The notes beneath the pieces are model-generated. The model made no database searches. It was not told where the DNA came from and saw nothing but the letters and a program-made list of their open reading frames with translations. Positions 1 to 64,000 of a stretch of DNA of 64,000 bases are shown piece by piece. Both the position numbers and the translations under genes were made by a program. The first letter of the stretch is position 1. The number at the start of each line of letters is the position of its first letter. This DNA is from Lucinisca nassula. Its lineage: Eukaryota; Mollusca; Bivalvia; Lucinida; Lucinidae. Location of the stretch: contig OY757026.1 in assembly GCA_963580285.1 (NCBI GenBank), forward strand, positions 86,216,651-86,280,650. The letters run 5' to 3'.

Positions 1-2599
1 ATTGGCAGACTTTATGTAGGTGACCACTTGTCATTGCTACATGGTAAATATCTAAGCTCTGGGCCCTGTGGTTTCAGAGAAGAAGATTTTTGAAGCTTTT
101 TTTCCATTATGAGTCTATGGGAGCTAAGGGGCCCTGGGGCGTGGCACATTTGGACCCCACGGGCATGATTGGCAGGATTTATGTAGGTGACCACTGGCCA
201 TTGCTACATGATAAATATCTCTGCTCTGGGCCCTGTGGTTTCAGAGAAGAAGATTTTTGAAGTTTTTTTTTCATTATGAGTCTATAGGAGCTAAGGGGCC
301 CCGGGGCGTGGCCCTGTTGGACCCCATGGGCATGATTGGCAGGAATTTTGTAGGTGACCACTTGCCGTTGCTACCTGCTAAATATCTAAGCTCTGGGCGC
401 TGTGGTTTCAGAGAAGAAGATTTTTTAAGTTTTTTTTTCCATTATGAGTCTATGGGAGCAAAAGGGGCCCCGGCACGTGGCCCATTTGGAACCCGGGGCA
501 TGATTGGCAGGAATTATGAAGGTAACCAATTGCCGTTGCAACATGCTACATATCTAAACTCTGGGCCCTGTGGTTTCAGAGAAGAAGATTTTTTTTTTTT
601 TTCCATTATGAGTCTATGGGAGCAAAAGGGGCCCCGGCACGTGGCCCATTTGGAACCCAGGGGCATGATTGGCAGGAATTATGAAGGTAACCAATTGCCG
701 TTGCTACATGCTACATATCTAAACTCTGGGCCCTGTGGTTTCAGAGAAGATTTTTGAACCTTTTTTTCCATTATGAGTCTATGTGAGCTAAGGGGCCCCG
801 GGGCGTGGCCCATTTGGACCCTAGTGGCATGATTGGCAGGATTTATGTAGGTGACCACTTGCCGTTGCTACATGCCAAAAACCTCAGCTCTGGACCCTGT
901 GGTTTCAGAGAAGAAGATTTTTGAAGCTTTTTTCCAATATGAGTCTATATGAGCGTAAGGGCCCCGGGGCGTTGCCGTTTGGACCCCAGGGGCATGATTG
1001 GCAGGAATTATGTAGGTGACCACTTGCCGTTGCTACATTCTAAATATCTAAGCTCTGGGCCCTGTGGTTTCAGAGAAGAAGATTTTTGAATCTTTTTTCC
1101 ATTATGAGTCTATGGGGGCTAAGGGGCCCCGGGACGTGGCCCATTTGGACCCCACGGGCATGATTGGCAGACTTTATGTAGGTGACCACTTGCCATTGCT
1201 ACATGCTAAATATCTAAGCTCTGGGCCCTGTGGTTTCAGAGAAGAAGATTTTTGAAGCTTTTTTTCCCTTTATGAGTCTATAGGAGCTAAGGGGCCCCGG
1301 GGCGTGGCCCTTTTGGACCCCAGGGGCATGATTGGCAGGAATTATATGTAGCTGACCACTTGCCGTTGCTACGTGCTAAATATCTAAGCTCTGTGCCCTG
1401 TGGTTTCAGAGAAGAAGATTTTTGAATCTTTTTTCCATTATGAGTCTATGGGGGCTAAGGGGCCCCGGGACGTGGCCCATTTGGACCCCACGGGCTGTGG
1501 TTTCAGAGAAGAAGATTTTTGAAGCTTTTTTTCCATTATGAGTCTATGGGAGCTAAGGGGCCCCGGGGCGTGGCTCATTTGGACCCTAGGGGCACGATTG
1601 GCAGGATTTATGTAGGTGACCACTTGCCGTTGCTACATGCCAAATACCTCAGCACTGGGCCCTGTGGTTTCAGAGAAGAAGATTTTTGAAGCTTTTTTTC
1701 CATTATGAGTCCATAGGAGCTAAAGGGACCCGGGGCGTGGACCGTTTGGACCCCAGGGGCATGATTGGCAGGAATTATATATGTGACCACTTGCCGTTGC
1801 TACATGCTAAATATCTAAGCTCTGGGACCTGTGGTTTCCGAGAAGAAGATTTTTGAAGCTATTTGTTCCATTATGAGTCTATGGGAGCGAAGGGGCCCCG
1901 GGCCGTCGCCAATTTGGAACCCAGGGGCATGATTTGCAGGAATTATGTAGGTGACCACTTGCCGTTGCTACATGCCAAATATCTCATCTCTGGGCCCTTT
2001 GGTTTCAGAGAAGATTTTTGAAGCTTTTTTCCATTATGAGTCTATAGGATCTAAAGGGCCCTGGGGCGTGGCCCGTTTGGACCCCAGGGGCATGATTGGC
2101 AGGAATTATGTAGGTGACCACTTGCCGTTGCTACATGCTAAATATCTAAGCTCTGGGTCCTGTGGTTTCTGAGAAGATTTTTGAAGCTTTTTTTTCCATT
2201 ATGAGTCTATCGGAGCGAAGGGGCCCCCGGGCGTGGCCAATTTGGCCCCAGGGGCATGATTGACAGGAATTATGTAGGTGACCTTTGGCCGTTGATACAT
2301 GCTAAATATCTAAGCTCTGGGCCCTGTGGTTTCAGAGAAGAAGATATTTTATTTTTTTCCCATTGTAAGTCTATGGGAGCTATATGTTGCCATGGCAATC
2401 AGAATTCCAATCTGATCAGCCCAAAAACCTTATGCAGCCTTTCCCCCTACCTGATGATGCTTCTTACGAAATTTGATCAAGATTGACCATGGGGTATTAG
2501 AGATATACTTATTCGAAATTGTTTACGGACGCACGCACGCACGACGGACAAAAAGTGATCACAAAAGCTCACCTTGTCACTACGTGACAGGTGAGCTAA
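1..2599 (+). repeat. Helitron-like 'pearl' element, 167-bp tandem body, truncated at window edge
   Basis: About 14 head-to-tail units of 167 bp, each containing GTTTCAGAGAAGAAGATTTTT, TATGAGTCTATGGGAGC, GGGGCCCCGGGGCGTGGCCC and GGTGACCACTTGCCGTTGC. After the last unit comes a distinct 3' region with a GCACGCACGCACGACGGAC tract and a terminal hairpin AGCTCACC...GGTGAGCTAA ending at 2599. Same 3' end as the elements at 24.6, 50.9 and 2.8 kb. The translated open frames here are repeat artefacts. Confidence 0.85.
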
Positions 2600-2720
2600 A
2601 AAGCAGTATGCATGAAAATTGTTTAAAACCACTTCGTATGACTGAATTAGGACCAAAATTAAATTCTGGATCGGGGATTTTCGGATCGGGATCGGGAAGG
2701 GTGATTCATACCCGACCCTA

Positions 2721-2785
2721 GAACAGTTAACAATCTGACCACTGACGAGCTCGTTAAGCTAACGATGCTTTGAACAACTGGCCCC
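2721..2785 (-). repeat. G-family MITE end fragment
   Basis: Matches the terminal 65 bp of the G element at 12.8 kb in reverse: GAGCTCGTTAAGCTAACGATG then TTTGAACAACTGGCCCC. Ends where the next tandem array begins. Confidence 0.75.
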
Positions 2786-3549
2786 TGGTGGCCGGCTATC
2801 TTGTTCAGCGGACTGAAAGCAGTTCAGCAATTTTTGTACAGGGCCATGAGAGGAACATTTCTGTGAAATTATTTTGAAATTCAGTTGTTCATTCGAAGAT
2901 TTTTTCTTTTTTGTTTTAGTGGCCATTTTGTTCAGTGGAGTGTACCCGTTTTGCAATTTAGGTAAAGGGCCATAAGGAACCTTTCTGAAAAATTGTGTTG
3001 AAATCGAGCTATCACCGTGAGAGATGTCACATTTAAAGTTGTTGTTGTTTCTTTTTTTTAGCTCTGGTGGCCATCTTAATAAGTGGAATGGAACCATTAA
3101 AAAAAAAAATCAGAACAAGGCCATGAAAGGAACATTTCAATAAAATAATTTTGAAAATAAGCCAATGGTTTAGGAGATGTTGATAAAAGATTTTTTTTCT
3201 CTATTTTTTAGCTCTGGTGGCCATCTTGGTCGGAGGAGTGGAACAATTTTAGCAATCATGGTACAGGGCCATGAGAGGAAGATTTCTGTAAAATTATTTT
3301 GAAATCGAGCAACTGGTTTGAATGATGTCATTTAGAGAGATGTCATTAAAAGATCTTTTTTTTTTCTATTTTTAGCTTTGGTGGCCATTGTGTTCAATGG
3401 AACAGAATCAGTTTAGCAATTTTGGTACAGGGCTTTCGGAGACACTATTTTGAAATTGGCTGAGTGGTGTAGATGTCATCTGAACAAATTGTGGAGGACA
3501 CACTGATGGGCAGTGATCAAAAAGCTCACCTTGTGCTCAAGCGAGCTAA
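2786..3549 (+). repeat. Helitron-like array element, AGCTCTGGTGGCCAT units
   Basis: Four to five imperfect units of about 150-165 bp, each with AGCTCTGGTGGCCATCTTG, GTACAGGGCCATGAGAGGAA and AAATTATTTTGAAATCGAGC. Ends with GATCAAAAAGCTCACCTTG...CAAGCGAGCTAA (to 3549), the same closing hairpin as the 167-bp elements, although the units are unrelated. Confidence 0.75.
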
Positions 3550-3689
3550 AAAGTCCATGCGCAATAGAGCCGAGCAAAAAAAAACCTCTCTAAAAGAACC
3601 TCTCTACAGCATTTGGGCCAAATCAATTTTTGTTTGTTTTGTTTGATTTTACAGCCCTTATAGATTTATTTCAATTATTGGTCGAGTTG
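3550..3689. other. Intergenic, possible SINE-A remnant
   Basis: Nothing coding. Bases 3640-3690 (TTTGATTTTACAGCCC then TTATTTCAATT) weakly resemble the 3' end of the SINE-A family. Too diverged to be sure. Confidence 0.3.
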
Positions 3690-3965
3690 TTTTGCATTCC
3701 AGTCAACACAATTTAAGTCACTTTAGAGTCATTGCTGCAATTTACAGGACCCGTCATTTAGATGAAATAATCTTAAGCCCTAAGGCCCAAACAAACCGCT
3801 AGGCTTTATATGTATGGACGGTCCGACTTGCACCACTCAGCCTGGGCAATCTTAAATAGAAGTGAAGGCAATGATCACGAATCAATACAATTAACCCACA
3901 GCTCCAATCAGAGACACCAAACCTTCTAAGTGGTTTACCAGTACTCCTGTTCGGTGGTTTAAGCA
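3690..3965 (-). mobile_element. B-family copy with a shared internal insert
   Basis: Degenerate but collinear with B: GTCAACAC...AGTCACTTTAGAGTC...GGACGGTCCGAC...AGCCTGGGCA. At 3851-3929 it carries about 78 bp (AATAGAAGTGAAGGCAATGA to CAGAGACACCAAA), after which B resumes (CTTCTAAGTGGTTTACCAG). The copy at 23.9-24.2 kb has the same extra segment at the same point. Confidence 0.7.
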
Positions 3966-3974
3966 CTGCAAATG

Positions 3975-4100
3975 CAAAGGCTGCTCACATCTTTTCAGCA
4001 AAAATAACAAAATTTTAAATATTAAACTTGCTAGAAAAGTTAAGAATTTGACCACTAACGAGCTCATTAAGGTAACGATGCTTTGAACAACTGGGCCCTG
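3975..4100 (-). repeat. G-family MITE half
   Basis: GCTGCTCACATCTTTTCAGC through ATTTTAAATATTAAACTTGC to TTTGAACAACTGGGCCC. This is one arm of a G element in reverse; the other arm is absent. Confidence 0.75.
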
Positions 4101-4916
4101 ATCTTCTGTTGCAGAACCTGGTGTCTCACACGTGACACAAGCAAGACTAAAATCACAATTATGAAAGCAAATCATTTTAATCTCCCTTTGGGGTGTGGAC
4201 ACAGATCTTCTGTTGCAGAAGCTAGTGTCTCACAGGTGACACAAGCAAGACAAATCACAATTATGAAAGCAAAACATTTTAATCTCCCTTTGGGGTGTGG
4301 ACCCAGATCTTCTATTGCAGAACCTTGTGTCTCACACGTGACCCGGGCAAGGCATAAACCACAATTATGAAACCAAATCATTTTACTCTCCCTTTGGGGT
4401 GTGGACCCAGATCTTCTATAGCAGAACCTTGTGTCTCACACGTGACCCGGGCAAGGCATAAACCACAATTATGAAACCAAATCATTTTACTCTCCCTTTG
4501 GGGTGTGGACCCAGACCTTCTATTGCAGAACCTAGTGTCTCACATGTGACCCAGTCCAGGCACAAACCACAATTATGAAACCAAATCATTTTACTCTCCC
4601 TTTGGGGTGTGGACCCAGATCTTCTATTGCAGAACCTGGTGTCTCACACTTAACACAAGCAAGGATCAAACCACAATAATGAAAGCAAATCATTTTAATC
4701 TCCCTTTGGGGTGTGGGTCCAGATCTTCTGTTGCAGAACCTGGTGTCTCACACATGACACAAGCAAGGTTCAAACCTCAATCATGAAACCAAATCATTTT
4801 AATCTCCCTTTGGGGTGTGAGCCCAGATCTTCTGTTGCAGAATCTGGTGTCTCACACGTGACACAAGCAAGACTCAAACCACAATAATGAAACCAAATAA
4901 TTTAAATCTCCCTTTG
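4101..4916. repeat. Tandem array of about 105-bp units derived from a SINE
   Basis: Eight units, each with ATCTTCTGTTGCAGAACC, GGTGTCTCACACGTGAC, a run CAAGCAAGACTCAAACCACA and TCCCTTTGGGGTGTGGAC. The segment from TTGCAGAAC to CAAACCACA aligns with the tRNA/body junction of SINE-A (TTGCAGAACTTGGCGTCTC, CGAGGCTCGAACCCAC, minus orientation at 9.1 and 31.3 kb). Confidence 0.8.
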
Positions 4917-5072
4917 CAGCCCCCGCCCATTGGGGCTTAAAGAAATATATTGGTTGCATGATGCTTCCACGCAGAGCTGAATCTGACCCACACACAAGTA
5001 CTGGTAAACCGCTTAGAGGATCTAAGCCTGCCCAGGCAAAGAGCATGTTAAACCTCAAATCAAACAAACAAT
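4917..5072 (+). mobile_element. B-family copy, internally deleted
   Basis: CCCCCGCCCATTGGGGCTT to TAAGCCTGCCCAGGCAAAG, then directly the tail TTAAACCTCAAATCAAACAA; the middle 150 bp are missing. Confidence 0.85.
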
Positions 5073-5201
5073 CTCCCTTTGGGGTGTGTAGATTCCCCAA
5101 AAATAAAACAAGATCAAGATATGAATGATGAAATCTTTTATTTTTTTATAAGTACACATACTTGTATAATTAAATATACACTAATAAAACAGTCACTTTT
5201 A

Positions 5202-5584
5202 CAGGCCTCATACTGGCCTTGCTCTTCCATGCCTGAAAGGCCCGATTTTGCAGCCTTAACCCTTAACCTCCTGAACATGATAGCCATTACCTTTGCAAAC
5301 AGTGAAGATCCAGATCAGATGGCTTCTGAAGAAGCCATCTGATCAGGATCTACACTGTTTGCAATGCAGTTTGTGAACTGAATGAATACATTATATCAAG
5401 TAATTTGCTTTGCTGAGTCAGAAATGGGCATGGCTAGACGAATTTATTCAGCAGGATAAGTATTAAATAGTCATTTTTAACAGAATAAAGGAAAAAAAAA
5501 AATAAATATCAAGGCCTGAAATCAAGAAAAAATCGAGCTCTAAAAGCATGAAATCCTGCAAATGCCTGAAAAATATGAGGCCTG
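5202..5584. mobile_element. W element (CAGGCCTCATA termini) with nested MITE
   Basis: Inverted termini CAGGCCTCATA/TATGAGGCCTG. The flanking arms (CATGCCTGAAAGGCCCG; CTGCAAATGCCTGAAAAATA) match those at 17565-17918. A C-family MITE sits at the same internal place in both. Confidence 0.7.
5260..5462. mobile_element. C-family TTAA MITE (piggyBac-like)
   Basis: Bounded by TTAA. Ends are CCCTTAACCTCCTGA and TCAGCAGGATAAGTA. The interior has the long hairpin built on GATCAGATGGCTTCTGAAG, bases about 5290-5356. Confidence 0.85.
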
Positions 5585-5746
5585 CTTTTAACATCACATG
5601 ATTTAATAACATCCATAAAATGCATGATACACCAGACACTATATGAACTCTATAGACTAAAATATACCTAGAATCTAACAGTAGGACTCGGAATCGGGGC
5701 CCACTTGCTCAAAACTGATAATTATGCTTCGAGGTTAACATTTTTT

Positions 5747-6035
5747 GTTTGTTTGATTTGAGGTTTAACATCCCGTCAACACTGTAAAGGTCATTTTGGA
5801 GACGTTGCTTCCAATTTTGTGGGACTTTTACCCGGCATTCAGATGAAATGACATCTCAAGCCCTGCCGCCTAATAAAACCAAAAGGGTTTATAAACATGG
5901 ACAGTCCGACGCGCACAGCTTTGCCTGGGCAGGCTTAGATCCGTTAAGCGGTTTACCAGTACTCGTGTGTGGGTGGGTTTCAGCTCTGTGTGGAAGCATC
6001 ATGCAGCCCAACTATTTCTTCAAGCCCTGATGGGC
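5747..6035 (-). mobile_element. B-family copy, near full length
   Basis: Tail side TTTGTTTGATTTGAGG at left, then all body blocks to CAAGCCCTGATGGGCAGAGG at right. Confidence 0.88.
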
Positions 6036-6047
6036 AGAGGCTGCTAA

Positions 6048-6267
6048 CCCTTTTTGTACTAAATAGAATCTTTCTCCTTATATATAGCAGGAGTCCATTT
6101 CAAAATTTAGGGCTGTCAGGTTGTGTTTTCTTCAACATTTATTTGGAAAATGGCTGAACTTTTTGCAAACAGTGTAGGCCCTGATCAGGCGCCGCATTCT
6201 GCGCCATCTAATCTGGGCCAGCACTGTTTGCCAAATACCTGTTTTGGGGTTTCTCGTACAAAATTGG
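6048..6267. mobile_element. F-family TTAA MITE
   Basis: Ends CCCTTTTTGTACTAAATAG / TACAAAATTGG with CTAA (left, mutated TTAA) and TTAA (right). The central palindrome begins GCAAACAGTGTAGGCCCTGA. The 12.3 kb copy is the best preserved. Confidence 0.8.
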
Positions 6268-6270
6268 TTA

Positions 6271-6468
6271 ATGAGCTCATCAGTGGTCAAAAACTTCAAG
6301 GTCAGTATCAAATATAGAGGTATTCTTGATGAAAAAATGTGAGAAGCTTTTGCATAAGCAAATGCTTCTCACATTTTTTTTCATCAAAAATATTAGTATA
6401 TTTGCCATATTCAATGATCAAAGTTTTACTAACATGGTAACTAACACCCCCATGTTAGTTTTGAACAA
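6271..6468 (+). mobile_element. G-family MITE lacking its left end
   Basis: Begins GAGCTCATCAGTGGTCA and ends TTAGTTTTGAACAA. Carries the hairpin AAAAAATGTGAGAAGC/GCTTCTCACATTTTTT around 6334-6382. Confidence 0.75.
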
Positions 6469-6485
6469 ATAAATTTTTATAACTT

Positions 6486-6725
6486 AAGAAAACATGCCTA
6501 TTCAAATATACTGAAAATTTTACCACCGAAAATTGAAAATTTCAGGTGAAAACTTCCGATATTTTTCATATTTCTGCTGAAAAAAATAGACTGTGGGTAC
6601 TTAGTACCCGTAATCTACGTTTCAGTGCAGAAATATGAAAAATAATGTATATCCCTGTAAACCCGTTTTACTGTATAAAAGTAGGGTTTCAGAGGGTAAG
6701 TTATATAGGCTTGTTTTGTGGTGAT
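6486..6725. mobile_element. E-family MITE, diverged
   Basis: Ends AGAAAACATGCCTAT and ATATAGGCTTGTTTT are inverted. The internal TGGGTACTTAGTACCCG is a shortened form of the usual hairpin, without the AACCGCCTC stem. Confidence 0.6.
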
Positions 6726-6959
6726 TTTAAACAAACAACGCGAAAAAGGGAGACAAAAATACTTTTGGTGCCAGGAAGTTTAAAATGCTCTAGCTCGTTC
6801 AATACCTAATAATTCTAATTCTCGGTCATTGTGAACATTTTAGTGATGTGACTGGTTGAAATAAGTTTTATATTTCGATAAATTCCATGAGCAAAAATCT
6901 CAGATCTATTTCACACAGCGACAGGCAGTAATACAATGTGGTCAAAGAGCATGTTTAGA
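6726..6959. other. Unassigned A+T-rich intergenic DNA
   Basis: No open frame or repeat match that I can support. Confidence 0.4.
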
Positions 6960-7745
6960 ACCCGTACTTTACATCATTTTATCATATGGGACGCCGCGTC
7001 TGAGTGAAATAACGCCATGTAATATTTTTGATAATCCACTAGTGGATTAAATATGCAAATTAGTTAGATACGTCCTGTAACGTTACACGTACACCGTCCT
7101 TAACGACGTCGCGTTTACTTACGGCGGAATATTGATATTTTTGTAAACGTGAATAAAAAGCGTTATAAATGTCATATATATACAAGGCAATGATCAGACA
7201 GATCTGCAATGTCAAGCCACAGGACACTGTCACCATCAGGTCCAGTGAGTTACTTGAGCATCTTGGCATTGAGGAGTGGACCTCATCCTGAAAGAGAGGC
7301 GGCTTCGCTTTGGTATGGACATGTGGAACGCTCCAACGGTGCAGTCAAGTCTGCCTGTGACATACAGGTAGGTGGAAAGCGGGGGCCAGGAAGGCGCAAG
7401 ATGACCTGGAAGCAGCTAACAGAAAGAGATTGCAGAGAATGGAAGCTCTCTGCTATCGATCCTCATGATAGACAAGCCTGGAGATCTGGTGTAAGATCTG
7501 CCATGCGTGCAGCCAGCCAGATACCTGGAAGGGGGCCCACTTATGTGGACGTTGCCCCTGTACCTGCATGTTAATCAAAAATCCATTGATGATGGTTGAT
7601 GATGATAAATAGAATCTTGAATTCGTGCCCATGTTTTATTGAATTTATTTAACTCGTTGAAGAAAAGGGATAAAATGCTTGACAAAGCCTAGCATTTTAT
7701 CCCTTTACCTCAACTCGTTTAATAAATTCAATAATACATGAGCAC
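6960..7745 (-). repeat. R-family hairpin repeat, split by a LINE fragment
   Basis: 6960-7182 and 7608-7745 are the reverse of the repeat at 15938-16297: CCACTAGTGGATTAAATATG, GCGTTTACTTACGGCGGAAT, then the hairpin TTATTGAATTTATT...GGGATAAAATGC. The LINE piece lies at the ATGATAAATAG point of the intact copies. Confidence 0.8.
7183..7607 (+). mobile_element. Non-LTR retrotransposon 3' end (reverse transcriptase C-terminus)
   Basis: The plus frame across 7290-7572 reads LWYGHVERS, GPGRRKMTWKQL and DPHDRQAWR, the usual C-terminal tail after the reverse transcriptase domain of LINE proteins. It then gives [15 protein letters not shown] and stop (7573). A GATGATGGTTGATGATGAT tail follows. It is 5'-truncated; no catalytic RT motif is present. 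Two shorter copies of the same 3' end lie at 40.77-40.94 kb. Confidence 0.8.
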
Positions 7746-8131
7746 TCATGTAAGATCCTCTATTTATATGAAGCAATGTCAACAGCGTTCGATCAAAAGA
7801 TTGAAAGTTACTGAAAATGTAAAAGTTTGAAGATCAATAAACTGAATTTAAGGACGTTTTTTAAACTTGGTTTTATTTCAAATATGGCAGCTTCTATATT
7901 GAATAATCATTCTGCCATGGCTGTTGTTCCTTTCGAAAGAGTTCATATAATTTACCATTTTGATGGCATTTTTAAACATTTCGATGACAAAGTTGGAATT
8001 ATAAGGAATTAATTATCATTTTTGTGGCTTCATTTTGTGGGTGATTTCACCATACATTGATAAACTCCACAAAAATGAAATCCATTCCTATAATATTCTT
8101 CTTTTATAACTGCAAAAGTGTCAGTGTATTT
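7746..8131. other. Unassigned intergenic DNA
   Basis: A+T-rich, with a small inverted pair AAGGAATTAATTATCATTTTTGTGG / CCACAAAAATG near 8003-8082. No gene seen. Confidence 0.35.
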
Positions 8132-8423
8132 TGTTTCATTTGAGGTTGAAAGTCCCCATCAACACTGTATAGGTCATTTTGGAGACATTGCTTCCAATTT
8201 TGTAGGACTTTTACCCGACATTGAGATGGAATGACATCTCAAGCCCTGTCGCCCAATGAAACCAGTAGGGTTTATCAGCATGGACAGTCTGACTCGCACC
8301 ACTTTGCCTGGGCAGGCTTAGATCCTCTAAGCAGTTTACCAGAACTGGTGTGCAGTCAGTTTCAGCTCTGCTTAGAAGCATCATGCATCCCATTTATTTC
8401 TTCAAGACCTGATGGGCAGGGGC
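8132..8423 (-). mobile_element. B-family copy
   Basis: Full collinear body from TTTGTTTCATTTGAGGTTG to CCTGATGGGCAGGGGC. Right end abuts unique DNA before a C MITE. Confidence 0.88.
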
Positions 8424-8525
8424 ATGCAAAAATGTCAGTAGCTTCTAATGCTTTTTCCAGTGTGTATAAAATGATGAAGGTTATAAGTTTGAACATCACA
8501 CTAATCAACACCTTTGTTAGTTTAA

Positions 8526-8931
8526 CCCTTATCTTGCTGAATATTCTGTCTATCAACCAATCAAGTTACTTGATGTAATTTATTGCTATAAATTCATAAA
8601 CTGAATGCCAAACAGTGTAGATCCTGATCAGATGGCTTCTTCAGAATCCATCTGATCTGGATCTACACTGTTTGCAAAGATAGGGGTTGTCGTGGAGCGA
8701 TGTGGTGCAGTGGTAAAGTATCGGACCCGGGATCGAGAGGTACCGGGTTCGATCCCCACGAGCGGCAAGTGTTGTTTCCTTGAGCAAGAGACTTTATCCA
8801 CATTGCGTAGTACTGGTTTCTACCCAGGAAAAGAGGGCCACATGGAAGATTAGTACTAGTTTACTAAATGTGTTACCCTCTATAAATAAGGTTGATTATT
8901 ATTATTATTATTGTGAACAGCAAGATAAGGG
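8526..8931. mobile_element. C-family TTAA MITE containing a SINE
   Basis: TTAA (8522-8525) / TTAA (8932-8935). Ends CCCTTATCTTGCTGAATA and AACAGCAAGATAAGGG. The hairpin is at 8612-8682. The right arm is split after TTGTCGTG by a tRNA-type SINE. Confidence 0.85.
8694..8913 (+). mobile_element. tRNA-derived SINE, (ATT)n tail
   Basis: Pol III A box (TGGTGCAGTGGTAAAGTA) and B box (GGGTTCGATCCCC), a body with GTTGTTTCCTTGAGCAAGAG, and an ATT trinucleotide tail. It is a different SINE from the A family. Interrupts the C MITE; the duplication is short (GTG) or lost. Confidence 0.8.
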
Positions 8932-8988
8932 TTAAAAAGACAATAGTTCTGAACAAATGAGCTCTGGTCCATTTCTGTCTGGCAACTT

Positions 8989-9224
8989 TTTTTGGGGGGG
9001 GGGGGGGGTTGGGTTTTACGGCCCTTTCAAGATTATTTCACTCATATCGAGCCGATCGTTAATCATAGCTGGGCGAAAACCGGAGTACCCGGAGAAAAAC
9101 CACCTGACCTTCCGTTGCAGAACTTGGCGTCTCACATGTGACCCGAGCGAGGCTCGAACCCACGCTGTTGAGAGACTTAATGACTAAGAGTCAGCGCTCT
9201 TATCCATTAGGCCACGGAGGCCCA
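8989..9224 (-). mobile_element. SINE-A, full copy with 13-bp target duplication
   Basis: On the minus strand the head reads GGCCTCCGTGGCCTAATGGA (tRNA-like) with B box GGGTTCGAGCCTC, then a body and a 3' end ATCTTGAAAGGGCCGTAAAAC. The left end is a long C/A run (G/T on plus). Direct repeats tgtctggcaactt at 8976-8988 and 9225-9237. Confidence 0.92.
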
Positions 9225-9540
9225 TGTCTGGCAACTTAAACAATAAGATTATGTGCACCCAGAACTGTACAAACAACTGACATAAATGAGCTTATGGTGT
9301 ATCAAATGAGACAAAAGCTATGAACTATTATGGACTGGAGAGAAATGTTTGAGCACAGTCATTTAGCACTACAGGTCCTGTGCGAAGTAGTACATTCTTT
9401 CATATCTTGAAAACCGAAGTTTTCCGGATAAATATCAATAATTTTTGCATTTCTGAAGCAGCTGCAAACACAAAGTGTGGGGGCTCGTTAAAACTCGTTC
9501 AGGCATTAATAGTGGGTACTCACAATCTACCATGATAATT

Positions 9541-9935
9541 CTAAGTATTGGGACAGATAGACCTGAGCAAACAGTGCAGTCCCAGAGAAGGAGCAGTCTG
9601 ATCAGGGTCTACACTGTTTGCCTCTCCATTTGTACCTTCTGGACACCTTGCTGGATTGTTAAACAAATTTGTTAAACATTTTAACCCTTGTCCTGCTGAT
9701 CCCGGATATGTCTTATCTTTCAAACAATGAAGATCCAGATCAGATGGCTTCTGAAGAAGCCATCTGATCAGGATCTACATTGTTTGTCAATCAGTTTATG
9801 AATTTGTTGCAATATTTTGCATCAAGTAATCTGATTGGTTGATAATTGGTAGTGGGTGTGGCATATATGAATATTCAGCAGGACAAGGGTTAAGAGAATT
9901 ACAGGAAGTCCTGAAGGTGTCTAAATTTTAAGGAT
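9541..9935 (+). mobile_element. X element with nested C MITE
   Basis: Outer arms CTAAGTATTGGGACAGATAG...AAACAAATTTGTTAAACAT and GAGAATTACAGGAAGTCCTG...AATTTTAAGG match the uninterrupted copy at 53976-54160. The MITE lies exactly between, at TTAA. Confidence 0.75.
9685..9889. mobile_element. C-family TTAA MITE
   Basis: 205 bp, perfect TTAA duplication, ends CCCTTGTCCTGCTGATCC / AATATTCAGCAGGACAAGGG, hairpin on GATCAGATGGCTTCTGAAG. Confidence 0.9.
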
Positions 9936-10046
9936 TTTTACGTTATGATTTTTTGAGCTTGTAACCCCAATGTGCTCTATATAAAGTGGGGTTTACAAGA
10001 ATAATCACACCATGGCTGTTATGTAGAATCAGCATTCACGGTTTAA

Positions 10047-10251
10047 CCCTTATCCTGCTGAATATTCATATATGCCACACCCACTACCGATTATCAACCA
10101 ATCAGATTACTTGATGCAAATTATTGCAACAAATTCATAAACTGAATGACAAACAATGTAGATCCTGATCAGATGGCTTCTTCAGAAGCCATCTGATCTG
10201 GATCTTCATTGTTTGAAAGATAAGACATATCCGGGATCAGCAGGACAAGGG
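10047..10251. mobile_element. C-family TTAA MITE, opposite orientation
   Basis: 205 bp between TTAA 10043-10046 and 10252-10255. It is the near-exact reverse complement of the copy at 9685-9889, so the two form a 0.57-kb inverted pair. Confidence 0.9.
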
Positions 10252-10270
10252 TTAAGAAATAGTGACTGTT

Positions 10271-10566
10271 TTGTTTGTTTGATTTGAGGTTTAACGTCCC
10301 CATCAACTCTGTAAAGGTCATTTTGGAGACGTGGCTTCCTATTTTGTGGGACTTTTACCCGGCATTGAGATGAAATTACATCTCAATCCCTGCTGCCCAA
10401 TGAAACCAATAGGGTTTATAAGCATGTACGGGCCGACTCGCACCGCTTTGCCTGGGCAGGCTTAGATCATCTAAGCGGTTAACAGTACTTGTGTGCGGGT
10501 CGGTTTCAGCTCTGCGTGGAAGCATCATGCAGCCCATTTATTTCTTCAAGCCCAAATGGGGGGGGG
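10271..10566 (-). mobile_element. B-family copy
   Basis: Complete body; right end CCCAAATGGGGGGGGGC is altered by a G run. Confidence 0.88.
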
Positions 10567-10639
10567 CCTAAGAAATAGTGACTGTGCCGATTGTATTTGT
10601 AAACTTGTGGAATGGGAAAACTTATGTTTTTTCTTTTTG

Positions 10640-10818
10640 GTTTTGGTTTTACGGCCCTTTCAAGATTATTTCACATATTTTAAGCCAATAGTTAATCCTA
10701 GGTGTTAACCAGAGAACCCACAGAAAAACTACAATTTCTAAAACTAACATAACCTGACACCCCTAAATTTGGAAATGGACACTTGCAGAAGATCCCATTC
10801 AGTACAAAATGGGTTAAA
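10640..10818 (-). repeat. SINE-A 3' fragment followed by F-MITE end
   Basis: 10640-10735: GGTTTTACGGCCCTTTCAAG and diverged body of SINE-A. 10745-10818: AACCTGACACCCCTAAATTT...TACAAAATGGGTTAA, the right end of an F element. Confidence 0.65.
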
Positions 10819-10870
10819 ACGCATGGGAGAGGAAGACAAAAGAACACAATTGAAAAGAAAAATTTATATA

Positions 10871-11214
10871 CAGTTGAACTTCAATGGCTCGAACACCTTT
10901 GGGACCTCGAAAATCTGTTCGAGACTGGGGTAGTTCGAGCCACTGAGGTTACTGTCAGGAGGCATAACGAGATACTTTTAGATATATTTTCGGTGTTCTC
11001 TAATGAAAATGTATGCTGTGTGTACTCATTAGAATCGCCTCATTGAGGCGATTCTAATGAGTACACACAGCATACATTTGCAAGATTAAAGACTAAAATC
11101 TCCATAATTACCCAACTATTTCTTATGTGGAGGATTTCGCTTGGGGCTCAAGAATGGGTTCGACACATCCATGGTAAACGAGCCATCGGTGTTCGAGCCA
11201 TCCAAGTTCTACTG
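10871..11214. mobile_element. pogo/Tigger-like TA MITE with AATCGCCTC hairpin
   Basis: Flanked by TA. Inverted ends CAGTTGAACTTCAATGGCTC / GTTCGAGCCATCCAAGTTCT. The central hairpin TGTACTCATTAGAATCGCC and its complement spans about 11010-11080. No transposase. Confidence 0.8.
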
Positions 11215-11401
11215 TATCACAAAAAATGTTTAGAAAGAATCATAGCTGCAGACTTGGGAGGGGTAATGAGTATGATTGATTTAGGGATGTTTCTCCTAAA
11301 TTCTTCCCAGAAACATGCTGTTGGAACTTGTCAGAATCGGTCCGTTGTGAACTCTCGGCTGCAGCCCCTTTTCATAATGAACAACAATGACATAAACATA
11401 T

Positions 11402-11807
11402 GTTGGGGTACCGCCGTCTGATGACGTCATTTACTGATGGCGTGCAGAAAAATGGTAGCGGTGGTTTGCGGGCGGCAATTTATATCAATTCAAAAATCAC
11501 CGGTCGGCTTTTTCGGTATGTCTGGTCTTCGCCGGACATTGCCGGAAAAAAGACTGCAGTCCATGGCCTCGGCTTTAAGACGGGATCATTTTTTGGGGCT
11601 CATTTTGGAGGGAAAAATCATGGTCTTATAGCCGAATTTTTACGGTAGTCCAAGTTTCAAGTAAATATGTTCAGTAATGACAGAGATTTTACAAAATGTC
11701 CAAGTTTTTGTACGACGCAGACGAAAATGTCCAATTTTTTGCACGGGGATGACGACGCCAGAGCTATGACAATACCTCGTAGTTTTCTTCGAAAACAGCC
11801 GAGCTAA
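11402..11807 (+). mobile_element. Helitron-like element 3' portion
   Basis: No tandem array. Ends GAGCTATGACAATACCTCG, hairpin GTTTTCTTCGAAAAC, then CAGCCGAGCTAA (to 11807), the CTAA ending used by the array elements. A segment at 11410-11460 (GATGACGTCATTTAC, GTGGTTTGCGGGCGGC) recurs at 59790-59865. Confidence 0.6.
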
Positions 11808-11811
11808 AAAT

Positions 11812-11955
11812 CCGGACACCTTGAGGACTTGCTGTAATTCTCCTAAAATTTTAACAAATTTATTTCATGATACAGCAGTGAGTCCAAAAGGTGCAGATGG
11901 AATGGCAAACAGTGTAGACCCTGATCAGACTGCTCCTTCAGGCACCATATCTGGG
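11812..11955 (-). mobile_element. X element fragment, reverse
   Basis: CGGACACCTTGAGGACTTGC, AAATTTATTTCATGATACAG and GCAAACAGTGTAGACCCTGA are collinear with 53976-54160 in reverse. Confidence 0.7.
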
Positions 11956-11961
11956 CAAGCC

Positions 11962-12245
11962 ATCACGAAAACACGCCTATATAATTTAATAGTTTTGACC
12001 CCCTCGAACCCCACTTTCATATAGTAAAACTGGGGTTTGCAGGGGTAACCCTTATTTTTCTTATTTCTGCTCTAAAATATAGATTGTGGGTACCCGTTAG
12101 AACCACCTCGATAAGGCGGTTCTAACATGTACCCATAATCTATATTTTGAGTAGATATAAGAAAAATATCACAATTTTTCAACTTAAAATTTTCATTTTT
12201 TCGGCGATAAAGGTTACAATGTATTTGTATAGGCGTGTTTTCATA
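11962..12245. mobile_element. E-family MITE
   Basis: Inverted ends CACGAAAACACGCCTATA / TATAGGCGTGTTTT. Central palindrome around GTTAGAACCACCTCG near 12085-12150. Includes AAACTGGGGTTTGCAGGGG, conserved in copies at 18.5 and 45.9 kb. Confidence 0.8.
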
Positions 12246-12268
12246 ATGCAGTGGTTAATCCTAATTAA

Positions 12269-12489
12269 CCCTTTTTGTACCAAATGGAATCTTCCTTCTT
12301 ATATATAGTAGGCGTCCATTTCAAAATTTAGGGGTGTCAGGTTGTGTTTTCATCAAAATTTATTTGGATAATGACTGAACTATTAGCAAACAGTGGAGGC
12401 CCTGATCAGACGCCGCCTTGTGCGGCGTCTGATCTGGGCCTCCACTGTTTGCCAGGGTACCCATTTTCGGGTTTCCAGTACAAAATGGG
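12269..12489. mobile_element. F-family TTAA MITE, best copy
   Basis: TTAA duplication (12265-12268, 12490-12493). Ends CCCTTTTTGTACCAAATGG / AGTACAAAATGGG. The near-perfect central palindrome GGCCCTGATCAGACGCCGC / GCGGCGTCTGATCTGGGCC spans about 12388-12453. Confidence 0.88.
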
Positions 12490-12773
12490 TTAATGAGCGA
12501 GCCTCTCATCCGGCTCTACATGTTGGCAGAGGTATAATCTGTAGCGGTCTACAAGTTTGAAAGGGAAATAACCAGTACCCAGCAGACCCTTTTAAAAGAG
12601 AACAAAATCATTTTATGCAAGAGTAGCCTCCCTTTCATCATGTATGATCTGAATTCTGACACTGACCATGGAATTATTATGCATATTAAATGAATAGGGT
12701 CAAATTTACTGTTCTGTCCGAGCAGGAACAATGATTTCTGAGTAACATCACATCAACAATGACGCAGTGTCCT

Positions 12774-13017
12774 GGGGCCAGTTGTTCAAAGCATCGTTAG
12801 CTTAATGAGCTCGTTAGTGGTCATATTGTTAACTCTTCTAACAAGTTTGATATTTAAAATTTTGGTATTTTTGCTAAAAAAATGTGAGCAGCTATCGCAT
12901 TCGCAAAAGATGCTCACATTTTTTCAATAAAAATATTAGAATATTTGCCATAATAAATGATCAAAGTTTTACCGATACGTTAACTAACAACGTCGTTAGT
13001 TTTGAACAACTGGCCCC
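12774..13017 (+). mobile_element. G-family MITE, full length
   Basis: Inverted ends GGGGCCAGTTGTTCAAA / TTTGAACAACTGGCCCC. Hairpin AAAATGTGAGCAGC / GATGCTCACATTTT in the centre. 244 bp, no coding capacity. Confidence 0.85.
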
Positions 13018-13660
13018 AGATGTAAGATTGACGTTGATATGTTACACCAACGTTGTGTGCCCCCCAGGTATGTTATTATATATCCATGCATGTATGTTTA
13101 CGTACACAATCGCACCTAGGCTGGAACTTGAATGTGTTACAATGTGTTAATTTCTAGACAAAAAACTCTTGTGCCATCACGTGAACAAGTCTGATATGAA
13201 TGACCCACTTAACCACACTTTATATAGAGACAACTGGGATTTAAGGGGACATTCATTAACTTTCTTATTTCTGCTCCAAGACATAGGCTGTGATTACTCA
13301 TTCTTGCATAAATAACCATGGATGATCATTGTTCTTGCATATCTTAGATTCCGACAGAAAATTTTGACGAAAACGCCCAAAAGCTCCATATAAACAGAAG
13401 TTACAAAATTTGTCTCTCTTACTAAACTAGAAATGTCTCAATGCCACACACACAGATGCCCCAACTCAGAGGACCTCCTCACCCGGAATCAATCATTTTG
13501 CAAAAAAAGAAAAACGTGAAGCTGAAGAACGGCCATAACTCCCATAATATATTTGTAGTTGGCAGATTTTACGCTAAATAGAACTCGGCCAATATTTTAT
13601 GATTATATACCTGTGAACAAAATATGAATTCACTAATCTTTTCAAAAGACAGTGAAGAGT
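13018..13660. other. Intergenic; E2-type repeat fragment
   Basis: 13177-13300 (CATCACGTGAACAAGTC...CTGCTCCAAGACATAGGCTG) is the reverse of part of the E2 repeat at 30.65 and 40.95 kb. The rest is unassigned. Confidence 0.5.
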
Positions 13661-13936
13661 TTGTTTTTGTTTGATTTGAGGTTTAACGTCCCCATCAACA
13701 CGGTAAAGGTCATTTTGGAGACGTCGCTTCCGATTTTACCGGATATTGAGATGAAATGACATCTCAAGCCCTGCCCCCCAATGAAACCAATAGGGTTTAC
13801 AAGCATGGTGGGTCCCGACTCGCACCAGTTTGCCTGGGCAGGCTTAGATCCTGTAAGCGGTTTACCAGTACTCGTGTGCGGGTTGGTTTCAGCTCTGCAT
13901 GGAAACATCATGCAGCCCATCTATTTCTTCATGTAG
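13661..13936 (-). mobile_element. B-family copy, right end truncated
   Basis: Normal tail and body; stops after CTATTTCTTCATG, before the GCCCCCGCCC start. Confidence 0.85.
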
Positions 13937-14208
13937 ACAGGGAAAAGAAACCCTTTTTTTGTACTTTTTGTATGTACAGGTGGGCATATATACTGACAGC
14001 AGTTATATCATATGCTCGCCTTTCAATGTTGCTCGGGAATAAACTGTTGTTGTTATTGTGTGTTTTCTTTTTTTTTTTTTTCTTGTTTTCAATTATATTT
14101 TTTCAGACCATTTAGAGCTGTCCCATAGTAAGACAGATTTAGATAGCTTCTGTTATTAGAATGCAGTCAATTTTCTAGTCAAACTTTTCATTTAAATGAA
14201 GGTTTCTA
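13937..14208. other. Unassigned, poly-T tract
   Basis: Includes a T run at about 14072-14085. No gene or family assignment. Confidence 0.3.
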
Positions 14209-14523
14209 GCCCCCGCCCATCGGGGCTGCAAGAAATAGATGGGCTGCATGATGCTTCCATGCAGAGCTGAATCCGATCCGACCCACACACGAGTAGGCCT
14301 ACTGGTAAACCGCTTAGAGGATCTAAGCCTGCCCAGGCAAAGTGGTGTGAGTCGGCCTGTCTATGCTTATAAACCCTATTGGTTTCATTGGGCGGCAGGG
14401 CTTGAGATGTCATTTCCTCTCAATGTCGGGTAAAAGTTCCACAAAGTTGGAAGCAACATCTCCAAAATGACCTTTAAAGTGATGAAGGGGAAGTTAAATC
14501 TCAAATCAAACAAACTAACAAAC
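14209..14523 (+). mobile_element. B-family copy, full length
   Basis: CCCCCGCCCATCGGGGCTG to TTAAATCTCAAATCAAACAA; one of the most complete copies, opposite in orientation to its neighbour at 13.7 kb. Confidence 0.9.
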
Positions 14524-14706
14524 ATAAATGAATGTTTCTAACTTCTAATCACCCATCACATAACTGCATTATGCATAAAGTGCCATATTTGCTTAATTTT
14601 TCTCTTCTCACTGCAAATTCATGTTGGAAAACCCGTAAGAAGACCTACAACTCAGCCAGGGTTTTGTAAATTTTATGCCCCCATCTTACTAAAGGAACAG
14701 ATTAAT

Positions 14707-14938
14707 CAACCCATATATGCCTCGTGGCCCTCTTTTCTGGGACGTCGGCATACAGTCCAGACCCAGATCAGACACCGCAGAATGTGGCGTCTGATCTGGG
14801 TCTACACTGTTTGCTTAAAGTAATTTCATTTTTATAAAATTTGCCACAAACAAAAACAAACCTGATACCCCTTTAATTGGAAAAGGACCACTCCAAACTT
14901 ACAAGGTGAAAGATTCCATTGTCATATATGGGTTTATG
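14707..14938. mobile_element. F-like MITE, AACCCATATATG ends
   Basis: Inverted ends AACCCATATATG / CATATATGGGTT. Core palindrome AGATCAGACACCGCAGAATG / GGCGTCTGATCTGGG. Ends differ from standard F while the core is the same. Confidence 0.7.
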
Positions 14939-14984
14939 AGAAACATTGCAAATTTTTGCAGAAACCTTCTCAGATTTTCTTTAA

Positions 14985-15189
14985 CCTTTAACCTGCTGAA
15001 TATTCAATTAAGCCACACTCATTCCTGACTTTGAACCAATCAGATTACTTGATGCAGCTTATTTCTACATATTCATAAACTGAATGTCAAACTGTGTAGA
15101 TCCTGATCAGATGGCTTCTTCAGAAGCCATCTGATCTGGATCTACACTGTTTGCAAAGATAGGGTTTGTCGCCTACAGCAGGGTAAAGG
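14985..15189. mobile_element. C-family TTAA MITE
   Basis: 205 bp between TTAA 14981-14984 and 15190-15193. Hairpin TCAGATGGCTTCTTCAGAAG. Ends CCTTTAACCTGCTGAAT / ACAGCAGGGTAAAGG. Confidence 0.88.
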
Positions 15190-15518
15190 TTAAACTCTTT
15201 CATGTCATTAAAACTCTGCTTATGCATTACATAAAGCATTCCATACAATGAACTGCCATCAAATCAAGCGTACCAAAGCCACACATTCAAGCACAATATA
15301 TACATTTATTTATCTGCTTTTATACACAAGACTTATAATACAGTGAATTTCATTTAAACAGGTTACTGTACAGTTTGTTTCTATGTATAGAGTAACAAAT
15401 AAATATAAGAGGTGATAATGTTTGAATTTAAATTCACATTTGCACAGACAAAAAAGCAATTTTAACAAAATGTGTCACTGGACAGAGCAGCTCCTCTACC
15501 CATGCCTTGTTTTTTCAT

Positions 15519-15909
15519 AAACCCTTATCCTGTTCCTGACTATCAGCCAATCAGATTACATGATATAATGCGCAAACTGCATGACATTGTAGAGCCCAAT
15601 CAGATGGCTTCTTCAGAAGCCTTCTGACCCGAATATAGACAGTTTGCAAACATAGGGGTTGTCACACAGTTTGTGAACTGAACAAATACAGTATATCATT
15701 CAGGGGTGCCCAGTCCCCCAAAACACCTAAATTTTTTCCTGGGTGCCTAAGTTTTGAATAAAAATGCCTATTAACTTAATGTAAAATTTGTATTTATGGC
15801 AGTCTGGGTGCATAAAGCAAAATGCTTAGTCTATACCCCTATATCAAATAATCTGATTGGTTGCTTGTCAGCAATGGATATAACTAATTTATTCAGCAGG
15901 ATAAGAGTT
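15519..15909. repeat. Degenerate C-MITE pieces, composite
   Basis: Left piece ACCCTTATCCTGTTCCTGAC to TTTGCAAACATAGGGGTTGT; right piece GAATCTGATTGG-like to ATTCAGCAGGATAAGAGTTA. The two partial copies are separated by unrelated sequence. Confidence 0.65.
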
Positions 15910-15937
15910 AATCAGTATCCTTTTGTGATATATAATG

Positions 15938-16297
15938 GATCTTACATGAGTGTTTATGCATTATTGAATTTATTAAACGAGTTGAGGAAAAGGGATAAAA
16001 TGCGAGGCTTTGCCGAGCATTTTATCCCTTTTCCTCAACGAGTTTAATAAATTCAATAATACATGAGCACGAATGCAAGATTCTATTTATCATATGACAT
16101 TTAAAACACATTTTATATACGATTGTTTACAAGAATGTCAATATTCCGCCGTAAGTAAACGCGACATCATTAAGGACGTCATACATGTAATGTTACGGGA
16201 CGTATCTAGCTAATTTGCATATTTAATCCACTAGTGGATTATCGAAAATATTACATGGCGTTATTACACTCTCAGGCACAACGTCATATGATAAAAA
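15938..16297 (+). repeat. R-family hairpin repeat, intact copy
   Basis: ATTGAATTTATTAAACGAG hairpin arm, loop around GCGAGGCTTTGCCGAGC, return arm to CAATAATACATGAGC, then CGCCGTAAGTAAACGCGACA and CCACTAGTGGATTATCG. Copies at 7 kb (reverse) and 27.6 kb. Confidence 0.8.
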
Positions 16298-16855
16298 GAG
16301 TAACTTGCTGTGCTTTTTTATAAATACATATGCTCCTTTAGCCATCTTTGGATACGTATGGTTGAGCCAAACATGTCCAACATTGGCCTAAGGCTCTTAT
16401 GACAAAGAATATTGCGTTTCAGCTGACTCCAGGGGTGTAGTGCAATGTCTCATCTATTCAGGTGAGCTGTGCCTCTCGAGTTTTCCACATGATTCTGTCC
16501 TTTGACCGTTGAAATGAGTAAATCAGTGCCAGTGTCCACATGCATATTTTCAGCCATATTCAACTGATAACTTCCTTGAACTTCCATGAAATTTTGTGAT
16601 ATCTCCTTTTAACTGTCGGTCACTTCGTCCAATTATATTTCAGGTATTTTTCAAGTTCATAAGAGATTGTGAAGCCAGACTGCCCTGTAGTTTAAAAGCA
16701 AACCTTCCGGGCATCATGATCTTTTTAGCTTGAAACAAAAAAAAAATGATTTGATGGGACCATATGTCCACCTGTTAAAATAAGATATCACACTCCAATA
16801 CAAAACTTCACAGAATTTTCAAGGAACATCAGCTGAATACGGCTATTGTCTAATA
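16298..16855. other. Unassigned intergenic DNA
   Basis: No convincing reading frame, exon or repeat family recognised. Confidence 0.4.
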
Positions 16856-17182
16856 CAGAACTTTGATGGTTCCAACACTGATGGTTCACACACCATGGCG
16901 GAGTCGAACCTGTTACCGAGTCCCTAGGGAATTCCTCTTCATAAGAAATAGTGTGTTTTTTTACTTTTGTCTTGCCAAGGTATGCTGTGTGTACTCATTA
17001 GAATAACCTCGATTCTGATGAGTACACACAGCATACATTTTTATTATAAAACATCAAAATATGTCCCATAGTTAACCCTTTTATGCTTCCTGGCAGTAAC
17101 CTCAGTGGTTCAAACTACCCTTGTCTCGAACGGAACAGATTTTCCTGGTCCAAAAGGTGTTCGAGCCATTGAAGTTTGACTG
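16856..17182. mobile_element. pogo/Tigger-like TA MITE
   Basis: Ends CAGAACTTTGATGGTTCCAA / CGAGCCATTGAAGTTTGACTG; hairpin GTATGCTGTGTGTACTCATT and complement at 16981-17036, shortened at the loop compared with 10.9 kb. Confidence 0.72.
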
Positions 17183-17232
17183 TGTCTAACTGAGCAAGCT
17201 CAGGATAGAAGTACATGTACTTGTCACCCAGG

Positions 17233-17531
17233 TTTTTGTTTGTTTGATTTGAGGTTTAACGTCCCCGTCCACACTGTAAAGGTCATTTTGGAGATGTTGC
17301 TTCCAATTTTGTGGGACTTTTACCCGACATTGAGATGAAATGACGTCTCAAGCCCTGTCGCCCAATGAAACCAATAAGGTTTATTAGCATGGACGGTCCG
17401 CCTCGCACCGCGATTCCTGGACAGGCTTCGATCCTCTAAGCCGTTTACCATAACTAGTGTGCGGGCTGGATTCAGCTATGCCTGGAAGCATCATGCAGCC
17501 CATATATTTCTTCAAGCCCCTATGGGCAGGG
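17233..17531 (-). mobile_element. B-family copy, full length
   Basis: TTTGTTTGTTTGATTTGAGG tail at left, CCCTATGGGCAGGGGC at right. Confidence 0.9.
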
Positions 17532-17564
17532 GCCGTTTTTCACCCAGGTACTTACCCTCTATGT

Positions 17565-17918
17565 CAGGCCTCATACTGACCACGATTTTCCATGCCTGAA
17601 AGGCCCGTCCCTTATCCTGCTGAACAAGACAACTCTTACCTTAACAAACAGTGTAGATCCAGATCAGATGGCTTCTGAAGAAGCCATCTGATCAGGATCA
17701 ACACTGTTTGTAATGCAGTTTGTGAAAATATCAAGTAATTTGGTTGACTTATAGTCAGAAATGGGTGTGGGTAAATAAATTTATTCAGCAGGATAAGGGT
17801 TAAATAGTTTTTTAAACAGACTAAAGGAACAAAAAATCAAAATCAAGCCTGGAATCAAGAAAAATATCAAGCTCTAAAAGCCTGAAATCCTGCAAATGCC
17901 TGAAAAATATGAGGCCTG
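17565..17918. mobile_element. W element with nested C MITE, second copy
   Basis: CAGGCCTCATA / TATGAGGCCTG termini; nested C MITE at 17612-17809 (right TTAA intact, left lost). Confidence 0.72.
17612..17809. mobile_element. C-family MITE inside W
   Basis: Hairpin on GATCAGATGGCTTCTGAAG; right end TTCAGCAGGATAAGGG + TTAA. Confidence 0.85.
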
Positions 17919-17952
17919 CTACGTGGCCAGCAACTGTTCAGGTAAGCCTGTC

Positions 17953-18356
17953 ATAGCAACAGATATTAACCCCTCAACATGCTGAAGATTTCAATATGTC
18001 ACCCTCCTCCCCTGTTTTCAGCCATTTGTGTTGCATGATTTCAATATTTTTAACTTGAATTCATAAGCAGAATGAAAAACAGTATAGATCCGGATCAGCT
18101 GGCTTCTCAGAAGCCAGCTGATCTGGATCTATACTGTTTTCAAAAAAGGATATAGCATGGTGAGGGTTATAGCTAGGTATTTTGTAAAAACTGAAGGATA
18201 GTTTTTGTCAATTCCACACAAAAACTATGTTGTGGGTACTCATTAGAACCGCCTCACCGAGGCGGTTCTAATGAGTACCCACAACATAGGTTTATATGGA
18301 GATATAATGAAAACTATCCTTTAATTATCACAAAATTCTTACCTTATCTGTTGCTA
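17953..18356. mobile_element. D foldback MITE containing a C-type MITE
   Basis: Ends ATAGCAACAGATA / TTATCTGTTGCTA; central hairpin GTACTCATTAGAACCGCC with complement, about 18233-18289. The left arm is interrupted at 17970-18166; the copy at 31452-31640 is not. Confidence 0.78.
17970..18166. mobile_element. C-variant TTAA MITE
   Basis: Ends CCCCTCAACATGCTGAAG / TAGCATGGTGAGGG next to TTAA and TTAT; hairpin TCAGCTGGCTTCTCAGAAGC. A different subfamily from the standard C. Confidence 0.75.
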
Positions 18357-18502
18357 GGGGCCCTGTGCAGAAGCAGGGTCTTGCCAAAGCATACGCTGCT
18401 TGCTGACATGTAGTACAGCCCTTGACATAGCTTCATTCAAGTTGTCATGGCAACATAAACTGGAGAATACCAAGAACCCTTTCCTCACTGGTATGCTCAA
18501 TC

Positions 18503-18772
18503 ATCACGTAAACACGCCTATATAATTTTGAAGCTCTTGAACCCCACATTTATATAGTAAAACTTGGGTTTACAGGGGTAAACCTTATTTTTCTTATTTC
18601 CGCTCTAAAATATAGATTGTGGGTACTCGTTAGAACCGCCTCGATGAGGCGGTTGTAACGAGTGCACACAATCTATATTTTGAGCAGAAATAAGAAAAAT
18701 ATCACACTTTTTCATCATAAAATTTTCATTTTTTGGCGATAAAGGTGGCAATGTATTTGTATAGGGGTGTTT
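18503..18772. mobile_element. E-family MITE
   Basis: Ends ATCACGTAAACACGCCTATA / TATAGGGGTGTTTGC; palindrome GAACCGCCTCGATGAGGCGG centred near 18646. Confidence 0.8.
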
Positions 18773-19388
18773 GCATAAATAATTATTAATGTAGGCAAAA
18801 AAGCGTTGTGTTTCCAAGAACATCTCAAAACTTTAGTGTCGATAGGTAGGCAATCAGCTTTTAACATTTTTTTATATATATGAAAAGCCTAAAATCTTTA
18901 AAAAATACCCTAAAAATAACCTAAGAATGGATGAAAATTTCTCATATGTAAATAAAACAGTTTGAGCAGGGCCCAAATAAGTAGAATTTGTAGCATTTCA
19001 AGAAACAAAATCAATTTTCTTTTTTGGCCTTAAAGAAAACAGGTCCCACAACTGCCTTTGTTAACCCTGTACACTTGCTTTGTGGTACCTTTGTGATGGA
19101 AGAGTCATTTAAGAACTCATGGATGTAATGGTTAACAGAGGCCCTCATTGCCACGGTAACAATTCTGTAACAGCATTAATCGCCTTGGACATTTACACAC
19201 TAACCATAAAATATAATAGACTGAGAAAAATACAAAACAAAATTACAGACACAAAGTGTTGTGGAAGAAAAGATTACACCTGGAGGATACCAAACATTGT
19301 GTATGCTCCACTAAATCAAGCATGAAAGTTGTTCTGCTCACAAAATATTAAAAATGCAAACGTGTTGTGACTTTCAGATGTAGCAGTA
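18773..19388. other. Unassigned intergenic DNA
   Basis: Nothing recognised beyond simple A+T-rich sequence. Confidence 0.35.
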
Positions 19389-19433
19389 AAGGCCGCCTCA
19401 TGTTTGACAAAATGGCTCACTTTCTGGCATTTG

Positions 19434-19650
19434 AACCCTTATCCTGCCGAATATTCAATTTAGCCACAGTGACACCCATTTCTAACTTTGAACCAATCAG
19501 ATTACTTGATGTAATTTATTCCTACAAATTCATAAACTAAATGTCAAACATAGTGTAGATCCTGATCAGATGGCTTCTTCAGAAGCCATCTGATCTGGAT
19601 CTACACTGTCTGCAAAGATAGGAGTTTTCGTGAACAGCAGGTTAAGGGTT
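19434..19650. mobile_element. C-family MITE flanked by a 45-bp direct repeat
   Basis: Hairpin TCAGATGGCTTCTTCAGAAG. Flanks 19389-19432 and about 19660-19703 are near-identical (GCCTCATGTTTGAC, TTTTTGGCATT), far longer than a TTAA duplication. Confidence 0.8.
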
Positions 19651-20099
19651 TACATTTTCAAGGCTGCCTCATGTTTGACTAAATGACCCACTTTTTGGCA
19701 TTTTAACATTTTCAAGAGCTTCAGAGTTTATTTCAGCTGAGCATAAAAAAGGTTTTGTAACCTCAAGGGCCTTGGTGTTCTGTGTCCTTTATGTTCTGTG
19801 AACAAGTGATTTATCTTTTTTAAAATGTGTTACTGAATACGAACATCTGTGGTAAATGACATCATCTCTCCTCGATCTTCCGGCGAAACATCACATTTAG
19901 TCACTTCAGCTTCCAATTCTGTGCAGGAACAGAATCTTGTAAGTCTAAGTTTACTAAAAATCACTCCGCAAAGTGATGAGAGAGTGAAGATATATGCCTG
20001 CTACATTCACAACTTCACTCGTTTGTTTTGTTTGTAAAGTTTTGTATGATTGGACCATTCTGATCACATGACCCACAGTTCTGCCAATCAGATCACAGG

Positions 20100-20209
20100 T
20101 TACTTGCAACATCCCCCTTCAGAAGCTTGGTTCTGTTGATTTAAATTTACTCCTTGCTGTCTCTGTTGAGATACCTGGCTTCCTGGGTCATTCTTCGGCA
20201 ATCTTTTAG
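20100..20209 (-). CDS. Rab5: Rab5 exon 5, hypervariable tail and stop
   Basis: 110 nt from acceptor TCTTGCAG to the TAA at 20102-20100. It starts KRLPKND, continues with a Gln/Asn-rich hypervariable tail and ends GGCCK. The LPKN start and the double cysteine identify it. No open frame of usable size marks this exon; it was found by searching for the expected continuation of exon 4. Two residues or fewer after the cysteines is permitted by Rab geranylgeranyl transferase substrates. Confidence 0.93.
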
Positions 20210-23200
20210 CTGCAAGACATGAATTCAAAATAAACAGTATAATTCCTATATTAAGACAACCTTTGGGACTGTTCAAAAGTGGTCTTTAAGACCACTTTTG
20301 AACGGTTCCAAAGGTGGTCCACTACCAGAGGACACTGTGGACAGAAAACACAAAGAAAAATTAAGTGCATCCTTCAAATTAAGCTTTGTAAAGCAGAATT
20401 AGTCTTAAATTTAGGTGGCCTTAATAGCGGAATTTCACGGTATTTGTTAGGATTTAAATGATAAGTCAACATTTGTGGGTCATTTTCTATTGTCTGTCAG
20501 GGATAGAAGAAACAAATATTGTCGCATGAAAGCATAGCTCGCCTTTTCACCTTCAAGTTATAAGGTAAAATTACAGAACCATGAAATATAGGTCACACTC
20601 ACCTAGATATATTTTGAGATCAATGATCAGGCCACATGGAACATATACGTCAGATATTACATTTCAGAATCACATTGTGTCTGAATTATAAGGCAAAATC
20701 ATTGAACCATGAAAATAGCTCACACAGACCTAGATATATTACTATGTCAATCATCTGGTCACATGGAACTTATAATTCAGGATTGAAGTTTCCCCCCCCA
20801 AAAAAAATAGTTTTCAAAACATTTGGCAGAATCACTGAATCATGAAATATAGGTCACACTGACCTACATATATTTTGAGGTCAGTCATCTGGTTACACTG
20901 AATATCCCAGGTATAACATTTCTCCATCAAAACCTAGATATACATTGAGGTAAATCATCGGGCCCGATGGAACTCATAATCCAGGTGAGACATATCTGCA
21001 TCAAATAGTATTCAAGATAATAGTGAAAATCACTGAAACATGAAATTTGGGTCTCACTGACCTACATATTATTCGAGGTCATACATGGGGTCACATGGGA
21101 TAAATAATCCAGGTATGATGTTTCTTCATGAAAAAGTATTCAAGATAAAAGGCAAAATCAGTGAACCATGAAATATAGGTCACACTGACCTGGATCTTTT
21201 AAGAGGTAAATCATGGGGTCACATGGAACTAATAATCCAGGTATGACATTTGTCCATCAAATAGTAATCAAGATAATAGGCAAAATCACTGAACCATGAA
21301 ATATAGGTCACACTGACCTGGATCTATTTTGAGGTAAATCATGGGGTCACATGGAACTAATAACCCAGGTATGACATTTCTCCATCAAATAGTATTCAAG
21401 ATAATAAGCAAAGTCACTGAACCATGAAATATAGGTCACAGTGACCTAGATATATTTTGAGGTCAATCATGGGGTTACATGGGACTAATAAACCAGTTAC
21501 ATGTATGACATTTCTGCATCAAATTTGAATACTAAATAGTAATCAATAGGCAAAATCACTGAACCATGAAATATAGGTCACTCTGACCTGGATCTATTTT
21601 GAGGTAAATCATGGGGTCACATGGAACTAATAACCCAGGTATGACATTTCTCCATCAAATAATATTCGAGATAATAGGCAAAATCACTGAACCATGAAAT
21701 ATAGGTCACACTGACCTAGATATATTTTGCGGTCAATTATCGGGTCACATGGAACTTATAATCCATGTATGACATTTTTCCATCAAACAGTATTCAAGAT
21801 AAAAGGCAAAATCACTGAACCATGAAATATAGGTCACAGTGACCTAGATATATTTTGAGGTCAATCATTGGGTCACATGGAACTAATACCCCAGGTATGA
21901 CATTTCTCCAACATATAGTCTTCAAGATATAAGGCAAAATAACTGGACCGAGAAATGTAGGTCACCATGACCTTCACCCTTTTACACTTGAACCAATGTC
22001 ACTTGGTTGGCTGATGTATAACCAATTGTGTCTATTTAGCATAATGGAAAGGTATACCACAAATTACAAAGTTGTCCTAGATTTTGACCCCTAGCCCCAC
22101 CCCATCCCCCCTCCCAGGCATGAACCTATGGGTGTGTTGTCTTGGAATCTCAGAAGGTATCCAAGTTGTAAATATGAATGCTTTGTGATGAGTGACTGCT
22201 GAGATATAAGCATTTCAAAAAATTTAACACAGTATAGCATAGGTGTTCTAGATTTTGAACCCTTGCCCCTTCCAGGGTATGACCCCAGGGGTCTGTTCTG
22301 AACATCAGAAGACCCTCCCAGGTACTTAAGTTCCAAATACCAGTGCTCTGTGATGAGTGACGGTTGAGATATAAGCATTTGAAAAACTTTACCGTTAAAC
22401 GTGTCACGGAATCGCACACGCAAACGCGCATGCAGACGATGGAGGTGACAACAATAGCTCTCCATGTACTTCGTACAGGCGAGCTAATAAAGGATTAACA
22501 GGAGAGAAAGAGGAAAATCAAAGTGTAGAAACAGACGCCACAACAAATTTATGGTCTACCCTTACCAACTGGTAGGACAGCAGGCCTTGCCCAACTGTAA
22601 GCCAATATCAATTGGGCACCCCGAGACTAAGATATAAGACACCTTCCCCTCACCCAACCACCAATTATTTGTAAACTGTATCTATCTCGAGATAAGATGT
22701 AACGAGGAAATTGTTAGAATCGTATGCTGTGGGTACCAGACAGTGATTTTAAACATTATCCTATATATAAGACTTTTGGTTTCATTGGGCAGCAGGGCTT
22801 GAGATGTCATTTCATCACAGTGCCGGGTAAAATTCCCACAAGTGGAAGCAACGTCTCCAAAAATGACCTAAATTGTGTTAATGGGGACATTAAAGCCATC
22901 TGATCAGGATCTACACTATTTGTCATTCAGTTAGTGAATGAATACATGATTGGTTGTTTGATTTGAGGTTTAGGTCATTTTTGAGACGTTGCTTCCAATT
23001 TTGTGGGACTTTCCACCCAAACACTGTCAGAGATGAAATGACATCTCCATCCCTGCCGCCCAATGAAGCCAATAGGGTTTTTATGCAATGACCGTCCGAC
23101 TCACACCACTTTGCCTAGGCAGGCTTAGCCCTTCAAAGTGTTTGTGAGGTCAGTTTCAACTTTGCGTGGAAGCATCATGCAGCCCAATCTATTTCTCCAA

Positions 23201-26200
23201 GCCCCAATGGGCGGGGGCCGAATTCGATTGGTTGACAGACAGAAATGGGTGGGGAAAAATTAATACATTCAACAGGACAAGGGCTAACAATTGTCCACCA
23301 CATACATTTTTATTGAGCAATATTTACTCTTATTCTGCTATTCACGGCAATGCCTAACTTTGCAAAAAGTTATTCTGCTATTCACGACACAATGCCTAAA
23401 TTTGCAAAATGTGTCATATTATATATTTCCAAATAAGTAGAATATAATATATCGGGATAATTTGAGCACATATCTTCTTTTCTTCATTAAAATATATGCA
23501 GTTCATGCTCAATTTCTTGCCACCACGTTTACCCAACTAAAGTTTTCCTGGACAGGCTCATATACAAGCCCGGCCCCCGCCCATAGGGGCTTGAAGAAAT
23601 ATATGGGCTGCATGATGCTTCCACGCAGAGCTGAATCCGGCCCGCACACTAGTACTGGTAAACCACTTAGAGGATCTAAGCCTGTCCAGGAACCGTGGTG
23701 CGAGGCGGACTGCCCATGCTAATAAACCCTATTGGTTTCATTGGGCGACAGGGCTTGAGATGTCATTTCATCTCAATGTCGGGTAAAAGTCCCACAAAAT
23801 TGGAAGCAACGTCTCCAAAATGACCTTTAAAGTGTTGACGGGGACGTTAAACCTCAAATCAAACAAACAAATCATATACAAGCCATTTACCAGTATAATA
23901 CATGTTCTTCTAGATACTGAATTAAGGTTTAACATCCCCTTCAACACTATACAGGTCATTTTTGAGACGTTGCTTCCAATTTTTTGGGACTTTTATCCGA
24001 CATGAGATGAAATGACATCTCAAGCCCTGTCACCTAATGAAAGAAAAAAGCTTAAATGCATTGGACAGTCTGATTCACACCACTTTGCCTGGGCAGGCTT
24101 AATAGAAGTAGCGGCAATGATCAGGAATCGATACAATCAACCCACAGCTCCTATCAGAGACACCAAAGAGAAAGAAACACAAACATGAAACAACAGACCC
24201 TTATGGAAACATCAATAGCAGAAAGCCAAAAGGACAGTTACTTTCCCACAAAATGGCCAATAGGCTATCCAAAACAAAAATAATATAAGCGACACAAACA
24301 CCCAAAGACAAACCACAACATGAATAAACCGCGACAGAAGAACACAATCCTCGCCCTTACTACCTTCCGATGGGCAAATGCAAAAGAAACTGACAAAAGC
24401 CCTACTTAACGAAGTGGAAGAGAGAGAATGACTGAACAAAAGATTTAACCAATTGCATGCGGGAAACCCCTAAAGGGCTACCTTGGCAAACACTGCAGGC
24501 CCAGATTAGATGCCCGAGAACTCGGCGTCTGATCAGGGCCTGCACTAATTGCCAACAGAATTTTCCTTAAAACAAGAGGACCATGATGGCTCTGGATCGC
24601 TCACCTGATCCATAGAGTAACAAGTGGGCCCCGGGGAGGGCCATTATTGACCCCAGGGTTATAATGTGCATAATGTTGAGGAAGGGAGGTCTAAAAAGGT
24701 GAATCTTCATACCAAATATCAACAAAGGCTATAATTTGAACAATCTTGGCAAAGGTCCACTAGATGAAGCTACACAACAAATATCAAAGACCTGGGCCTT
24801 GCGGTTTCAGAGAAGAAGATTTTTTAAAGATATTCCTTACATAAGCCTATGTAAAACAAAATGGCCCCGGGGCAGGGAAATTTTTGGCCTCAGGGCTATA
24901 ATTTAAACACTCTTGATAGAGGTCCACTAGATGAAGCTTCACACCAAATATCAAAGACCTGGGCCTTGTTGTTTCAGAGAAGAAGATTTTCAAAGATTAT
25001 CTCTATTATAAGTCTATGTAAAACCAAAGGGCCCTGGGGCGGGGGCATTTGTGGCTCCAGGGCTATAATTTGAACAATCTTGGTAGAGGTCCACTAGCTG
25101 AAGCTTCATACCAAATGTCAAAACCCTAGGCCTTGTGGTTTCAGAGTAGAAGATTTTTCAAGGTTTTCCCTATATAAGTCTATGAAAAACCAAAGGGCCC
25201 CGGGGCGGGGGCATTTTTGGCCCCAGGGCTATAATTTGAACAATCTTGATAGAGGTCCACAAGATGAAGCTTCATACCAAATATCAAAGACCTGAGCCTT
25301 GCAGTTTCAGAGAAGAAGATTTTTAAAGATTTTCCCTAAATAAGCCTATGTTAAACCAAAGGGCCCCGGGGCGGGGGCATTTTTGGCCCCAGCACTATAA
25401 TTTGAACAGTCTTGGTAGGGGTCCAGTAGATGAAGCTTCATACCAAATAGCAAAGACCTAGGCCCTGCAGTTTCAGAGAAGAAGATTTTTTAAAGTAAGC
25501 CCATGTCAAACCAAAGGGCCCTGGGGCGGGGGCATTTTTGGCCCCAGCACTATAATTTGAACAATCTTGGTAGGGGTCCACTAGATGAAGCTTCATACCA
25601 AATATCAAAGACCTGGGCCTTGCAGTTTCAGAGAAGAAGATTTTTAAAGATTTTCCCTATATAAGCCCATGTAAAACCAAAGAGCCCTGGGGCGGGGGCA
25701 TTTTTGGCCCCAGCACTATAATTTGAACAATCTTGGTAGGGGTCCATAAGATGAAGATTCATACTAAATATCAAGGACCTGGGCCTTGCAGTTTCAGAGA
25801 AGAAGATTTTTAAAGATTTACCCTATATAAGCCCATGTAAAACCAAAGGGCCCTGGGGCGGGGGCATTTTTGGCCCCAGCACTATAATTTGAACATTCTT
25901 GGAAGGGGTCCACTAGATGAAGCTTCATACCAAATATCAAAGACCTGGGCTTTGCGGTTTCAGTAAAGAAAATTTTTAAAGATTTTCACTATATAAGCCT
26001 ATGTAAAACCAAATGGCCCGGGGGCGGGGGCATCTTTGGCCCCAGCACTATAATTTGAACAATCTTGGTAGGGGTCCACCAGATGAAGATTCATACCAAA
26101 TATCAAAGACCTAGGCCTTGCAGTTTCAGAGAAGAAGATTTTTAAAGATTTTCCTTATATAAGCCCATGTAAAACCAAAGGGCCCTGGGGCAGGGGCATT

Positions 26201-29200
26201 TTTGGCCCTAGCACTATAATTTGAACAATCTTGATAGAGGTCCACAAGATGACGCTTCATACCAAATATCAAAGACCTGGGCCTTGCGGTTTCAGAGAAG
26301 CAGATTTTTAAAGATTTTCCCTATATAAGCCTATGTAAAACCAAAGGGCCCGAGGGCGGGGGCATCTTTGGCCCCAGCACTATAATTTGAACAATCTTGG
26401 TAGGGGTCCACCAGATGAAGCTTCATATCAAATAGCAAAGACCTGGGCATTGCAGTTTCAGAGAAGAAGATTTTTTAAAGATTTTCCCAATATAAGCCCA
26501 TGTAAAAACAAAGGGCCCTGGGGTGGGGGCATTTTTGGCCCCAGCACTATAATTTGAACAATCTTGGTAGGGGTCCACTAGATGAAGCTTCATACCAAAT
26601 ATCAAAGACCTGGGCCTTGCAGTTTCAGAGAAGAAGATTTTTAAAGATTTTCCCTATATAAGCCCATGTAAAACCAAAGGGCCCTGGGGCGGGGGCATTT
26701 TTGGCCCCAGTACTATAATTTGAACAATCTTGGTAGGGGTCCACTAGATGAAGCTTCAAACCAGATATCAAAGACCTGGGCCTTGCAGTTTCAGAGAAGA
26801 AGTTTTTTTAAGTTTTCGGTGAAAAAATCTATTTTTGGCTCCTGTGACCTATATAAGCAACAGACCAGAACCATTTGAACAACTTTGAAAGGGGACCACC
26901 TAAGGATCATTCCTGTGAAGTTTGGTCAAAATCCGCTCAGTGGTTTAGGAGGAGATGTCGTTTGGCCCCAGTACTATAATTTGAACAATCTTGGTAGGGG
27001 TCCACTAGATGAAGCTTCAAACCAAATATCAAAGACCTGGGCCTTGCAGTTTCAGAGAGGAAGTTTTTTTAAGTTTTCGGTGAAAAAATCTATTTTTGGC
27101 TCCTGTGACCTATATGTGCAACAGACCAGAACCATTTGAACAACTTTGAAAGGGGACCACCTAAGGATCATTCCTGTGAAGTTTGGTCAAAATCCGCTCA
27201 GTGGTTTAGGAGGAGATGTCGTTTGAAGAAATTGTTTACGCACGCACGGACGCACGGATGGATGCATGCACGCACGACGGACAAAAAGTGATCCCAAAAG
27301 CTCACCTCGTCACTACGTGACGGTGAGCTAAAAATAGAATAAAAATGAAAAAAATAGGCCTGAAACCCCTTATATGACAAATGGACTTGTCCAACATATA
27401 GCAATAGAAGAGTCCACTAGTATACAATGGGTTGATGATCCATGAAAGAATGTTGCTGGCCCAACAGATATTGAGCCTGAAACCTGATGATCACGAGTCA
27501 GACGCACATCTGTCTGAGCTAACGAGGCTGATGCCTCAGGGTATAGCTGAGTACCCACAATTCTAGCAAGAAATAAAGGAAACTAAAGAACGCATTCATA
27601 GAGGATCTTACATGAGTGTCCATGTATTATTGAATTTATTAAACGAGTTGAGGAAAAGGGATAAAATGCGAGGCTTCGCCGAGCATTTTATCCCTTTTCC
27701 TCAGCGAGTTTAATAAATTGTTGACATAGAGGATCTTACATGAGTGTCCATGTATTATTGAATTTATTAAACGAGTTGAGGAAAAGGGATAAAATGCGAG
27801 GCTTCGCCGAGCATTTTATCCCTTTTCCTCAGCGAGTTTAATAAATTGTTGACATAGAGGATCTTACATGAGTGTCCATGTCTTATTGAATTTATTAAAC
27901 GAGTTGAGGAAAAGGGATAAAATGCGAGGCTTCGCCGAGCATTTTATCCCTTTTCTTCAACGAGTTTAATAAATTCAATACTGCATTAGCACGAATGAAA
28001 GATTCTATTTATCATATGACATTTAAAGCGCATTTTATCACGATTGTTTACAAAAATGTCAATATTCCACTGTTAGTAAATGCGAGGTCGTACATGTAAC
28101 GTTATGGGACGTAACTAGCTAATTTGCATATTTAATCCACTAGTGGATTATCGAAAATATTACATGGCTTTATTACACTCTCAGACGCGACGTCATATGA
28201 TAAAATGGTATGTCATCCAAAATCCCCATGCTTCGGGTGGAGCCAAATGTAACGCTACTGTTGCATGCCCTCATCATGTAAGGAAGCCATGTAACAAATT
28301 TGTATTCTGGCTGATGGTTAAAGATGAGATAGCGTGATGGATAGACAGATTGACAGAAGTGTTCACAATATTCCTAACTATTCTTGTAGGGCTGGCTAAT
28401 CGGAGCTGAAAAGATAATCGATTATCAGTCCCGTCATTGCGATCGATAATCGATTAGTAATCGCAAAGGTTTTTGTCATAATTTTACCTGTCTGGCTTTC
28501 TTCTGAGCATGACTCTTACCAAATGTTGCACTTTACCATATATATTTTTGAACAGACAGGCCTGAGCAAACAGTGTAGACCCAGGTGAGATGCCGCAGAA
28601 TGTGGCGTCTCATCAGGGTCTGCACTGTTTGCCACTCATCCAGCTATTTTAAGTATAACTTTGGGTAGTAAATTGTACCTATCAAGTAATAGATTAAAAG
28701 CAAATCAGAAATGATAATCATTTTTGTTAAACTTATCGATCGATTATACGATTAATCGTGTCACCCTTACAATGTTGTTTTGAATATTAGCCCTTATCCT
28801 GCTCAACACGACAACACCTACGTTTACAACAGTGTGGGTCCAGATCAGATGGCTTCTAATGAAGTCATCTGATCAGGTTCTACACTGTCATGTTGGTGAG
28901 TGAGTGAGTTTGTGTTTTATGTTCCACCAACAGCTAAGGTCATACGGAGACGGGACCTCGGTTTAAAGACTCATCCAAAAGTCTGGAGAAGCCAAGGATC
29001 GTTCCTTGCGACCCCTGGTAACCTCTATGCCGTCATGTTGGTGGTGAATTTAATAAATGCATTATTTCAAGTACAATGTAATTTGTTTGGTTGATAGTCA
29101 GAAATGGGTGTGGCTAAATTAATTTACTCAGAAGGATAAGGGGGTTAAAACATGTCACAGTGACTACCTGTATAAATACTGCCTGAATTCAGTTACTCAA

Positions 29201-32200
29201 AAAAACACATTACAACTAGAGCTATCACTAAAGGTGATGAATACCCCCACAAAAACTGCCTTGATAGTACAACAGCGGCATTTTGCAATTTTTTTACTTG
29301 AAAGGGGCAATAACTATGTCGAAAATTGACGAATTGTAGTGGAAATCGAACTTGACCTGTATTTTATGATGTTACATCAGTCTACCAAAAATTATAAAAA
29401 TCGGTGAAGCGCTTTTTGAGTTATCGTCTGGAAACCAAGTCAACAGACCGACTGACCGACCGACAGACCGACAAGCTCACTCCTATATACCCCCCAAAAT
29501 TTCATTTGTGGGGGTATGACTAACCTGTATTAAGCAAGACCTGTCTTTAGCAAAGCACATTTTTGTTTATGTTTGCTTAAACCTTACCCTGCTGAATATA
29601 TTAACAAAACCACACCCATTACCAGCTATCAGCCAATCAGATTACTTGATATATTCATTCAATTGATAAACTGCATGACAAGCAGAAGCTTCAGAAGCCA
29701 TCTGATCTGGTTCTGCACTGTTTGAAAAGATAGTAGTCCTGTCGAACTGTCTTCAGGTTTAGGCATTAGATTTTGTTAATTTATGATATCTGAATAGATA
29801 GGCAATAATTTTCTTTCACCTTTCTTCTTTTGGGTAGTTGTATAGGTCTATGTGTATTAAAACTGGTTTATTAATTGGGCATTTTTTTTTCAATTTATAT
29901 TGTGAAATTTGGATTAGTTCCATTAGCATGTAATATTATTATTGGAAAAAAACATTATTTGTTATTTAATAGATCTGCTCTGGCAGTGGTTTGTTCTGAC
30001 AGTAATAAATCACAGTTTTAATGTCAGTTTTTCATAAATCAAATCAGGAGAGCGTTGCACGCATGATTTGTCTTCTTAAAACTGACTGACAAACTGATTT
30101 ATTACTCAACAAATCACAGACAAGAGCCTATCAATTTCTATACTAACACACTAGAAATTGACAATAGTTTTGTTGTTTCCTTCAAATTTGCCTACATTCT
30201 GCCTTTGTTAGAAGAAATCCCACCAACATTATTGACTATCACACACATTTGTTCTTGTGTGATATTTTTGATGCTAGAAAATAATACTTAGCCGTCAAAT
30301 GTTAATTGAAACTACAAGTGACGTCATTAAACGGCGGATTTTAAAGACGTCACTAGACATGCTCTTTGGACTAGTGATTTGTTGTGTACTAGAACACAGT
30401 TCAATTTCATAGCCTATATAGGTGTGATGTGTAAGAATTTGATTTTAAGGCCATTTTATGATATAGGAGTTCAGTTTTCCATCTGTTGTCAAGCTGGCAA
30501 CATCTACAAGCACCCTAACTTTGACTGTAATGTACATTTCACACACAGCCTTTGGCAGAATTCTTGTTCTTTCACTGAACCTATTTCCCCCAAAACTTCA
30601 CATTACCATAACACGGCCATGAACATAGTGCATTTGTTAATCTCAAAAAAGGACAAAATGAAACTTTATGATATTTTTCTTATTCTTACTCCAAACATAG
30701 GTTGAAGGTGCTCGTTAGAACCGCCTCATCGAGACGGTTCTTACAAGTACCCACAACCTATGTCTTGGAGCAGAAATAAAGAAAATAATGTATACCCCAT
30801 ACACCCCATATTTCTCTATATAAAGTGGGGTTTAGAGGGGTGTTCATTTCAAGGACTTGTTCATGTGATGAAATGTCATAGTTTTACTCTGATATACATG
30901 TAAGCTTCAATCACTTGTAATTCTGATTTATTTATGAATCATATGAGCCGGGGCACAGCATTTACACAACTTATATGTTCCGATGATGTTTGCCCAGCGA
31001 AGAATCAGATCTGAGTCTTCGCTGGACGCACATGTAAATTGTAGGAAATGCTGTGCCCCGGCTCATATGATTTGTTGTTAATATTCTTGTTAATGTTTTT
31101 ACCTGCTAATGCCTGCCCTGTACAAGTAAACCATAATAGCCTGAGTCACACCTGAAGGTTCCTACCCAACACTCACTCATGATCTTTTTTTTTTTTTTTT
31201 TTTTTGGTTTGGGTTTTACGGCCCTTTCAAGATTATTTCACTCATATCGAGCCGATCGTTAATCATAGGTGGGCGAAAGCCGGAGTACCCGGAGAAAAAA
31301 CACCTGACCTTCCGTTGCAGAACTTGGCGTCTCACACGTGACCCGAGCGAGGCTCGAACCCACAGCGGTGAGAGACCTAATGACTAAGAGTCAGCGCTCT
31401 TATCCATTAGGCCACGGAGGCCCGTACACTCATGATCTATTACCACTTATCATAGCAACAGATAAGATCGGTAGGAAGGATAGTTTTCCTTATTTCCCAA
31501 TATAAACCTACGTTGTGGGTATTCATTAGAACCGCCTCGTCGAGGCGGTTCTAATGAATACCCACAACATAGGTTTTTATGGAGATTTGACAAAAACTAT
31601 CCTTCAATTATGACAAAATACGAACCTTATCTGTTGCTATGATTAACAATACCAGAACCCTTACCATTCTTTGATTAACCCTTATCTTGCTGTTCAGGAC
31701 AACCCCTATCTTTGCAAACAGTATAGATCCAGATCAGATGGCTTCTGATCAGGATCTACACTGTTTGACATTCAATTTATGAATTTGTAGCAATAAATTA
31801 CATCAAGTAATTTGATTTGTTGATAGACAGAAATGGGTGTGGCTTAAATGAATATTCAGCAAGATAAGGGTTAATGATCTACAGAGGTATGTGCACAGCC
31901 AACTTATGGGAGTGGCCGTTTGACTTCTTACATGAAGCTACATTTAATCCTGTTCACACTGACATTCGATATAATGAAAAACTTGTATGACAATTGTGGT
32001 CAAACGAATCCTTACCTCAAGATGAGATGGTTAATGGAGACCTTCAAAGCTAATGGAGACATTAAAGGTGCATTATTGAGCTACCGGGTCTCAATTTTTT
32101 TTTTCTGGTTTTTATCTTAAATGCATACTCCTTTGTCATGTGTATACTTTTGGAGCCAAATACAGCTTCAGAACTTTGTGAAAATTGTCGTTTTTATTCG

Positions 32201-35200
32201 TGTTTATCCTTCGCTCTGAACATGTGTTCGGAATTTCTGTTCTAAAAATAAATCTGTCACTTTACACATACATGGCGGCAGTATCGTCTCTGAGTGTCGT
32301 TACTTATGGCATGGTATTCAGCGTCAAATTTTTTTCCGATTCAGGCATGGCCTAAGCAAACAAGGCCAAAAATGAACGTCGCATAACGTCATATATGGGG
32401 ATTCTATTTTTGTCACAAACTAAAAATAGATCTAACTAGTGTTCAAAACCTAGTTAGGGAATCCCTCTCAAACTTGTTTACCTGTCATCATAATTGTTCG
32501 CATTTTTGCATAAAATGCATTCATTTGTATTGTTTTAAAGAAAAGTACCGGCTATATATATTTTATTTTTGGAAGCATTTTTTCCGGACAGCTCAATAAT
32601 GCACCTTTAAAGAATACAATAAAACAAATGCTGTGGATATTTGTTAGAATCGCCTCATCGAGGCGATTCTAACAAATATCCACATTTGTTAATTTGAAGC
32701 AATTAAGGGAAATTAGCCACTTATCACATATTATAGTAGTGGCAATTTCTATATACATGTTTGTTTGTTTGTTTGATTTGAGGTTTAAAGCTCCAACTGA
32801 CAATGTATAGGTAATTTTGGAGACATTGCTGTTTTGATTTGTTTGATTGATTTCAGGTTCAACGTCCCCGTCAACCCTGTCAAGGTCATTTTGGAGACGT
32901 TGCTTCAAATTTTGTGGGAATTTTACCCGACATTGAGATGAAATGACATCTCAAGCCCTGTCGCCCAATGAAACCAACAGGGTTTATAAGCATGGACAGT
33001 CCCACTCGCACCAGTTTGCCTGGGCAGGCTTAGATCCTCTAGACGGTTTACTAGGACTCGTTGTGCGGTCGGTTTCAGCTCTGTGCGTGGAAGCATCATG
33101 CAGCCCATCTATTTCTTCAAGCCCCGATGGGCGGGGGAGTCTATATACATGTACTGGCAAAAGGAAGTTAACCAATAAGTGAATCTGTCGGATGATGTCC
33201 ACCTGACATGCACCCGCCCACTCACTATTTTAAACAGAATGATTCTGAAGAAAAACAAGATGTGTTTATGAAATACGAACATGTCCCTGGGCATGGTCAT
33301 TTTTTCAAAGTTGGTCACAGCTCAAGGTCAAGGTCACAAGTCAAGATTTTTTGTTTTAGTGGGAAGCCCTTGACACAAGGAACTTTCATGCCAAATATGA
33401 AGGCTCTATCTTAAAAATATGAAGGCTCTATCTTAAATGGTTCAAAAGTTATGAACAATAATATTTTTTTCTCTTAAAGTAGGTCATAGGCCAAGGTCAC
33501 AGGTCAAAATGTTTTGCATGAATGTAACCCTCTTGTCACAAGGAACCTACATGCCAAATATGAAAGCTCTTATCTTAAACAGTTCAAAAGTTATGATTTT
33601 AATTTTCTTTTAAGAATGTCAAAGGTCCAGGTCATGGTCAAACAATTTTGCATCAATGTAAAGCACTTATCACAGGGAACCCACATGCCAAATATGAAGG
33701 CCGCATCTCAATCAGTTCAAAGGTTAAAACCAATGTTAACTTTTTCTTTTATATAGGTCAAAGGTCAAGGTCACAGGTCAAAATGTTTTGCATGAATGTA
33801 ACAAGGAACATATATGCCAAATATGAAAGCTGTATCTCAAGCGGTTCAAAAGTTATGACCAATGTTATTTTTTTCTTTTAAGTAGGTTAAAGGTCAAGGT
33901 CACAGGTCAGATTTTTTGCATGAATGTGAAGCTTTTATCACAAGGAACCTTCATGCAAAATATAAATGCTCTATCTGAAACGGTTCAAAAGTTATGACCA
34001 ATGTTAAAGTTGTCCACTTACAAACCAACCAACCAACAAACAAACAGACCCACAAACAAACAAACAAACAAATAGACAGAGCAAAAACAACATGTCCCCG
34101 CATAAAAATCGAAAAAAATGACCATAAATTGTAATTTTCCGGTATACTCTATAGATTTTGCTTGGATATAACATGGCTGTTTAACTAAGTCCATTTTTTG
34201 GCATTGGACCTCAACAATAAGTGATAACAAGAAAGCAGATTGAGGGACAGCCAAATCCCTCGCCGCACTTGAATAACAAGGCTCAACCTTATGACCTTCA
34301 TCCGTGACCTTGAGTTGGCATGGTTTATTTATGGGTCAGTTCGGGGGACTATTCAGTCAAAGTTTAATGAAAATCCTTCCAGGGGTAAAGGAGATAAGGA
34401 ACAGACACAAAATTCAAAGTTTCAAATTATTTCGTTATGTCAAGTACCCACACCATATGTTTCTATCAAGAAGTAAGATAATTATCTTCTTTATTCCTAC
34501 TTAGCTGGCACTATTTTCCTTATAAAATATTTATCGAAGAAAGAAAAACAACTAACTATCCTGTCTTTTTTTTTCCTTACATGACAAACAAACTTATTCT
34601 TTTATTGGGCCTCAGTACTATTATGGGATGTAACTCACCTATTGCTAAAAATATATCATTAACATTCATTGCTGTTTTTGCTGAAGTTTCCATAAATAAT
34701 AAACTGTTTTCTTCTGCATATGCTTGAGCTTCCTGAAAAAAAAAACAACAACAACAAACAATGAAACAGAATTTCTTACATATAGCCCCGGAAAAGAGGG
34801 GGTATAGCTAAGGTTGGCATTATTAATCGGATAATCGAATAATCTATCGATAAATTCCACAAAAATGATTACCATTACTGATTTGCTTGTAGTAGATTGT
34901 TTGATAAGTACAAATTACTACCTAAAATGGCTGGATGGGTGGCAAACAGTGCAGACCCTGATGAGACATCACATTCTGCATGTCTCATCTGGGTCTACAC
35001 TGTTTACTCAGGCCTGTCTGTTAAAATACGTATGATAAAGTACAGCATATGGCAAGAGTCATGCTGCGACAGAAAGCCAGATTTACAAAACATTATGACC
35101 AAATCTTCAGTGATTACTAATTGATTATCGATCAAAATGGAATGACTGATAATCGATTATCATTTCAGCTCCGATTAGCCAGCCCTCGGTGTAGCCCGGT

Positions 35201-38200
35201 GTTCACATATTATTTTTCCTATTTCTGCACGAAAACATTTTTTTTTTGTTTTGGTTTGGGTTTTCAGCCCATTCAAGATTATTTCACTTATATTCATCAG
35301 AGATGGGCGAAGACTGGAGAACACAGAAAAAAAATAGCTATCGGAAGAGATGGCAAATCCCCCGACCAAAAGCCAATATGGCCTTCAGAAGATTGTTCAC
35401 CAATAGAAAGTGCACCAGAATTAAACCAGCAATATATCACAAAAGTATTGCAGTTATGGCCATCACAAGATTATAGTGTCAGGGGGGATAACGAAACAAG
35501 AGGCCCATGGGCCACTATGCTCAGGCAGGCACTGCCAACTGGCAGCCATGTATGGTTTTAATTTATTGATTATAAAGTCTCCCAAATGAACCCCCATTTC
35601 ATGAGGACTCTTTATCTGAAATATTATGCCTTTTCTGAAGTGGAAGGGTGGGAGATGACCCGACAGAGCCCAATTTGACATCATTGAATGCATCTTATCA
35701 TAAGGAACAAGAAAATATATGGTTTATGGGTGGGGGGAGGGGATCTTAACGGTTTCTGAGATATTGGGCCTTTTATGAAGTGGAGATAATGGGGAATGGC
35801 CCGGGCACATCCCAAGAGACCCCCTGGTTGGTGCCTCTGAATGCGTTTTATCATAAAAAACGAGAATGTATACCCGGTATATGGTTTAGGGGTGGGAATC
35901 TGATAGGTTTCTGAGATTTATCGCATTTTATGAAGTGGCAGGGTGGGGCATGGCCAAAGCACACCCCTGAAGACCCCTAGGTTGGACTCACTGAATGCCT
36001 CTTATCATAAAGAACAAGAATATATATGGATAAGGGGTGGGGATCTGAACGTTTTCTGAGAACTTGGGGCCTTTTATGGAGTGGAGGGGGTAGGACATGG
36101 CCCGGGCACATCCCAGAGGACCCTCAGGTTGGTGTAACCGAATGCATCTTATCATAAGAAACAAGAATATATATGGTTTTCGGGTGGGGATCTGAAAGGT
36201 TGCCGAGATATATTGCCTTTTATGAAGTGGAGGGGTGGGGCAATGGCGCATCCCGGGGGACCCCTAGGTTGGTATCACTGAATGCGTCTTACCAAAAGAA
36301 ACAGGAATGGCCTTTTATGAAGTGAAGGGGGTGGGGCAGGGCCCTGACCCATCCCAGGGGGCCTCCAGGTTGGTGTCATTGAATGTGTCTTATCGTAAGG
36401 AACAACTAGAGCTGTCAGTGAAACTGACTAGGGCCCCGGCAGCGCTATCAGAGGAGTAGTAAAAAATTTGTGGACGGACAGATGGACAGACAGACAGACA
36501 GACGGACGGATGGACAGAGTGATTACTATAGGGCACCCACACTTTCAGTGCGGGGCCCTAATAAGAAAGTTATGGAGGATAAAAAAAATTGTGGACGGAC
36601 AGACTGACAGACAGACAGACGGACGGACAGAGTGATTACTATAGGGCACCCACACTTTCAGTGCGGGGCCACATTATGGTTAACATTTCTGCCAAGTAAT
36701 ATTCAAATCCATCCAGGAATAATAACAAAGTTATTAATTGGACACAGGAAAGACCCTTTTTTGCCCTTTAACCTCTAAGTATGACCTTGACCTTTGAGGT
36801 ACGGACCTGAGTCTTGCGCGCAACACTCCATCACATTATGGTTAACATTTCTGCCATCCAGGAATAATAATAACAAAGTTATTAATTGGACACAGGAAAG
36901 ACCCTTTTTTGACCTTTAACCTCTAAGTATGACCTTGACCTTTGAGGTACGGACCTAAGTCTTGCGCGCAACACTCCATCACATTATGGTTAACATTTCT
37001 GCCAAGTAATATTTAAATCCATCCAGGAATAAGAAAGTTATGGAGGATAAAAAAAAATTGTGGACGGACAGACGGACGGACAGACAGACGGACGGACAGA
37101 GTGATTACTATAGGGCACCCACACTTTCAGTGCGGGGCCCTAATAATATATATGGTTTAGGGGTGGGGATCGGTAAGGTTTCCGAGATATTGGGCCTTTT
37201 ATGAAGTGGAGGGGGTGGGGCAAGACCCCGGCGCATCCCGGGGGGGGGCCATAGGTTGGTGTCAATGAATGTATCTTATCATAAAGAAAAAAAATATATA
37301 TGGTTTAGGGGTGGGGGTCTAAAAGGTTTCTGAGATATATGGCCTTTTATGTAGTGGAGGGGGTGGGGCATGGCCCCGGCGCATCCCGGGGCCCCCAGGT
37401 TAGTGTAACTGAATGTGTCTTATCACAAGGAAAAAGAATATATATGGTTTAGGGGTGGGGATCTGTACAGTTTCCAAGATATTGGGCCTTTTATGAAGTG
37501 GAGGGGGTGGGGCAAGGCCCCAGCGCATCCGGGGGCCCCCAGGTTGGTGTCAATGAATGTGTCTTATCATAAGGAACAATAATATATATGGTTTAGGGGT
37601 GGGGATCTGTAAGGTTTTAGAGTTATGGCCATCACAAGGTTATATTGTCAGGGGAGATAACTCAAAAACCATGGCACCCAGAGTTGTGGTTCTTGTGCAT
37701 GACACACGGTCTCGGCCTTGTGAACAACTGTGTCAGGTATCATCAATATATCTTAAAGGGTATTGGAGTTATGGCCATCACAAGGTAGTCACTCAATTTT
37801 ATTGGAAGGGGAGATAACTCAAAAACCATGACAACCAGCATTGTGGTTCTTGTGCATGACACGCCATCTCAGACTTGTGAACAAATGTGCCAGGTACCAT
37901 CAACATACCTCAAAGGGTATTGGAGTTATGGCCATCACAAAGTAGTCATTCTATTTTAATACCAGAAATTCAACTTCGGTGAAGTTGATGTCGCACCTGC
38001 TCCCCACCTGCCCCACACAAAAAACTAAAAGTTTATTTAAGGCAGAAGAAATGAATATAGGGCTTTGAGAAGAATCCATAGCCTATATATGTGAGGTAAA
38101 AAACTGACTAAGTTCACAATGTGGAAAAAGTGATAAAAATTGATCCCAAGATAAAGTCAAAACCACATGCACATCCTCATACCATAGGTAAAAACACACA

Positions 38201-41200
38201 CAAAGTTTTAAAATGATCAATATAAAACTGTAAGAGAAGTTGCGATGACAAGAGGTACCTATTGTATATCAACTAAAGCTTAAAATTTGCTAAGTTCACA
38301 ATGTGCAAAAGTGAAAAAAAAATATTCTGAGAATTATGTCGAAATCACATGCACAACCTCATACCATGGCGAAAGCACACGCAAAGTTTCAAACTGATCG
38401 GTATAAAACTGCAAGAGGAGTTGCGATGACAAGAGGTATCTATCATATATCAATTGAAGGTTAAAAATGACTGAGTTCACAATGTGGAAAAAGTGAAAAA
38501 AAATGATCCGACGATAAAGTCCAAACCACATGCGCATCCTCATACCATAGCGAAAGCACACGCAAAGTTTCAAAATGATCGGTATAAAACTGCAAGAGGA
38601 GTTGCGATGACAAGAGGTACCTATCATATATCAATCGAAGGTTAAAAATGACTAAGTTCACAATGTGGAAAAAGTGACAAAAATTTATCCGAAGATAAAG
38701 TCCAAACCACATGCGCATCCTCATAGCATGGTAAAATCACACACAAAGTTTCAAAATAATCGGTATGAAACTGTAGGAGGAGTTGCGATGACAAGAGGTA
38801 CCTATCGTATATCAAATGAAGCTTAAAAATGGCTAAGTTCATAATGTGCAAAAAGCGGAAAAAAATATTCTGAAAATTATGTCGAAACCACATGCACATC
38901 CTCATACCATGGTGAAAGCACATGCAAAGTTTCAAAATGATCGGTATAAAACTGCAAGAGGAGTTGCGATGACAAGAGGTACGTATCGCATACCTAAAAA
39001 TGACTAAGTTCACAATATGGAAAAAGTGACAAAAATTGATTCGAAGATTAAGTCCAAACCACATGCGCATCCTCATACCATGGCGAAAGCACATGCAAAG
39101 TTTCCAAATGATCGGTCTAAAAGTGTAGGAGGAGTTGCGATGACAAGACATCCAGTGTAAAATGTTGACGGACGGACGGGCGAACGGACGGACGGACGGA
39201 CGGAAACTTGCACGCCTATGTCTTCCTGCTAAAGCAGGTGCGACAAAAAGGGGAGATAACTAAAAAAGTATGCAATCCAGAGTTCTGGTTCTTGCGCATG
39301 ACACGCCGTCTCAGCCTTGTGAACAATTGTGCCAAGAACCATCAATGAATCTCAAAGGGTATAGGAGTTAGGGCCATCACAAGGTTGCGTCTACGGACGG
39401 ACGGACAGACGGACGCCAGGCTGATCACTATATCCCCCGAACCTATTCGGTCGGGGATAAAAACACAGGAGCAAATTCTTTCCTTTAATGACATGGGAGA
39501 CAAAAATACTTTTGCAGGAGTTGCCTCCCCTGAAGGTGTTCCCATTCTCCTTAATCTTGGGAATGTATGCTGTGTGTACTCAGCAGGATTGCCTCCTCAC
39601 CTGGCACTATGATCAGACTTATGCCCAGAACATGGCCCCCGCCCATCGGGGCTTGAAGAAATAGATGGGCTGCACGATGCTTCCACGCAGAGCTGAAAGC
39701 GACCCGCACACGAGTACTGGTAAACTGATTAGAGGATCTAAGTCTGCCCAGGCAAAGCGGTGTGAGGCGGCCCGTCCATGCTTATAAACCCTATTGGTTT
39801 CATCGGGCGGCAGGGCTTGAGATGTCATTTCATCTCAAAGTCAGGTAAAAGTCCCACAAAATTGGAAGCAACATCTCCAAAATAACCTTTACAGTGTTGA
39901 CGGGGACGTTAAACCTCAAATCAAACAAATGCCCAGAACAAATTTCAATAGCCCCGAAGGTGGTCGAGCCGTATTTAGCCCATGTCGATCATGTCAATTT
40001 ACACACTATTCCTGGATGCCTAGGCTTACACAATGTATGGTACATATATGCGGTCAACCAGTACAGTGTACATTCTTTCGCCATGGCAATACATATAGTC
40101 ATGTTCTTCCCATATAGCTGAATTAAGAAGGGCAGTTGTAAGTGTCTGGAGAAGAAAGTAGTGCTTATAAAGCTGCTTCAATGAAAAGCGAGGTTAGGTA
40201 AACTGATCAACTTAATAAACCCTTAACCCTTGTCCTACTGAGCCCTGATATGTCTTATCTTTCAAACAATGTAGATCCAGATCAGATGGCTTCTGAGAAG
40301 CCATCTGATCAGGATCTTCATTGTTTGTCATTCAGTTTATGAATTTGTTGCAGTGATTTGCATAAAGAAATCTGATTGGTTCATAAGCAGTGGTGGGTGT
40401 GGCATATTTAAATATTCAGCAGGTCAAGGGTTAATAGCGTTGACTGGGCCATTAAACACCAGTCAACAAACAAAACTTACATCATACTCAACCATTCTCT
40501 TGTTCGCTAAATCAGCTTTGTTTCCCGCTAACGCTATAACTATATTAGGACTGGCTTGTCTCTGTAGTTCTTTTACCCAGGTTTTCGCTCTACCAAATGT
40601 GTCCTGTAAAATAAAATGTAAAATGTCATTATCATATGATGTCAAAGCTCCACCAAAAGAATATGGGCTTTCCCTGGGTTTTACATCACTTTTTAATTTT
40701 AGGGGTCTCATTACGATAACTCACCCATGCGTCATAGAGCATTTTTCACATCTCCAAAATGGCTACTTTTCTGTTGAAATCATCATCAACGGATTTTTTA
40801 TTAAAGTGCAGGTACAAGGGCAATGTCCACATACGTGGGCCCCCTTCCAGGTAGCTGGATATCCGTAAATATGCCACACCCACCACTGCAGGTACAGGGG
40901 CAATGTCCACATACGTGAGCCCCCTTCCAGGTATAAAATCCGCGATATTTTTCTTATAAATGCTCAAAACATAGGCTGTGGGTGCTTGTTAGAACCGCCT
41001 CATTGAGGCGGTTCTAACGAGTATTCACAACCTATGTCTTGGAGCAGAAATAAGAAAAATAATGTATACCCCTGTAAACCCCAGTTTTCTATATATGAAG
41101 TGGGGTTTAGGGGGGGGTCTTCATTTCACGGACTTGTTCACGTGATGTTGGATGTAGACGTCACAACAATAGGGACCCAACCACAAATTTATGGGGTCCA

Positions 41201-44200
41201 GATATACAGGGCACTTTGAAATGACCAAAAAATATATCCTATTTTAGTTATGGACACAAAATGTAGTCATTATAATGCTGGTGTTTTGGCTGTGTGGGCT
41301 GCTGATGTTGAAACTGAATCCTTGCTAACAGGTGTTGGTAACTCGGATATCTGTCTTGTTGTCTCTATCATTGCTATTTTTAAGCTCCTGAGCAGAACAT
41401 TTGGAATGATGTAAGTTATCTTTATATCCGTTGCTTTTAAAACAAGGGCCTGTGGATATTGTGAACGCCTCCGTCCATCAGTCTGTCCATAATGGCTCAT
41501 GCTTATCCCCACCTTAGCCAATGGCTGGAATGCAACCAAATTTGCTACAAGGCTTCATTACATGATGAGGCGTGTGAGAGCCGAATTAAATTTGGGTGTA
41601 CTGCCCTGGGGCTATGCCCCACCCGCTCCACGCCAGAAAAAGCCTAATATCTCAGAAACCTGTCAGATCTTCACCCCTAAACTATAAACATTCTTGCTTC
41701 TTTTGTTAACACATTTAGAGATGCCAACCAGGGTGCACCCCAGGTTGCTCTGCCCCATGCCATGCCCCACCCTCAACTCCTTGAAAGGATATATATTTCA
41801 AAAAACATTCATATCCCAACCCCTAAACCATATATACTTTTTTCTTACATGTAGAATGATCAGGTTCTGATGAAACGGTAAAGTTTTTTTTCCTTACTTT
41901 ATTTTGGTTTTTCAAGGTTATTTCACTTATTTCGAGCCTGCAAAAACCAGGGCCCAGTTGTTCAAAGCATCGTTAGCTTAACAAGCTCATTAGTGGTCAT
42001 ATTGTTAACTGTTCTAGCAAGTACAATATTTAAAATTTTGGTATTTTTGCTGAAAAAATGTGAGCAGCAATTTGCAAAAGCTGCTCAGATTTTTTCACCA
42101 AAAAATAGGAGCATATTATTTGCCATAATAAATTATCAAAGTTTTAACGATACCTAACAATGTCATTAGTTTTGAACAACTAGTCAGGGCGGAAGAAATT
42201 TGAAAATTCAATTCGCACAACATACCAGCCAGAAAAGGTTTGAATGCACCAACGGCAGGCCCTACCCTTCTGCAACATTTCTAGGTATGTTGTAGAGTCA
42301 GATTGTGGTAGCAGTTTTTGAGGAGCGGGCTATTTCTAGACCTACCCTAGGATATTACTATTTTTCCCAAAAGCAAGACTGGTAGAATATAAACGATCCT
42401 TACGGACGTGTGGATGCATTTATTTCTGCCTATAGTCTGATTGTGAAGCCTCTAACTAGTATATACAAGTCTTTATGTATGGAACCGTCGATTTAGACAA
42501 GTTTTCCCCATTTTATTTAGCCACAAATACCCCACCCACTAAGAAATATATAGACACATTCGTAAATATCGTATATAAGCGCACTCATTGGTTATTTTGT
42601 GCGTTTGTTTGATATACAGATGAGACTTAGTCATCTGATACTACATTTAAGCACAAATGAAGGTTTCATAACTTTGAATTTTAATGCTAATATGCAGTAT
42701 GTGTGTGTCTAGAGCATTTCACTTTATCATAATCATAACCACTGGTAATATTCCAACAGTTAAACTTCCTGTGATTTCTTGCAGTCAGTTTACTCGCAGC
42801 ATTTGCACACATATGGGTAATCATATGACATTTTAAGGTATGCCAGGGTTGCTTGAATGTATTTCTTAAGTGTTTTACATAATAAGGTACCCCACCCACT
42901 ACTGCATATAACTGGTACCCCACCCACTACTGCATATATCTCATCCCCGGATCAACTATCTGAGGGGTTTGATACGACACTACTTTTGAACCTGAATAAT
43001 AATCTTCCTCTCAGTCAACATCTTGATCTGCAGATTCATCTACAGCATTGAAACTATTCATGCAACTGTCGTCTGCCATACATGCGCATGCTTCGGTACA
43101 CGACAGTTCGTTTGTTTTACAAATGCAGAGAGAACCTTTGCATGCCGATTTCTTGCAGCTGCATGTCGTGAGTTCTATCAGTCCTTTTGGGGCCGGATCT
43201 TTCGTCATTAAAATGGGTTTCAGAACTTCGTTCACGGTTTCCCATCCACACCGGGTCGGGGAAGGCAGTGCTTGCATAGCAAAAAGTGACCGTTTCCACA
43301 CAAGTGCCTGATAGTTTGCCCATCTTAGATGTATCACTAAGCTGTCATGTGTGGGTGGAATTCCTTCATTTTTCTGTTGTTTTTGACAGAACAGCTTGTG
43401 TACAGACTGCAAACAAATCTCTCAATGTCTCGGCAAGATTTTCATTTAAGTTTTCAGCTTTTCCCAGCGATGCCAATGCTTTTTGATAAGCCGTACTTTG
43501 ATACATTACATCCCAGGATTTCCTTTTCCCCTTCCCACAGAAACAGCTTACTGAATCACATCCAGTGACAGCATGAAAACCCGGTAGCGCAGCACACACT
43601 GATTGTCCAAGTTTTTCACAAACTTGATGAATGGGGATGAATCTGAGTTTATCACGCACACCTGTTTTGAACCATAATTCTTCGCAATGAATGCTTTTGA
43701 AATGTGTCGCACAAAGGACAGCTACGTCTGTATCAGGTGACTGTATGATGATACGCTTGAACATGTTTGATGCATGTTTTGCGTGAAGCAGCATCCTCGT
43801 ATTGGCCTCTTCGTGATCGCTGAATAACTCATTCACATCTTCACATTCACCTTTCTTGATACTGGTAGCCTTTAGGTTTTCCGAAAAGCCACCGCCAATT
43901 ACAATCTCGTTGTTAGATTCCAAATTGGCAATGCCATGCTCACACCACAATTCTACTAGGAAACTGCATAAATTGCGTTTATTTTGTATATTTGTTATAT
44001 ACTTCGTCCACTGTTTTGGAAACCGGCCCCGATAGCTCAGTTGGTAGAGTGTCCGCTCCGGGGAACGGGAGGTCTGGGGTTCGACCCCGGGCCGCGACAT
44101 ACCAAAGTCGTTAAAAATGGTACTAGCTGCTCCTCGTTTGGCACTCAGATTTACGGGGTAGAGCTAGGACTGGTCGATCCAGTGTCAGGATAATGTGACT

Positions 44201-44339
44201 GGGTGTGGTATCATGTAATGTGTCTGGGACATGATACTTCAGTGAGGCAGCACTATAAATGTGAGCATTGAGCTCCCTGTCGCAACCAGACACCGTCGTG
44301 ATATGACTGAAAAATTGTTGAAAGCGACGTTAAACCCGA

Positions 44340-44377
<38 letters not shown>

Positions 44378-47300
44378 TTTTGGAAGAGGTGTAGCAGGAC
44401 TGTATATCTTGACTTCTAAAGCAGTTGTAGATCCTCGGGTTTGACGCTCGCCGGCCTTTATTGACAGTAACTGTCAAACACTAGGTCAATGCGGGAGCAG
44501 TGGTACTGCCCAAACCATGCTATGATAGTTTTGTTGTACATAACTGCCATATCTCCAAATGTAATACAACTCCCAGTCTTCATCATTTGGATAAGAGCCA
44601 TTCCATCTATTATCAGACAGGTGCGAGTTTGATCGTTCAATTTTGGAATGCACGCGGCAACAGCTACATCCCGCTCGAGTAATGCTAACAGAGTGCTTTT
44701 GTTGACTTTGCGTAATGCTCCTTCGCTGTGGGCGAGAGCAAATGGTACACTTGACAGTTCATAGGTCAAGACATCCTTGACATCAATATCTCTTGCCTTT
44801 GCAGCTATGATAAGACGTCCGAACAGTTCTCGATCGGCAGCTATCGTAGCTGTCTTTTCATCGGCCACTTTCACCTTTTTAGTCTTCGTAAGCTTTGTGA
44901 ATAGGGGTATTTTCAAATTTGGCAGGGAATCCCAAAAGCTTACGTCATCGGATTTCAGCCGTTTCGCAATGAACTCGTTCATTTGCGCCGCACCCAATTC
45001 ATTTGCCGAATAAGTTTCTCAGCAGCAGCTCGTGGCATCACTGTCCCAGAAGCAACATTCACCAGAGGCATCACCTCGTTTTCTTCACCTTGCTTTACGA
45101 AAGGATTAGCAATCCGGAGCTAAACATATCCATCAGTTTTCGTACATCATCTTCATCCCGGCGAATCCTTGCCAGCGAGCTTTCTTTGTGGGACCCAACT
45201 CGATCTGAATCTTCAATGCCACAGATTGCTTTAACTGCTGAGGTAATTGCTGCTCTTTCATGACAAGTAATGAACCATCTTTCAAGTGTTTCTGCTTTCT
45301 GGCTTATACCTATGATCCCGCCTTTTGATTTTGAATCTAAAGTAACAGATTGTTCAAGGGCCATATCAGTCCATAGCTGATCGAATGCATTTTTTGATCG
45401 ACTCACAACATGATTTCCACTCACAATTCCTGTCCAATGCAGGGTTTTCCCTGGCGCACAAAATTCTGCGTTTTGCCGCATTTTCGATGCTAATGTCCCG
45501 CATTCTGCTACGTAGTGCGCCCCGATGGGCGCAAACCAACGCTTCTGAGTGAGATTCGATTCAATTCCAAATTAGCTTAAAAGACGATTTATGGACATCT
45601 CGGCCCCTAACAAACTCGGCCCCTGACAAACCCGGCCCCTGACAAACTCGGCCCCTAGCAAACTCGGCCCCCATTCAACTCCATCCATAAAAACTCAGTC
45701 CCTAGCAGCATTTAGGTCCTAAAATAAATGTTTCTGTTTCCGATAATCAATTTGGAAGGTGGATGGGTAGTTTCACAGAAACTTTGAGCATATTTATCGT
45801 TTTTAATACGAAATCTTAACCACGATAAAAGATCACGGAAACCCATGCTGTAATTGGGTCTGTGTTGGAATTGAGTTTGACATCACGAAAACATGCCTAT
45901 ATAATTTCGACCACCTGCAACCACATTTTTATATAGTGAAACTGGGGTTTACAAGGGTTTATATCAAATTTACTTTTTTCCTCTCAAAAACATCGATTGT
46001 TGGCTCTTGTAAGAACCGCCTCGTCGATGCCGTTTTTACAAGTACCCAAATCTGTTTGCTCAAAAACATAGATTGATAGATTGTTGGTACTTGTCAGAAT
46101 CGCTCTGTCAATGTGGTTCTAACAAGTACCCAAAATCGATGTTTATAGCAGAACTAAAAAAAAAATATGTTCATGTTTCATCTGAAATTTTCATATTTGG
46201 GTGGTGAAAAATTCAATATTTTAGAATAGGCGGTTTTTTTGTGGTATTAAAATTTCCAGTGTAAAACCAAATGTAAACCTATAGAAAACAATATTCGCCC
46301 CCGTCCATCGGGGCTTTGGGCTGCATGATGCTTCCACGCAGAGCTGCATGTGACCACACACGATTACTGGTAAACTGCTTAGAAGGCCTAAGCCTGCCCA
46401 GGCAAAGCGGTGTGAGTCAGATCGTCCAATGCATATAAACCTTCTGGTGTCATCGGGCGGTAGGGCTTGAGATGTCATTTCATCTCAGTGTCGGGTGAAA
46501 GTCCGACAAAATTGGAAGCAACGTCTCCAAAATGACCTATACAATGTTGACGAGGGTTTCAAACAATCAAAATCATTGGTATTAATAGAAAAAAAGGCTA
46601 ATGGTTGTGGAATGGTCAAACCCTGCAAATGATAATAAAAGCAAAATGGTTCAATTTTTGTAAGTGGGCAACAGAACATACTACTAGTCTCTTTTATATG
46701 GCAGAGATGTAATTACACGCCAATCAATCAATTAGAATATTAATTACATCGGAAGGTGAGTGACAGTGGACCCACAGCAGCGTGTCATATATACACTGGT
46801 TCAATCAACGGCATTATGTTCATTTAACTCATGTGAGATGGGTTACTCATAATTTCATCAAAATGAGATCAAAAGATAATTAGGCATATGTACATTAAAA
46901 TATGTATAATATTTTGATAATAAGTCAATTCCAACACTAATATATACATATTCTAATTTTAGGGGCCGAGTTTGTAGGGGCCGAGTTTGCTAGGGGCCGA
47001 GTTTGTCAGGGGCCGAGTTTGTTAGGGGCCGAGATGTCCTGTCACCTAATAGACACACCTTGCAATCATCTGAGCGATACTGATCAATTTATATGGTTCC
47101 CGACTCATAACTTTGCCGGTTGCAATACTGTTCGTGTGCCTGGAACCAATACTTGTTGACAGAAAATGGCTGCCAAAAGACGATTAACATCATTTTTTTT
47201 TCTTCCTCTAGTGGAGATTCGGCGTCTTCACATGGAAAATCAACTGCATCTTCCGCAGAGGAAGAAGTGAGACAAGTCTTTTACAGAATGAGCCTTCAAC

Positions 47301-50300
47301 GAGTGCAGAAGCCGTCTCCTCTAGCGAAAAAAACACAGATGTTTTCTGACAAGTGGTTAGAACTGTACTCCTGGCTTCGTGGGGACGATAAATTGTGCGG
47401 GATGAACAGTTTACATCAAAACAGGAGAAGGGATAAAAATTTCTGACATGTCCCCAAAAATTTTCATTTGACCCCTAAAATGAAATTTAAGGAGGACAAA
47501 TGTCCCCCAAATAAAAACTTTGAGGGAAAACCCTGTCAATGGATGGATGTACAGCGCCCAAAGTTTGCATATCGATGAGATACACAGGCAGCCAACGTGA
47601 ATAGTTGGTTCTGTCCATGGCAAAATAGTAAGGGGTCATAGCCTTTGTGGCACACAGATGGAGTCCCCAGTCACCTAATCTTTCGGATTTGATAAAGCTT
47701 AAAAGAAGCTGGACCATGTGCATGTAATTGTCCCAGTATGCAAATGTCTGGGATTCTTCCCTTCCCTTTTTCTTAAAGGATTCTAACATGTTCCCAACTG
47801 GGTTCAGACATTCCTGTAAGGCAGTAACTCTTTCACTGCAGTCTGGGTTTGCCGATTTAAAGGAACGCCCTATGGCTTCAATGTTATCCTGTAAAGCATT
47901 TTTGTTGATGTCCTCATCTGCTTGTTCGGATAGCCATTCGACAAAAGTTTGCCACTGAAGGCGGAAAAGGGCCTCAAAGGTGAGTTTATGAGCTCTTACA
48001 CCATGATTGTACTGTTTTCCAGCCATGAGCGCGGATGTCGTTCCACTTGCATACACGCCAGATTCTATCAGTAGATCTTCTAGCCCCGAATCACTGTACA
48101 TCTTTCCTAATAGTGAAAGGTAATTAAGAGCAATATGGAAACCTCCCAGTCGCACTACTACGTTCTTCAGTTAATCTGGGACACGCCATTGAATTTCCTT
48201 AGCCTTTACATAAATTGCCAAGTCAAACGTTATAACAGCAGTAGCCTGACCAACACGGCTTGTTAGTTTCTGGACCGTCTTTAGAACGGTGTATACTGTA
48301 CTGTATTCCGTTGGATTGCCATTGATCATAGGACAGTATCCTATGGATGTAGTGGAAGGCATTGACTGGAATATCGTAGCATGGAACCCACTCCAACCGG
48401 GGACAAACTGTTCGTTTTCTGAAATGTTCTCCAGATCGACATGGAATAGTGTTTGCGGGAGAAGACGTACGAGATTCCAAGCCAAATCTAAATTAAAGCT
48501 GTTCTGCATAATTCCATGGTCTGGCTTGAACCAATCTTCCTGAATTGTATCTATCAGGAGTTTCACTTTTGGTCTTTTACCAAAAGATAATATTAAGAGA
48601 AACACTTTAAAACAACAATTATAACTACTACTTGTAATCAATTATCAATCTGGAAATACCAAGTAATTTGGTTTTCCTAAACACCAATATCACGGCCTTA
48701 CTGATCCAAACCAAAAGACGCTTTGATTTTTACCGCGATTTTCACTACACAATACTTCGCGTGACGTCAAATAAACACACCGCTACATATAAACAGACGC
48801 GTCAAACGAAAATGTTAGATTCTACGAGTATTGATTCGCAAAATTAACACGATCTTATGAAGATATTATTAAAGTATGTGCAGTAATGTCTACAGAGTGT
48901 TTTTTTTTTCTTTTCTAATTTGTATTAGTTTCATCGTCGTGTGGCACTGACATACTACATTAAAGTGCATTCAGGATACAAGTAAGTCGCCTTTTCCTGG
49001 TCCGCGTATCTGTTTCACCATCTTCGAATGTAGGCCTTCATGTAGCTACTTATCATTACTCCATCAGCTCGTAAGCATACACTTCATTGTAGTTTAAAAA
49101 CTAGAATTTTAATAGAAATCATACATATGTTTTCGTTCACGCAAGTGCGTGTACATTAATTCACGGCAAGCATATTTGTAGGCGAACACGCTTTGGAAGA
49201 CCAAGCGCAACGAATAATTATCATGATAAATATACAAACAAGAGGACCCAAAGGGCCCTGAATCGCTCACCTGAGTATCAGTGTATCTAGTACATTCTTG
49301 GCCCAAGGGCTATAATTTGAAAAAAACTTGGTAGTGGTCCACTATATGAAGCTTCATACCAAATATCGAAGACCTGGGCCTTCTGGTTTCAGAAAAGAAA
49401 TTTTTTAAAGGTTTTCGTATATAAGCCTATGAAAAACTAGCAGGCCGTGGTGCAGGGGACACTTTTGGTGCCAGGGCTAAAATTTGAACAATCTCAGTAG
49501 AGGTCCACTAGATAAAGCTTCATGCCAAATATCAAAGACCTGGGTCTTCTGGTTTCAGACGAGAAAATTTTTAAAGATTTTTTCCAATATAAGCCTATGT
49601 AAAACTAGTGGGTACTGGCACGGGGACATTTTTGGCCTCAGGGCTATAATTTAAGAAATCTTGATAGAGGTTCACTAGATGAAGCTTCACACCAAATATC
49701 AAAGACCTGGGCTTTGCTGTTTCAGAGAAGAAGATTTTCAAAGATTATCTCTATATAAGTCTATATAAAACCAAAAGGCCCCTGGGCAGGGGCATTTGTG
49801 GCCTGAGGGCTATAATTTGAACAATCTTGGTGTAGGTCCACTAGATGAAGCTCCATACCAAATATCAAAGACATGGGCATTGCAGTTTCAGAGAAGAAGA
49901 TTTTTAAAGATTTCCCTTTATATGTCTTGTTAAACCAAAGGGTCTCAGGGCGGGGGCATTTTTGGCCCCAGGGCTATAATTTGAACAATCTTGATAGAGG
50001 TCCACTAGATGAAATTTCAGACCAAATATCAAAGACCTAGGCCAAGTGGTTTCACAGAAGAAGATTTTTAAAGATTTTCCGAAAATAAGTCTATGAAAAA
50101 ACCAAAGGGCCCCAGAGCGGGGGAATTTTTGGCCCCCAGGCTATAATTTGAACAATCTTGGTAGAGGTCCACAAGATGAAGCTTCACACCAAATATCAAA
50201 GACCTGGGCCTTGTGGTTTCAGAGAAGATTTTTTAGAGATTTTCCTTATATAAGCCTAAGTTAAACCAAAGGGCCCCACGGTGGGGGCATTTTTGGCCCC

Positions 50301-52189
50301 AGCACTATTATTTGAACAATCTTGGTAGGGGTCCACTAGATGAAGCTTCATACCAAATAGCAAATACCTGGGCCTTGCTGTTTCAGAGCAGAAGATTTTT
50401 AAAGATTTTCCCTATATAAGCCCATGTAAAACCAAAGGGCCCAGGGGCGGGGGCATTTTTGGCTCCAGCACTATAATTTGAATGATCTTGGTAGGGGTCC
50501 ACTAGATGAAGCTTCAGAGAAGAAGATTTTTAAAGATTTACCCTATATAATCCTATATAAAACCAAAGGACCCTGGGGTGGGGGCATTTTGGGCCCCAGC
50601 ACTATAATTTGAACAATCTTGGTAGGGGTCCACTAGATGAAGCTTCATACCAAATATCAAAGACCTGGGCCTTGTGGTTTCAGAGAAGAAGATTTTTTAA
50701 GTTTTTGGTGAAAAAAAATCTATTTTTGGCTCCTGTGACCTAGATGTGCAGCAGACCAGAACCATTTGAACAACTTTGAAAAGGGTCCACCTAAGGATCA
50801 TTCCTGCGAAGTTTGGTCAAAATCTGATCAGTGGTTTAGAAGGAGATGTCGTTTGAAGAAATTGTTTACGCACAGATGACAGACAAAATGTGATCCTAAT
50901 ATAAAACACAAGAGGGCCATGATGGCCCTGGATCGCTCACCTGATCCATAGAGTAACACGTGGGACCGGGGGAGGGCCATTATTAACCCCAGGGCTATAA
51001 TGTGCATAATGTTCAGAGACGTCTAAAAAGGTGAAGCTTCATACCAAATATCAACAAAGGCTATAATTTGAACAATCTTGGCAAAGGTCCACTAGATATG
51101 CTACATATCAAATATCAAAGACCTGGGCCTTGGGGTTTCAGAGAAGAAGATTTTAATTAAAGATATTCCCTATATAAGCCTATATAAAACCAAATGGCTC
51201 CAGGGGGGGGGGGCATTTTTGGCCTCAGGGCTATAATTTAAACCATCTTGATAGAGGTCCACTAGAGGAAGCTTCACACCAAATATCAAAGACCATGGCA
51301 TTGCTGTTTCAGAAGAAGATTTTTAAGGAATATCTCTATATAAGTCTATGTAAAACCAAAGGGCCCCAGGTCGGGGACAGTTTTAGCCCTAGCACTATAA
51401 TTTGAACAATCTTGGTAGGGGTCCACTAGATGATGCTTCATACCAAATAGCAAAAACCTGGCCCTTGGGGTTTCCGAGAAGAGATTTTTAAAGATTTTCC
51501 CAATATAAGCCCATGTAAAACCATAGGGCCCCGGAGCGGGGGCATTTTTAGCCCAAGCACTATAATTTGAACAATCTTGGTAGGAGTCCACTAGATGAAG
51601 CTTCATACCAAATAGCAAAGACCTGGGCCTTGTGGTTTCAGAGAAGAAGATTTTTAAAGATTTTCCCTATATAAGCCCATTTAAAACCAAAGGGCCCCGG
51701 AGTGGGGGGGGGGGGGGGGGGGGAAAGAAGGACCATGGCCATGTGGGATGAAGCTTCATACCAAATATCAAAGACATGGGCCTTACGGTTTCAGAGAAAA
51801 AAATTTTTAAAGGTTTTCCCTATATAAGCCCATGTAAAACCAAAGGGCCCCGGAGTGGGGGCATATTTGACCCCAGCACTATTGTTTGAACAATCTTGGT
51901 AGGGGTCCCCTAGATGAAGCTTCATACCAAATATCAAAGACCTGGGCCTTACGGTTTCAGAGCTAAGATTTTTAAAGCTCTTCCCTATATAAGCCCATGT
52001 AAAACCAAAGGGCCCTGGAGCGGGGGCATTTTTGGCCCCAGCACTATAATTTGAACAATCTTGGTAGGGGTCCACTAGATGAAGCTTCATACCAAATAGC
52101 AAAGACCTGGGCCTTGTGGTTTCAGAGAAGAAGATTTTTAAAGATTTTCTCTATATAAGCCCATTTATAACCAAAGGGCCCCGGAGTGT

Positions 52190-52220
<31 letters not shown>

Positions 52221-55200
52221 GGGGGGGGGAAGAAGGACCATGGCCATGTGGGATGAAGCTTCATACCAAATATCAAAGACATGGGCCTTACGGTTTCAGA
52301 GAAGAAAATTTTTAAAGGTTTTCCCTATATAAGCCCATGTAAAACCAAAGGGCCCCGGAGTGGGGGCATATTTGACCCCAGCACTATGCACTATTGTTTG
52401 AACAATCTTGGAAGGGGTCCCCTAGATGAAGCTTCATACCAAATATCAAAGACCTGGGCCTTACGGTTTCAGAGAAGAAGATTTTTAAAGCTCTTCCCTA
52501 TATAAGCCCATGTAAAACCAAAGGGCCCTGGAGCGGGGGCATTTTTGGCCCCAGCACTATAATTTGAACAATCTTGGTAGGGGTCCACTAGATGAAGCTT
52601 CATACCAAATATCAAAGACCTGGGCCTTGCGGTTTCAGAGAAGAAGATTTTTAAACATTTTCCCTATATAAGCCCATGTAAAACCAAAGGGCCCCGGAGC
52701 GGGGGCATTTTTGGCTCCAGCACTATAATTTGAACAATCTTGGTAGGGGTCCACTAGATGAAGCTTCATACCAAATATCAAAGACCTAGGCCTTACGGTT
52801 TCAGAGAAGAAGATTTTTAAAGATTTTCCCTATATAAGCCCATGTAAAACCAAAGGGCCCCGGAGCGGGGGCATTTTTGGCCCCAGCACTATAATTTGAA
52901 CAATCTTGGTAGGGGTCCACCAGATGAAGCTTCATACCAAATATCAAAGACCTGGGCCTTGTGGTTTCAGAGAAGAAGATTTTTTAAGTTTTTGGTGAAA
53001 AAAATCTATTTTTGGCTCCTGTGACCTATATGTGCAACGGACCGGAACCATTTGAACAACTTTGAAAGGGGACCACCTAAGGATCATTCCTGTGAAGTTT
53101 GGTCAAAATCCGATCAGTGGTTTAGGAGGAGATGTCGTTTAAAGAAATTGTTTACGCACGGACGGACGCACGGACGGACGCACGACGGACGACGGACAAA
53201 AAGTGATCCCAAAAGCTCACCTCGTCACTACGTGACGGTGAGCTAAAAAGTATCTCGTCGAAAGAAATTTTACAAACAAAAACACATTAACTATACTATA
53301 CTAAATAGTTCAAATTGGTCTTCTTGAAACTGCCTATACTCAGTTCATGATTGTATGCATATGTGGAAAGTGGGAGGGGTAACCCAAACTCTTGTGAAAG
53401 CTTATTTATATGACAATTCAAACTTAAAAAGGCTTTCAGCTTTCTGTAGGAGTGCATTCAACATGTGTATATAATAATAAAACACATATTTATTGGAACA
53501 GAACATATAAGAAGGACGTTTTCGCTCAATGCGTATTTCATATACTTTTTTGCTTATATTGTTTAAGGCTTAGGGTCTATATAAAAATGGCACGCTACTG
53601 AAAATCTGCTACCACAATTCGATATTACGTGCCTAGAAATGTTACAGAATACCTATAGATTGCATTTTTGCAGTCAAACCTTTTCTGGCGGGTATGTTGT
53701 GCCAGCTCAAAAAATAGTGGCCGTACAGAGATCTCCGCTTAGTCTTAACTGGCTCCTGAAGAATCTCATACTGTTTGTACATGTATATTTACAGCCCAGT
53801 GTTTTTATCAAATCTATTATTCAACAAGAGTTATGCTGTAAAAATTTATTGCATGTGGTAAAACACTGAAGTACTTTTCAGAAAAAGGATAAATTAAGTC
53901 TTCCTGTTGGTTGTAATTTAATAGACATTCGAAATCTATATCTTGATAATGATGATTAAGGAAGAAAATATACCGTAATTTCTCTAAGTATTGGGACAAA
54001 TAGGCCTGAAGGAGCAGTCTGATCAGGGTCTACACTGTTTGCCATTCCGTTTGCACCTTTTGGACTCCTTGCAGGATCATGAAACAAATTTCATAATTTT
54101 TTAGGAGAATTACAGCTCGTCCTGAAAGTGTCCGAATTTTTAGGATTTTTAAGTATAGTTTTCAATCAGCCATGAGACAAGGGCACTTATCTAAACAATA
54201 ACCAGAAAAGACCCAGCAAAGCCTGCACAGGTAACATATACAGCTAGATGTATGACTGTTCTGTTTGTTTGAAGTTCACCCACACTCTAACAGGCCTCTG
54301 TGGCCTAATGGATAAGTACCCTGACTCTTAATCATGAGGCCTCTCACTACTGTGGTTTGCACCTAGTCCTGCAACAGTAAGTCAGGTGGTTTTTCTACTG
54401 GCACACTGGTCTAGGTGAAATAACCTAGATGGTACTGTAAACACCCATCCCCCACCCGCAGAGCTCTACACTATGTCTGTGAGAAGCAAAGGCTCTGATG
54501 AGACTCAGTCAGAGGCTGACAAATCCATTGCCCAGGCCGCCCGGGACAAGTCCGAAATCGTGCCGGGCAGGTGCACTTTGACCATTCGATGCCCGGTCGG
54601 GCAAGTGCAAAAAATCTTCTACAACTGTCAGTCTTTTGAGTCCTAAAATACGGTAAAACTAGACCCGTTAGAAAATCACAATAATATCCGCTTTGTCGGC
54701 AATTCAGAGACAAAACCATCTATGTTTTTTTAACGGTTCAATCATGAGACTATTGTTAATCCCTGTCATACCAATTAAACATGATTGCCCGGTGGTGCGT
54801 GTTTCATTTCTGGTGTAGTGTGTACCACCAGTGCTATCGATAAGCGTGATAAGGTGTGAAAATAAGAAGTTATGTCTCTAATTTGCATTTGCAAAAGCTG
54901 CTCTCATTTTTTCAGCAAAAAATATAAGCATAACTTCCCCTTTTAATGATCAATCTTTTAACAATATGTTCACTAACAACATTGTTAGTTTTGAACAACT
55001 CACTCCTGGCCATTAATCAAAGGTATGCAAAAACTGAAGTGCCTGGAGAAAAGTCTTATCTGGAATTATATACAGCCTATACAACTTACTTGATTTGTAA
55101 TATCATATACGACTATTGCGGCTTGTGCTCCTCTGTAGTACATTGGAGCTAGACTGTGATACCGTTCCTGACCCGCAGTGTCCCAGATTTCAAACTTCAC

Positions 55201-56612
55201 TGTCGTATCATCTAGACATACTGTCTGTGTGAGAAATGCGGCTGGAAAATAAACAGAATTTGAAGTACATTGCAAGTAGTGGTTAGTCTTGCCAAAACAT
55301 TTTTGTGGTCAATAACCGGTTTATATGAATGGCTAATGATCAATTAACCCTTGTCCTGCTGAGCCCGGATATGTCTTATCTTTCAAACAATGAAGATCCA
55401 GATCAGATGGCTTCTGAAGAAGCCATCTGATCAGGATCTTCATTGTTTGTCATTCAACTCATGAATTTGTTGCAATAATTTGCATCAAGTAATCTGATTG
55501 GTTGATAACCAGTAGTGGCCCTACTACTAGTGGGTGTGGCATAAGGTCAAGGATTAACATAGCAACAGTTAAGTTGGGTATTTGGTGATAATTGAAGAAT
55601 GATTTTCCTTATTTCTCCATAAAAACATGTAGTGGGTATTCATTTGAACCGCCTCAATGACCCAGATCAGGATCTAAACTATTTGCTTAAATAATACAAG
55701 TATTTAAAGGAATTTAACTTTTTAAGGGTTAAATGAAAAAGTCAAGGTTCCTGTCCCGCCTACATGCAGAGACGTGCTGTCAGCATGGCCTGCCAACTCT
55801 GTTGCCCAGCTACGTGGGAACAGTCCAAACTTTGGCTGGGCAAGTGATTATTTCACTTGCCCCAAAAAATGTATACAATATACAAGGATTAATGTATTTC
55901 CAAGCCATTTTCAAGATGCTGTGGACTGCCGGGCAAGTGGTTGAAACTGGGATTTGAGCGCTTTGATTCTATATATTGTTGATAACTAACAGTTTCTGCA
56001 CCCATAAACATCACAACTTCATTATAACACTGTTCATTATAACACAGTTTTGCAAATAATACGGTTTCAAGATGAATCCCAAAATGTATAGATTATATAG
56101 AAAAATGACCATAATGGTCATTTTTCTATATAATCTATACATTTTTGTTTGGATATAACACAGATGTTTAACTGACACAGTTTTTGCTTTGGGCCCAGTT
56201 AATAATAATAGTGTTATAATGAGGTTGGGGTGTAGATGCATTAGTTTTATTAACCAATCGTATGCGTGAAACCCCGCAGAACGTGGCGTCTGATCAGGGC
56301 CTGCACTATTTGCTATCAGAATTTTCTGTCAAAAATACAATAAACACAAAAAAGGCCTGACACCCCTTATATATTGACAAATGGACTTGTCCAACATATA
56401 GCACTGGAAGAGTCCACTAGCCTACAATGGGTTAAGATACTGTGATGTATACCTCCAATTGTGCTCTCCTGGTACTCATGAAACTGGCCCTTCACAAATC
56501 TCAGCACAAGACTAGACTTTCCGACAGCTGATTCTCCTAACAACACCAACTTAAACTGACATATTTTGCCTTGTGCTGCTCCATTCGGCCTCTGGGCACC
56601 TCTTGCAGACAT
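20100..56612 (-). CDS. Rab5: Rab5 small GTPase, complete five-exon coding region
   Basis: CDS = join of 56612-56453, 55241-55090, 40603-40481, 34732-34639 and 20209-20100, read on the minus strand; 639 nt, 212 residues plus TAA. Rab5 is the early-endosome GTPase that drives endosome tethering and fusion through its effectors. Visible motifs are the P-loop GESAVGKS (residues 26-33), switch I ending in ESTIG with Thr51, WDTAGQE (73-79) with the catalytic Gln78, GNKAD (131-135), ETSAK (160-164), and a C-terminal double cysteine (210-211) for geranylgeranylation. Length is close to the usual 212-220. All introns are GT-AG and every split codon rejoins in frame. The start at 56612 gives the short Rab5-type N-terminus. 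An AATAAA on the minus strand (19732-19727), about 370 bp past the stop, is a possible polyadenylation signal. No damage is seen in the coding sequence. Confidence 0.97.
20513..22487 (+). repeat. Helitron-like element, about 130-bp tandem body
   Basis: About 12 units with GAACCATGAAATATAGGTCA, CACTGACCTAGATATATTTTG, GGGTCACATGGAACTAATAA and CAGGTATGACATTTCTCC. The 5' end has TAGCTCGCCT (20535-20544), exactly inverted at the 3' end as AGGCGAGCTA (22477-22486). Closes in CTAA followed by T. Lies about 300 bp from Rab5 exon 5, inside intron 4. Confidence 0.82.
22774..22897 (+). mobile_element. B-family 3' fragment
   Basis: GGTTTCATTGGGCAGCAGGG to ATGGGGACATTAAAGCC. Confidence 0.75.
22898..23290. 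mobile_element. C-MITE right half split by a B element
   Basis: 22898-22956 (ATCTGATCAGGATCTACAC...) and 23226-23290 (GATTGGTTGACAGACAG...CAACAGGACAAGGG) rejoin to the standard C right arm. Confidence 0.75.
22957..23225 (-). mobile_element. B-family copy with 9-bp target duplication
   Basis: Body as usual; flanked by gattggttg at 22948-22956 and 23226-23234, a sequence that occurs once in other C MITEs. This is direct evidence that B moves by insertion with SINE-like duplications. Confidence 0.88.
23572..23871 (+). mobile_element. B-family copy, full length
   Basis: GGCCCCCGCCCATAGGGGC to ACGTTAAACCTCAAATCAAA. Confidence 0.9.
23923..24170 (-). mobile_element. B-family copy with the shared insert
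   Basis: Starts GTTTAACATCCCCTTCAAC; after GCCTGGGCAGGCTTA it runs into AATAGAAGTAGCGGCAATGA...CAGAGACACCAAA, the segment also found at 3851-3929. Confidence 0.72.
24171..24444. other. Unassigned intronic DNA
   Basis: No gene supported. The 75-residue minus open frame at 24439-24212 is hydrophobic low-complexity without features. Confidence 0.35.
24449..27431. mobile_element. F2 MITE split by a 2.76-kb array element
   Basis: 24449-24572 (AACCAATTGCATGCGGGAAA... GCCAACAGAATTTTCC) and 27332-27431 (GGCCTGAAACCCCTTATAT... CAATGGG) together match the F2 copy at 56254-56431. Confidence 0.75.
24573..27331 (+). repeat. Helitron-like 'pearl' element, 167-bp tandem body
   Basis: Starts CAAGAGGACCATGATGGC, then ATCGCTCACCTGATCC. 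About 14 units of roughly 167 bp follow (GTTTCAGAGAAGAAGATTTTT, CAAAGGGCCC, ACTATAATTTGAACAATC, CACTAGATGAAGCTTCATAC). The 3' region (GGTGAAAAAATCTATTTTTG, GGACCACCTAAGGATCATTC) is present twice, at about 26817-26957 and 27073-27222. A GCACGGACGCACGG tract and the hairpin AGCTCACC...GGTGAGCTAA end it at 27331. Confidence 0.85.
27595..28210 (+). repeat. R-family repeat, hairpin unit in triplicate
   Basis: Three tandem copies of an approximately 119-bp unit (ATAGAGGATCTTACATGAG to TTTAATAAATTGTTGAC), each a hairpin on GGATAAAATGCGAGGCTTCG, then the single-copy flank as at 16.1-16.3 kb. Confidence 0.85.
28211..28385. other. Unassigned intronic DNA
   Basis: Nothing recognised. Confidence 0.3.
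28386..28768 (+). mobile_element. Y element (hAT-like MITE) with ATCGATTATC ends
   Basis: Begins AGGGCTGGCTAATCGGAGC, then AATCGATTATC motifs. The centre holds GCAAACAGTGTAGACCC / GGGTCTGCACTGTTTGC. Ends TCGATTATACGATTAATCGTG. The reverse copy is at 34808-35187. Confidence 0.72.
28791..29144. mobile_element. C-family MITE containing a short SINE
   Basis: CCCTTATCCTGCTCAACACG to TCAGAAGGATAAGGGGG; the right arm is interrupted at 28899-29033. Confidence 0.8.
28899..29033 (-). mobile_element. 135-bp SINE-like insert, 10-bp target duplication
   Basis: Direct repeats catgttggtg at 28889-28898 and 29034-29043. On the minus strand it ends GGAACATAAAACACAAACTC ACTCACT, a molluscan-SINE-type tail. 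No pol III box is seen, so it is 5'-truncated. Confidence 0.75.
29216..29523 (+). mobile_element. Compact 308-bp Helitron-like element
   Basis: CTAGAG, hairpin ATCACTAAAGGTGAT, inverted repeat ATACCCCCAC. A single body unit and a GACCGACTGACCGACCGAC tract follow, then GTGGGGGTAT inside a 3' hairpin and GACTAA. Same plan as the long arrays without tandem expansion. Confidence 0.75.
29577..29760. repeat. Degenerate C-family MITE
   Basis: ACCTTACCCTGCTGAATATA start; hairpin partly deleted (AGCTTCAGAAGCCATCTGAT). Confidence 0.65.
29761..29974. other. Unassigned A+T-rich intronic DNA
   Basis: Nothing recognised. Confidence 0.3.
29975..30440 (+). mobile_element. T element (CAAATCAC/GTGATTT palindrome)
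   Basis: Shares with 57035-57535: ACTGACTGACAAACTG, GATTTATTAC, CAACAAATCACA, GTTAGAAGAAATCCC, GTGATTTGTTGT and CCTATATAGG, in the same order over about 470 bp. Confidence 0.7.
30650..30870 (+). mobile_element. E2 MITE with AACCGCCTC hairpin
   Basis: TTATTCTTACTCCAAACATAGG, hairpin GAACCGCCTCATCGAGACGG, then GAGCAGAAATAAAGAAAAT, AGTGGGGTTTAGAGGGG and GGACTTGTTCATGTGATG. Same order at 40945-41150. Confidence 0.72.
30945..31075. mobile_element. Z foldback MITE, 131 bp
   Basis: Inverted arms of at least 26 bp, ATCATATGAGCCGGGGCACA and its complement, with a short second palindrome (GCGAAGAATCAGATCTGAGT) in the centre. Confidence 0.8.
31187..31426 (-). mobile_element. SINE-A, full copy with 12-bp target duplication
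   Basis: About 95% alike by eye to the copy at 8989-9224; T run at left. Direct repeats cactcatgatct at 31175-31186 and 31427-31438. Confidence 0.92.
31452..31640. mobile_element. D foldback MITE, uninterrupted
   Basis: ATAGCAACAGATAAG / CTTATCTGTTGCTAT ends; perfect hairpin ATTAGAACCGCCTCGTCGAG with complement around 31505-31574. Confidence 0.82.
31679..31870. mobile_element. C-family TTAA MITE, short loop
   Basis: TTAA 31675-31678 and 31871-31874. The hairpin loop has lost GAAGAAGCCATCT-type bases, leaving GGCTTCTGATCAGGATC. Confidence 0.85.
32066..32606. mobile_element. TTAA element, 541 bp, AGGTGCATTATTGAGCT ends
   Basis: TTAA 32062-32065 and 32607-32610; 17-bp perfect inverted ends AGGTGCATTATTGAGCT / AGCTCAATAATGCACCT. 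Interior has no transposase and is unlike C or F. Probably another piggyBac-type non-autonomous family. Confidence 0.8.
32626..32690. repeat. Isolated AATCGCCTC palindrome
   Basis: GGATATTTGTTAGAATCGCC / GGCGATTCTAACAAATATCC, 25-bp arms, without recognisable element ends around it. Confidence 0.75.
32759..33137 (-). mobile_element. Two adjacent B-family copies
   Basis: 32759-32830 is a tail-side fragment; 32836-33137 is full length (GATTTGTTTGATTGATTTC to CCCGATGGGCGGGGG). Confidence 0.85.
33256..34090 (+). repeat. Array element, about 134-bp units
   Basis: Six units with GGTCAAGGTCACAGGTCA, TTTTGCATGAATGTAA, CAAGGAACCTACATGCCAAA and GGTTCAAAAGTTATGACC, opened by CAAGATGTGTTTATGAAA and followed by an (CAAA)n/CAGA tract. 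Terminal hairpin not identified. Confidence 0.7.
34100..34215 (+). repeat. S-family fragment
   Basis: ATGACCATAAATTG, TGCTTGGATATAACATGGCT and GTTTAACTAAGTCCATTTTT correspond to the right half of the S element at 56.1 kb. Confidence 0.55.
34639..34732 (-). CDS. Rab5: Rab5 exon 4 (residues 146-176 plus one base)
   Basis: 94 nt from acceptor TTTTTTTCAG to donor GTGAGT. It encodes [10 protein letters not shown] through ETSAKT to the IFLAI helix, including the ETSAK nucleotide-binding loop. Its last base joins exon 5 to make Ala177. Confidence 0.95.
34808..35187 (-). mobile_element. Y element, reverse copy
   Basis: Collinear in reverse with 28386-28768; ends CTAAGGTTGGCATTATTAATC and CTCCGATTAGCCAGCCCT. 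Flanks GTATAGC/GTGTAGC could be a decayed 8-bp duplication. Confidence 0.72.
35245..35335 (-). repeat. SINE-A 3' fragment
   Basis: GGTTTGGGTTTTCAGCCCAT, AGATTATTTCACTTATATTC, GAGATGGGCGAAGACTGGAG. The head is missing; cut by the next element. Confidence 0.65.
35495..37610 (+). repeat. Second nested array, GGTTTAGGGGTGGGGATCTG units
   Basis: Opens ACAAGAGGCCCATGGGCCAC, the CAAGAG + hairpin start. Units of about 150 bp contain GCCTTTTATGAAGTGGAGGG, GGTTGGTGTCAATGAATG and TCTTATCATAAGGAACAA. The 3' terminal hairpin is not found. Confidence 0.68.
36406..37143 (+). mobile_element. CTAGAG Helitron-like element inside the array
   Basis: CTAGAG, hairpin GTCAGTGAAACTGAC, TAGGGCCCCGGC; three body units with ACATTATGGTTAACATTTC and ATGACCTTGACCTTTGAGG; three GGACGGACAGACGG tracts; hairpin CACTTTCAGTG and GCGGGGCCCTAA. 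Left flank A, right flank T; empty site AAGGAACAA|TAATATATATGG is seen at about 37570-37590. Confidence 0.82.
37963..39245 (+). repeat. Helitron-like array, about 180-bp units, GTCGCACCTGCT ends
   Basis: 5' hairpin TTCAACTTCGGTGAAGTTGA, then GTCGCACCTGCT. About six units follow with GACTAAGTTCACAATGTGG, CCACATGCGCATCCTCATAC and GAGGAGTTGCGATGACAAGA, then a (GGAC)n tract and CCTGCTAAAGCAGGTGCGAC. The 169-residue minus open frame here is an artefact of in-frame units. Confidence 0.78.
39560..39600. repeat. Half of a pogo-type hairpin
   Basis: GAATGTATGCTGTGTGTACTC is one arm of the palindrome found at 11.0 and 17.0 kb; the second arm is missing. Confidence 0.5.
39633..39927 (+). mobile_element. 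B-family copy, full length
   Basis: GGCCCCCGCCCATCGGGGC to ACGTTAAACCTCAAATCAAA. Confidence 0.9.
40227..40430. mobile_element. C-family TTAA MITE beside Rab5 exon 3
   Basis: TTAA 40223-40226 and 40431-40434; hairpin TCAGATGGCTTCTGAGAAGC. Its right end is 50 bp from the exon 3 donor. Confidence 0.88.
40481..40603 (-). CDS. Rab5: Rab5 exon 3 (residues 105-145)
   Basis: 123 nt, phase 0 at both ends, acceptor TTTTACAG and donor GTAAGT. It encodes the [11 protein letters not shown] helix and the guanine-specificity motif GNKAD. The plus-strand open frame across this exon is a shadow. Confidence 0.96.
40755..40940 (-). mobile_element. Two LINE 3'-end fragments
   Basis: Reverse of the 7.5-kb LINE end: GGGGGCCCACGTATGTGGAC and AAATCCGTTGATGATGATTT in 40775-40858, and a second copy of the same end at 40884-40937. 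Confidence 0.72.
40945..41150 (+). mobile_element. E2 MITE
   Basis: Hairpin TTAGAACCGCCTCATTGAGG with complement, GGAGCAGAAATAAGAAAAAT, AGTGGGGTTTAGGGGGG, GGACTTGTTCACGTGATG. Confidence 0.72.
41151..41589. other. Unassigned intronic DNA
   Basis: No recognised family or exon. Confidence 0.3.
41590..41870 (-). repeat. Reverse fragment of the GGTTTAGGGGTGGGG array family
   Basis: CCTGGGGCTATGCCCCACC, GCATGCCCCACCC-like and CCCAACCCCTAAACCATATA are the complement of units at 35.5-37.6 kb; two units. Confidence 0.65.
41951..42184 (+). mobile_element. G-family MITE
   Basis: GGCCCAGTTGTTCAAAGCAT to TTAGTTTTGAACAACTAG; hairpin AAATGTGAGCAGC / GCTGCTCAGATTT. Confidence 0.8.
42185..43010. other. Unassigned intronic DNA 3' of the pseudogene
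   Basis: Contains a short direct repeat GGTACCCCACCCACTACTGCATATA at 42887-42938. Possible old 3' flank of the pseudogene. Nothing else recognised. Confidence 0.35.
44022..44372 (+). mobile_element. tRNA-derived SINE inserted in the pseudogene
   Basis: The head has a pol III A box (TAGCTCAGTTGGTAGAG) and B box (GGTTCGACCCC); a middle region follows, then GCGACGTTAAACCCG and a (CA)n tail. It is flanked by the 13-bp direct repeat cactgttttggaa (44009-44021 and 44373-44385). Removing the element and one repeat rejoins the host reading frame across PKQ-WTKY. The cloverleaf is imperfect, so this is a SINE head and not a functional tRNA. Confidence 0.92.
45880..46245. mobile_element. E-family MITE, diverged, two hairpins
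   Basis: Starts with the E-family terminal CACGAAAACATGCCTATA and ends in the AATAGGCGGTTTTTTTGTGG-like complement. It contains two copies of the AACCGCCTC/GAGGCGGTT type palindrome (near 46012-46040 and 46085-46115), where other copies have one. Confidence 0.6.
46287..46566 (+). mobile_element. B-family SINE-like element
   Basis: Runs from CCCCCGTCCATCGGGGCTT through GGGCTTGAGATGTCATTTC to a decayed GTTGACGAGGG...CAATCAAAATC tail. Nested in the inverted-repeat element, itself inside the hAT-like element, itself inside the pseudogene in a Rab5 intron. Confidence 0.8.
47211..47446 (+). pseudogene. hAT-type transposase N-terminal fragment
   Basis: After a strong splice-acceptor-like tract (TTTTTTTTCTTCCTCTAG, to 47210) the plus frame reads a Ser-rich linker and then [13 protein letters not shown], which looks like the start of the zinc-finger region of C17orf113/ZMYM-like hAT-derived proteins. 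The expected cysteines do not follow and the frame ends within 40 residues. It is a truncated exon of an internally deleted transposon. Confidence 0.45.
48642..49238. other. Unassigned DNA upstream of the pseudogene
   Basis: May hold upstream exons or promoter of the ancestral gene, but no homologous segment is visible. T run at 48900-48910. Confidence 0.3.
49239..50899 (+). repeat. Helitron-like 'pearl' element, 167-bp family, 3' end lost
   Basis: CAAGAGGACCCAAAGGGCCC, ATCGCTCACCTGAG, about eight units, the GGTGAAAAAAAATC 3' region and TTTACGCACAGATGACAGAC. It lacks the closing hairpin; the next element begins 10 bp later. Confidence 0.82.
50909..53246 (+). repeat. Helitron-like 'pearl' element, 167-bp family, complete
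   Basis: CAAGAGGGCCATGATGGCCC start, ATCGCTCACCTGATCC, about 12 units, 3' region, GGACGCACGGACGGACGC tract, and AGCTCACC...GTGACGGTGAGCTAA end at 53246. A block from about 51640 to 51960 is repeated at 52110-52470, each with a long G run (51706-51723; 52205-52229). Confidence 0.87.
53247..53975. other. Unassigned intronic DNA
   Basis: A+T-rich, no gene or repeat recognised. Confidence 0.35.
53976..54160 (+). mobile_element. X element, uninterrupted
   Basis: CTCTAAGTATTGGGACAAAT, GATCAGGGTCTACACTGTTT, AAACAAATTTCATAATTTTT, GGAGAATTACAGCTCGTCCT. Serves as the empty site for the nested copy at 9.5 kb. Confidence 0.72.
54290..54440 (+). mobile_element. SINE-A, 5' portion
   Basis: AGGCCTCTGTGGCCTAATGG head, degraded B box, GCAACAGTAAGTCAGGTGG, GGTTTTTCTACTGG. 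3' end lost. Confidence 0.75.
54722..55003 (+). repeat. V repeat joined to a G-MITE fragment
   Basis: 54722-54885 (TTTAACGGTTCAATCATGAG, ACTATTGTTAATCCCTG, GATAAGGTGTGAAAATA) recurs at 59340-59450. 54890-55003 is a G right arm ending AGTTTTGAACAACTC. Confidence 0.65.
55090..55241 (-). CDS. Rab5: Rab5 exon 2 (residues 54-104)
   Basis: 152 nt from acceptor TTTTCCAG to donor GTAAGT. It encodes the effector strand, WDTAGQE and the segment through DITN. The first two bases complete Ala54. Intron 1 upstream is only 1.2 kb. Intron 2 downstream is 14.5 kb and contains the pseudogene at 43-48.6 kb. Confidence 0.96.
55348..55690. mobile_element. C-family MITE adjoining a D fragment (Rab5 intron 1 / exon 2 side)
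   Basis: C: TTAA 55344-55347 and 55554-55557, ends CCCTTGTCCTGCTGAGCCC / AAGGTCAAGGA with a small deletion. D fragment 55559-55670: ATAGCAACAGTTAAG, GTGGGTATTCATTTGAACCG. Confidence 0.78.
56020..56221. mobile_element. S MITE with long perfect hairpin
   Basis: Ends CATTATAACAC / GTGTTATAATG; hairpin arms GTATAGATTATATAGAAAAA with TGACCAT-ATGGTCA centre (about 56089-56147). Confidence 0.75.
56254..56431. mobile_element. F2 MITE between Rab5 exons 1 and 2
   Basis: TTAA 56250-56253 and 56432-56435. Left palindrome arm deleted. Ends 17 bp before the exon 1 donor. Confidence 0.78.
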
Positions 56613-56676
56613 TGTGAGGTTAATCTGTCCTGCCCTACTTCAGAATGAACACCGTGTCTTCAGTAAAGCTGTGAGA
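56453..56676 (-). CDS. Rab5: Rab5 exon with 5' UTR (56676-56613) and coding start
   Basis: Residues 1-53 plus the first base of codon 54, from ATG at 56612 to donor GTATAC at 56452. It holds the P-loop and switch I. Upstream of the ATG a pyrimidine-rich stretch ending in TTTCAG (just above 56676) is a good splice acceptor. The first transcribed exon is therefore probably non-coding and lies further right, perhaps beyond 57 kb. The coding part is CDS; bases 56613-56676 are inferred UTR. Confidence 0.93.
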
Positions 56677-56727
56677 CTGAAACAAGAAAACACCACAAAA
56701 TTACTGCATTCACTGTTAAGTTGTTAA

Positions 56728-56950
56728 CCCATTTTGTACAAGAAACCACAAAACGGGTACCCTGGCAAACAGTGCAGGCCCATATCAGACGCCACACAAC
56801 GCGGTGTCTAATCAAGGCCTCCACTGTTTGCTAAAAGTTAATTCATTTTCAAAATAAATTCTGAAGAAAACACAACCTGACCCCCCTAAATTCTGAAATG
56901 GATTCCTGGTATATATTTAAGGAGGAAGATTCCATTTTGTACTAAAAGGG
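56728..56950. mobile_element. F-family TTAA MITE just upstream of Rab5 coding exon 1
   Basis: TTAA 56724-56727 and 56951-56954; CCCATTTTGTACAAGAAAC / TTTTGTACTAAAAGGG; core GCAAACAGTGCAGGCCC and complement. Confidence 0.85.
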
Positions 56951-57034
56951 TTAATTCTCACTCTCACATAATAACAGGTTGAAAATGTGGGTATTTTGTG
57001 ATAAATGAAGATTTAAGAAATAGATCAGCCCTAG

Positions 57035-57535
57035 CTGTGATTTGTTGAGTAATAAATCACAGTTTGGAGGCCAGTTGTAAAGTAGACAAATTACGAGCGT
57101 GTAGCGCTCGTGATTTGTTACGCGCTCGTGATTTGTCTACTTACAACTGACTGACAAACTGTGATTTATTACCTAACAAATCACTAGCTAGAGCTGATGT
57201 ATTTCGATTCTAACACGCTGAAGTTCAGCAAATAATGCTGATGTTTCCTTCAAATTCTCACATCTTTTCACCATTGTTAGAAGAAATCCCGCTGAAAATT
57301 ATTGACTGAAACACATGCATTTATATCCTGTTCAAACGTTTTCGATGCGAGAAAATGACGCTACACAGTCCAACGTCAAGGAAATCGACTAGTGACCTCA
57401 TATATTTGCAGTTTTTAATGACGTCATTCGTCACGCTCCTCCTTGCCGTGATTTGTTGTAGAATAAAACACAGTTGTTTTCTATTGCCTATATAGGCGGG
57501 CTGTGTTAGAATCTGTGATAAAAGATAATTTTTTG
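57035..57535 (+). mobile_element. T element
   Basis: Repeated GTGATTTGTT/AACAAATCAC motifs in inverted pairs; central TACGAGCGTGTAGCGCTCGT palindrome. Copy of 29975-30440. Confidence 0.7.
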
Positions 57536-57845
57536 TCAACCTATGTTCTGGGCATTCTCACTCTTAACCCTTAGTCAACTGGTACAAGAAAAGGGAAATC
57601 AGGTAACCTGCAGCTCTCTCTCTTTCATATGTCTACATGTGTTTAAAATAGATCTATGTTCTGCCATGTTTTCATGCGTTTTACATCAAATTTCTGTTTT
57701 CTTAAGTTTCTTGCATTAAATGAAGAAATCTCTCTCTCTTTCTCTTGTTCAATCAGAGCATCACGTTTACATGCATTTGGCAACACTCTCACACAGATTT
57801 TCTCATGTTTAGCAACAGATTTTGCCATCTCTCTCGGTCTCTAGT
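57536..57845. other. Unassigned, CT-rich
   Basis: Includes CTCTCTCTTTC tracts. No exon that I can support. Confidence 0.3.
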
Positions 57846-58715
57846 GTTTGTTTGATTTGGGAATTAATGTCCCAGTCAACACTGTATAGGTCATTTTGGA
57901 GATGCTGCTTCCAATTTTGTGGGACATTTACCCAACATTGCGATGAAATGACATCTCAAGCCCTGTCGCCCAATGAAACCAGTAGAGTTTATATACATGG
58001 ACAGTCCATCATGCACCACTTAGCCTGGGCAGGATAGATGTTCTGCCTCTCGCTTACGCAGGTGTTGTCCAGCCGCTTGTCGGTTGTTTTGACAGATTCG
58101 GTAATTCGTCTTCGTTTCTCCATGCTAATAGTCATTCATGCTAATAGCTTGCGCGTCAGTTTTGAGCAGTTTCTTGTTCGACGAAAGCATACTTTCTGCG
58201 GCTCTGTGCCAAATTATTCCCGTATTCGAGAGTCCCCACTGTGTAAGTGATAAGTGTAGTCCCTGTCCCTTTTTCCTCATGACTTTTGAACCCTTGTAAT
58301 TATCACAATTTGCACTTTATTGCTTTTCGGTGAATTTCTGACCCGTTGTAATTGTGAACATTCCCTGTCTGTGTTTACATATTTGTATTCAGACATATTT
58401 GACAAATTAGTGAGGCAATTTCTTTCATCCATTTTCAGCTTTTTACCACACACACACGCAAACGTTATCGACTATTGTGTTGAGATATGGGATAAACGTA
58501 GAAACAGAATCAGGTTCCTGTTGTCTTCACCCTACCCCTTGTCTGCATCACACTATCTTGGTTAACCTGACTGGAAGATGAGTGTATTTACACCCTGAGG
58601 CAGTACAATAGATCTTCTAAGCGGTTAACCAGTACTAGTGTGCGGTCAGTTTCAGCTCCGCATTAAAGCATCATGCAGCACATCTATTTTTTCAAGCCCC
58701 CATGGGCAAGGGGCC
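57846..58715 (-). mobile_element. B-family copy split by a 568-bp insert
   Basis: 57846-58039 and 58608-58715 are the two halves of one B element (break within GGCAGGCTTAGATC). The junctions share atagat (58034-58039, 58608-58613). Confidence 0.82.
58040..58607. mobile_element. Unidentified 568-bp insert, 6-bp duplication
   Basis: Short inverted CTGCCTC (58042) / GAGGCAG (58596-58602) near the ends. Small open frames only; no known protein motif. A (CA)n/ACGC stretch lies at 58446-58460. Confidence 0.55.
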
Positions 58716-58739
58716 GACTGTCTCTTGCTGTTTTCTCGC

Positions 58740-59167
58740 ATTTAGCAACAGGTATGCGTTTTAGGATACCTCTGTGTTTGGATTGTAAATAGTTTTAAGG
58801 ACTCATCCAGAGATGATTTTTTTTTGTGCTAAATTCTAAATTTAGCCACCCACCTAACTGAGGTACCGTATTCGGGTGTGTATTACCCGCATTTGCGTAC
58901 TACCCGCGACCCCCTTTTTTGCCAAAATCTGGGGGGAAAACTGTTATTCTGTTGTATTACCCGCATGGAACATTTGCTGAAATTTTTGTGGATGCGTAAG
59001 TGAGAAAAAGTAAGAATTTGGCCACTTTTTGTAACACAAAACGGAACGTGCGATCGTCTTCAAAAGGCGGGAAAATGCACGTGCGTGCGAGTATCATCAG
59101 AAAGCATGTATTTAGCATTAAAATGTTGAAAAAACTTTACCTGTTCACTATTGTAATTTAATTATTA
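58740..59167. other. Unassigned flank
   Basis: GGTATTCGGGTGTGTATTACC and TGTATTACCCGCAT form a few short repeats of TATTACCCGC. No gene supported. Confidence 0.35.
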
Positions 59168-59460
59168 ACCCACATATGCCCGCGGCCCTTTCTTGGGAGA
59201 TCGGCAAACAGTGCAGTCCCAGATCAGACACCCCAGAAAGACGCCGCAGACGTCTCTTTTTTGGGACATCGGCAAACAGTGCAGTCCCAGATCAGACACC
59301 TCAGAAAGACGCCGCAGACGTCTGATTTGGATTTACACTGTTTGATGATTTATAACGGTTCAATTATGACACTATTGTTAATCCCTGACATATAATTGCC
59401 ACCCTGCGGTGCGTGTCGATAAGGTGTGAAAATATGGTCAAGTTATGTCTCTAATTTGCG
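59168..59460. repeat. F-type palindrome arm in tandem, then V repeat
   Basis: GGCAAACAGTGCAGTCCCAG...GACGCCGCAGACGTC occurs at 59212-59259 and 59270-59328. V repeat follows at 59340-59450. Confidence 0.65.
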
Positions 59461-60560
59461 TTTATTCCCCAATCATAAAATTTAATCCGCAATCAATGTG
59501 AAAATTATTTAATTCCGACTTAAAAAAGACGAGTTGCTACGACTATTCTACTATCTCGTAAATGGTTATGTTTTGGCGCCAAATAGCAGACGCTTGGCGA
59601 GAAAAGTTGAACACTTTAATTTGTGTTAACACATCTGTATGCTGTTGTTGGTATTGACACGGAGCTTACGGAAAACGCTGTTTTCCACAACCGTTTTGCT
59701 ATCGAGATTTTTTTACCGTTTCCAAACATTTTTTATGAGAGAGATTCGCCCCATTAAGATAAAACAATAGACACGTGTGGGGTTGCCGGGGTCCGATGAC
59801 GTCATTTACCGATCGCGTGCAGAAAAAAAAACCGTTGCGGTGGTTTGTGGGCGGCGGTTTTGATGCCGGAATGTTCGCATTGAACTTGCTTGTTTATTTC
59901 GTTTAAAATCTAAGTTTAAGGAATAGTACTAACAAAATCGGGCTTGCTAGTAATGGAGATTGTTATATTACTCATGTGTAAGTAAAATTGAGTGGACAAT
60001 TAAACGTTTTTTATGTCGGGAATCGTAAAAGGATAGAGCATAACACGAGATGCATCGTTTTTTCAGCTGACAAAAGTAAAAATACAGTACAGGCAACGAG
60101 ACATTCCTATATACCTCGACCGTCACCATGGCAGAATTCTCTGTCACCGTGTCGCTTCCACTTGTCACCGAGACGAACGAGACAGCTAGCGAGACGCACA
60201 GGTGTTCTCAGCGTGACATTGTAGCGGTACACTGAGCGAGACAATAATCCGTCCGAGAATTTTATTGTCTTTCACAGAGACGCAGCGAGTCACAGCGCGA
60301 CATTTATGACCGTACAGACAAGCCCTTTTTACCTGTTTTGGCAATGCTCATATTTAATGAAATTAACATTTTTTTATTTTTTTGTTTGTTTTTGTTTTTG
60401 CCATTTACCGTTCAAGAGAAACAAATATTATCATTAAGACGTTCAAGCTATATTTTCTCTTGTTTTAACAGTGTTTTTCTTTTTCGCTAATGGGATAAGG
60501 ACCCGTTTCCCATGCTCTGTTTCAACGCTTCGATGCCTCAGCATCATGGATTTTTCATGT
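59461..60560. other. Upstream flank of Rab5, partly CpG-rich
   Basis: 59790-59865 matches the Helitron-like piece at 11.4 kb. 60110-60310 is unusually rich in CG with CGAGAC/GTCTCG iterations and is not repeated elsewhere in the window. No exon could be proven. Confidence 0.3.
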
Positions 60561-61430
60561 AAAAGAGCCAGCGCACAGCAAAAGACTTTTTTTACCAAGG
60601 AAGGATAAGATCGGTCTGTGCATCTAGCAAACGTTGCCAAAGTCTTCGCTTGTTACTGTTTGAAAAACCCAGAGGCCTGAGACGGCTCGTGTTAACAGCG
60701 AAGACTCTGATCAGACTGCACAGATGCGCAGGATGATCTGAGTCTTCACTTGTCACACATTTCTTTATATTGTCCGAAGTGTTTTCAAACAATACACATA
60801 GTTCCTAAAAGTTAGTTTTATTCCCTTGTTCCCCTAAAATTAAGCAATGATAAAACGGTATTCGGGGTTTGCGACGAGGTCAAGACACAAACCGGTCATC
60901 TCGGCTACAAACTGACAGCAAATTAAAAAGTGCTGCTCAGACTTACGGATGCGCAGGCTGACCGGCCCCTTTGTTGCACGCAAAAAAATGGAACGGGTTT
61001 TCTCATGACGGGGCACATTCTTGCTGAGCGATGGGGTCTGGTTGTTCCATTGCATTTTTGCGGGTTCACATTTGAAACGCCTCTGCGAGGCTAGTTAAAC
61101 TAATGGCCAATTAAGTCGTATATCGACCAGGGTGCTATCTGATCAGTCTTGGTAATCTTCAAAGACTATTCTTCTCCTACTATTCTGTGTATCAGTTTAA
61201 CCCCTTCTTCTATTATCATGACTCAAATGAGCCAGCACACAGCAAAAAACTATTTCAAACCAAGGAAGAATCAGATCCGCCTGCGAATCTAGCCGGTATG
61301 CTTAAGTCTTTGCTTGTAACTCTCATGCGAACAGCGGAGACTTTGATCAGTCTACGCTGATGCGCAGGCTGATCTGAGTTGTTATTAGTCACTAATTTCT
61401 TATTATCCTAAACGGTTAACTTCACGCTTC
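60560..61430. repeat. U palindromic repeats and first copy of a 0.4-kb block
   Basis: U units at 60567-60765 and 61225-61410 share CAGCACACAGCAAAA, AACCAAGGAAG, AGCGAAGACT-type and GCGCAGG.TGATCTGAGT. The block at 60850-61250 recurs at 62195-62575. Confidence 0.72.
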
Positions 61431-62190
61431 AGGATAGAACCAAGGGCCACGTAAAATCAATTTAATACACCCCCCCCCCCCCCCCCCCCCGCCAGTATTT
61501 TTTTCACTGACCGTAACCAGTACAGCACACGTCCTTTCGGGCCAGAAACTGACAAATGCCCTTCTTGAATCAGCGCAAGGGAGAAGGTGGCCATAGAGAA
61601 GATTTCACGATCATCTCCCGTCTCTTAGTCTTTTTAAGGTCCGATTATAAATTCGTCAACGTAGGCGCGGCCTGGTCATTATTTGTATTTTTTTTTTTTG
61701 TTCTTTTGCGGGCCGTTGTAATTGCCACATAGTTTTCCGGGATGCGGCGATTCGTTAGATTTACATGCGCACCCGGCTATGACTCGGATCAGCCTGCGCA
61801 TTTGCGCAGTCTGATCTTGGTCTTCGCTGTGCGCGCTTTGGATGGCTGGAAAACAAAACAAACCCATAAAACCCCCAAGAGAATATGAGCGACAGCGTAT
61901 TAATGTAAAGACCTTTTCGTATGCAATAACCGTCTGTGCTCGAAAATAATCAATGACATCACGTGTTGCTGTAGAATCAATGAGGAACGTTATGGAAAAA
62001 GTTGCATGTCACTAATTGGAAAACAAACTGTCAGCGCTCCATATAAGGGGTCAATAGTTTGCTAAAACGGGTTCACATTTGAAACGCCTCGGTGAGGCTA
62101 ATCTAACTGAATATGGCTGATGTCTTTAGTCAAGTCTGCTCCAACTGTTCTATATGGGTACCCATAATCATAAGATCTGGTACTAAAGCG
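61431..62190. other. Unassigned flank with poly-C tract and U core
   Basis: C run at 61471-61490. 61775-61835 (GGATCAGCCTGCGCATTTGC / GCGCAGTCTGATCTTGG) is a U-type palindrome. A truncated extra copy of the GTTCACATTTGAAACGCCTC motif is at 62070-62094. Confidence 0.4.
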
Positions 62191-62194
62191 CTGA

Positions 62195-62575
62195 TGAAAC
62201 GGTATCGAGGTCAAGAGTAGACACAAACCGGTCATCTCAGCTACAAAGTGGCAGCAAATTAAAAAGTGCTGATCAGACTCATGGACGCCCAGGCTGACCG
62301 GCCCTTTTGTTGCACGAAAATAATGGAACAGGTTTTCTCATGACGGGGCACATTATTGCTGAGCGATGGGGTCTGACTGTTCCATTGCGTTTTTGCGGGT
62401 TTACATATGAAACGCCTCTGCGAGGCTAGCTAAACTAATGGTCAATTAAGTCGTTTATCAACCAGTGTGCCATCTGATCAGTCTTGGTAATCTTCAAAGT
62501 GTCTATTCTGCTCCTACTATACTGTGTATCAGTTTAACCCCTGCTTCTATTATCATGACTCAAAAAAGCGCACAG
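62195..62575 (+). repeat. Second copy of the 0.4-kb block
   Basis: Matches 60850-61250: ACACAAACCGGTCATCTC, AATTAAAAAGTGCTG, TCATGACGGGGCACATT, GAGCGATGGGGTCTG, GAAACGCCTCTGCGAGGCTA, CTATTATCATGACTCAAA. Confidence 0.82.
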
Positions 62576-62814
62576 CAAAAAGAAAAAGAAAAAACTAGAA
62601 AAAGTGTCCATAGGACACGGATGCCCCGCCAAATGCCATTCATGAAACGGTTTACTATATGGAACTAAATCAAGGGCAGATAATTCAAAAACCAAAAATG
62701 CAAGAGTTGTCTTCCTTGTTCATGACACATCGTCTGATGAATGCACCTGTGAAGTTTCATGAATATATTCCATATGGTTTAGGAGTTATGGCCCGGACAC
62801 GGTTTACTATATGT

Positions 62815-63112
62815 GGCCCCCGCCCATAGGGGCTTAAAGAAATATATGGGCTGCATGATGCTTCCACGCAGAGCTGAATCCGGCCCGCACACTAGCACTG
62901 GTAAACAGTTAAGAGGATCTAAGCCTGTCCAGGAACCGCCGTGCGAGGCGGACCGTCCATGCTAATAAACCCTATCGGTTTCATTGGGTGACAGGGCTTG
63001 AGATGTCATTTCGTCTCAATGTCGGGTAAAAGTCCCACAAAATTGGAAGCAACGTCTCCAAAATGACCTTTACAGTGTTGGCGGGGACGTTAAACCTCAA
63101 ATCAAACAAAAA
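62815..63112 (+). mobile_element. B-family copy in the array
   Basis: GGCCCCCGCCCATAGGGGC to TTAAACCTCAAATCAAACAA; directly followed by the next element. Confidence 0.9.
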
Positions 63113-63876
63113 CTAGAGCTGTCAGTGAAACTGACTATGGCCCCGACAGCGCTATCAGAGGAGTAGGAAAATGTTGATGTTAAAATAGACGTTTTTTTTT
63201 TTCCTTTCACCTCTAAGTATGACCTTGACCTTTGAGGTACGGACCTCGGTCTTGCGCATGACACACTGTCACATTATGGTTAATATTTCTGCTAAGTAAT
63301 ATTTAAATCCATCCAGGTATAAGAAAGTTATAGATTGGACACAATAAAAAAGACGCTTTTTTGACCTTTTATCTCTAAGTATGACCTTTGAGGTACGGCT
63401 GTGGGTCTTGCGTGTGACACTTCGTCACATTATGGTTAACATTTCTGCCAAGTAATATTTAAATCCATCCAGGAATAATAACAAAGTTATTAATTGGACA
63501 CAGGAAAGACCCTTTTTTGACCTTTAACCTCTAAGTATGACCTTGACCTTTGAGGTACCGACCTGAGTCTTGCGCGCAACACTCCATCACATTATGGTTA
63601 ACATTTCTGCCAAGTAATATTTAAATCCATCCAGGAATAAGAAAGTTATGGAGGATAAAAAAATTTGTGGCCGGACAGACGGACAGACAGACAGACAGAC
63701 AGACGGACGGACAGAGTGATGCCAAGTAATATTTAAATCCATCCAGGAATAATAAAAAGTTATGGAGGATAAAAAAATTTGTGGACGGACAGACGGACAG
63801 ACAGACAGACAGACGGACGGACGGACGGACAGAGTGATTACTATAGGGCACCCACACTTTCAGTGCGGGGCCCTAA
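63113..63876 (+). mobile_element. CTAGAG Helitron-like element, second copy
   Basis: CTAGAG + GTCAGTGAAACTGAC hairpin to GCGGGGCCCTAA; 764 bp, more body units than at 36.4 kb, with duplicated GGACAGACGG tracts (63671-63714 and 63784-63832). Confidence 0.83.
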
Positions 63877-64000
63877 CAAACGGTTTACTATATGGAACCA
63901 AGTCAAGGGCAGCTAATTCAAAAACCAAAAATGCAAGAGTTGTCTTCCTTGTTCATGACACATCGTCTCAGTGTGATGAATGCACCTGTGAAGTTTCATG

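Follow-up and report, generated by a model that had tools for sequence, protein, structure and literature searches.

The elements described here are closest to the Cg_HINE elements of the oyster Crassostrea gigas (PMC7492417), which by description are built alike, with a 5' subterminal inverted repeat (subTIR) followed by an inverted repeat (IR) and a GTCY-type microsatellite, a 3' subTIR with a palindrome (a candidate one in our elements), and central repeats of 140-180 bp in fixed orientation, and which insert at TT without a target site duplication (TSD). Likewise, several end families are described for one genome, with related ends and unrelated repeats; 11 Cg_HINE elements are described, and those of group 2 have shared flanks and differing repeats (PMC7492417). 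The bivalve pearl family, DTC84 and MgE (via PMC7492417) are by description similar too, being short arrays of ~160-bp repeats between conserved flanks. The DINE-1/HINE elements and Helentrons of flies, mites and mosquitoes (PMC4067079) have in common with our elements the subTIRs, a 3' stem loop (here a candidate palindrome), the TT target and the Rep motif RGSPHxH, and their HINEs are, as here, deletion derivatives of elements encoding Rep, helicase and endonuclease. Simple or tandem repeats are reported there for some HINE copies, whereas here two autonomous elements carry satellite-like arrays beside their 5' end. Satellite-bearing HINEs fill oyster genomes, and the source of their movement is absent from the available text of both PMC7492417 and PMC7992393; the latter found no autonomous copies and judged the Helitrons likely inactive. 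As far as its available text goes, the Cg_HINE study (PMC7492417) tied no autonomous Helentron to the HINEs, whereas here two families, D and A, have partners and a third, F, is matched at its 3' end. Such gene-carrying partners for HINE families are what is new here. Matched pairs of ends with differing tandem bodies in one genome, which a first-pass annotation of this DNA had considered new, have already been published for the oyster (PMC7492417).

The window, i.e. the whole stretch of 64,000 nucleotides that was analyzed, comes from the lucinid bivalve Lucinisca nassula (GCA_963580285.1, contig OY757026.1, positions 86,216,651 to 86,280,650 of the forward strand). Its repeated elements are very probably HINEs, non-autonomous rolling-circle transposons of the Helentron group, and the strand shown is the reverse of the one along which they run. 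The first-pass annotation had chosen the right class (HINE/DINE-1-like, Helentron-associated), and the ends of families A, D and F are shared with autonomous Rep/helicase elements, but it had reversed the 5' and 3' labels: what it called the 3' hairpin is the Helentron 5' end. In its own polarity an element would read from the 5' subTIR through a nearby complement (IR) and a GTCY microsatellite into a satellite-like array or a single body, and from there through the 3' subTIR, the 3' palindrome and CTCTAG, CTCTTG or CTGG into a T-rich flank; since the complement lies close to the 5' subTIR, a 5' hairpin is predicted to form.

The one plan ascribed to seven intervals of the window stands for the subterminal inverted words and the hairpin at one end, which all seven have, while the palindrome at the opposite end and the GACR tract occur in most of them only. 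Starts of CTAGAG or CAAGAG are seen in five of the seven; E starts with CCAGAA and B at about CAAATA. The proposed closure in CTAA is no common motif: in family C, AA directly follows the hairpin in 20/20 fetched copies, the window copy being the exception, and E ends in GCGAC followed by AA, CTAA being a subterminal repeat plus the target AA and not a terminal motif. Common subTIR words have mostly 7-10 nt, with 13 nt in C (range 7-13), versus 11-12 in oyster, and for families A-E the assignment that matches 5' and 3' words of the same family was the unique best of 120 (score 47 versus 43 for the next best). The 5' hairpin was matched by only 0-3 of 200 letter shuffles in eight of the ten ends tested; those of E and G were not clearly better than shuffles (matched by 43 and 75 of 200). 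GTCY-type tracts are present in A, C, D, E and X, with a degenerate one in B. Families A, C, D, E, F and H show a 3' palindrome to the eye, and none was seen in B and G; fewer than 10 of 200 shuffles reached the palindrome only in E6, A_E7 and H (3/11 ends), the other 8/11 being not clearly better than shuffles.

All elements lie on the minus strand, and additional ends beyond the seven intervals were found at 2.6, 33.3-34.1, 35.5, 39.46, 49.2 and 62.6 kb. Family A is represented four times. An element with 167-bp units (1..2597), whose 3' end lies beyond the window, has its Helentron 5' end at 2597 (subTIR AGCTCACCT, IR and GTCY-like tract; LF hairpin 2566-2597, fold matched by 0/200 shuffles); complete elements lie at 24573..27329, with a 166-bp body, and at 50909..53244, and a further one without a 5' hairpin of its own (49239..50899; 3' end read in the sequence) adjoins the element at 50909 on the latter's 3' side. 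The 167-bp units, said to align with none of the others, align with the 166-bp units (z 22-32), and a 157-bp unit also aligns with a unit at 62.65 kb (z 13.7). Family B (20513..22485, 128-bp units, 10-nt subTIR pair) is an old family whose low-coordinate end is uncertain, and family C (29216..29517) is short and without an array. The family G element (33256..34106, 129-bp units) retains the IR and the 3' subTIR, its 5' subTIR being missing or decayed. At 35497..35531 lies the 3' end of a family F element with 147-bp units (palindrome GTGGCCCATGGGCC, CTCTTG), the 5' end of which was not found in the window. Inserted in a 147-bp unit of this F element is a family D HINE (36406..37141) with three 5' hairpins (37140, 36670 and 36558) and one 3' end, reminiscent of the plant Helitron arrays with multiple 5' ends and a single 3' end (Xiong 2016, via PMC12628747), although it is one short Helentron element and not a long array. 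The family E HINE (37962..39244, 181-bp body) is inserted in a 157-bp unit and has full-length copies in the genome. A family X 5' end at 39410..39458 (subTIR TATCCCCGA, IR, GTCY; fold matched by 3/200 shuffles) has no partner end that we could find in the window, and a family H 3' end lies at 62595..62640 (palindrome GTGTCC-ATA-GGACAC, TTTTTCTAG). A second family D HINE occupies 63113..63874.

The partner of family D is a Helentron of ~10.5 kb encoding Rep, PIF1 and endonuclease, which has both D ends and the D body. The four Rep-bearing copies L075, L083, L084 and L085 all extend as far as the D 3' end, and their similarity breaks off only a few bases from there. The 5' end of the partner, seen in one copy only (L087, position 1208), has the D hairpin and behind it GTCY and D units, the identity to D amounting here to 94% (516 nt) and 98.8% (334 nt). 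Rep and PIF1 are present in the partner copy, with the endonuclease in the next open piece past an in-frame stop. Nucleotides 3-497 of the HINE at 63113..63874 match the 5' part of the partner (94%), nucleotides 398-684 its arrays (85-89%) and the last 73 nt its 3' end (97.3%). Judged by this alignment, the D HINE is an internal-deletion derivative, in which both ends of the autonomous element are kept and its middle is gone.

For family A the partner (F1) is a Helentron of ~23.0 kb found in two copies, which are 99.7-99.97% alike in five compared stretches (~17 kb) and whose flanks diverge on both sides; Rep, PIF1 and Exo_endo_phos are encoded in one open frame. Its 3' end agrees with that of the window element at 50909 in 39/40 nt. 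The 5' end has the A-type subTIR and IR words and a GTCY-like tract, and with just 72% identity over 58 nt it indicates a relative of the A HINEs, not their direct parent. The family F 3' end closes eight copies, which fall into three Rep groups (two in F3, three in F4 and three in F5), and is identical in 27/27 nt to the window end in F3, F4 and F5, the match to family F being to the 3' end only; among these groups the scan for helicase and endonuclease covered F4, whose endonuclease stays under the Pfam cut-off (E 0.012). Of the autonomous Rep/helicase elements with such ends, for which the first-pass annotation had proposed a search, the assembly contains examples for three families, A, D and F. 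For family H, a similar end lies 5.05 kb past the start of the Rep domain in L112, a single-copy candidate. Of the further Rep groups, L037 showed an H-type end in a single copy, and four copies of the L034 type have a common 3' end. In the 3' regions of L038, L030 and the 2828-aa group, one copy each, no shared end was found, and a search of the assembly has so far returned no partners for B, C, E, G and X.

The origin of the bodies can be considered in this light, and we suggest that they would derive from arrays beside the 5' end of autonomous elements, occasionally recombined between families. At least two autonomous elements carry arrays and thereby offer a source: the 23-kb Helentron has four arrays of >100-bp units before its ORF, the second of which is homologous to the family G body (73-95% in pieces). 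Alternatively, bodies might have been captured independently from genomic satellites as filler DNA, which is possible though doubtful. Capture and replacement are discussed for divergent repeats on related flanks (PMC7492417), and in the L071 element the 5' end and 145-bp array of the 23-kb type are joined abruptly to a 166-bp body, yet family D HINEs and their autonomous partner have the same body, and the 23-kb Helentron itself holds the four arrays, including the one homologous to the body of G. The L071 chimera does imply that bodies can be exchanged, and body exchange is real in at least this one case. The earlier view that bodies are exchangeable is borne out to this extent, but two bodies regarded as unrelated show homology to each other, and the D body came by inheritance from the autonomous element, not by a swap. 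Weak same-strand similarities among many other body units were not counted as homology, some reverse-strand controls being as high (z up to 5.5).

A degenerate box of ~47 nt (CATAACTCnnnAACC, ~15 nt, ATnAAACTTnGCA) recurs in many bodies. In a test with 400 shuffles each, in which the training words had been picked by eye after all families were seen, near relatives were removed only for A and X/H and the best hit in D and A was not the chosen word, the box was found on the own strand at p <=0.03 in nine of 11 held-out families (H, X, L, Ap, E1p, C, D, G and A); it failed in E (p 0.51) and in the 156-bp array of the 23-kb element (p 0.34). Controls gave 1/11 on the reverse strand and, on the forward strand, 0/8 control stretches below 0.05 (lowest 0.057). 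Among seven further bodies the box passed in the 126-bp array only and failed in B (twice), F147, F144 and the 145- and 166-bp arrays. Among the titles listed by a literature search on the box string, none dealt with such repeats. The box is a lead only. It is tempting, if rather improbable when taken as a whole, to read these observations jointly, such that the satellite-like repeats of bivalves would be standing parts of the autonomous Helentrons, present as consecutive arrays beside the 5' end and inherited or recombined into HINEs, not captured, with a box that is possibly functional. If so, the box would be a candidate site for second-strand synthesis, for Rep or for a host factor, which would explain the similar unit length and the orientation of otherwise unlike arrays.

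The partners themselves could be questioned, as HINEs are very abundant and their ends might come to lie near Rep genes by chance, and an A-type element with its empty site is indeed inserted after the ORF in F2 (two copies compared). An origin of the 23-kb and 10.5-kb stretches by segmental duplication or chimerism, with HINE ends that just happen to lie near Rep genes, is nevertheless very unlikely: identity stops a few bases from the HINE end in 14 of the 18 Rep-bearing copies that entered the comparison (two F1, two F3, three F4, three F5 and four L034-type; the other four, two F2, L037 and L038, gave no end of their own), and F1 showed both of its outer ends in two copies, the D partner in a single one. 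Long open frames, near-identical sequence and HINE ends in the Rep-bearing copies point to recent activity.

Ends of the HINEs were also compared among genome copies and found to be sharp in C and E, and less well supported in B. For family C, where 40 of 1,975 candidates were scored, 41 matches were listed, with 95-98% identity besides the window copy; both ends were the same in all 20 fetched copies, with one-base variants in two, and AA was present on both sides of each. Of 40 family E copies scored among 2,796 candidates, 38, the window copy included, span query positions 1 or 2 to 1281 or 1282 at 96-100% identity, and the ends were alike in 9/9 fetched copies. The 39 other scored copies of B, which is an older family, are 80-88% identical; 22 of them match only from query 442-445 on and four reach before query 70, so that the CAAATA side of B is poorly supported.

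Empty sites were found for C, D and E, with one AA replacing the AA on both sides and no gap at the junction. Insertion thus takes place at TT and nothing beyond TT is duplicated in these families, a 2-bp TT duplication being indistinguishable from T ends. Clear empty sites were obtained for four of the 20 C copies tried (L009, L012, L027 and L028) and weak or odd matches for L011 and L025, with none for the remaining 14; for E, copies 0, 3, 5 and 6 have empty sites, copy 4 a weak or odd match, and the other four of nine none. Within the window, the D element at 36406-37141 has a gap-free empty site in the unit at 37502-37617 and in others, the E element one at 37725-37882 whose very junction shows mismatches, and for the A element at 24573 there is just an approximate paralogous site (56278-56403); none was found for the B, C, A (50909) and D (63113) elements. 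MITEs of the TIR type, with ends that are inverted and a short target duplication of TT, mobilized by a cut-and-paste transposase, would account for inverted words near both ends and for AA on both sides of 20/20 C copies, read as a 2-bp TT duplication, but are extremely improbable given that the words are subterminal, that nothing is duplicated beyond TT, that the two ends are structurally unlike (hairpin and GTCY versus palindrome and CTCTAG) and that the same ends flank elements with Rep, PIF1 and endonuclease. To our knowledge, no DDE transposons have TT duplications and such ends.

For rolling-circle elements of the Helentron group, an autonomous Rep would nick the HINE ends, followed by rolling-circle copying and insertion at TT. 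On this view, differences in the subTIR words would tell which lineage of Rep acts on which family, and the pairing of Rep lineage and end sequence becomes testable with Rep-bearing copies that share HINE ends. An S between G and P in Rep motif 2 (RGSPHxH) is the signature of Helentron Reps (PMC4067079), and this form is present in F1 and in the L034-type copies, while L029 has RGLPHCH, the Helitron form.

The window elements form a real and well-preserved set of families of non-autonomous Helentrons (HINEs). All seven intervals named by the first-pass annotation hold elements, which fall into five end families: A (24573-27329 and 50909-53244), B (20513-22485), C (29216-29517), D (36406-37141 and 63113-63874) and E (37962-39244). 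Ends were also located for families A (2597 and 49239), F (35497), G (33256-34106), H (62595) and X (39458). For families A-E, own-family pairing of the ends scores best among all 120 assignments. The low-coordinate end usually bears a palindrome, and the high-coordinate end carries a hairpin made of the subterminal word and its complement, adjoining a GACR tract. In 8 of 10 ends, no more than 3 of 200 letter shuffles equalled this hairpin, E and G being the exceptions; only 3 of 11 palindromes stand out as clearly against such shuffles. At 49239-50909, two head-to-tail family A elements are separated by only 9 bp, and the first has no 5′ hairpin, an arrangement that might stem from read-through.

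In the oyster Cg_HINE elements, a subterminal inverted repeat (subTIR) on the 5′ side is accompanied by its complement and by a microsatellite, which is GTCY in several of them; the 3′ side has a subTIR and a palindrome (PMC7492417). The window elements have the same layout when read on the minus strand, so that the 5′ and 3′ labels originally given to them are swapped. The reversed polarity is confirmed by the autonomous elements, in which the Rep gene is preceded by the GTCY end and followed by the palindrome end.

The sharpness of the ends was assessed on copies from the source assembly (696 contigs, 2.93 Gb). For family C, 40 of 1,975 candidates were scored, 41 matches listed and 20 copies fetched with flanks; in all 20, AA precedes a CTAGAG start (TTAGAG in one) and follows a GTAT end (GAAT in one), with divergence beyond. 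CTAA, first taken as the closing motif, is not an element end, because the window C copy has GACTAA in place of this AA. In family E, of 2,796 candidates 40 were scored, and 38 of these, the window copy among them, are full length. All nine fetched copies run from CCAGAA to GCGAC, one having GTGAC instead; AA precedes the start in eight and follows the end in all nine. For family B (40 of 5,960 candidates scored), the 39 other scored copies are 80-88% identical; 22 begin at query 442-445 and four before query 70, and the low-coordinate side of this family thus lacks support from most copies.

To look for empty sites, flanks were joined with one AA and aligned to uninterrupted relatives. Gap-free junctions were obtained for the window D element (six hits, three array units displayed), for the window E element, though with mismatches at the junction itself, and for four of nine E copies (0, 3, 5 and 6) and four of twenty C copies (L009, L012, L027 and L028). 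The A element at 24573 has an approximate empty site at best, and joined-flank alignment found none for the remaining window elements. The gap-free sites with a single AA indicate insertion at TT; a 2-bp TT duplication is indistinguishable from T residues owned by the element.

A Helitron_like_N profile search produced 2,091 candidates, of which 150 were scored as matches, and none in 14 control genomes; many of the scored matches have open frames of about 2,500 aa. Rep matches were grouped roughly, by score and coverage. Single copies of L030 and of a 2828-aa Rep group yielded no shared end. Autonomous Rep-bearing elements were found for D, A-type and F ends: of 18 copies compared, 14 break off at a HINE end, namely those of F1 (a 23-kb relative of family A), of the L034 type (a family D partner), and of groups F3 (two copies), F4 (three) and F5 (three), which terminate at a family F end (27/27 nt). 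No end of their own was found in the other four (two F2 copies, L037 and L038); L037 has an H-type end at +5.05 kb in a single copy. Pfam detects Rep together with PIF1 in both F1 and the L034 type, and an endonuclease in F1 (E 1e-5) and in an L034 copy (E 2.4e-8, beyond an in-frame stop); F4 has PIF1 and an endonuclease match below cut-off. For both F1 and the L034 type, motif 2 of Rep is RGSPHxH, the Helentron form (PMC4067079). The L029 Rep match (187.7 bits, far above the others) has the canonical Helitron form RGLPHCH, so both kinds seem present in the genome. Units resembling the family D body also occur on contig C12 (L031 positions 24-447), 1.1-1.5 kb ahead of a further Rep domain (RGWPH); they may represent a nested HINE or belong to that Rep element itself.

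The two F1 copies, on contigs C1 and C3, are 99.7-99.97% alike (five compared stretches, ~17 kb), and their identity, with divergence beyond, delimits an element of ~23.0 kb (C1:162616205 to about 162639202). Its 5′ end reads AGCTCACC...GGTGAGCT...GTCY, and its 3′ end, GGTGAGCGATCCAGGGCCATCATGGCCCTCTTG, agrees with the window A elements at 50909 and 24573 in 39 and 37 of 40 nt, respectively. Four arrays with units >100 bp (145 bp x 7.1, 126 bp x 7.2, 166 bp x 2.9 and 156 bp x 4.5) separate the 5′ end from the ORF, and the 126-bp array shares homology with the family G body (window 33.4 kb). A second, shorter 5′-end-like hairpin (TTAGCTCACCTGAATGAGCT) is located inside F1, 3.2 kb past the first (L067, about 7962). 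An abundant ~300-bp repeat (GGCCCCCGCCCATAGGGGCTTGAAGAAATA...) is likewise present within F1, in L059 and L060, and in the window at 23.6-23.9, 39.6-39.9 and 62.8-63.1 kb.

The L034-type element spans about 10.5 kb (C13:81007885 to 81018386). Four copies extend to the D end and diverge thereafter; the 5′ end is a D hairpin with D units, as seen in one copy (L087 position 1208), a second fetched copy being partly masked. The 762-bp D element at 63113 consists of the two ends of this 10.5-kb element: within a query of 766 nt, the 5′ part is matched by nt 3-497 (94%), the arrays by nt 398-684 (85-89%) and the 3′ end by the last 73 nt (97.3%). The junction of the D element at 36406-37141 differs, lying 59 nt from the end; this element combines one 3′ end with three 5′ hairpins. 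Upstream of the Rep domain of the D-type Helentron there is a 69-bp tandem repeat whose arrangement differs between two copies (L087 and L088, about 3800-5000).

One F2 copy contains an inserted element that the other copy lacks on the side seen. This element carries an F1-type 5′ end with 4.7 units of the 145-bp array (87%) and switches abruptly to the family A 166-bp body (92%, 7.2 units as far as the fetched sequence reaches, short of a 3′ end). Bodies were thus inherited in the D derivative and recombined in this chimera. The 167-bp and 166-bp units are homologous. A degenerate box was recovered in 9 of 11 held-out bodies, its training words having been chosen by eye after all families had been seen.

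The architecture, the variety of end families, the occurrence of common ends around different repeats, and TT as the target have already been published (PMC7492417, PMC4067079), and another study mentions mixed or multiple arrays within one oyster element (PMC12628747). Oyster HINEs could not be tied to autonomous elements (PMC7492417), and PMC7992393 reports no autonomous copies in oyster. Searches of open-licence papers, PMC11136912, PMC8268682, PMC10294476, PMC9646362 and PMC5139131 among them, brought up no work on autonomous partners in bivalves. What is added here are the partner elements and the source of the bodies.

Elsewhere in the window, a cluster of open frames (43011-48641, minus strand) includes one weakly DUF6589-like frame (E 1e-4, below cut-off) that may be a decayed mobile-element gene; no Pfam match was obtained for four other frames scanned there. 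A 128-bp unit is repeated head to tail in three copies (27597-27975, 98% matches) and contains a long palindrome (GAGGAAAAGGGATAAAATGC), and positions 7664 and 15981 have similar palindromes. Many palindromes centred around GATCAGATGGCTTC are dispersed through the window; several of them are flanked by GTGTAGATCC, and they constitute a separate repeat family (5313, 9738, 10167, 15105, 17662, 19564, 40280, 55401 and others).
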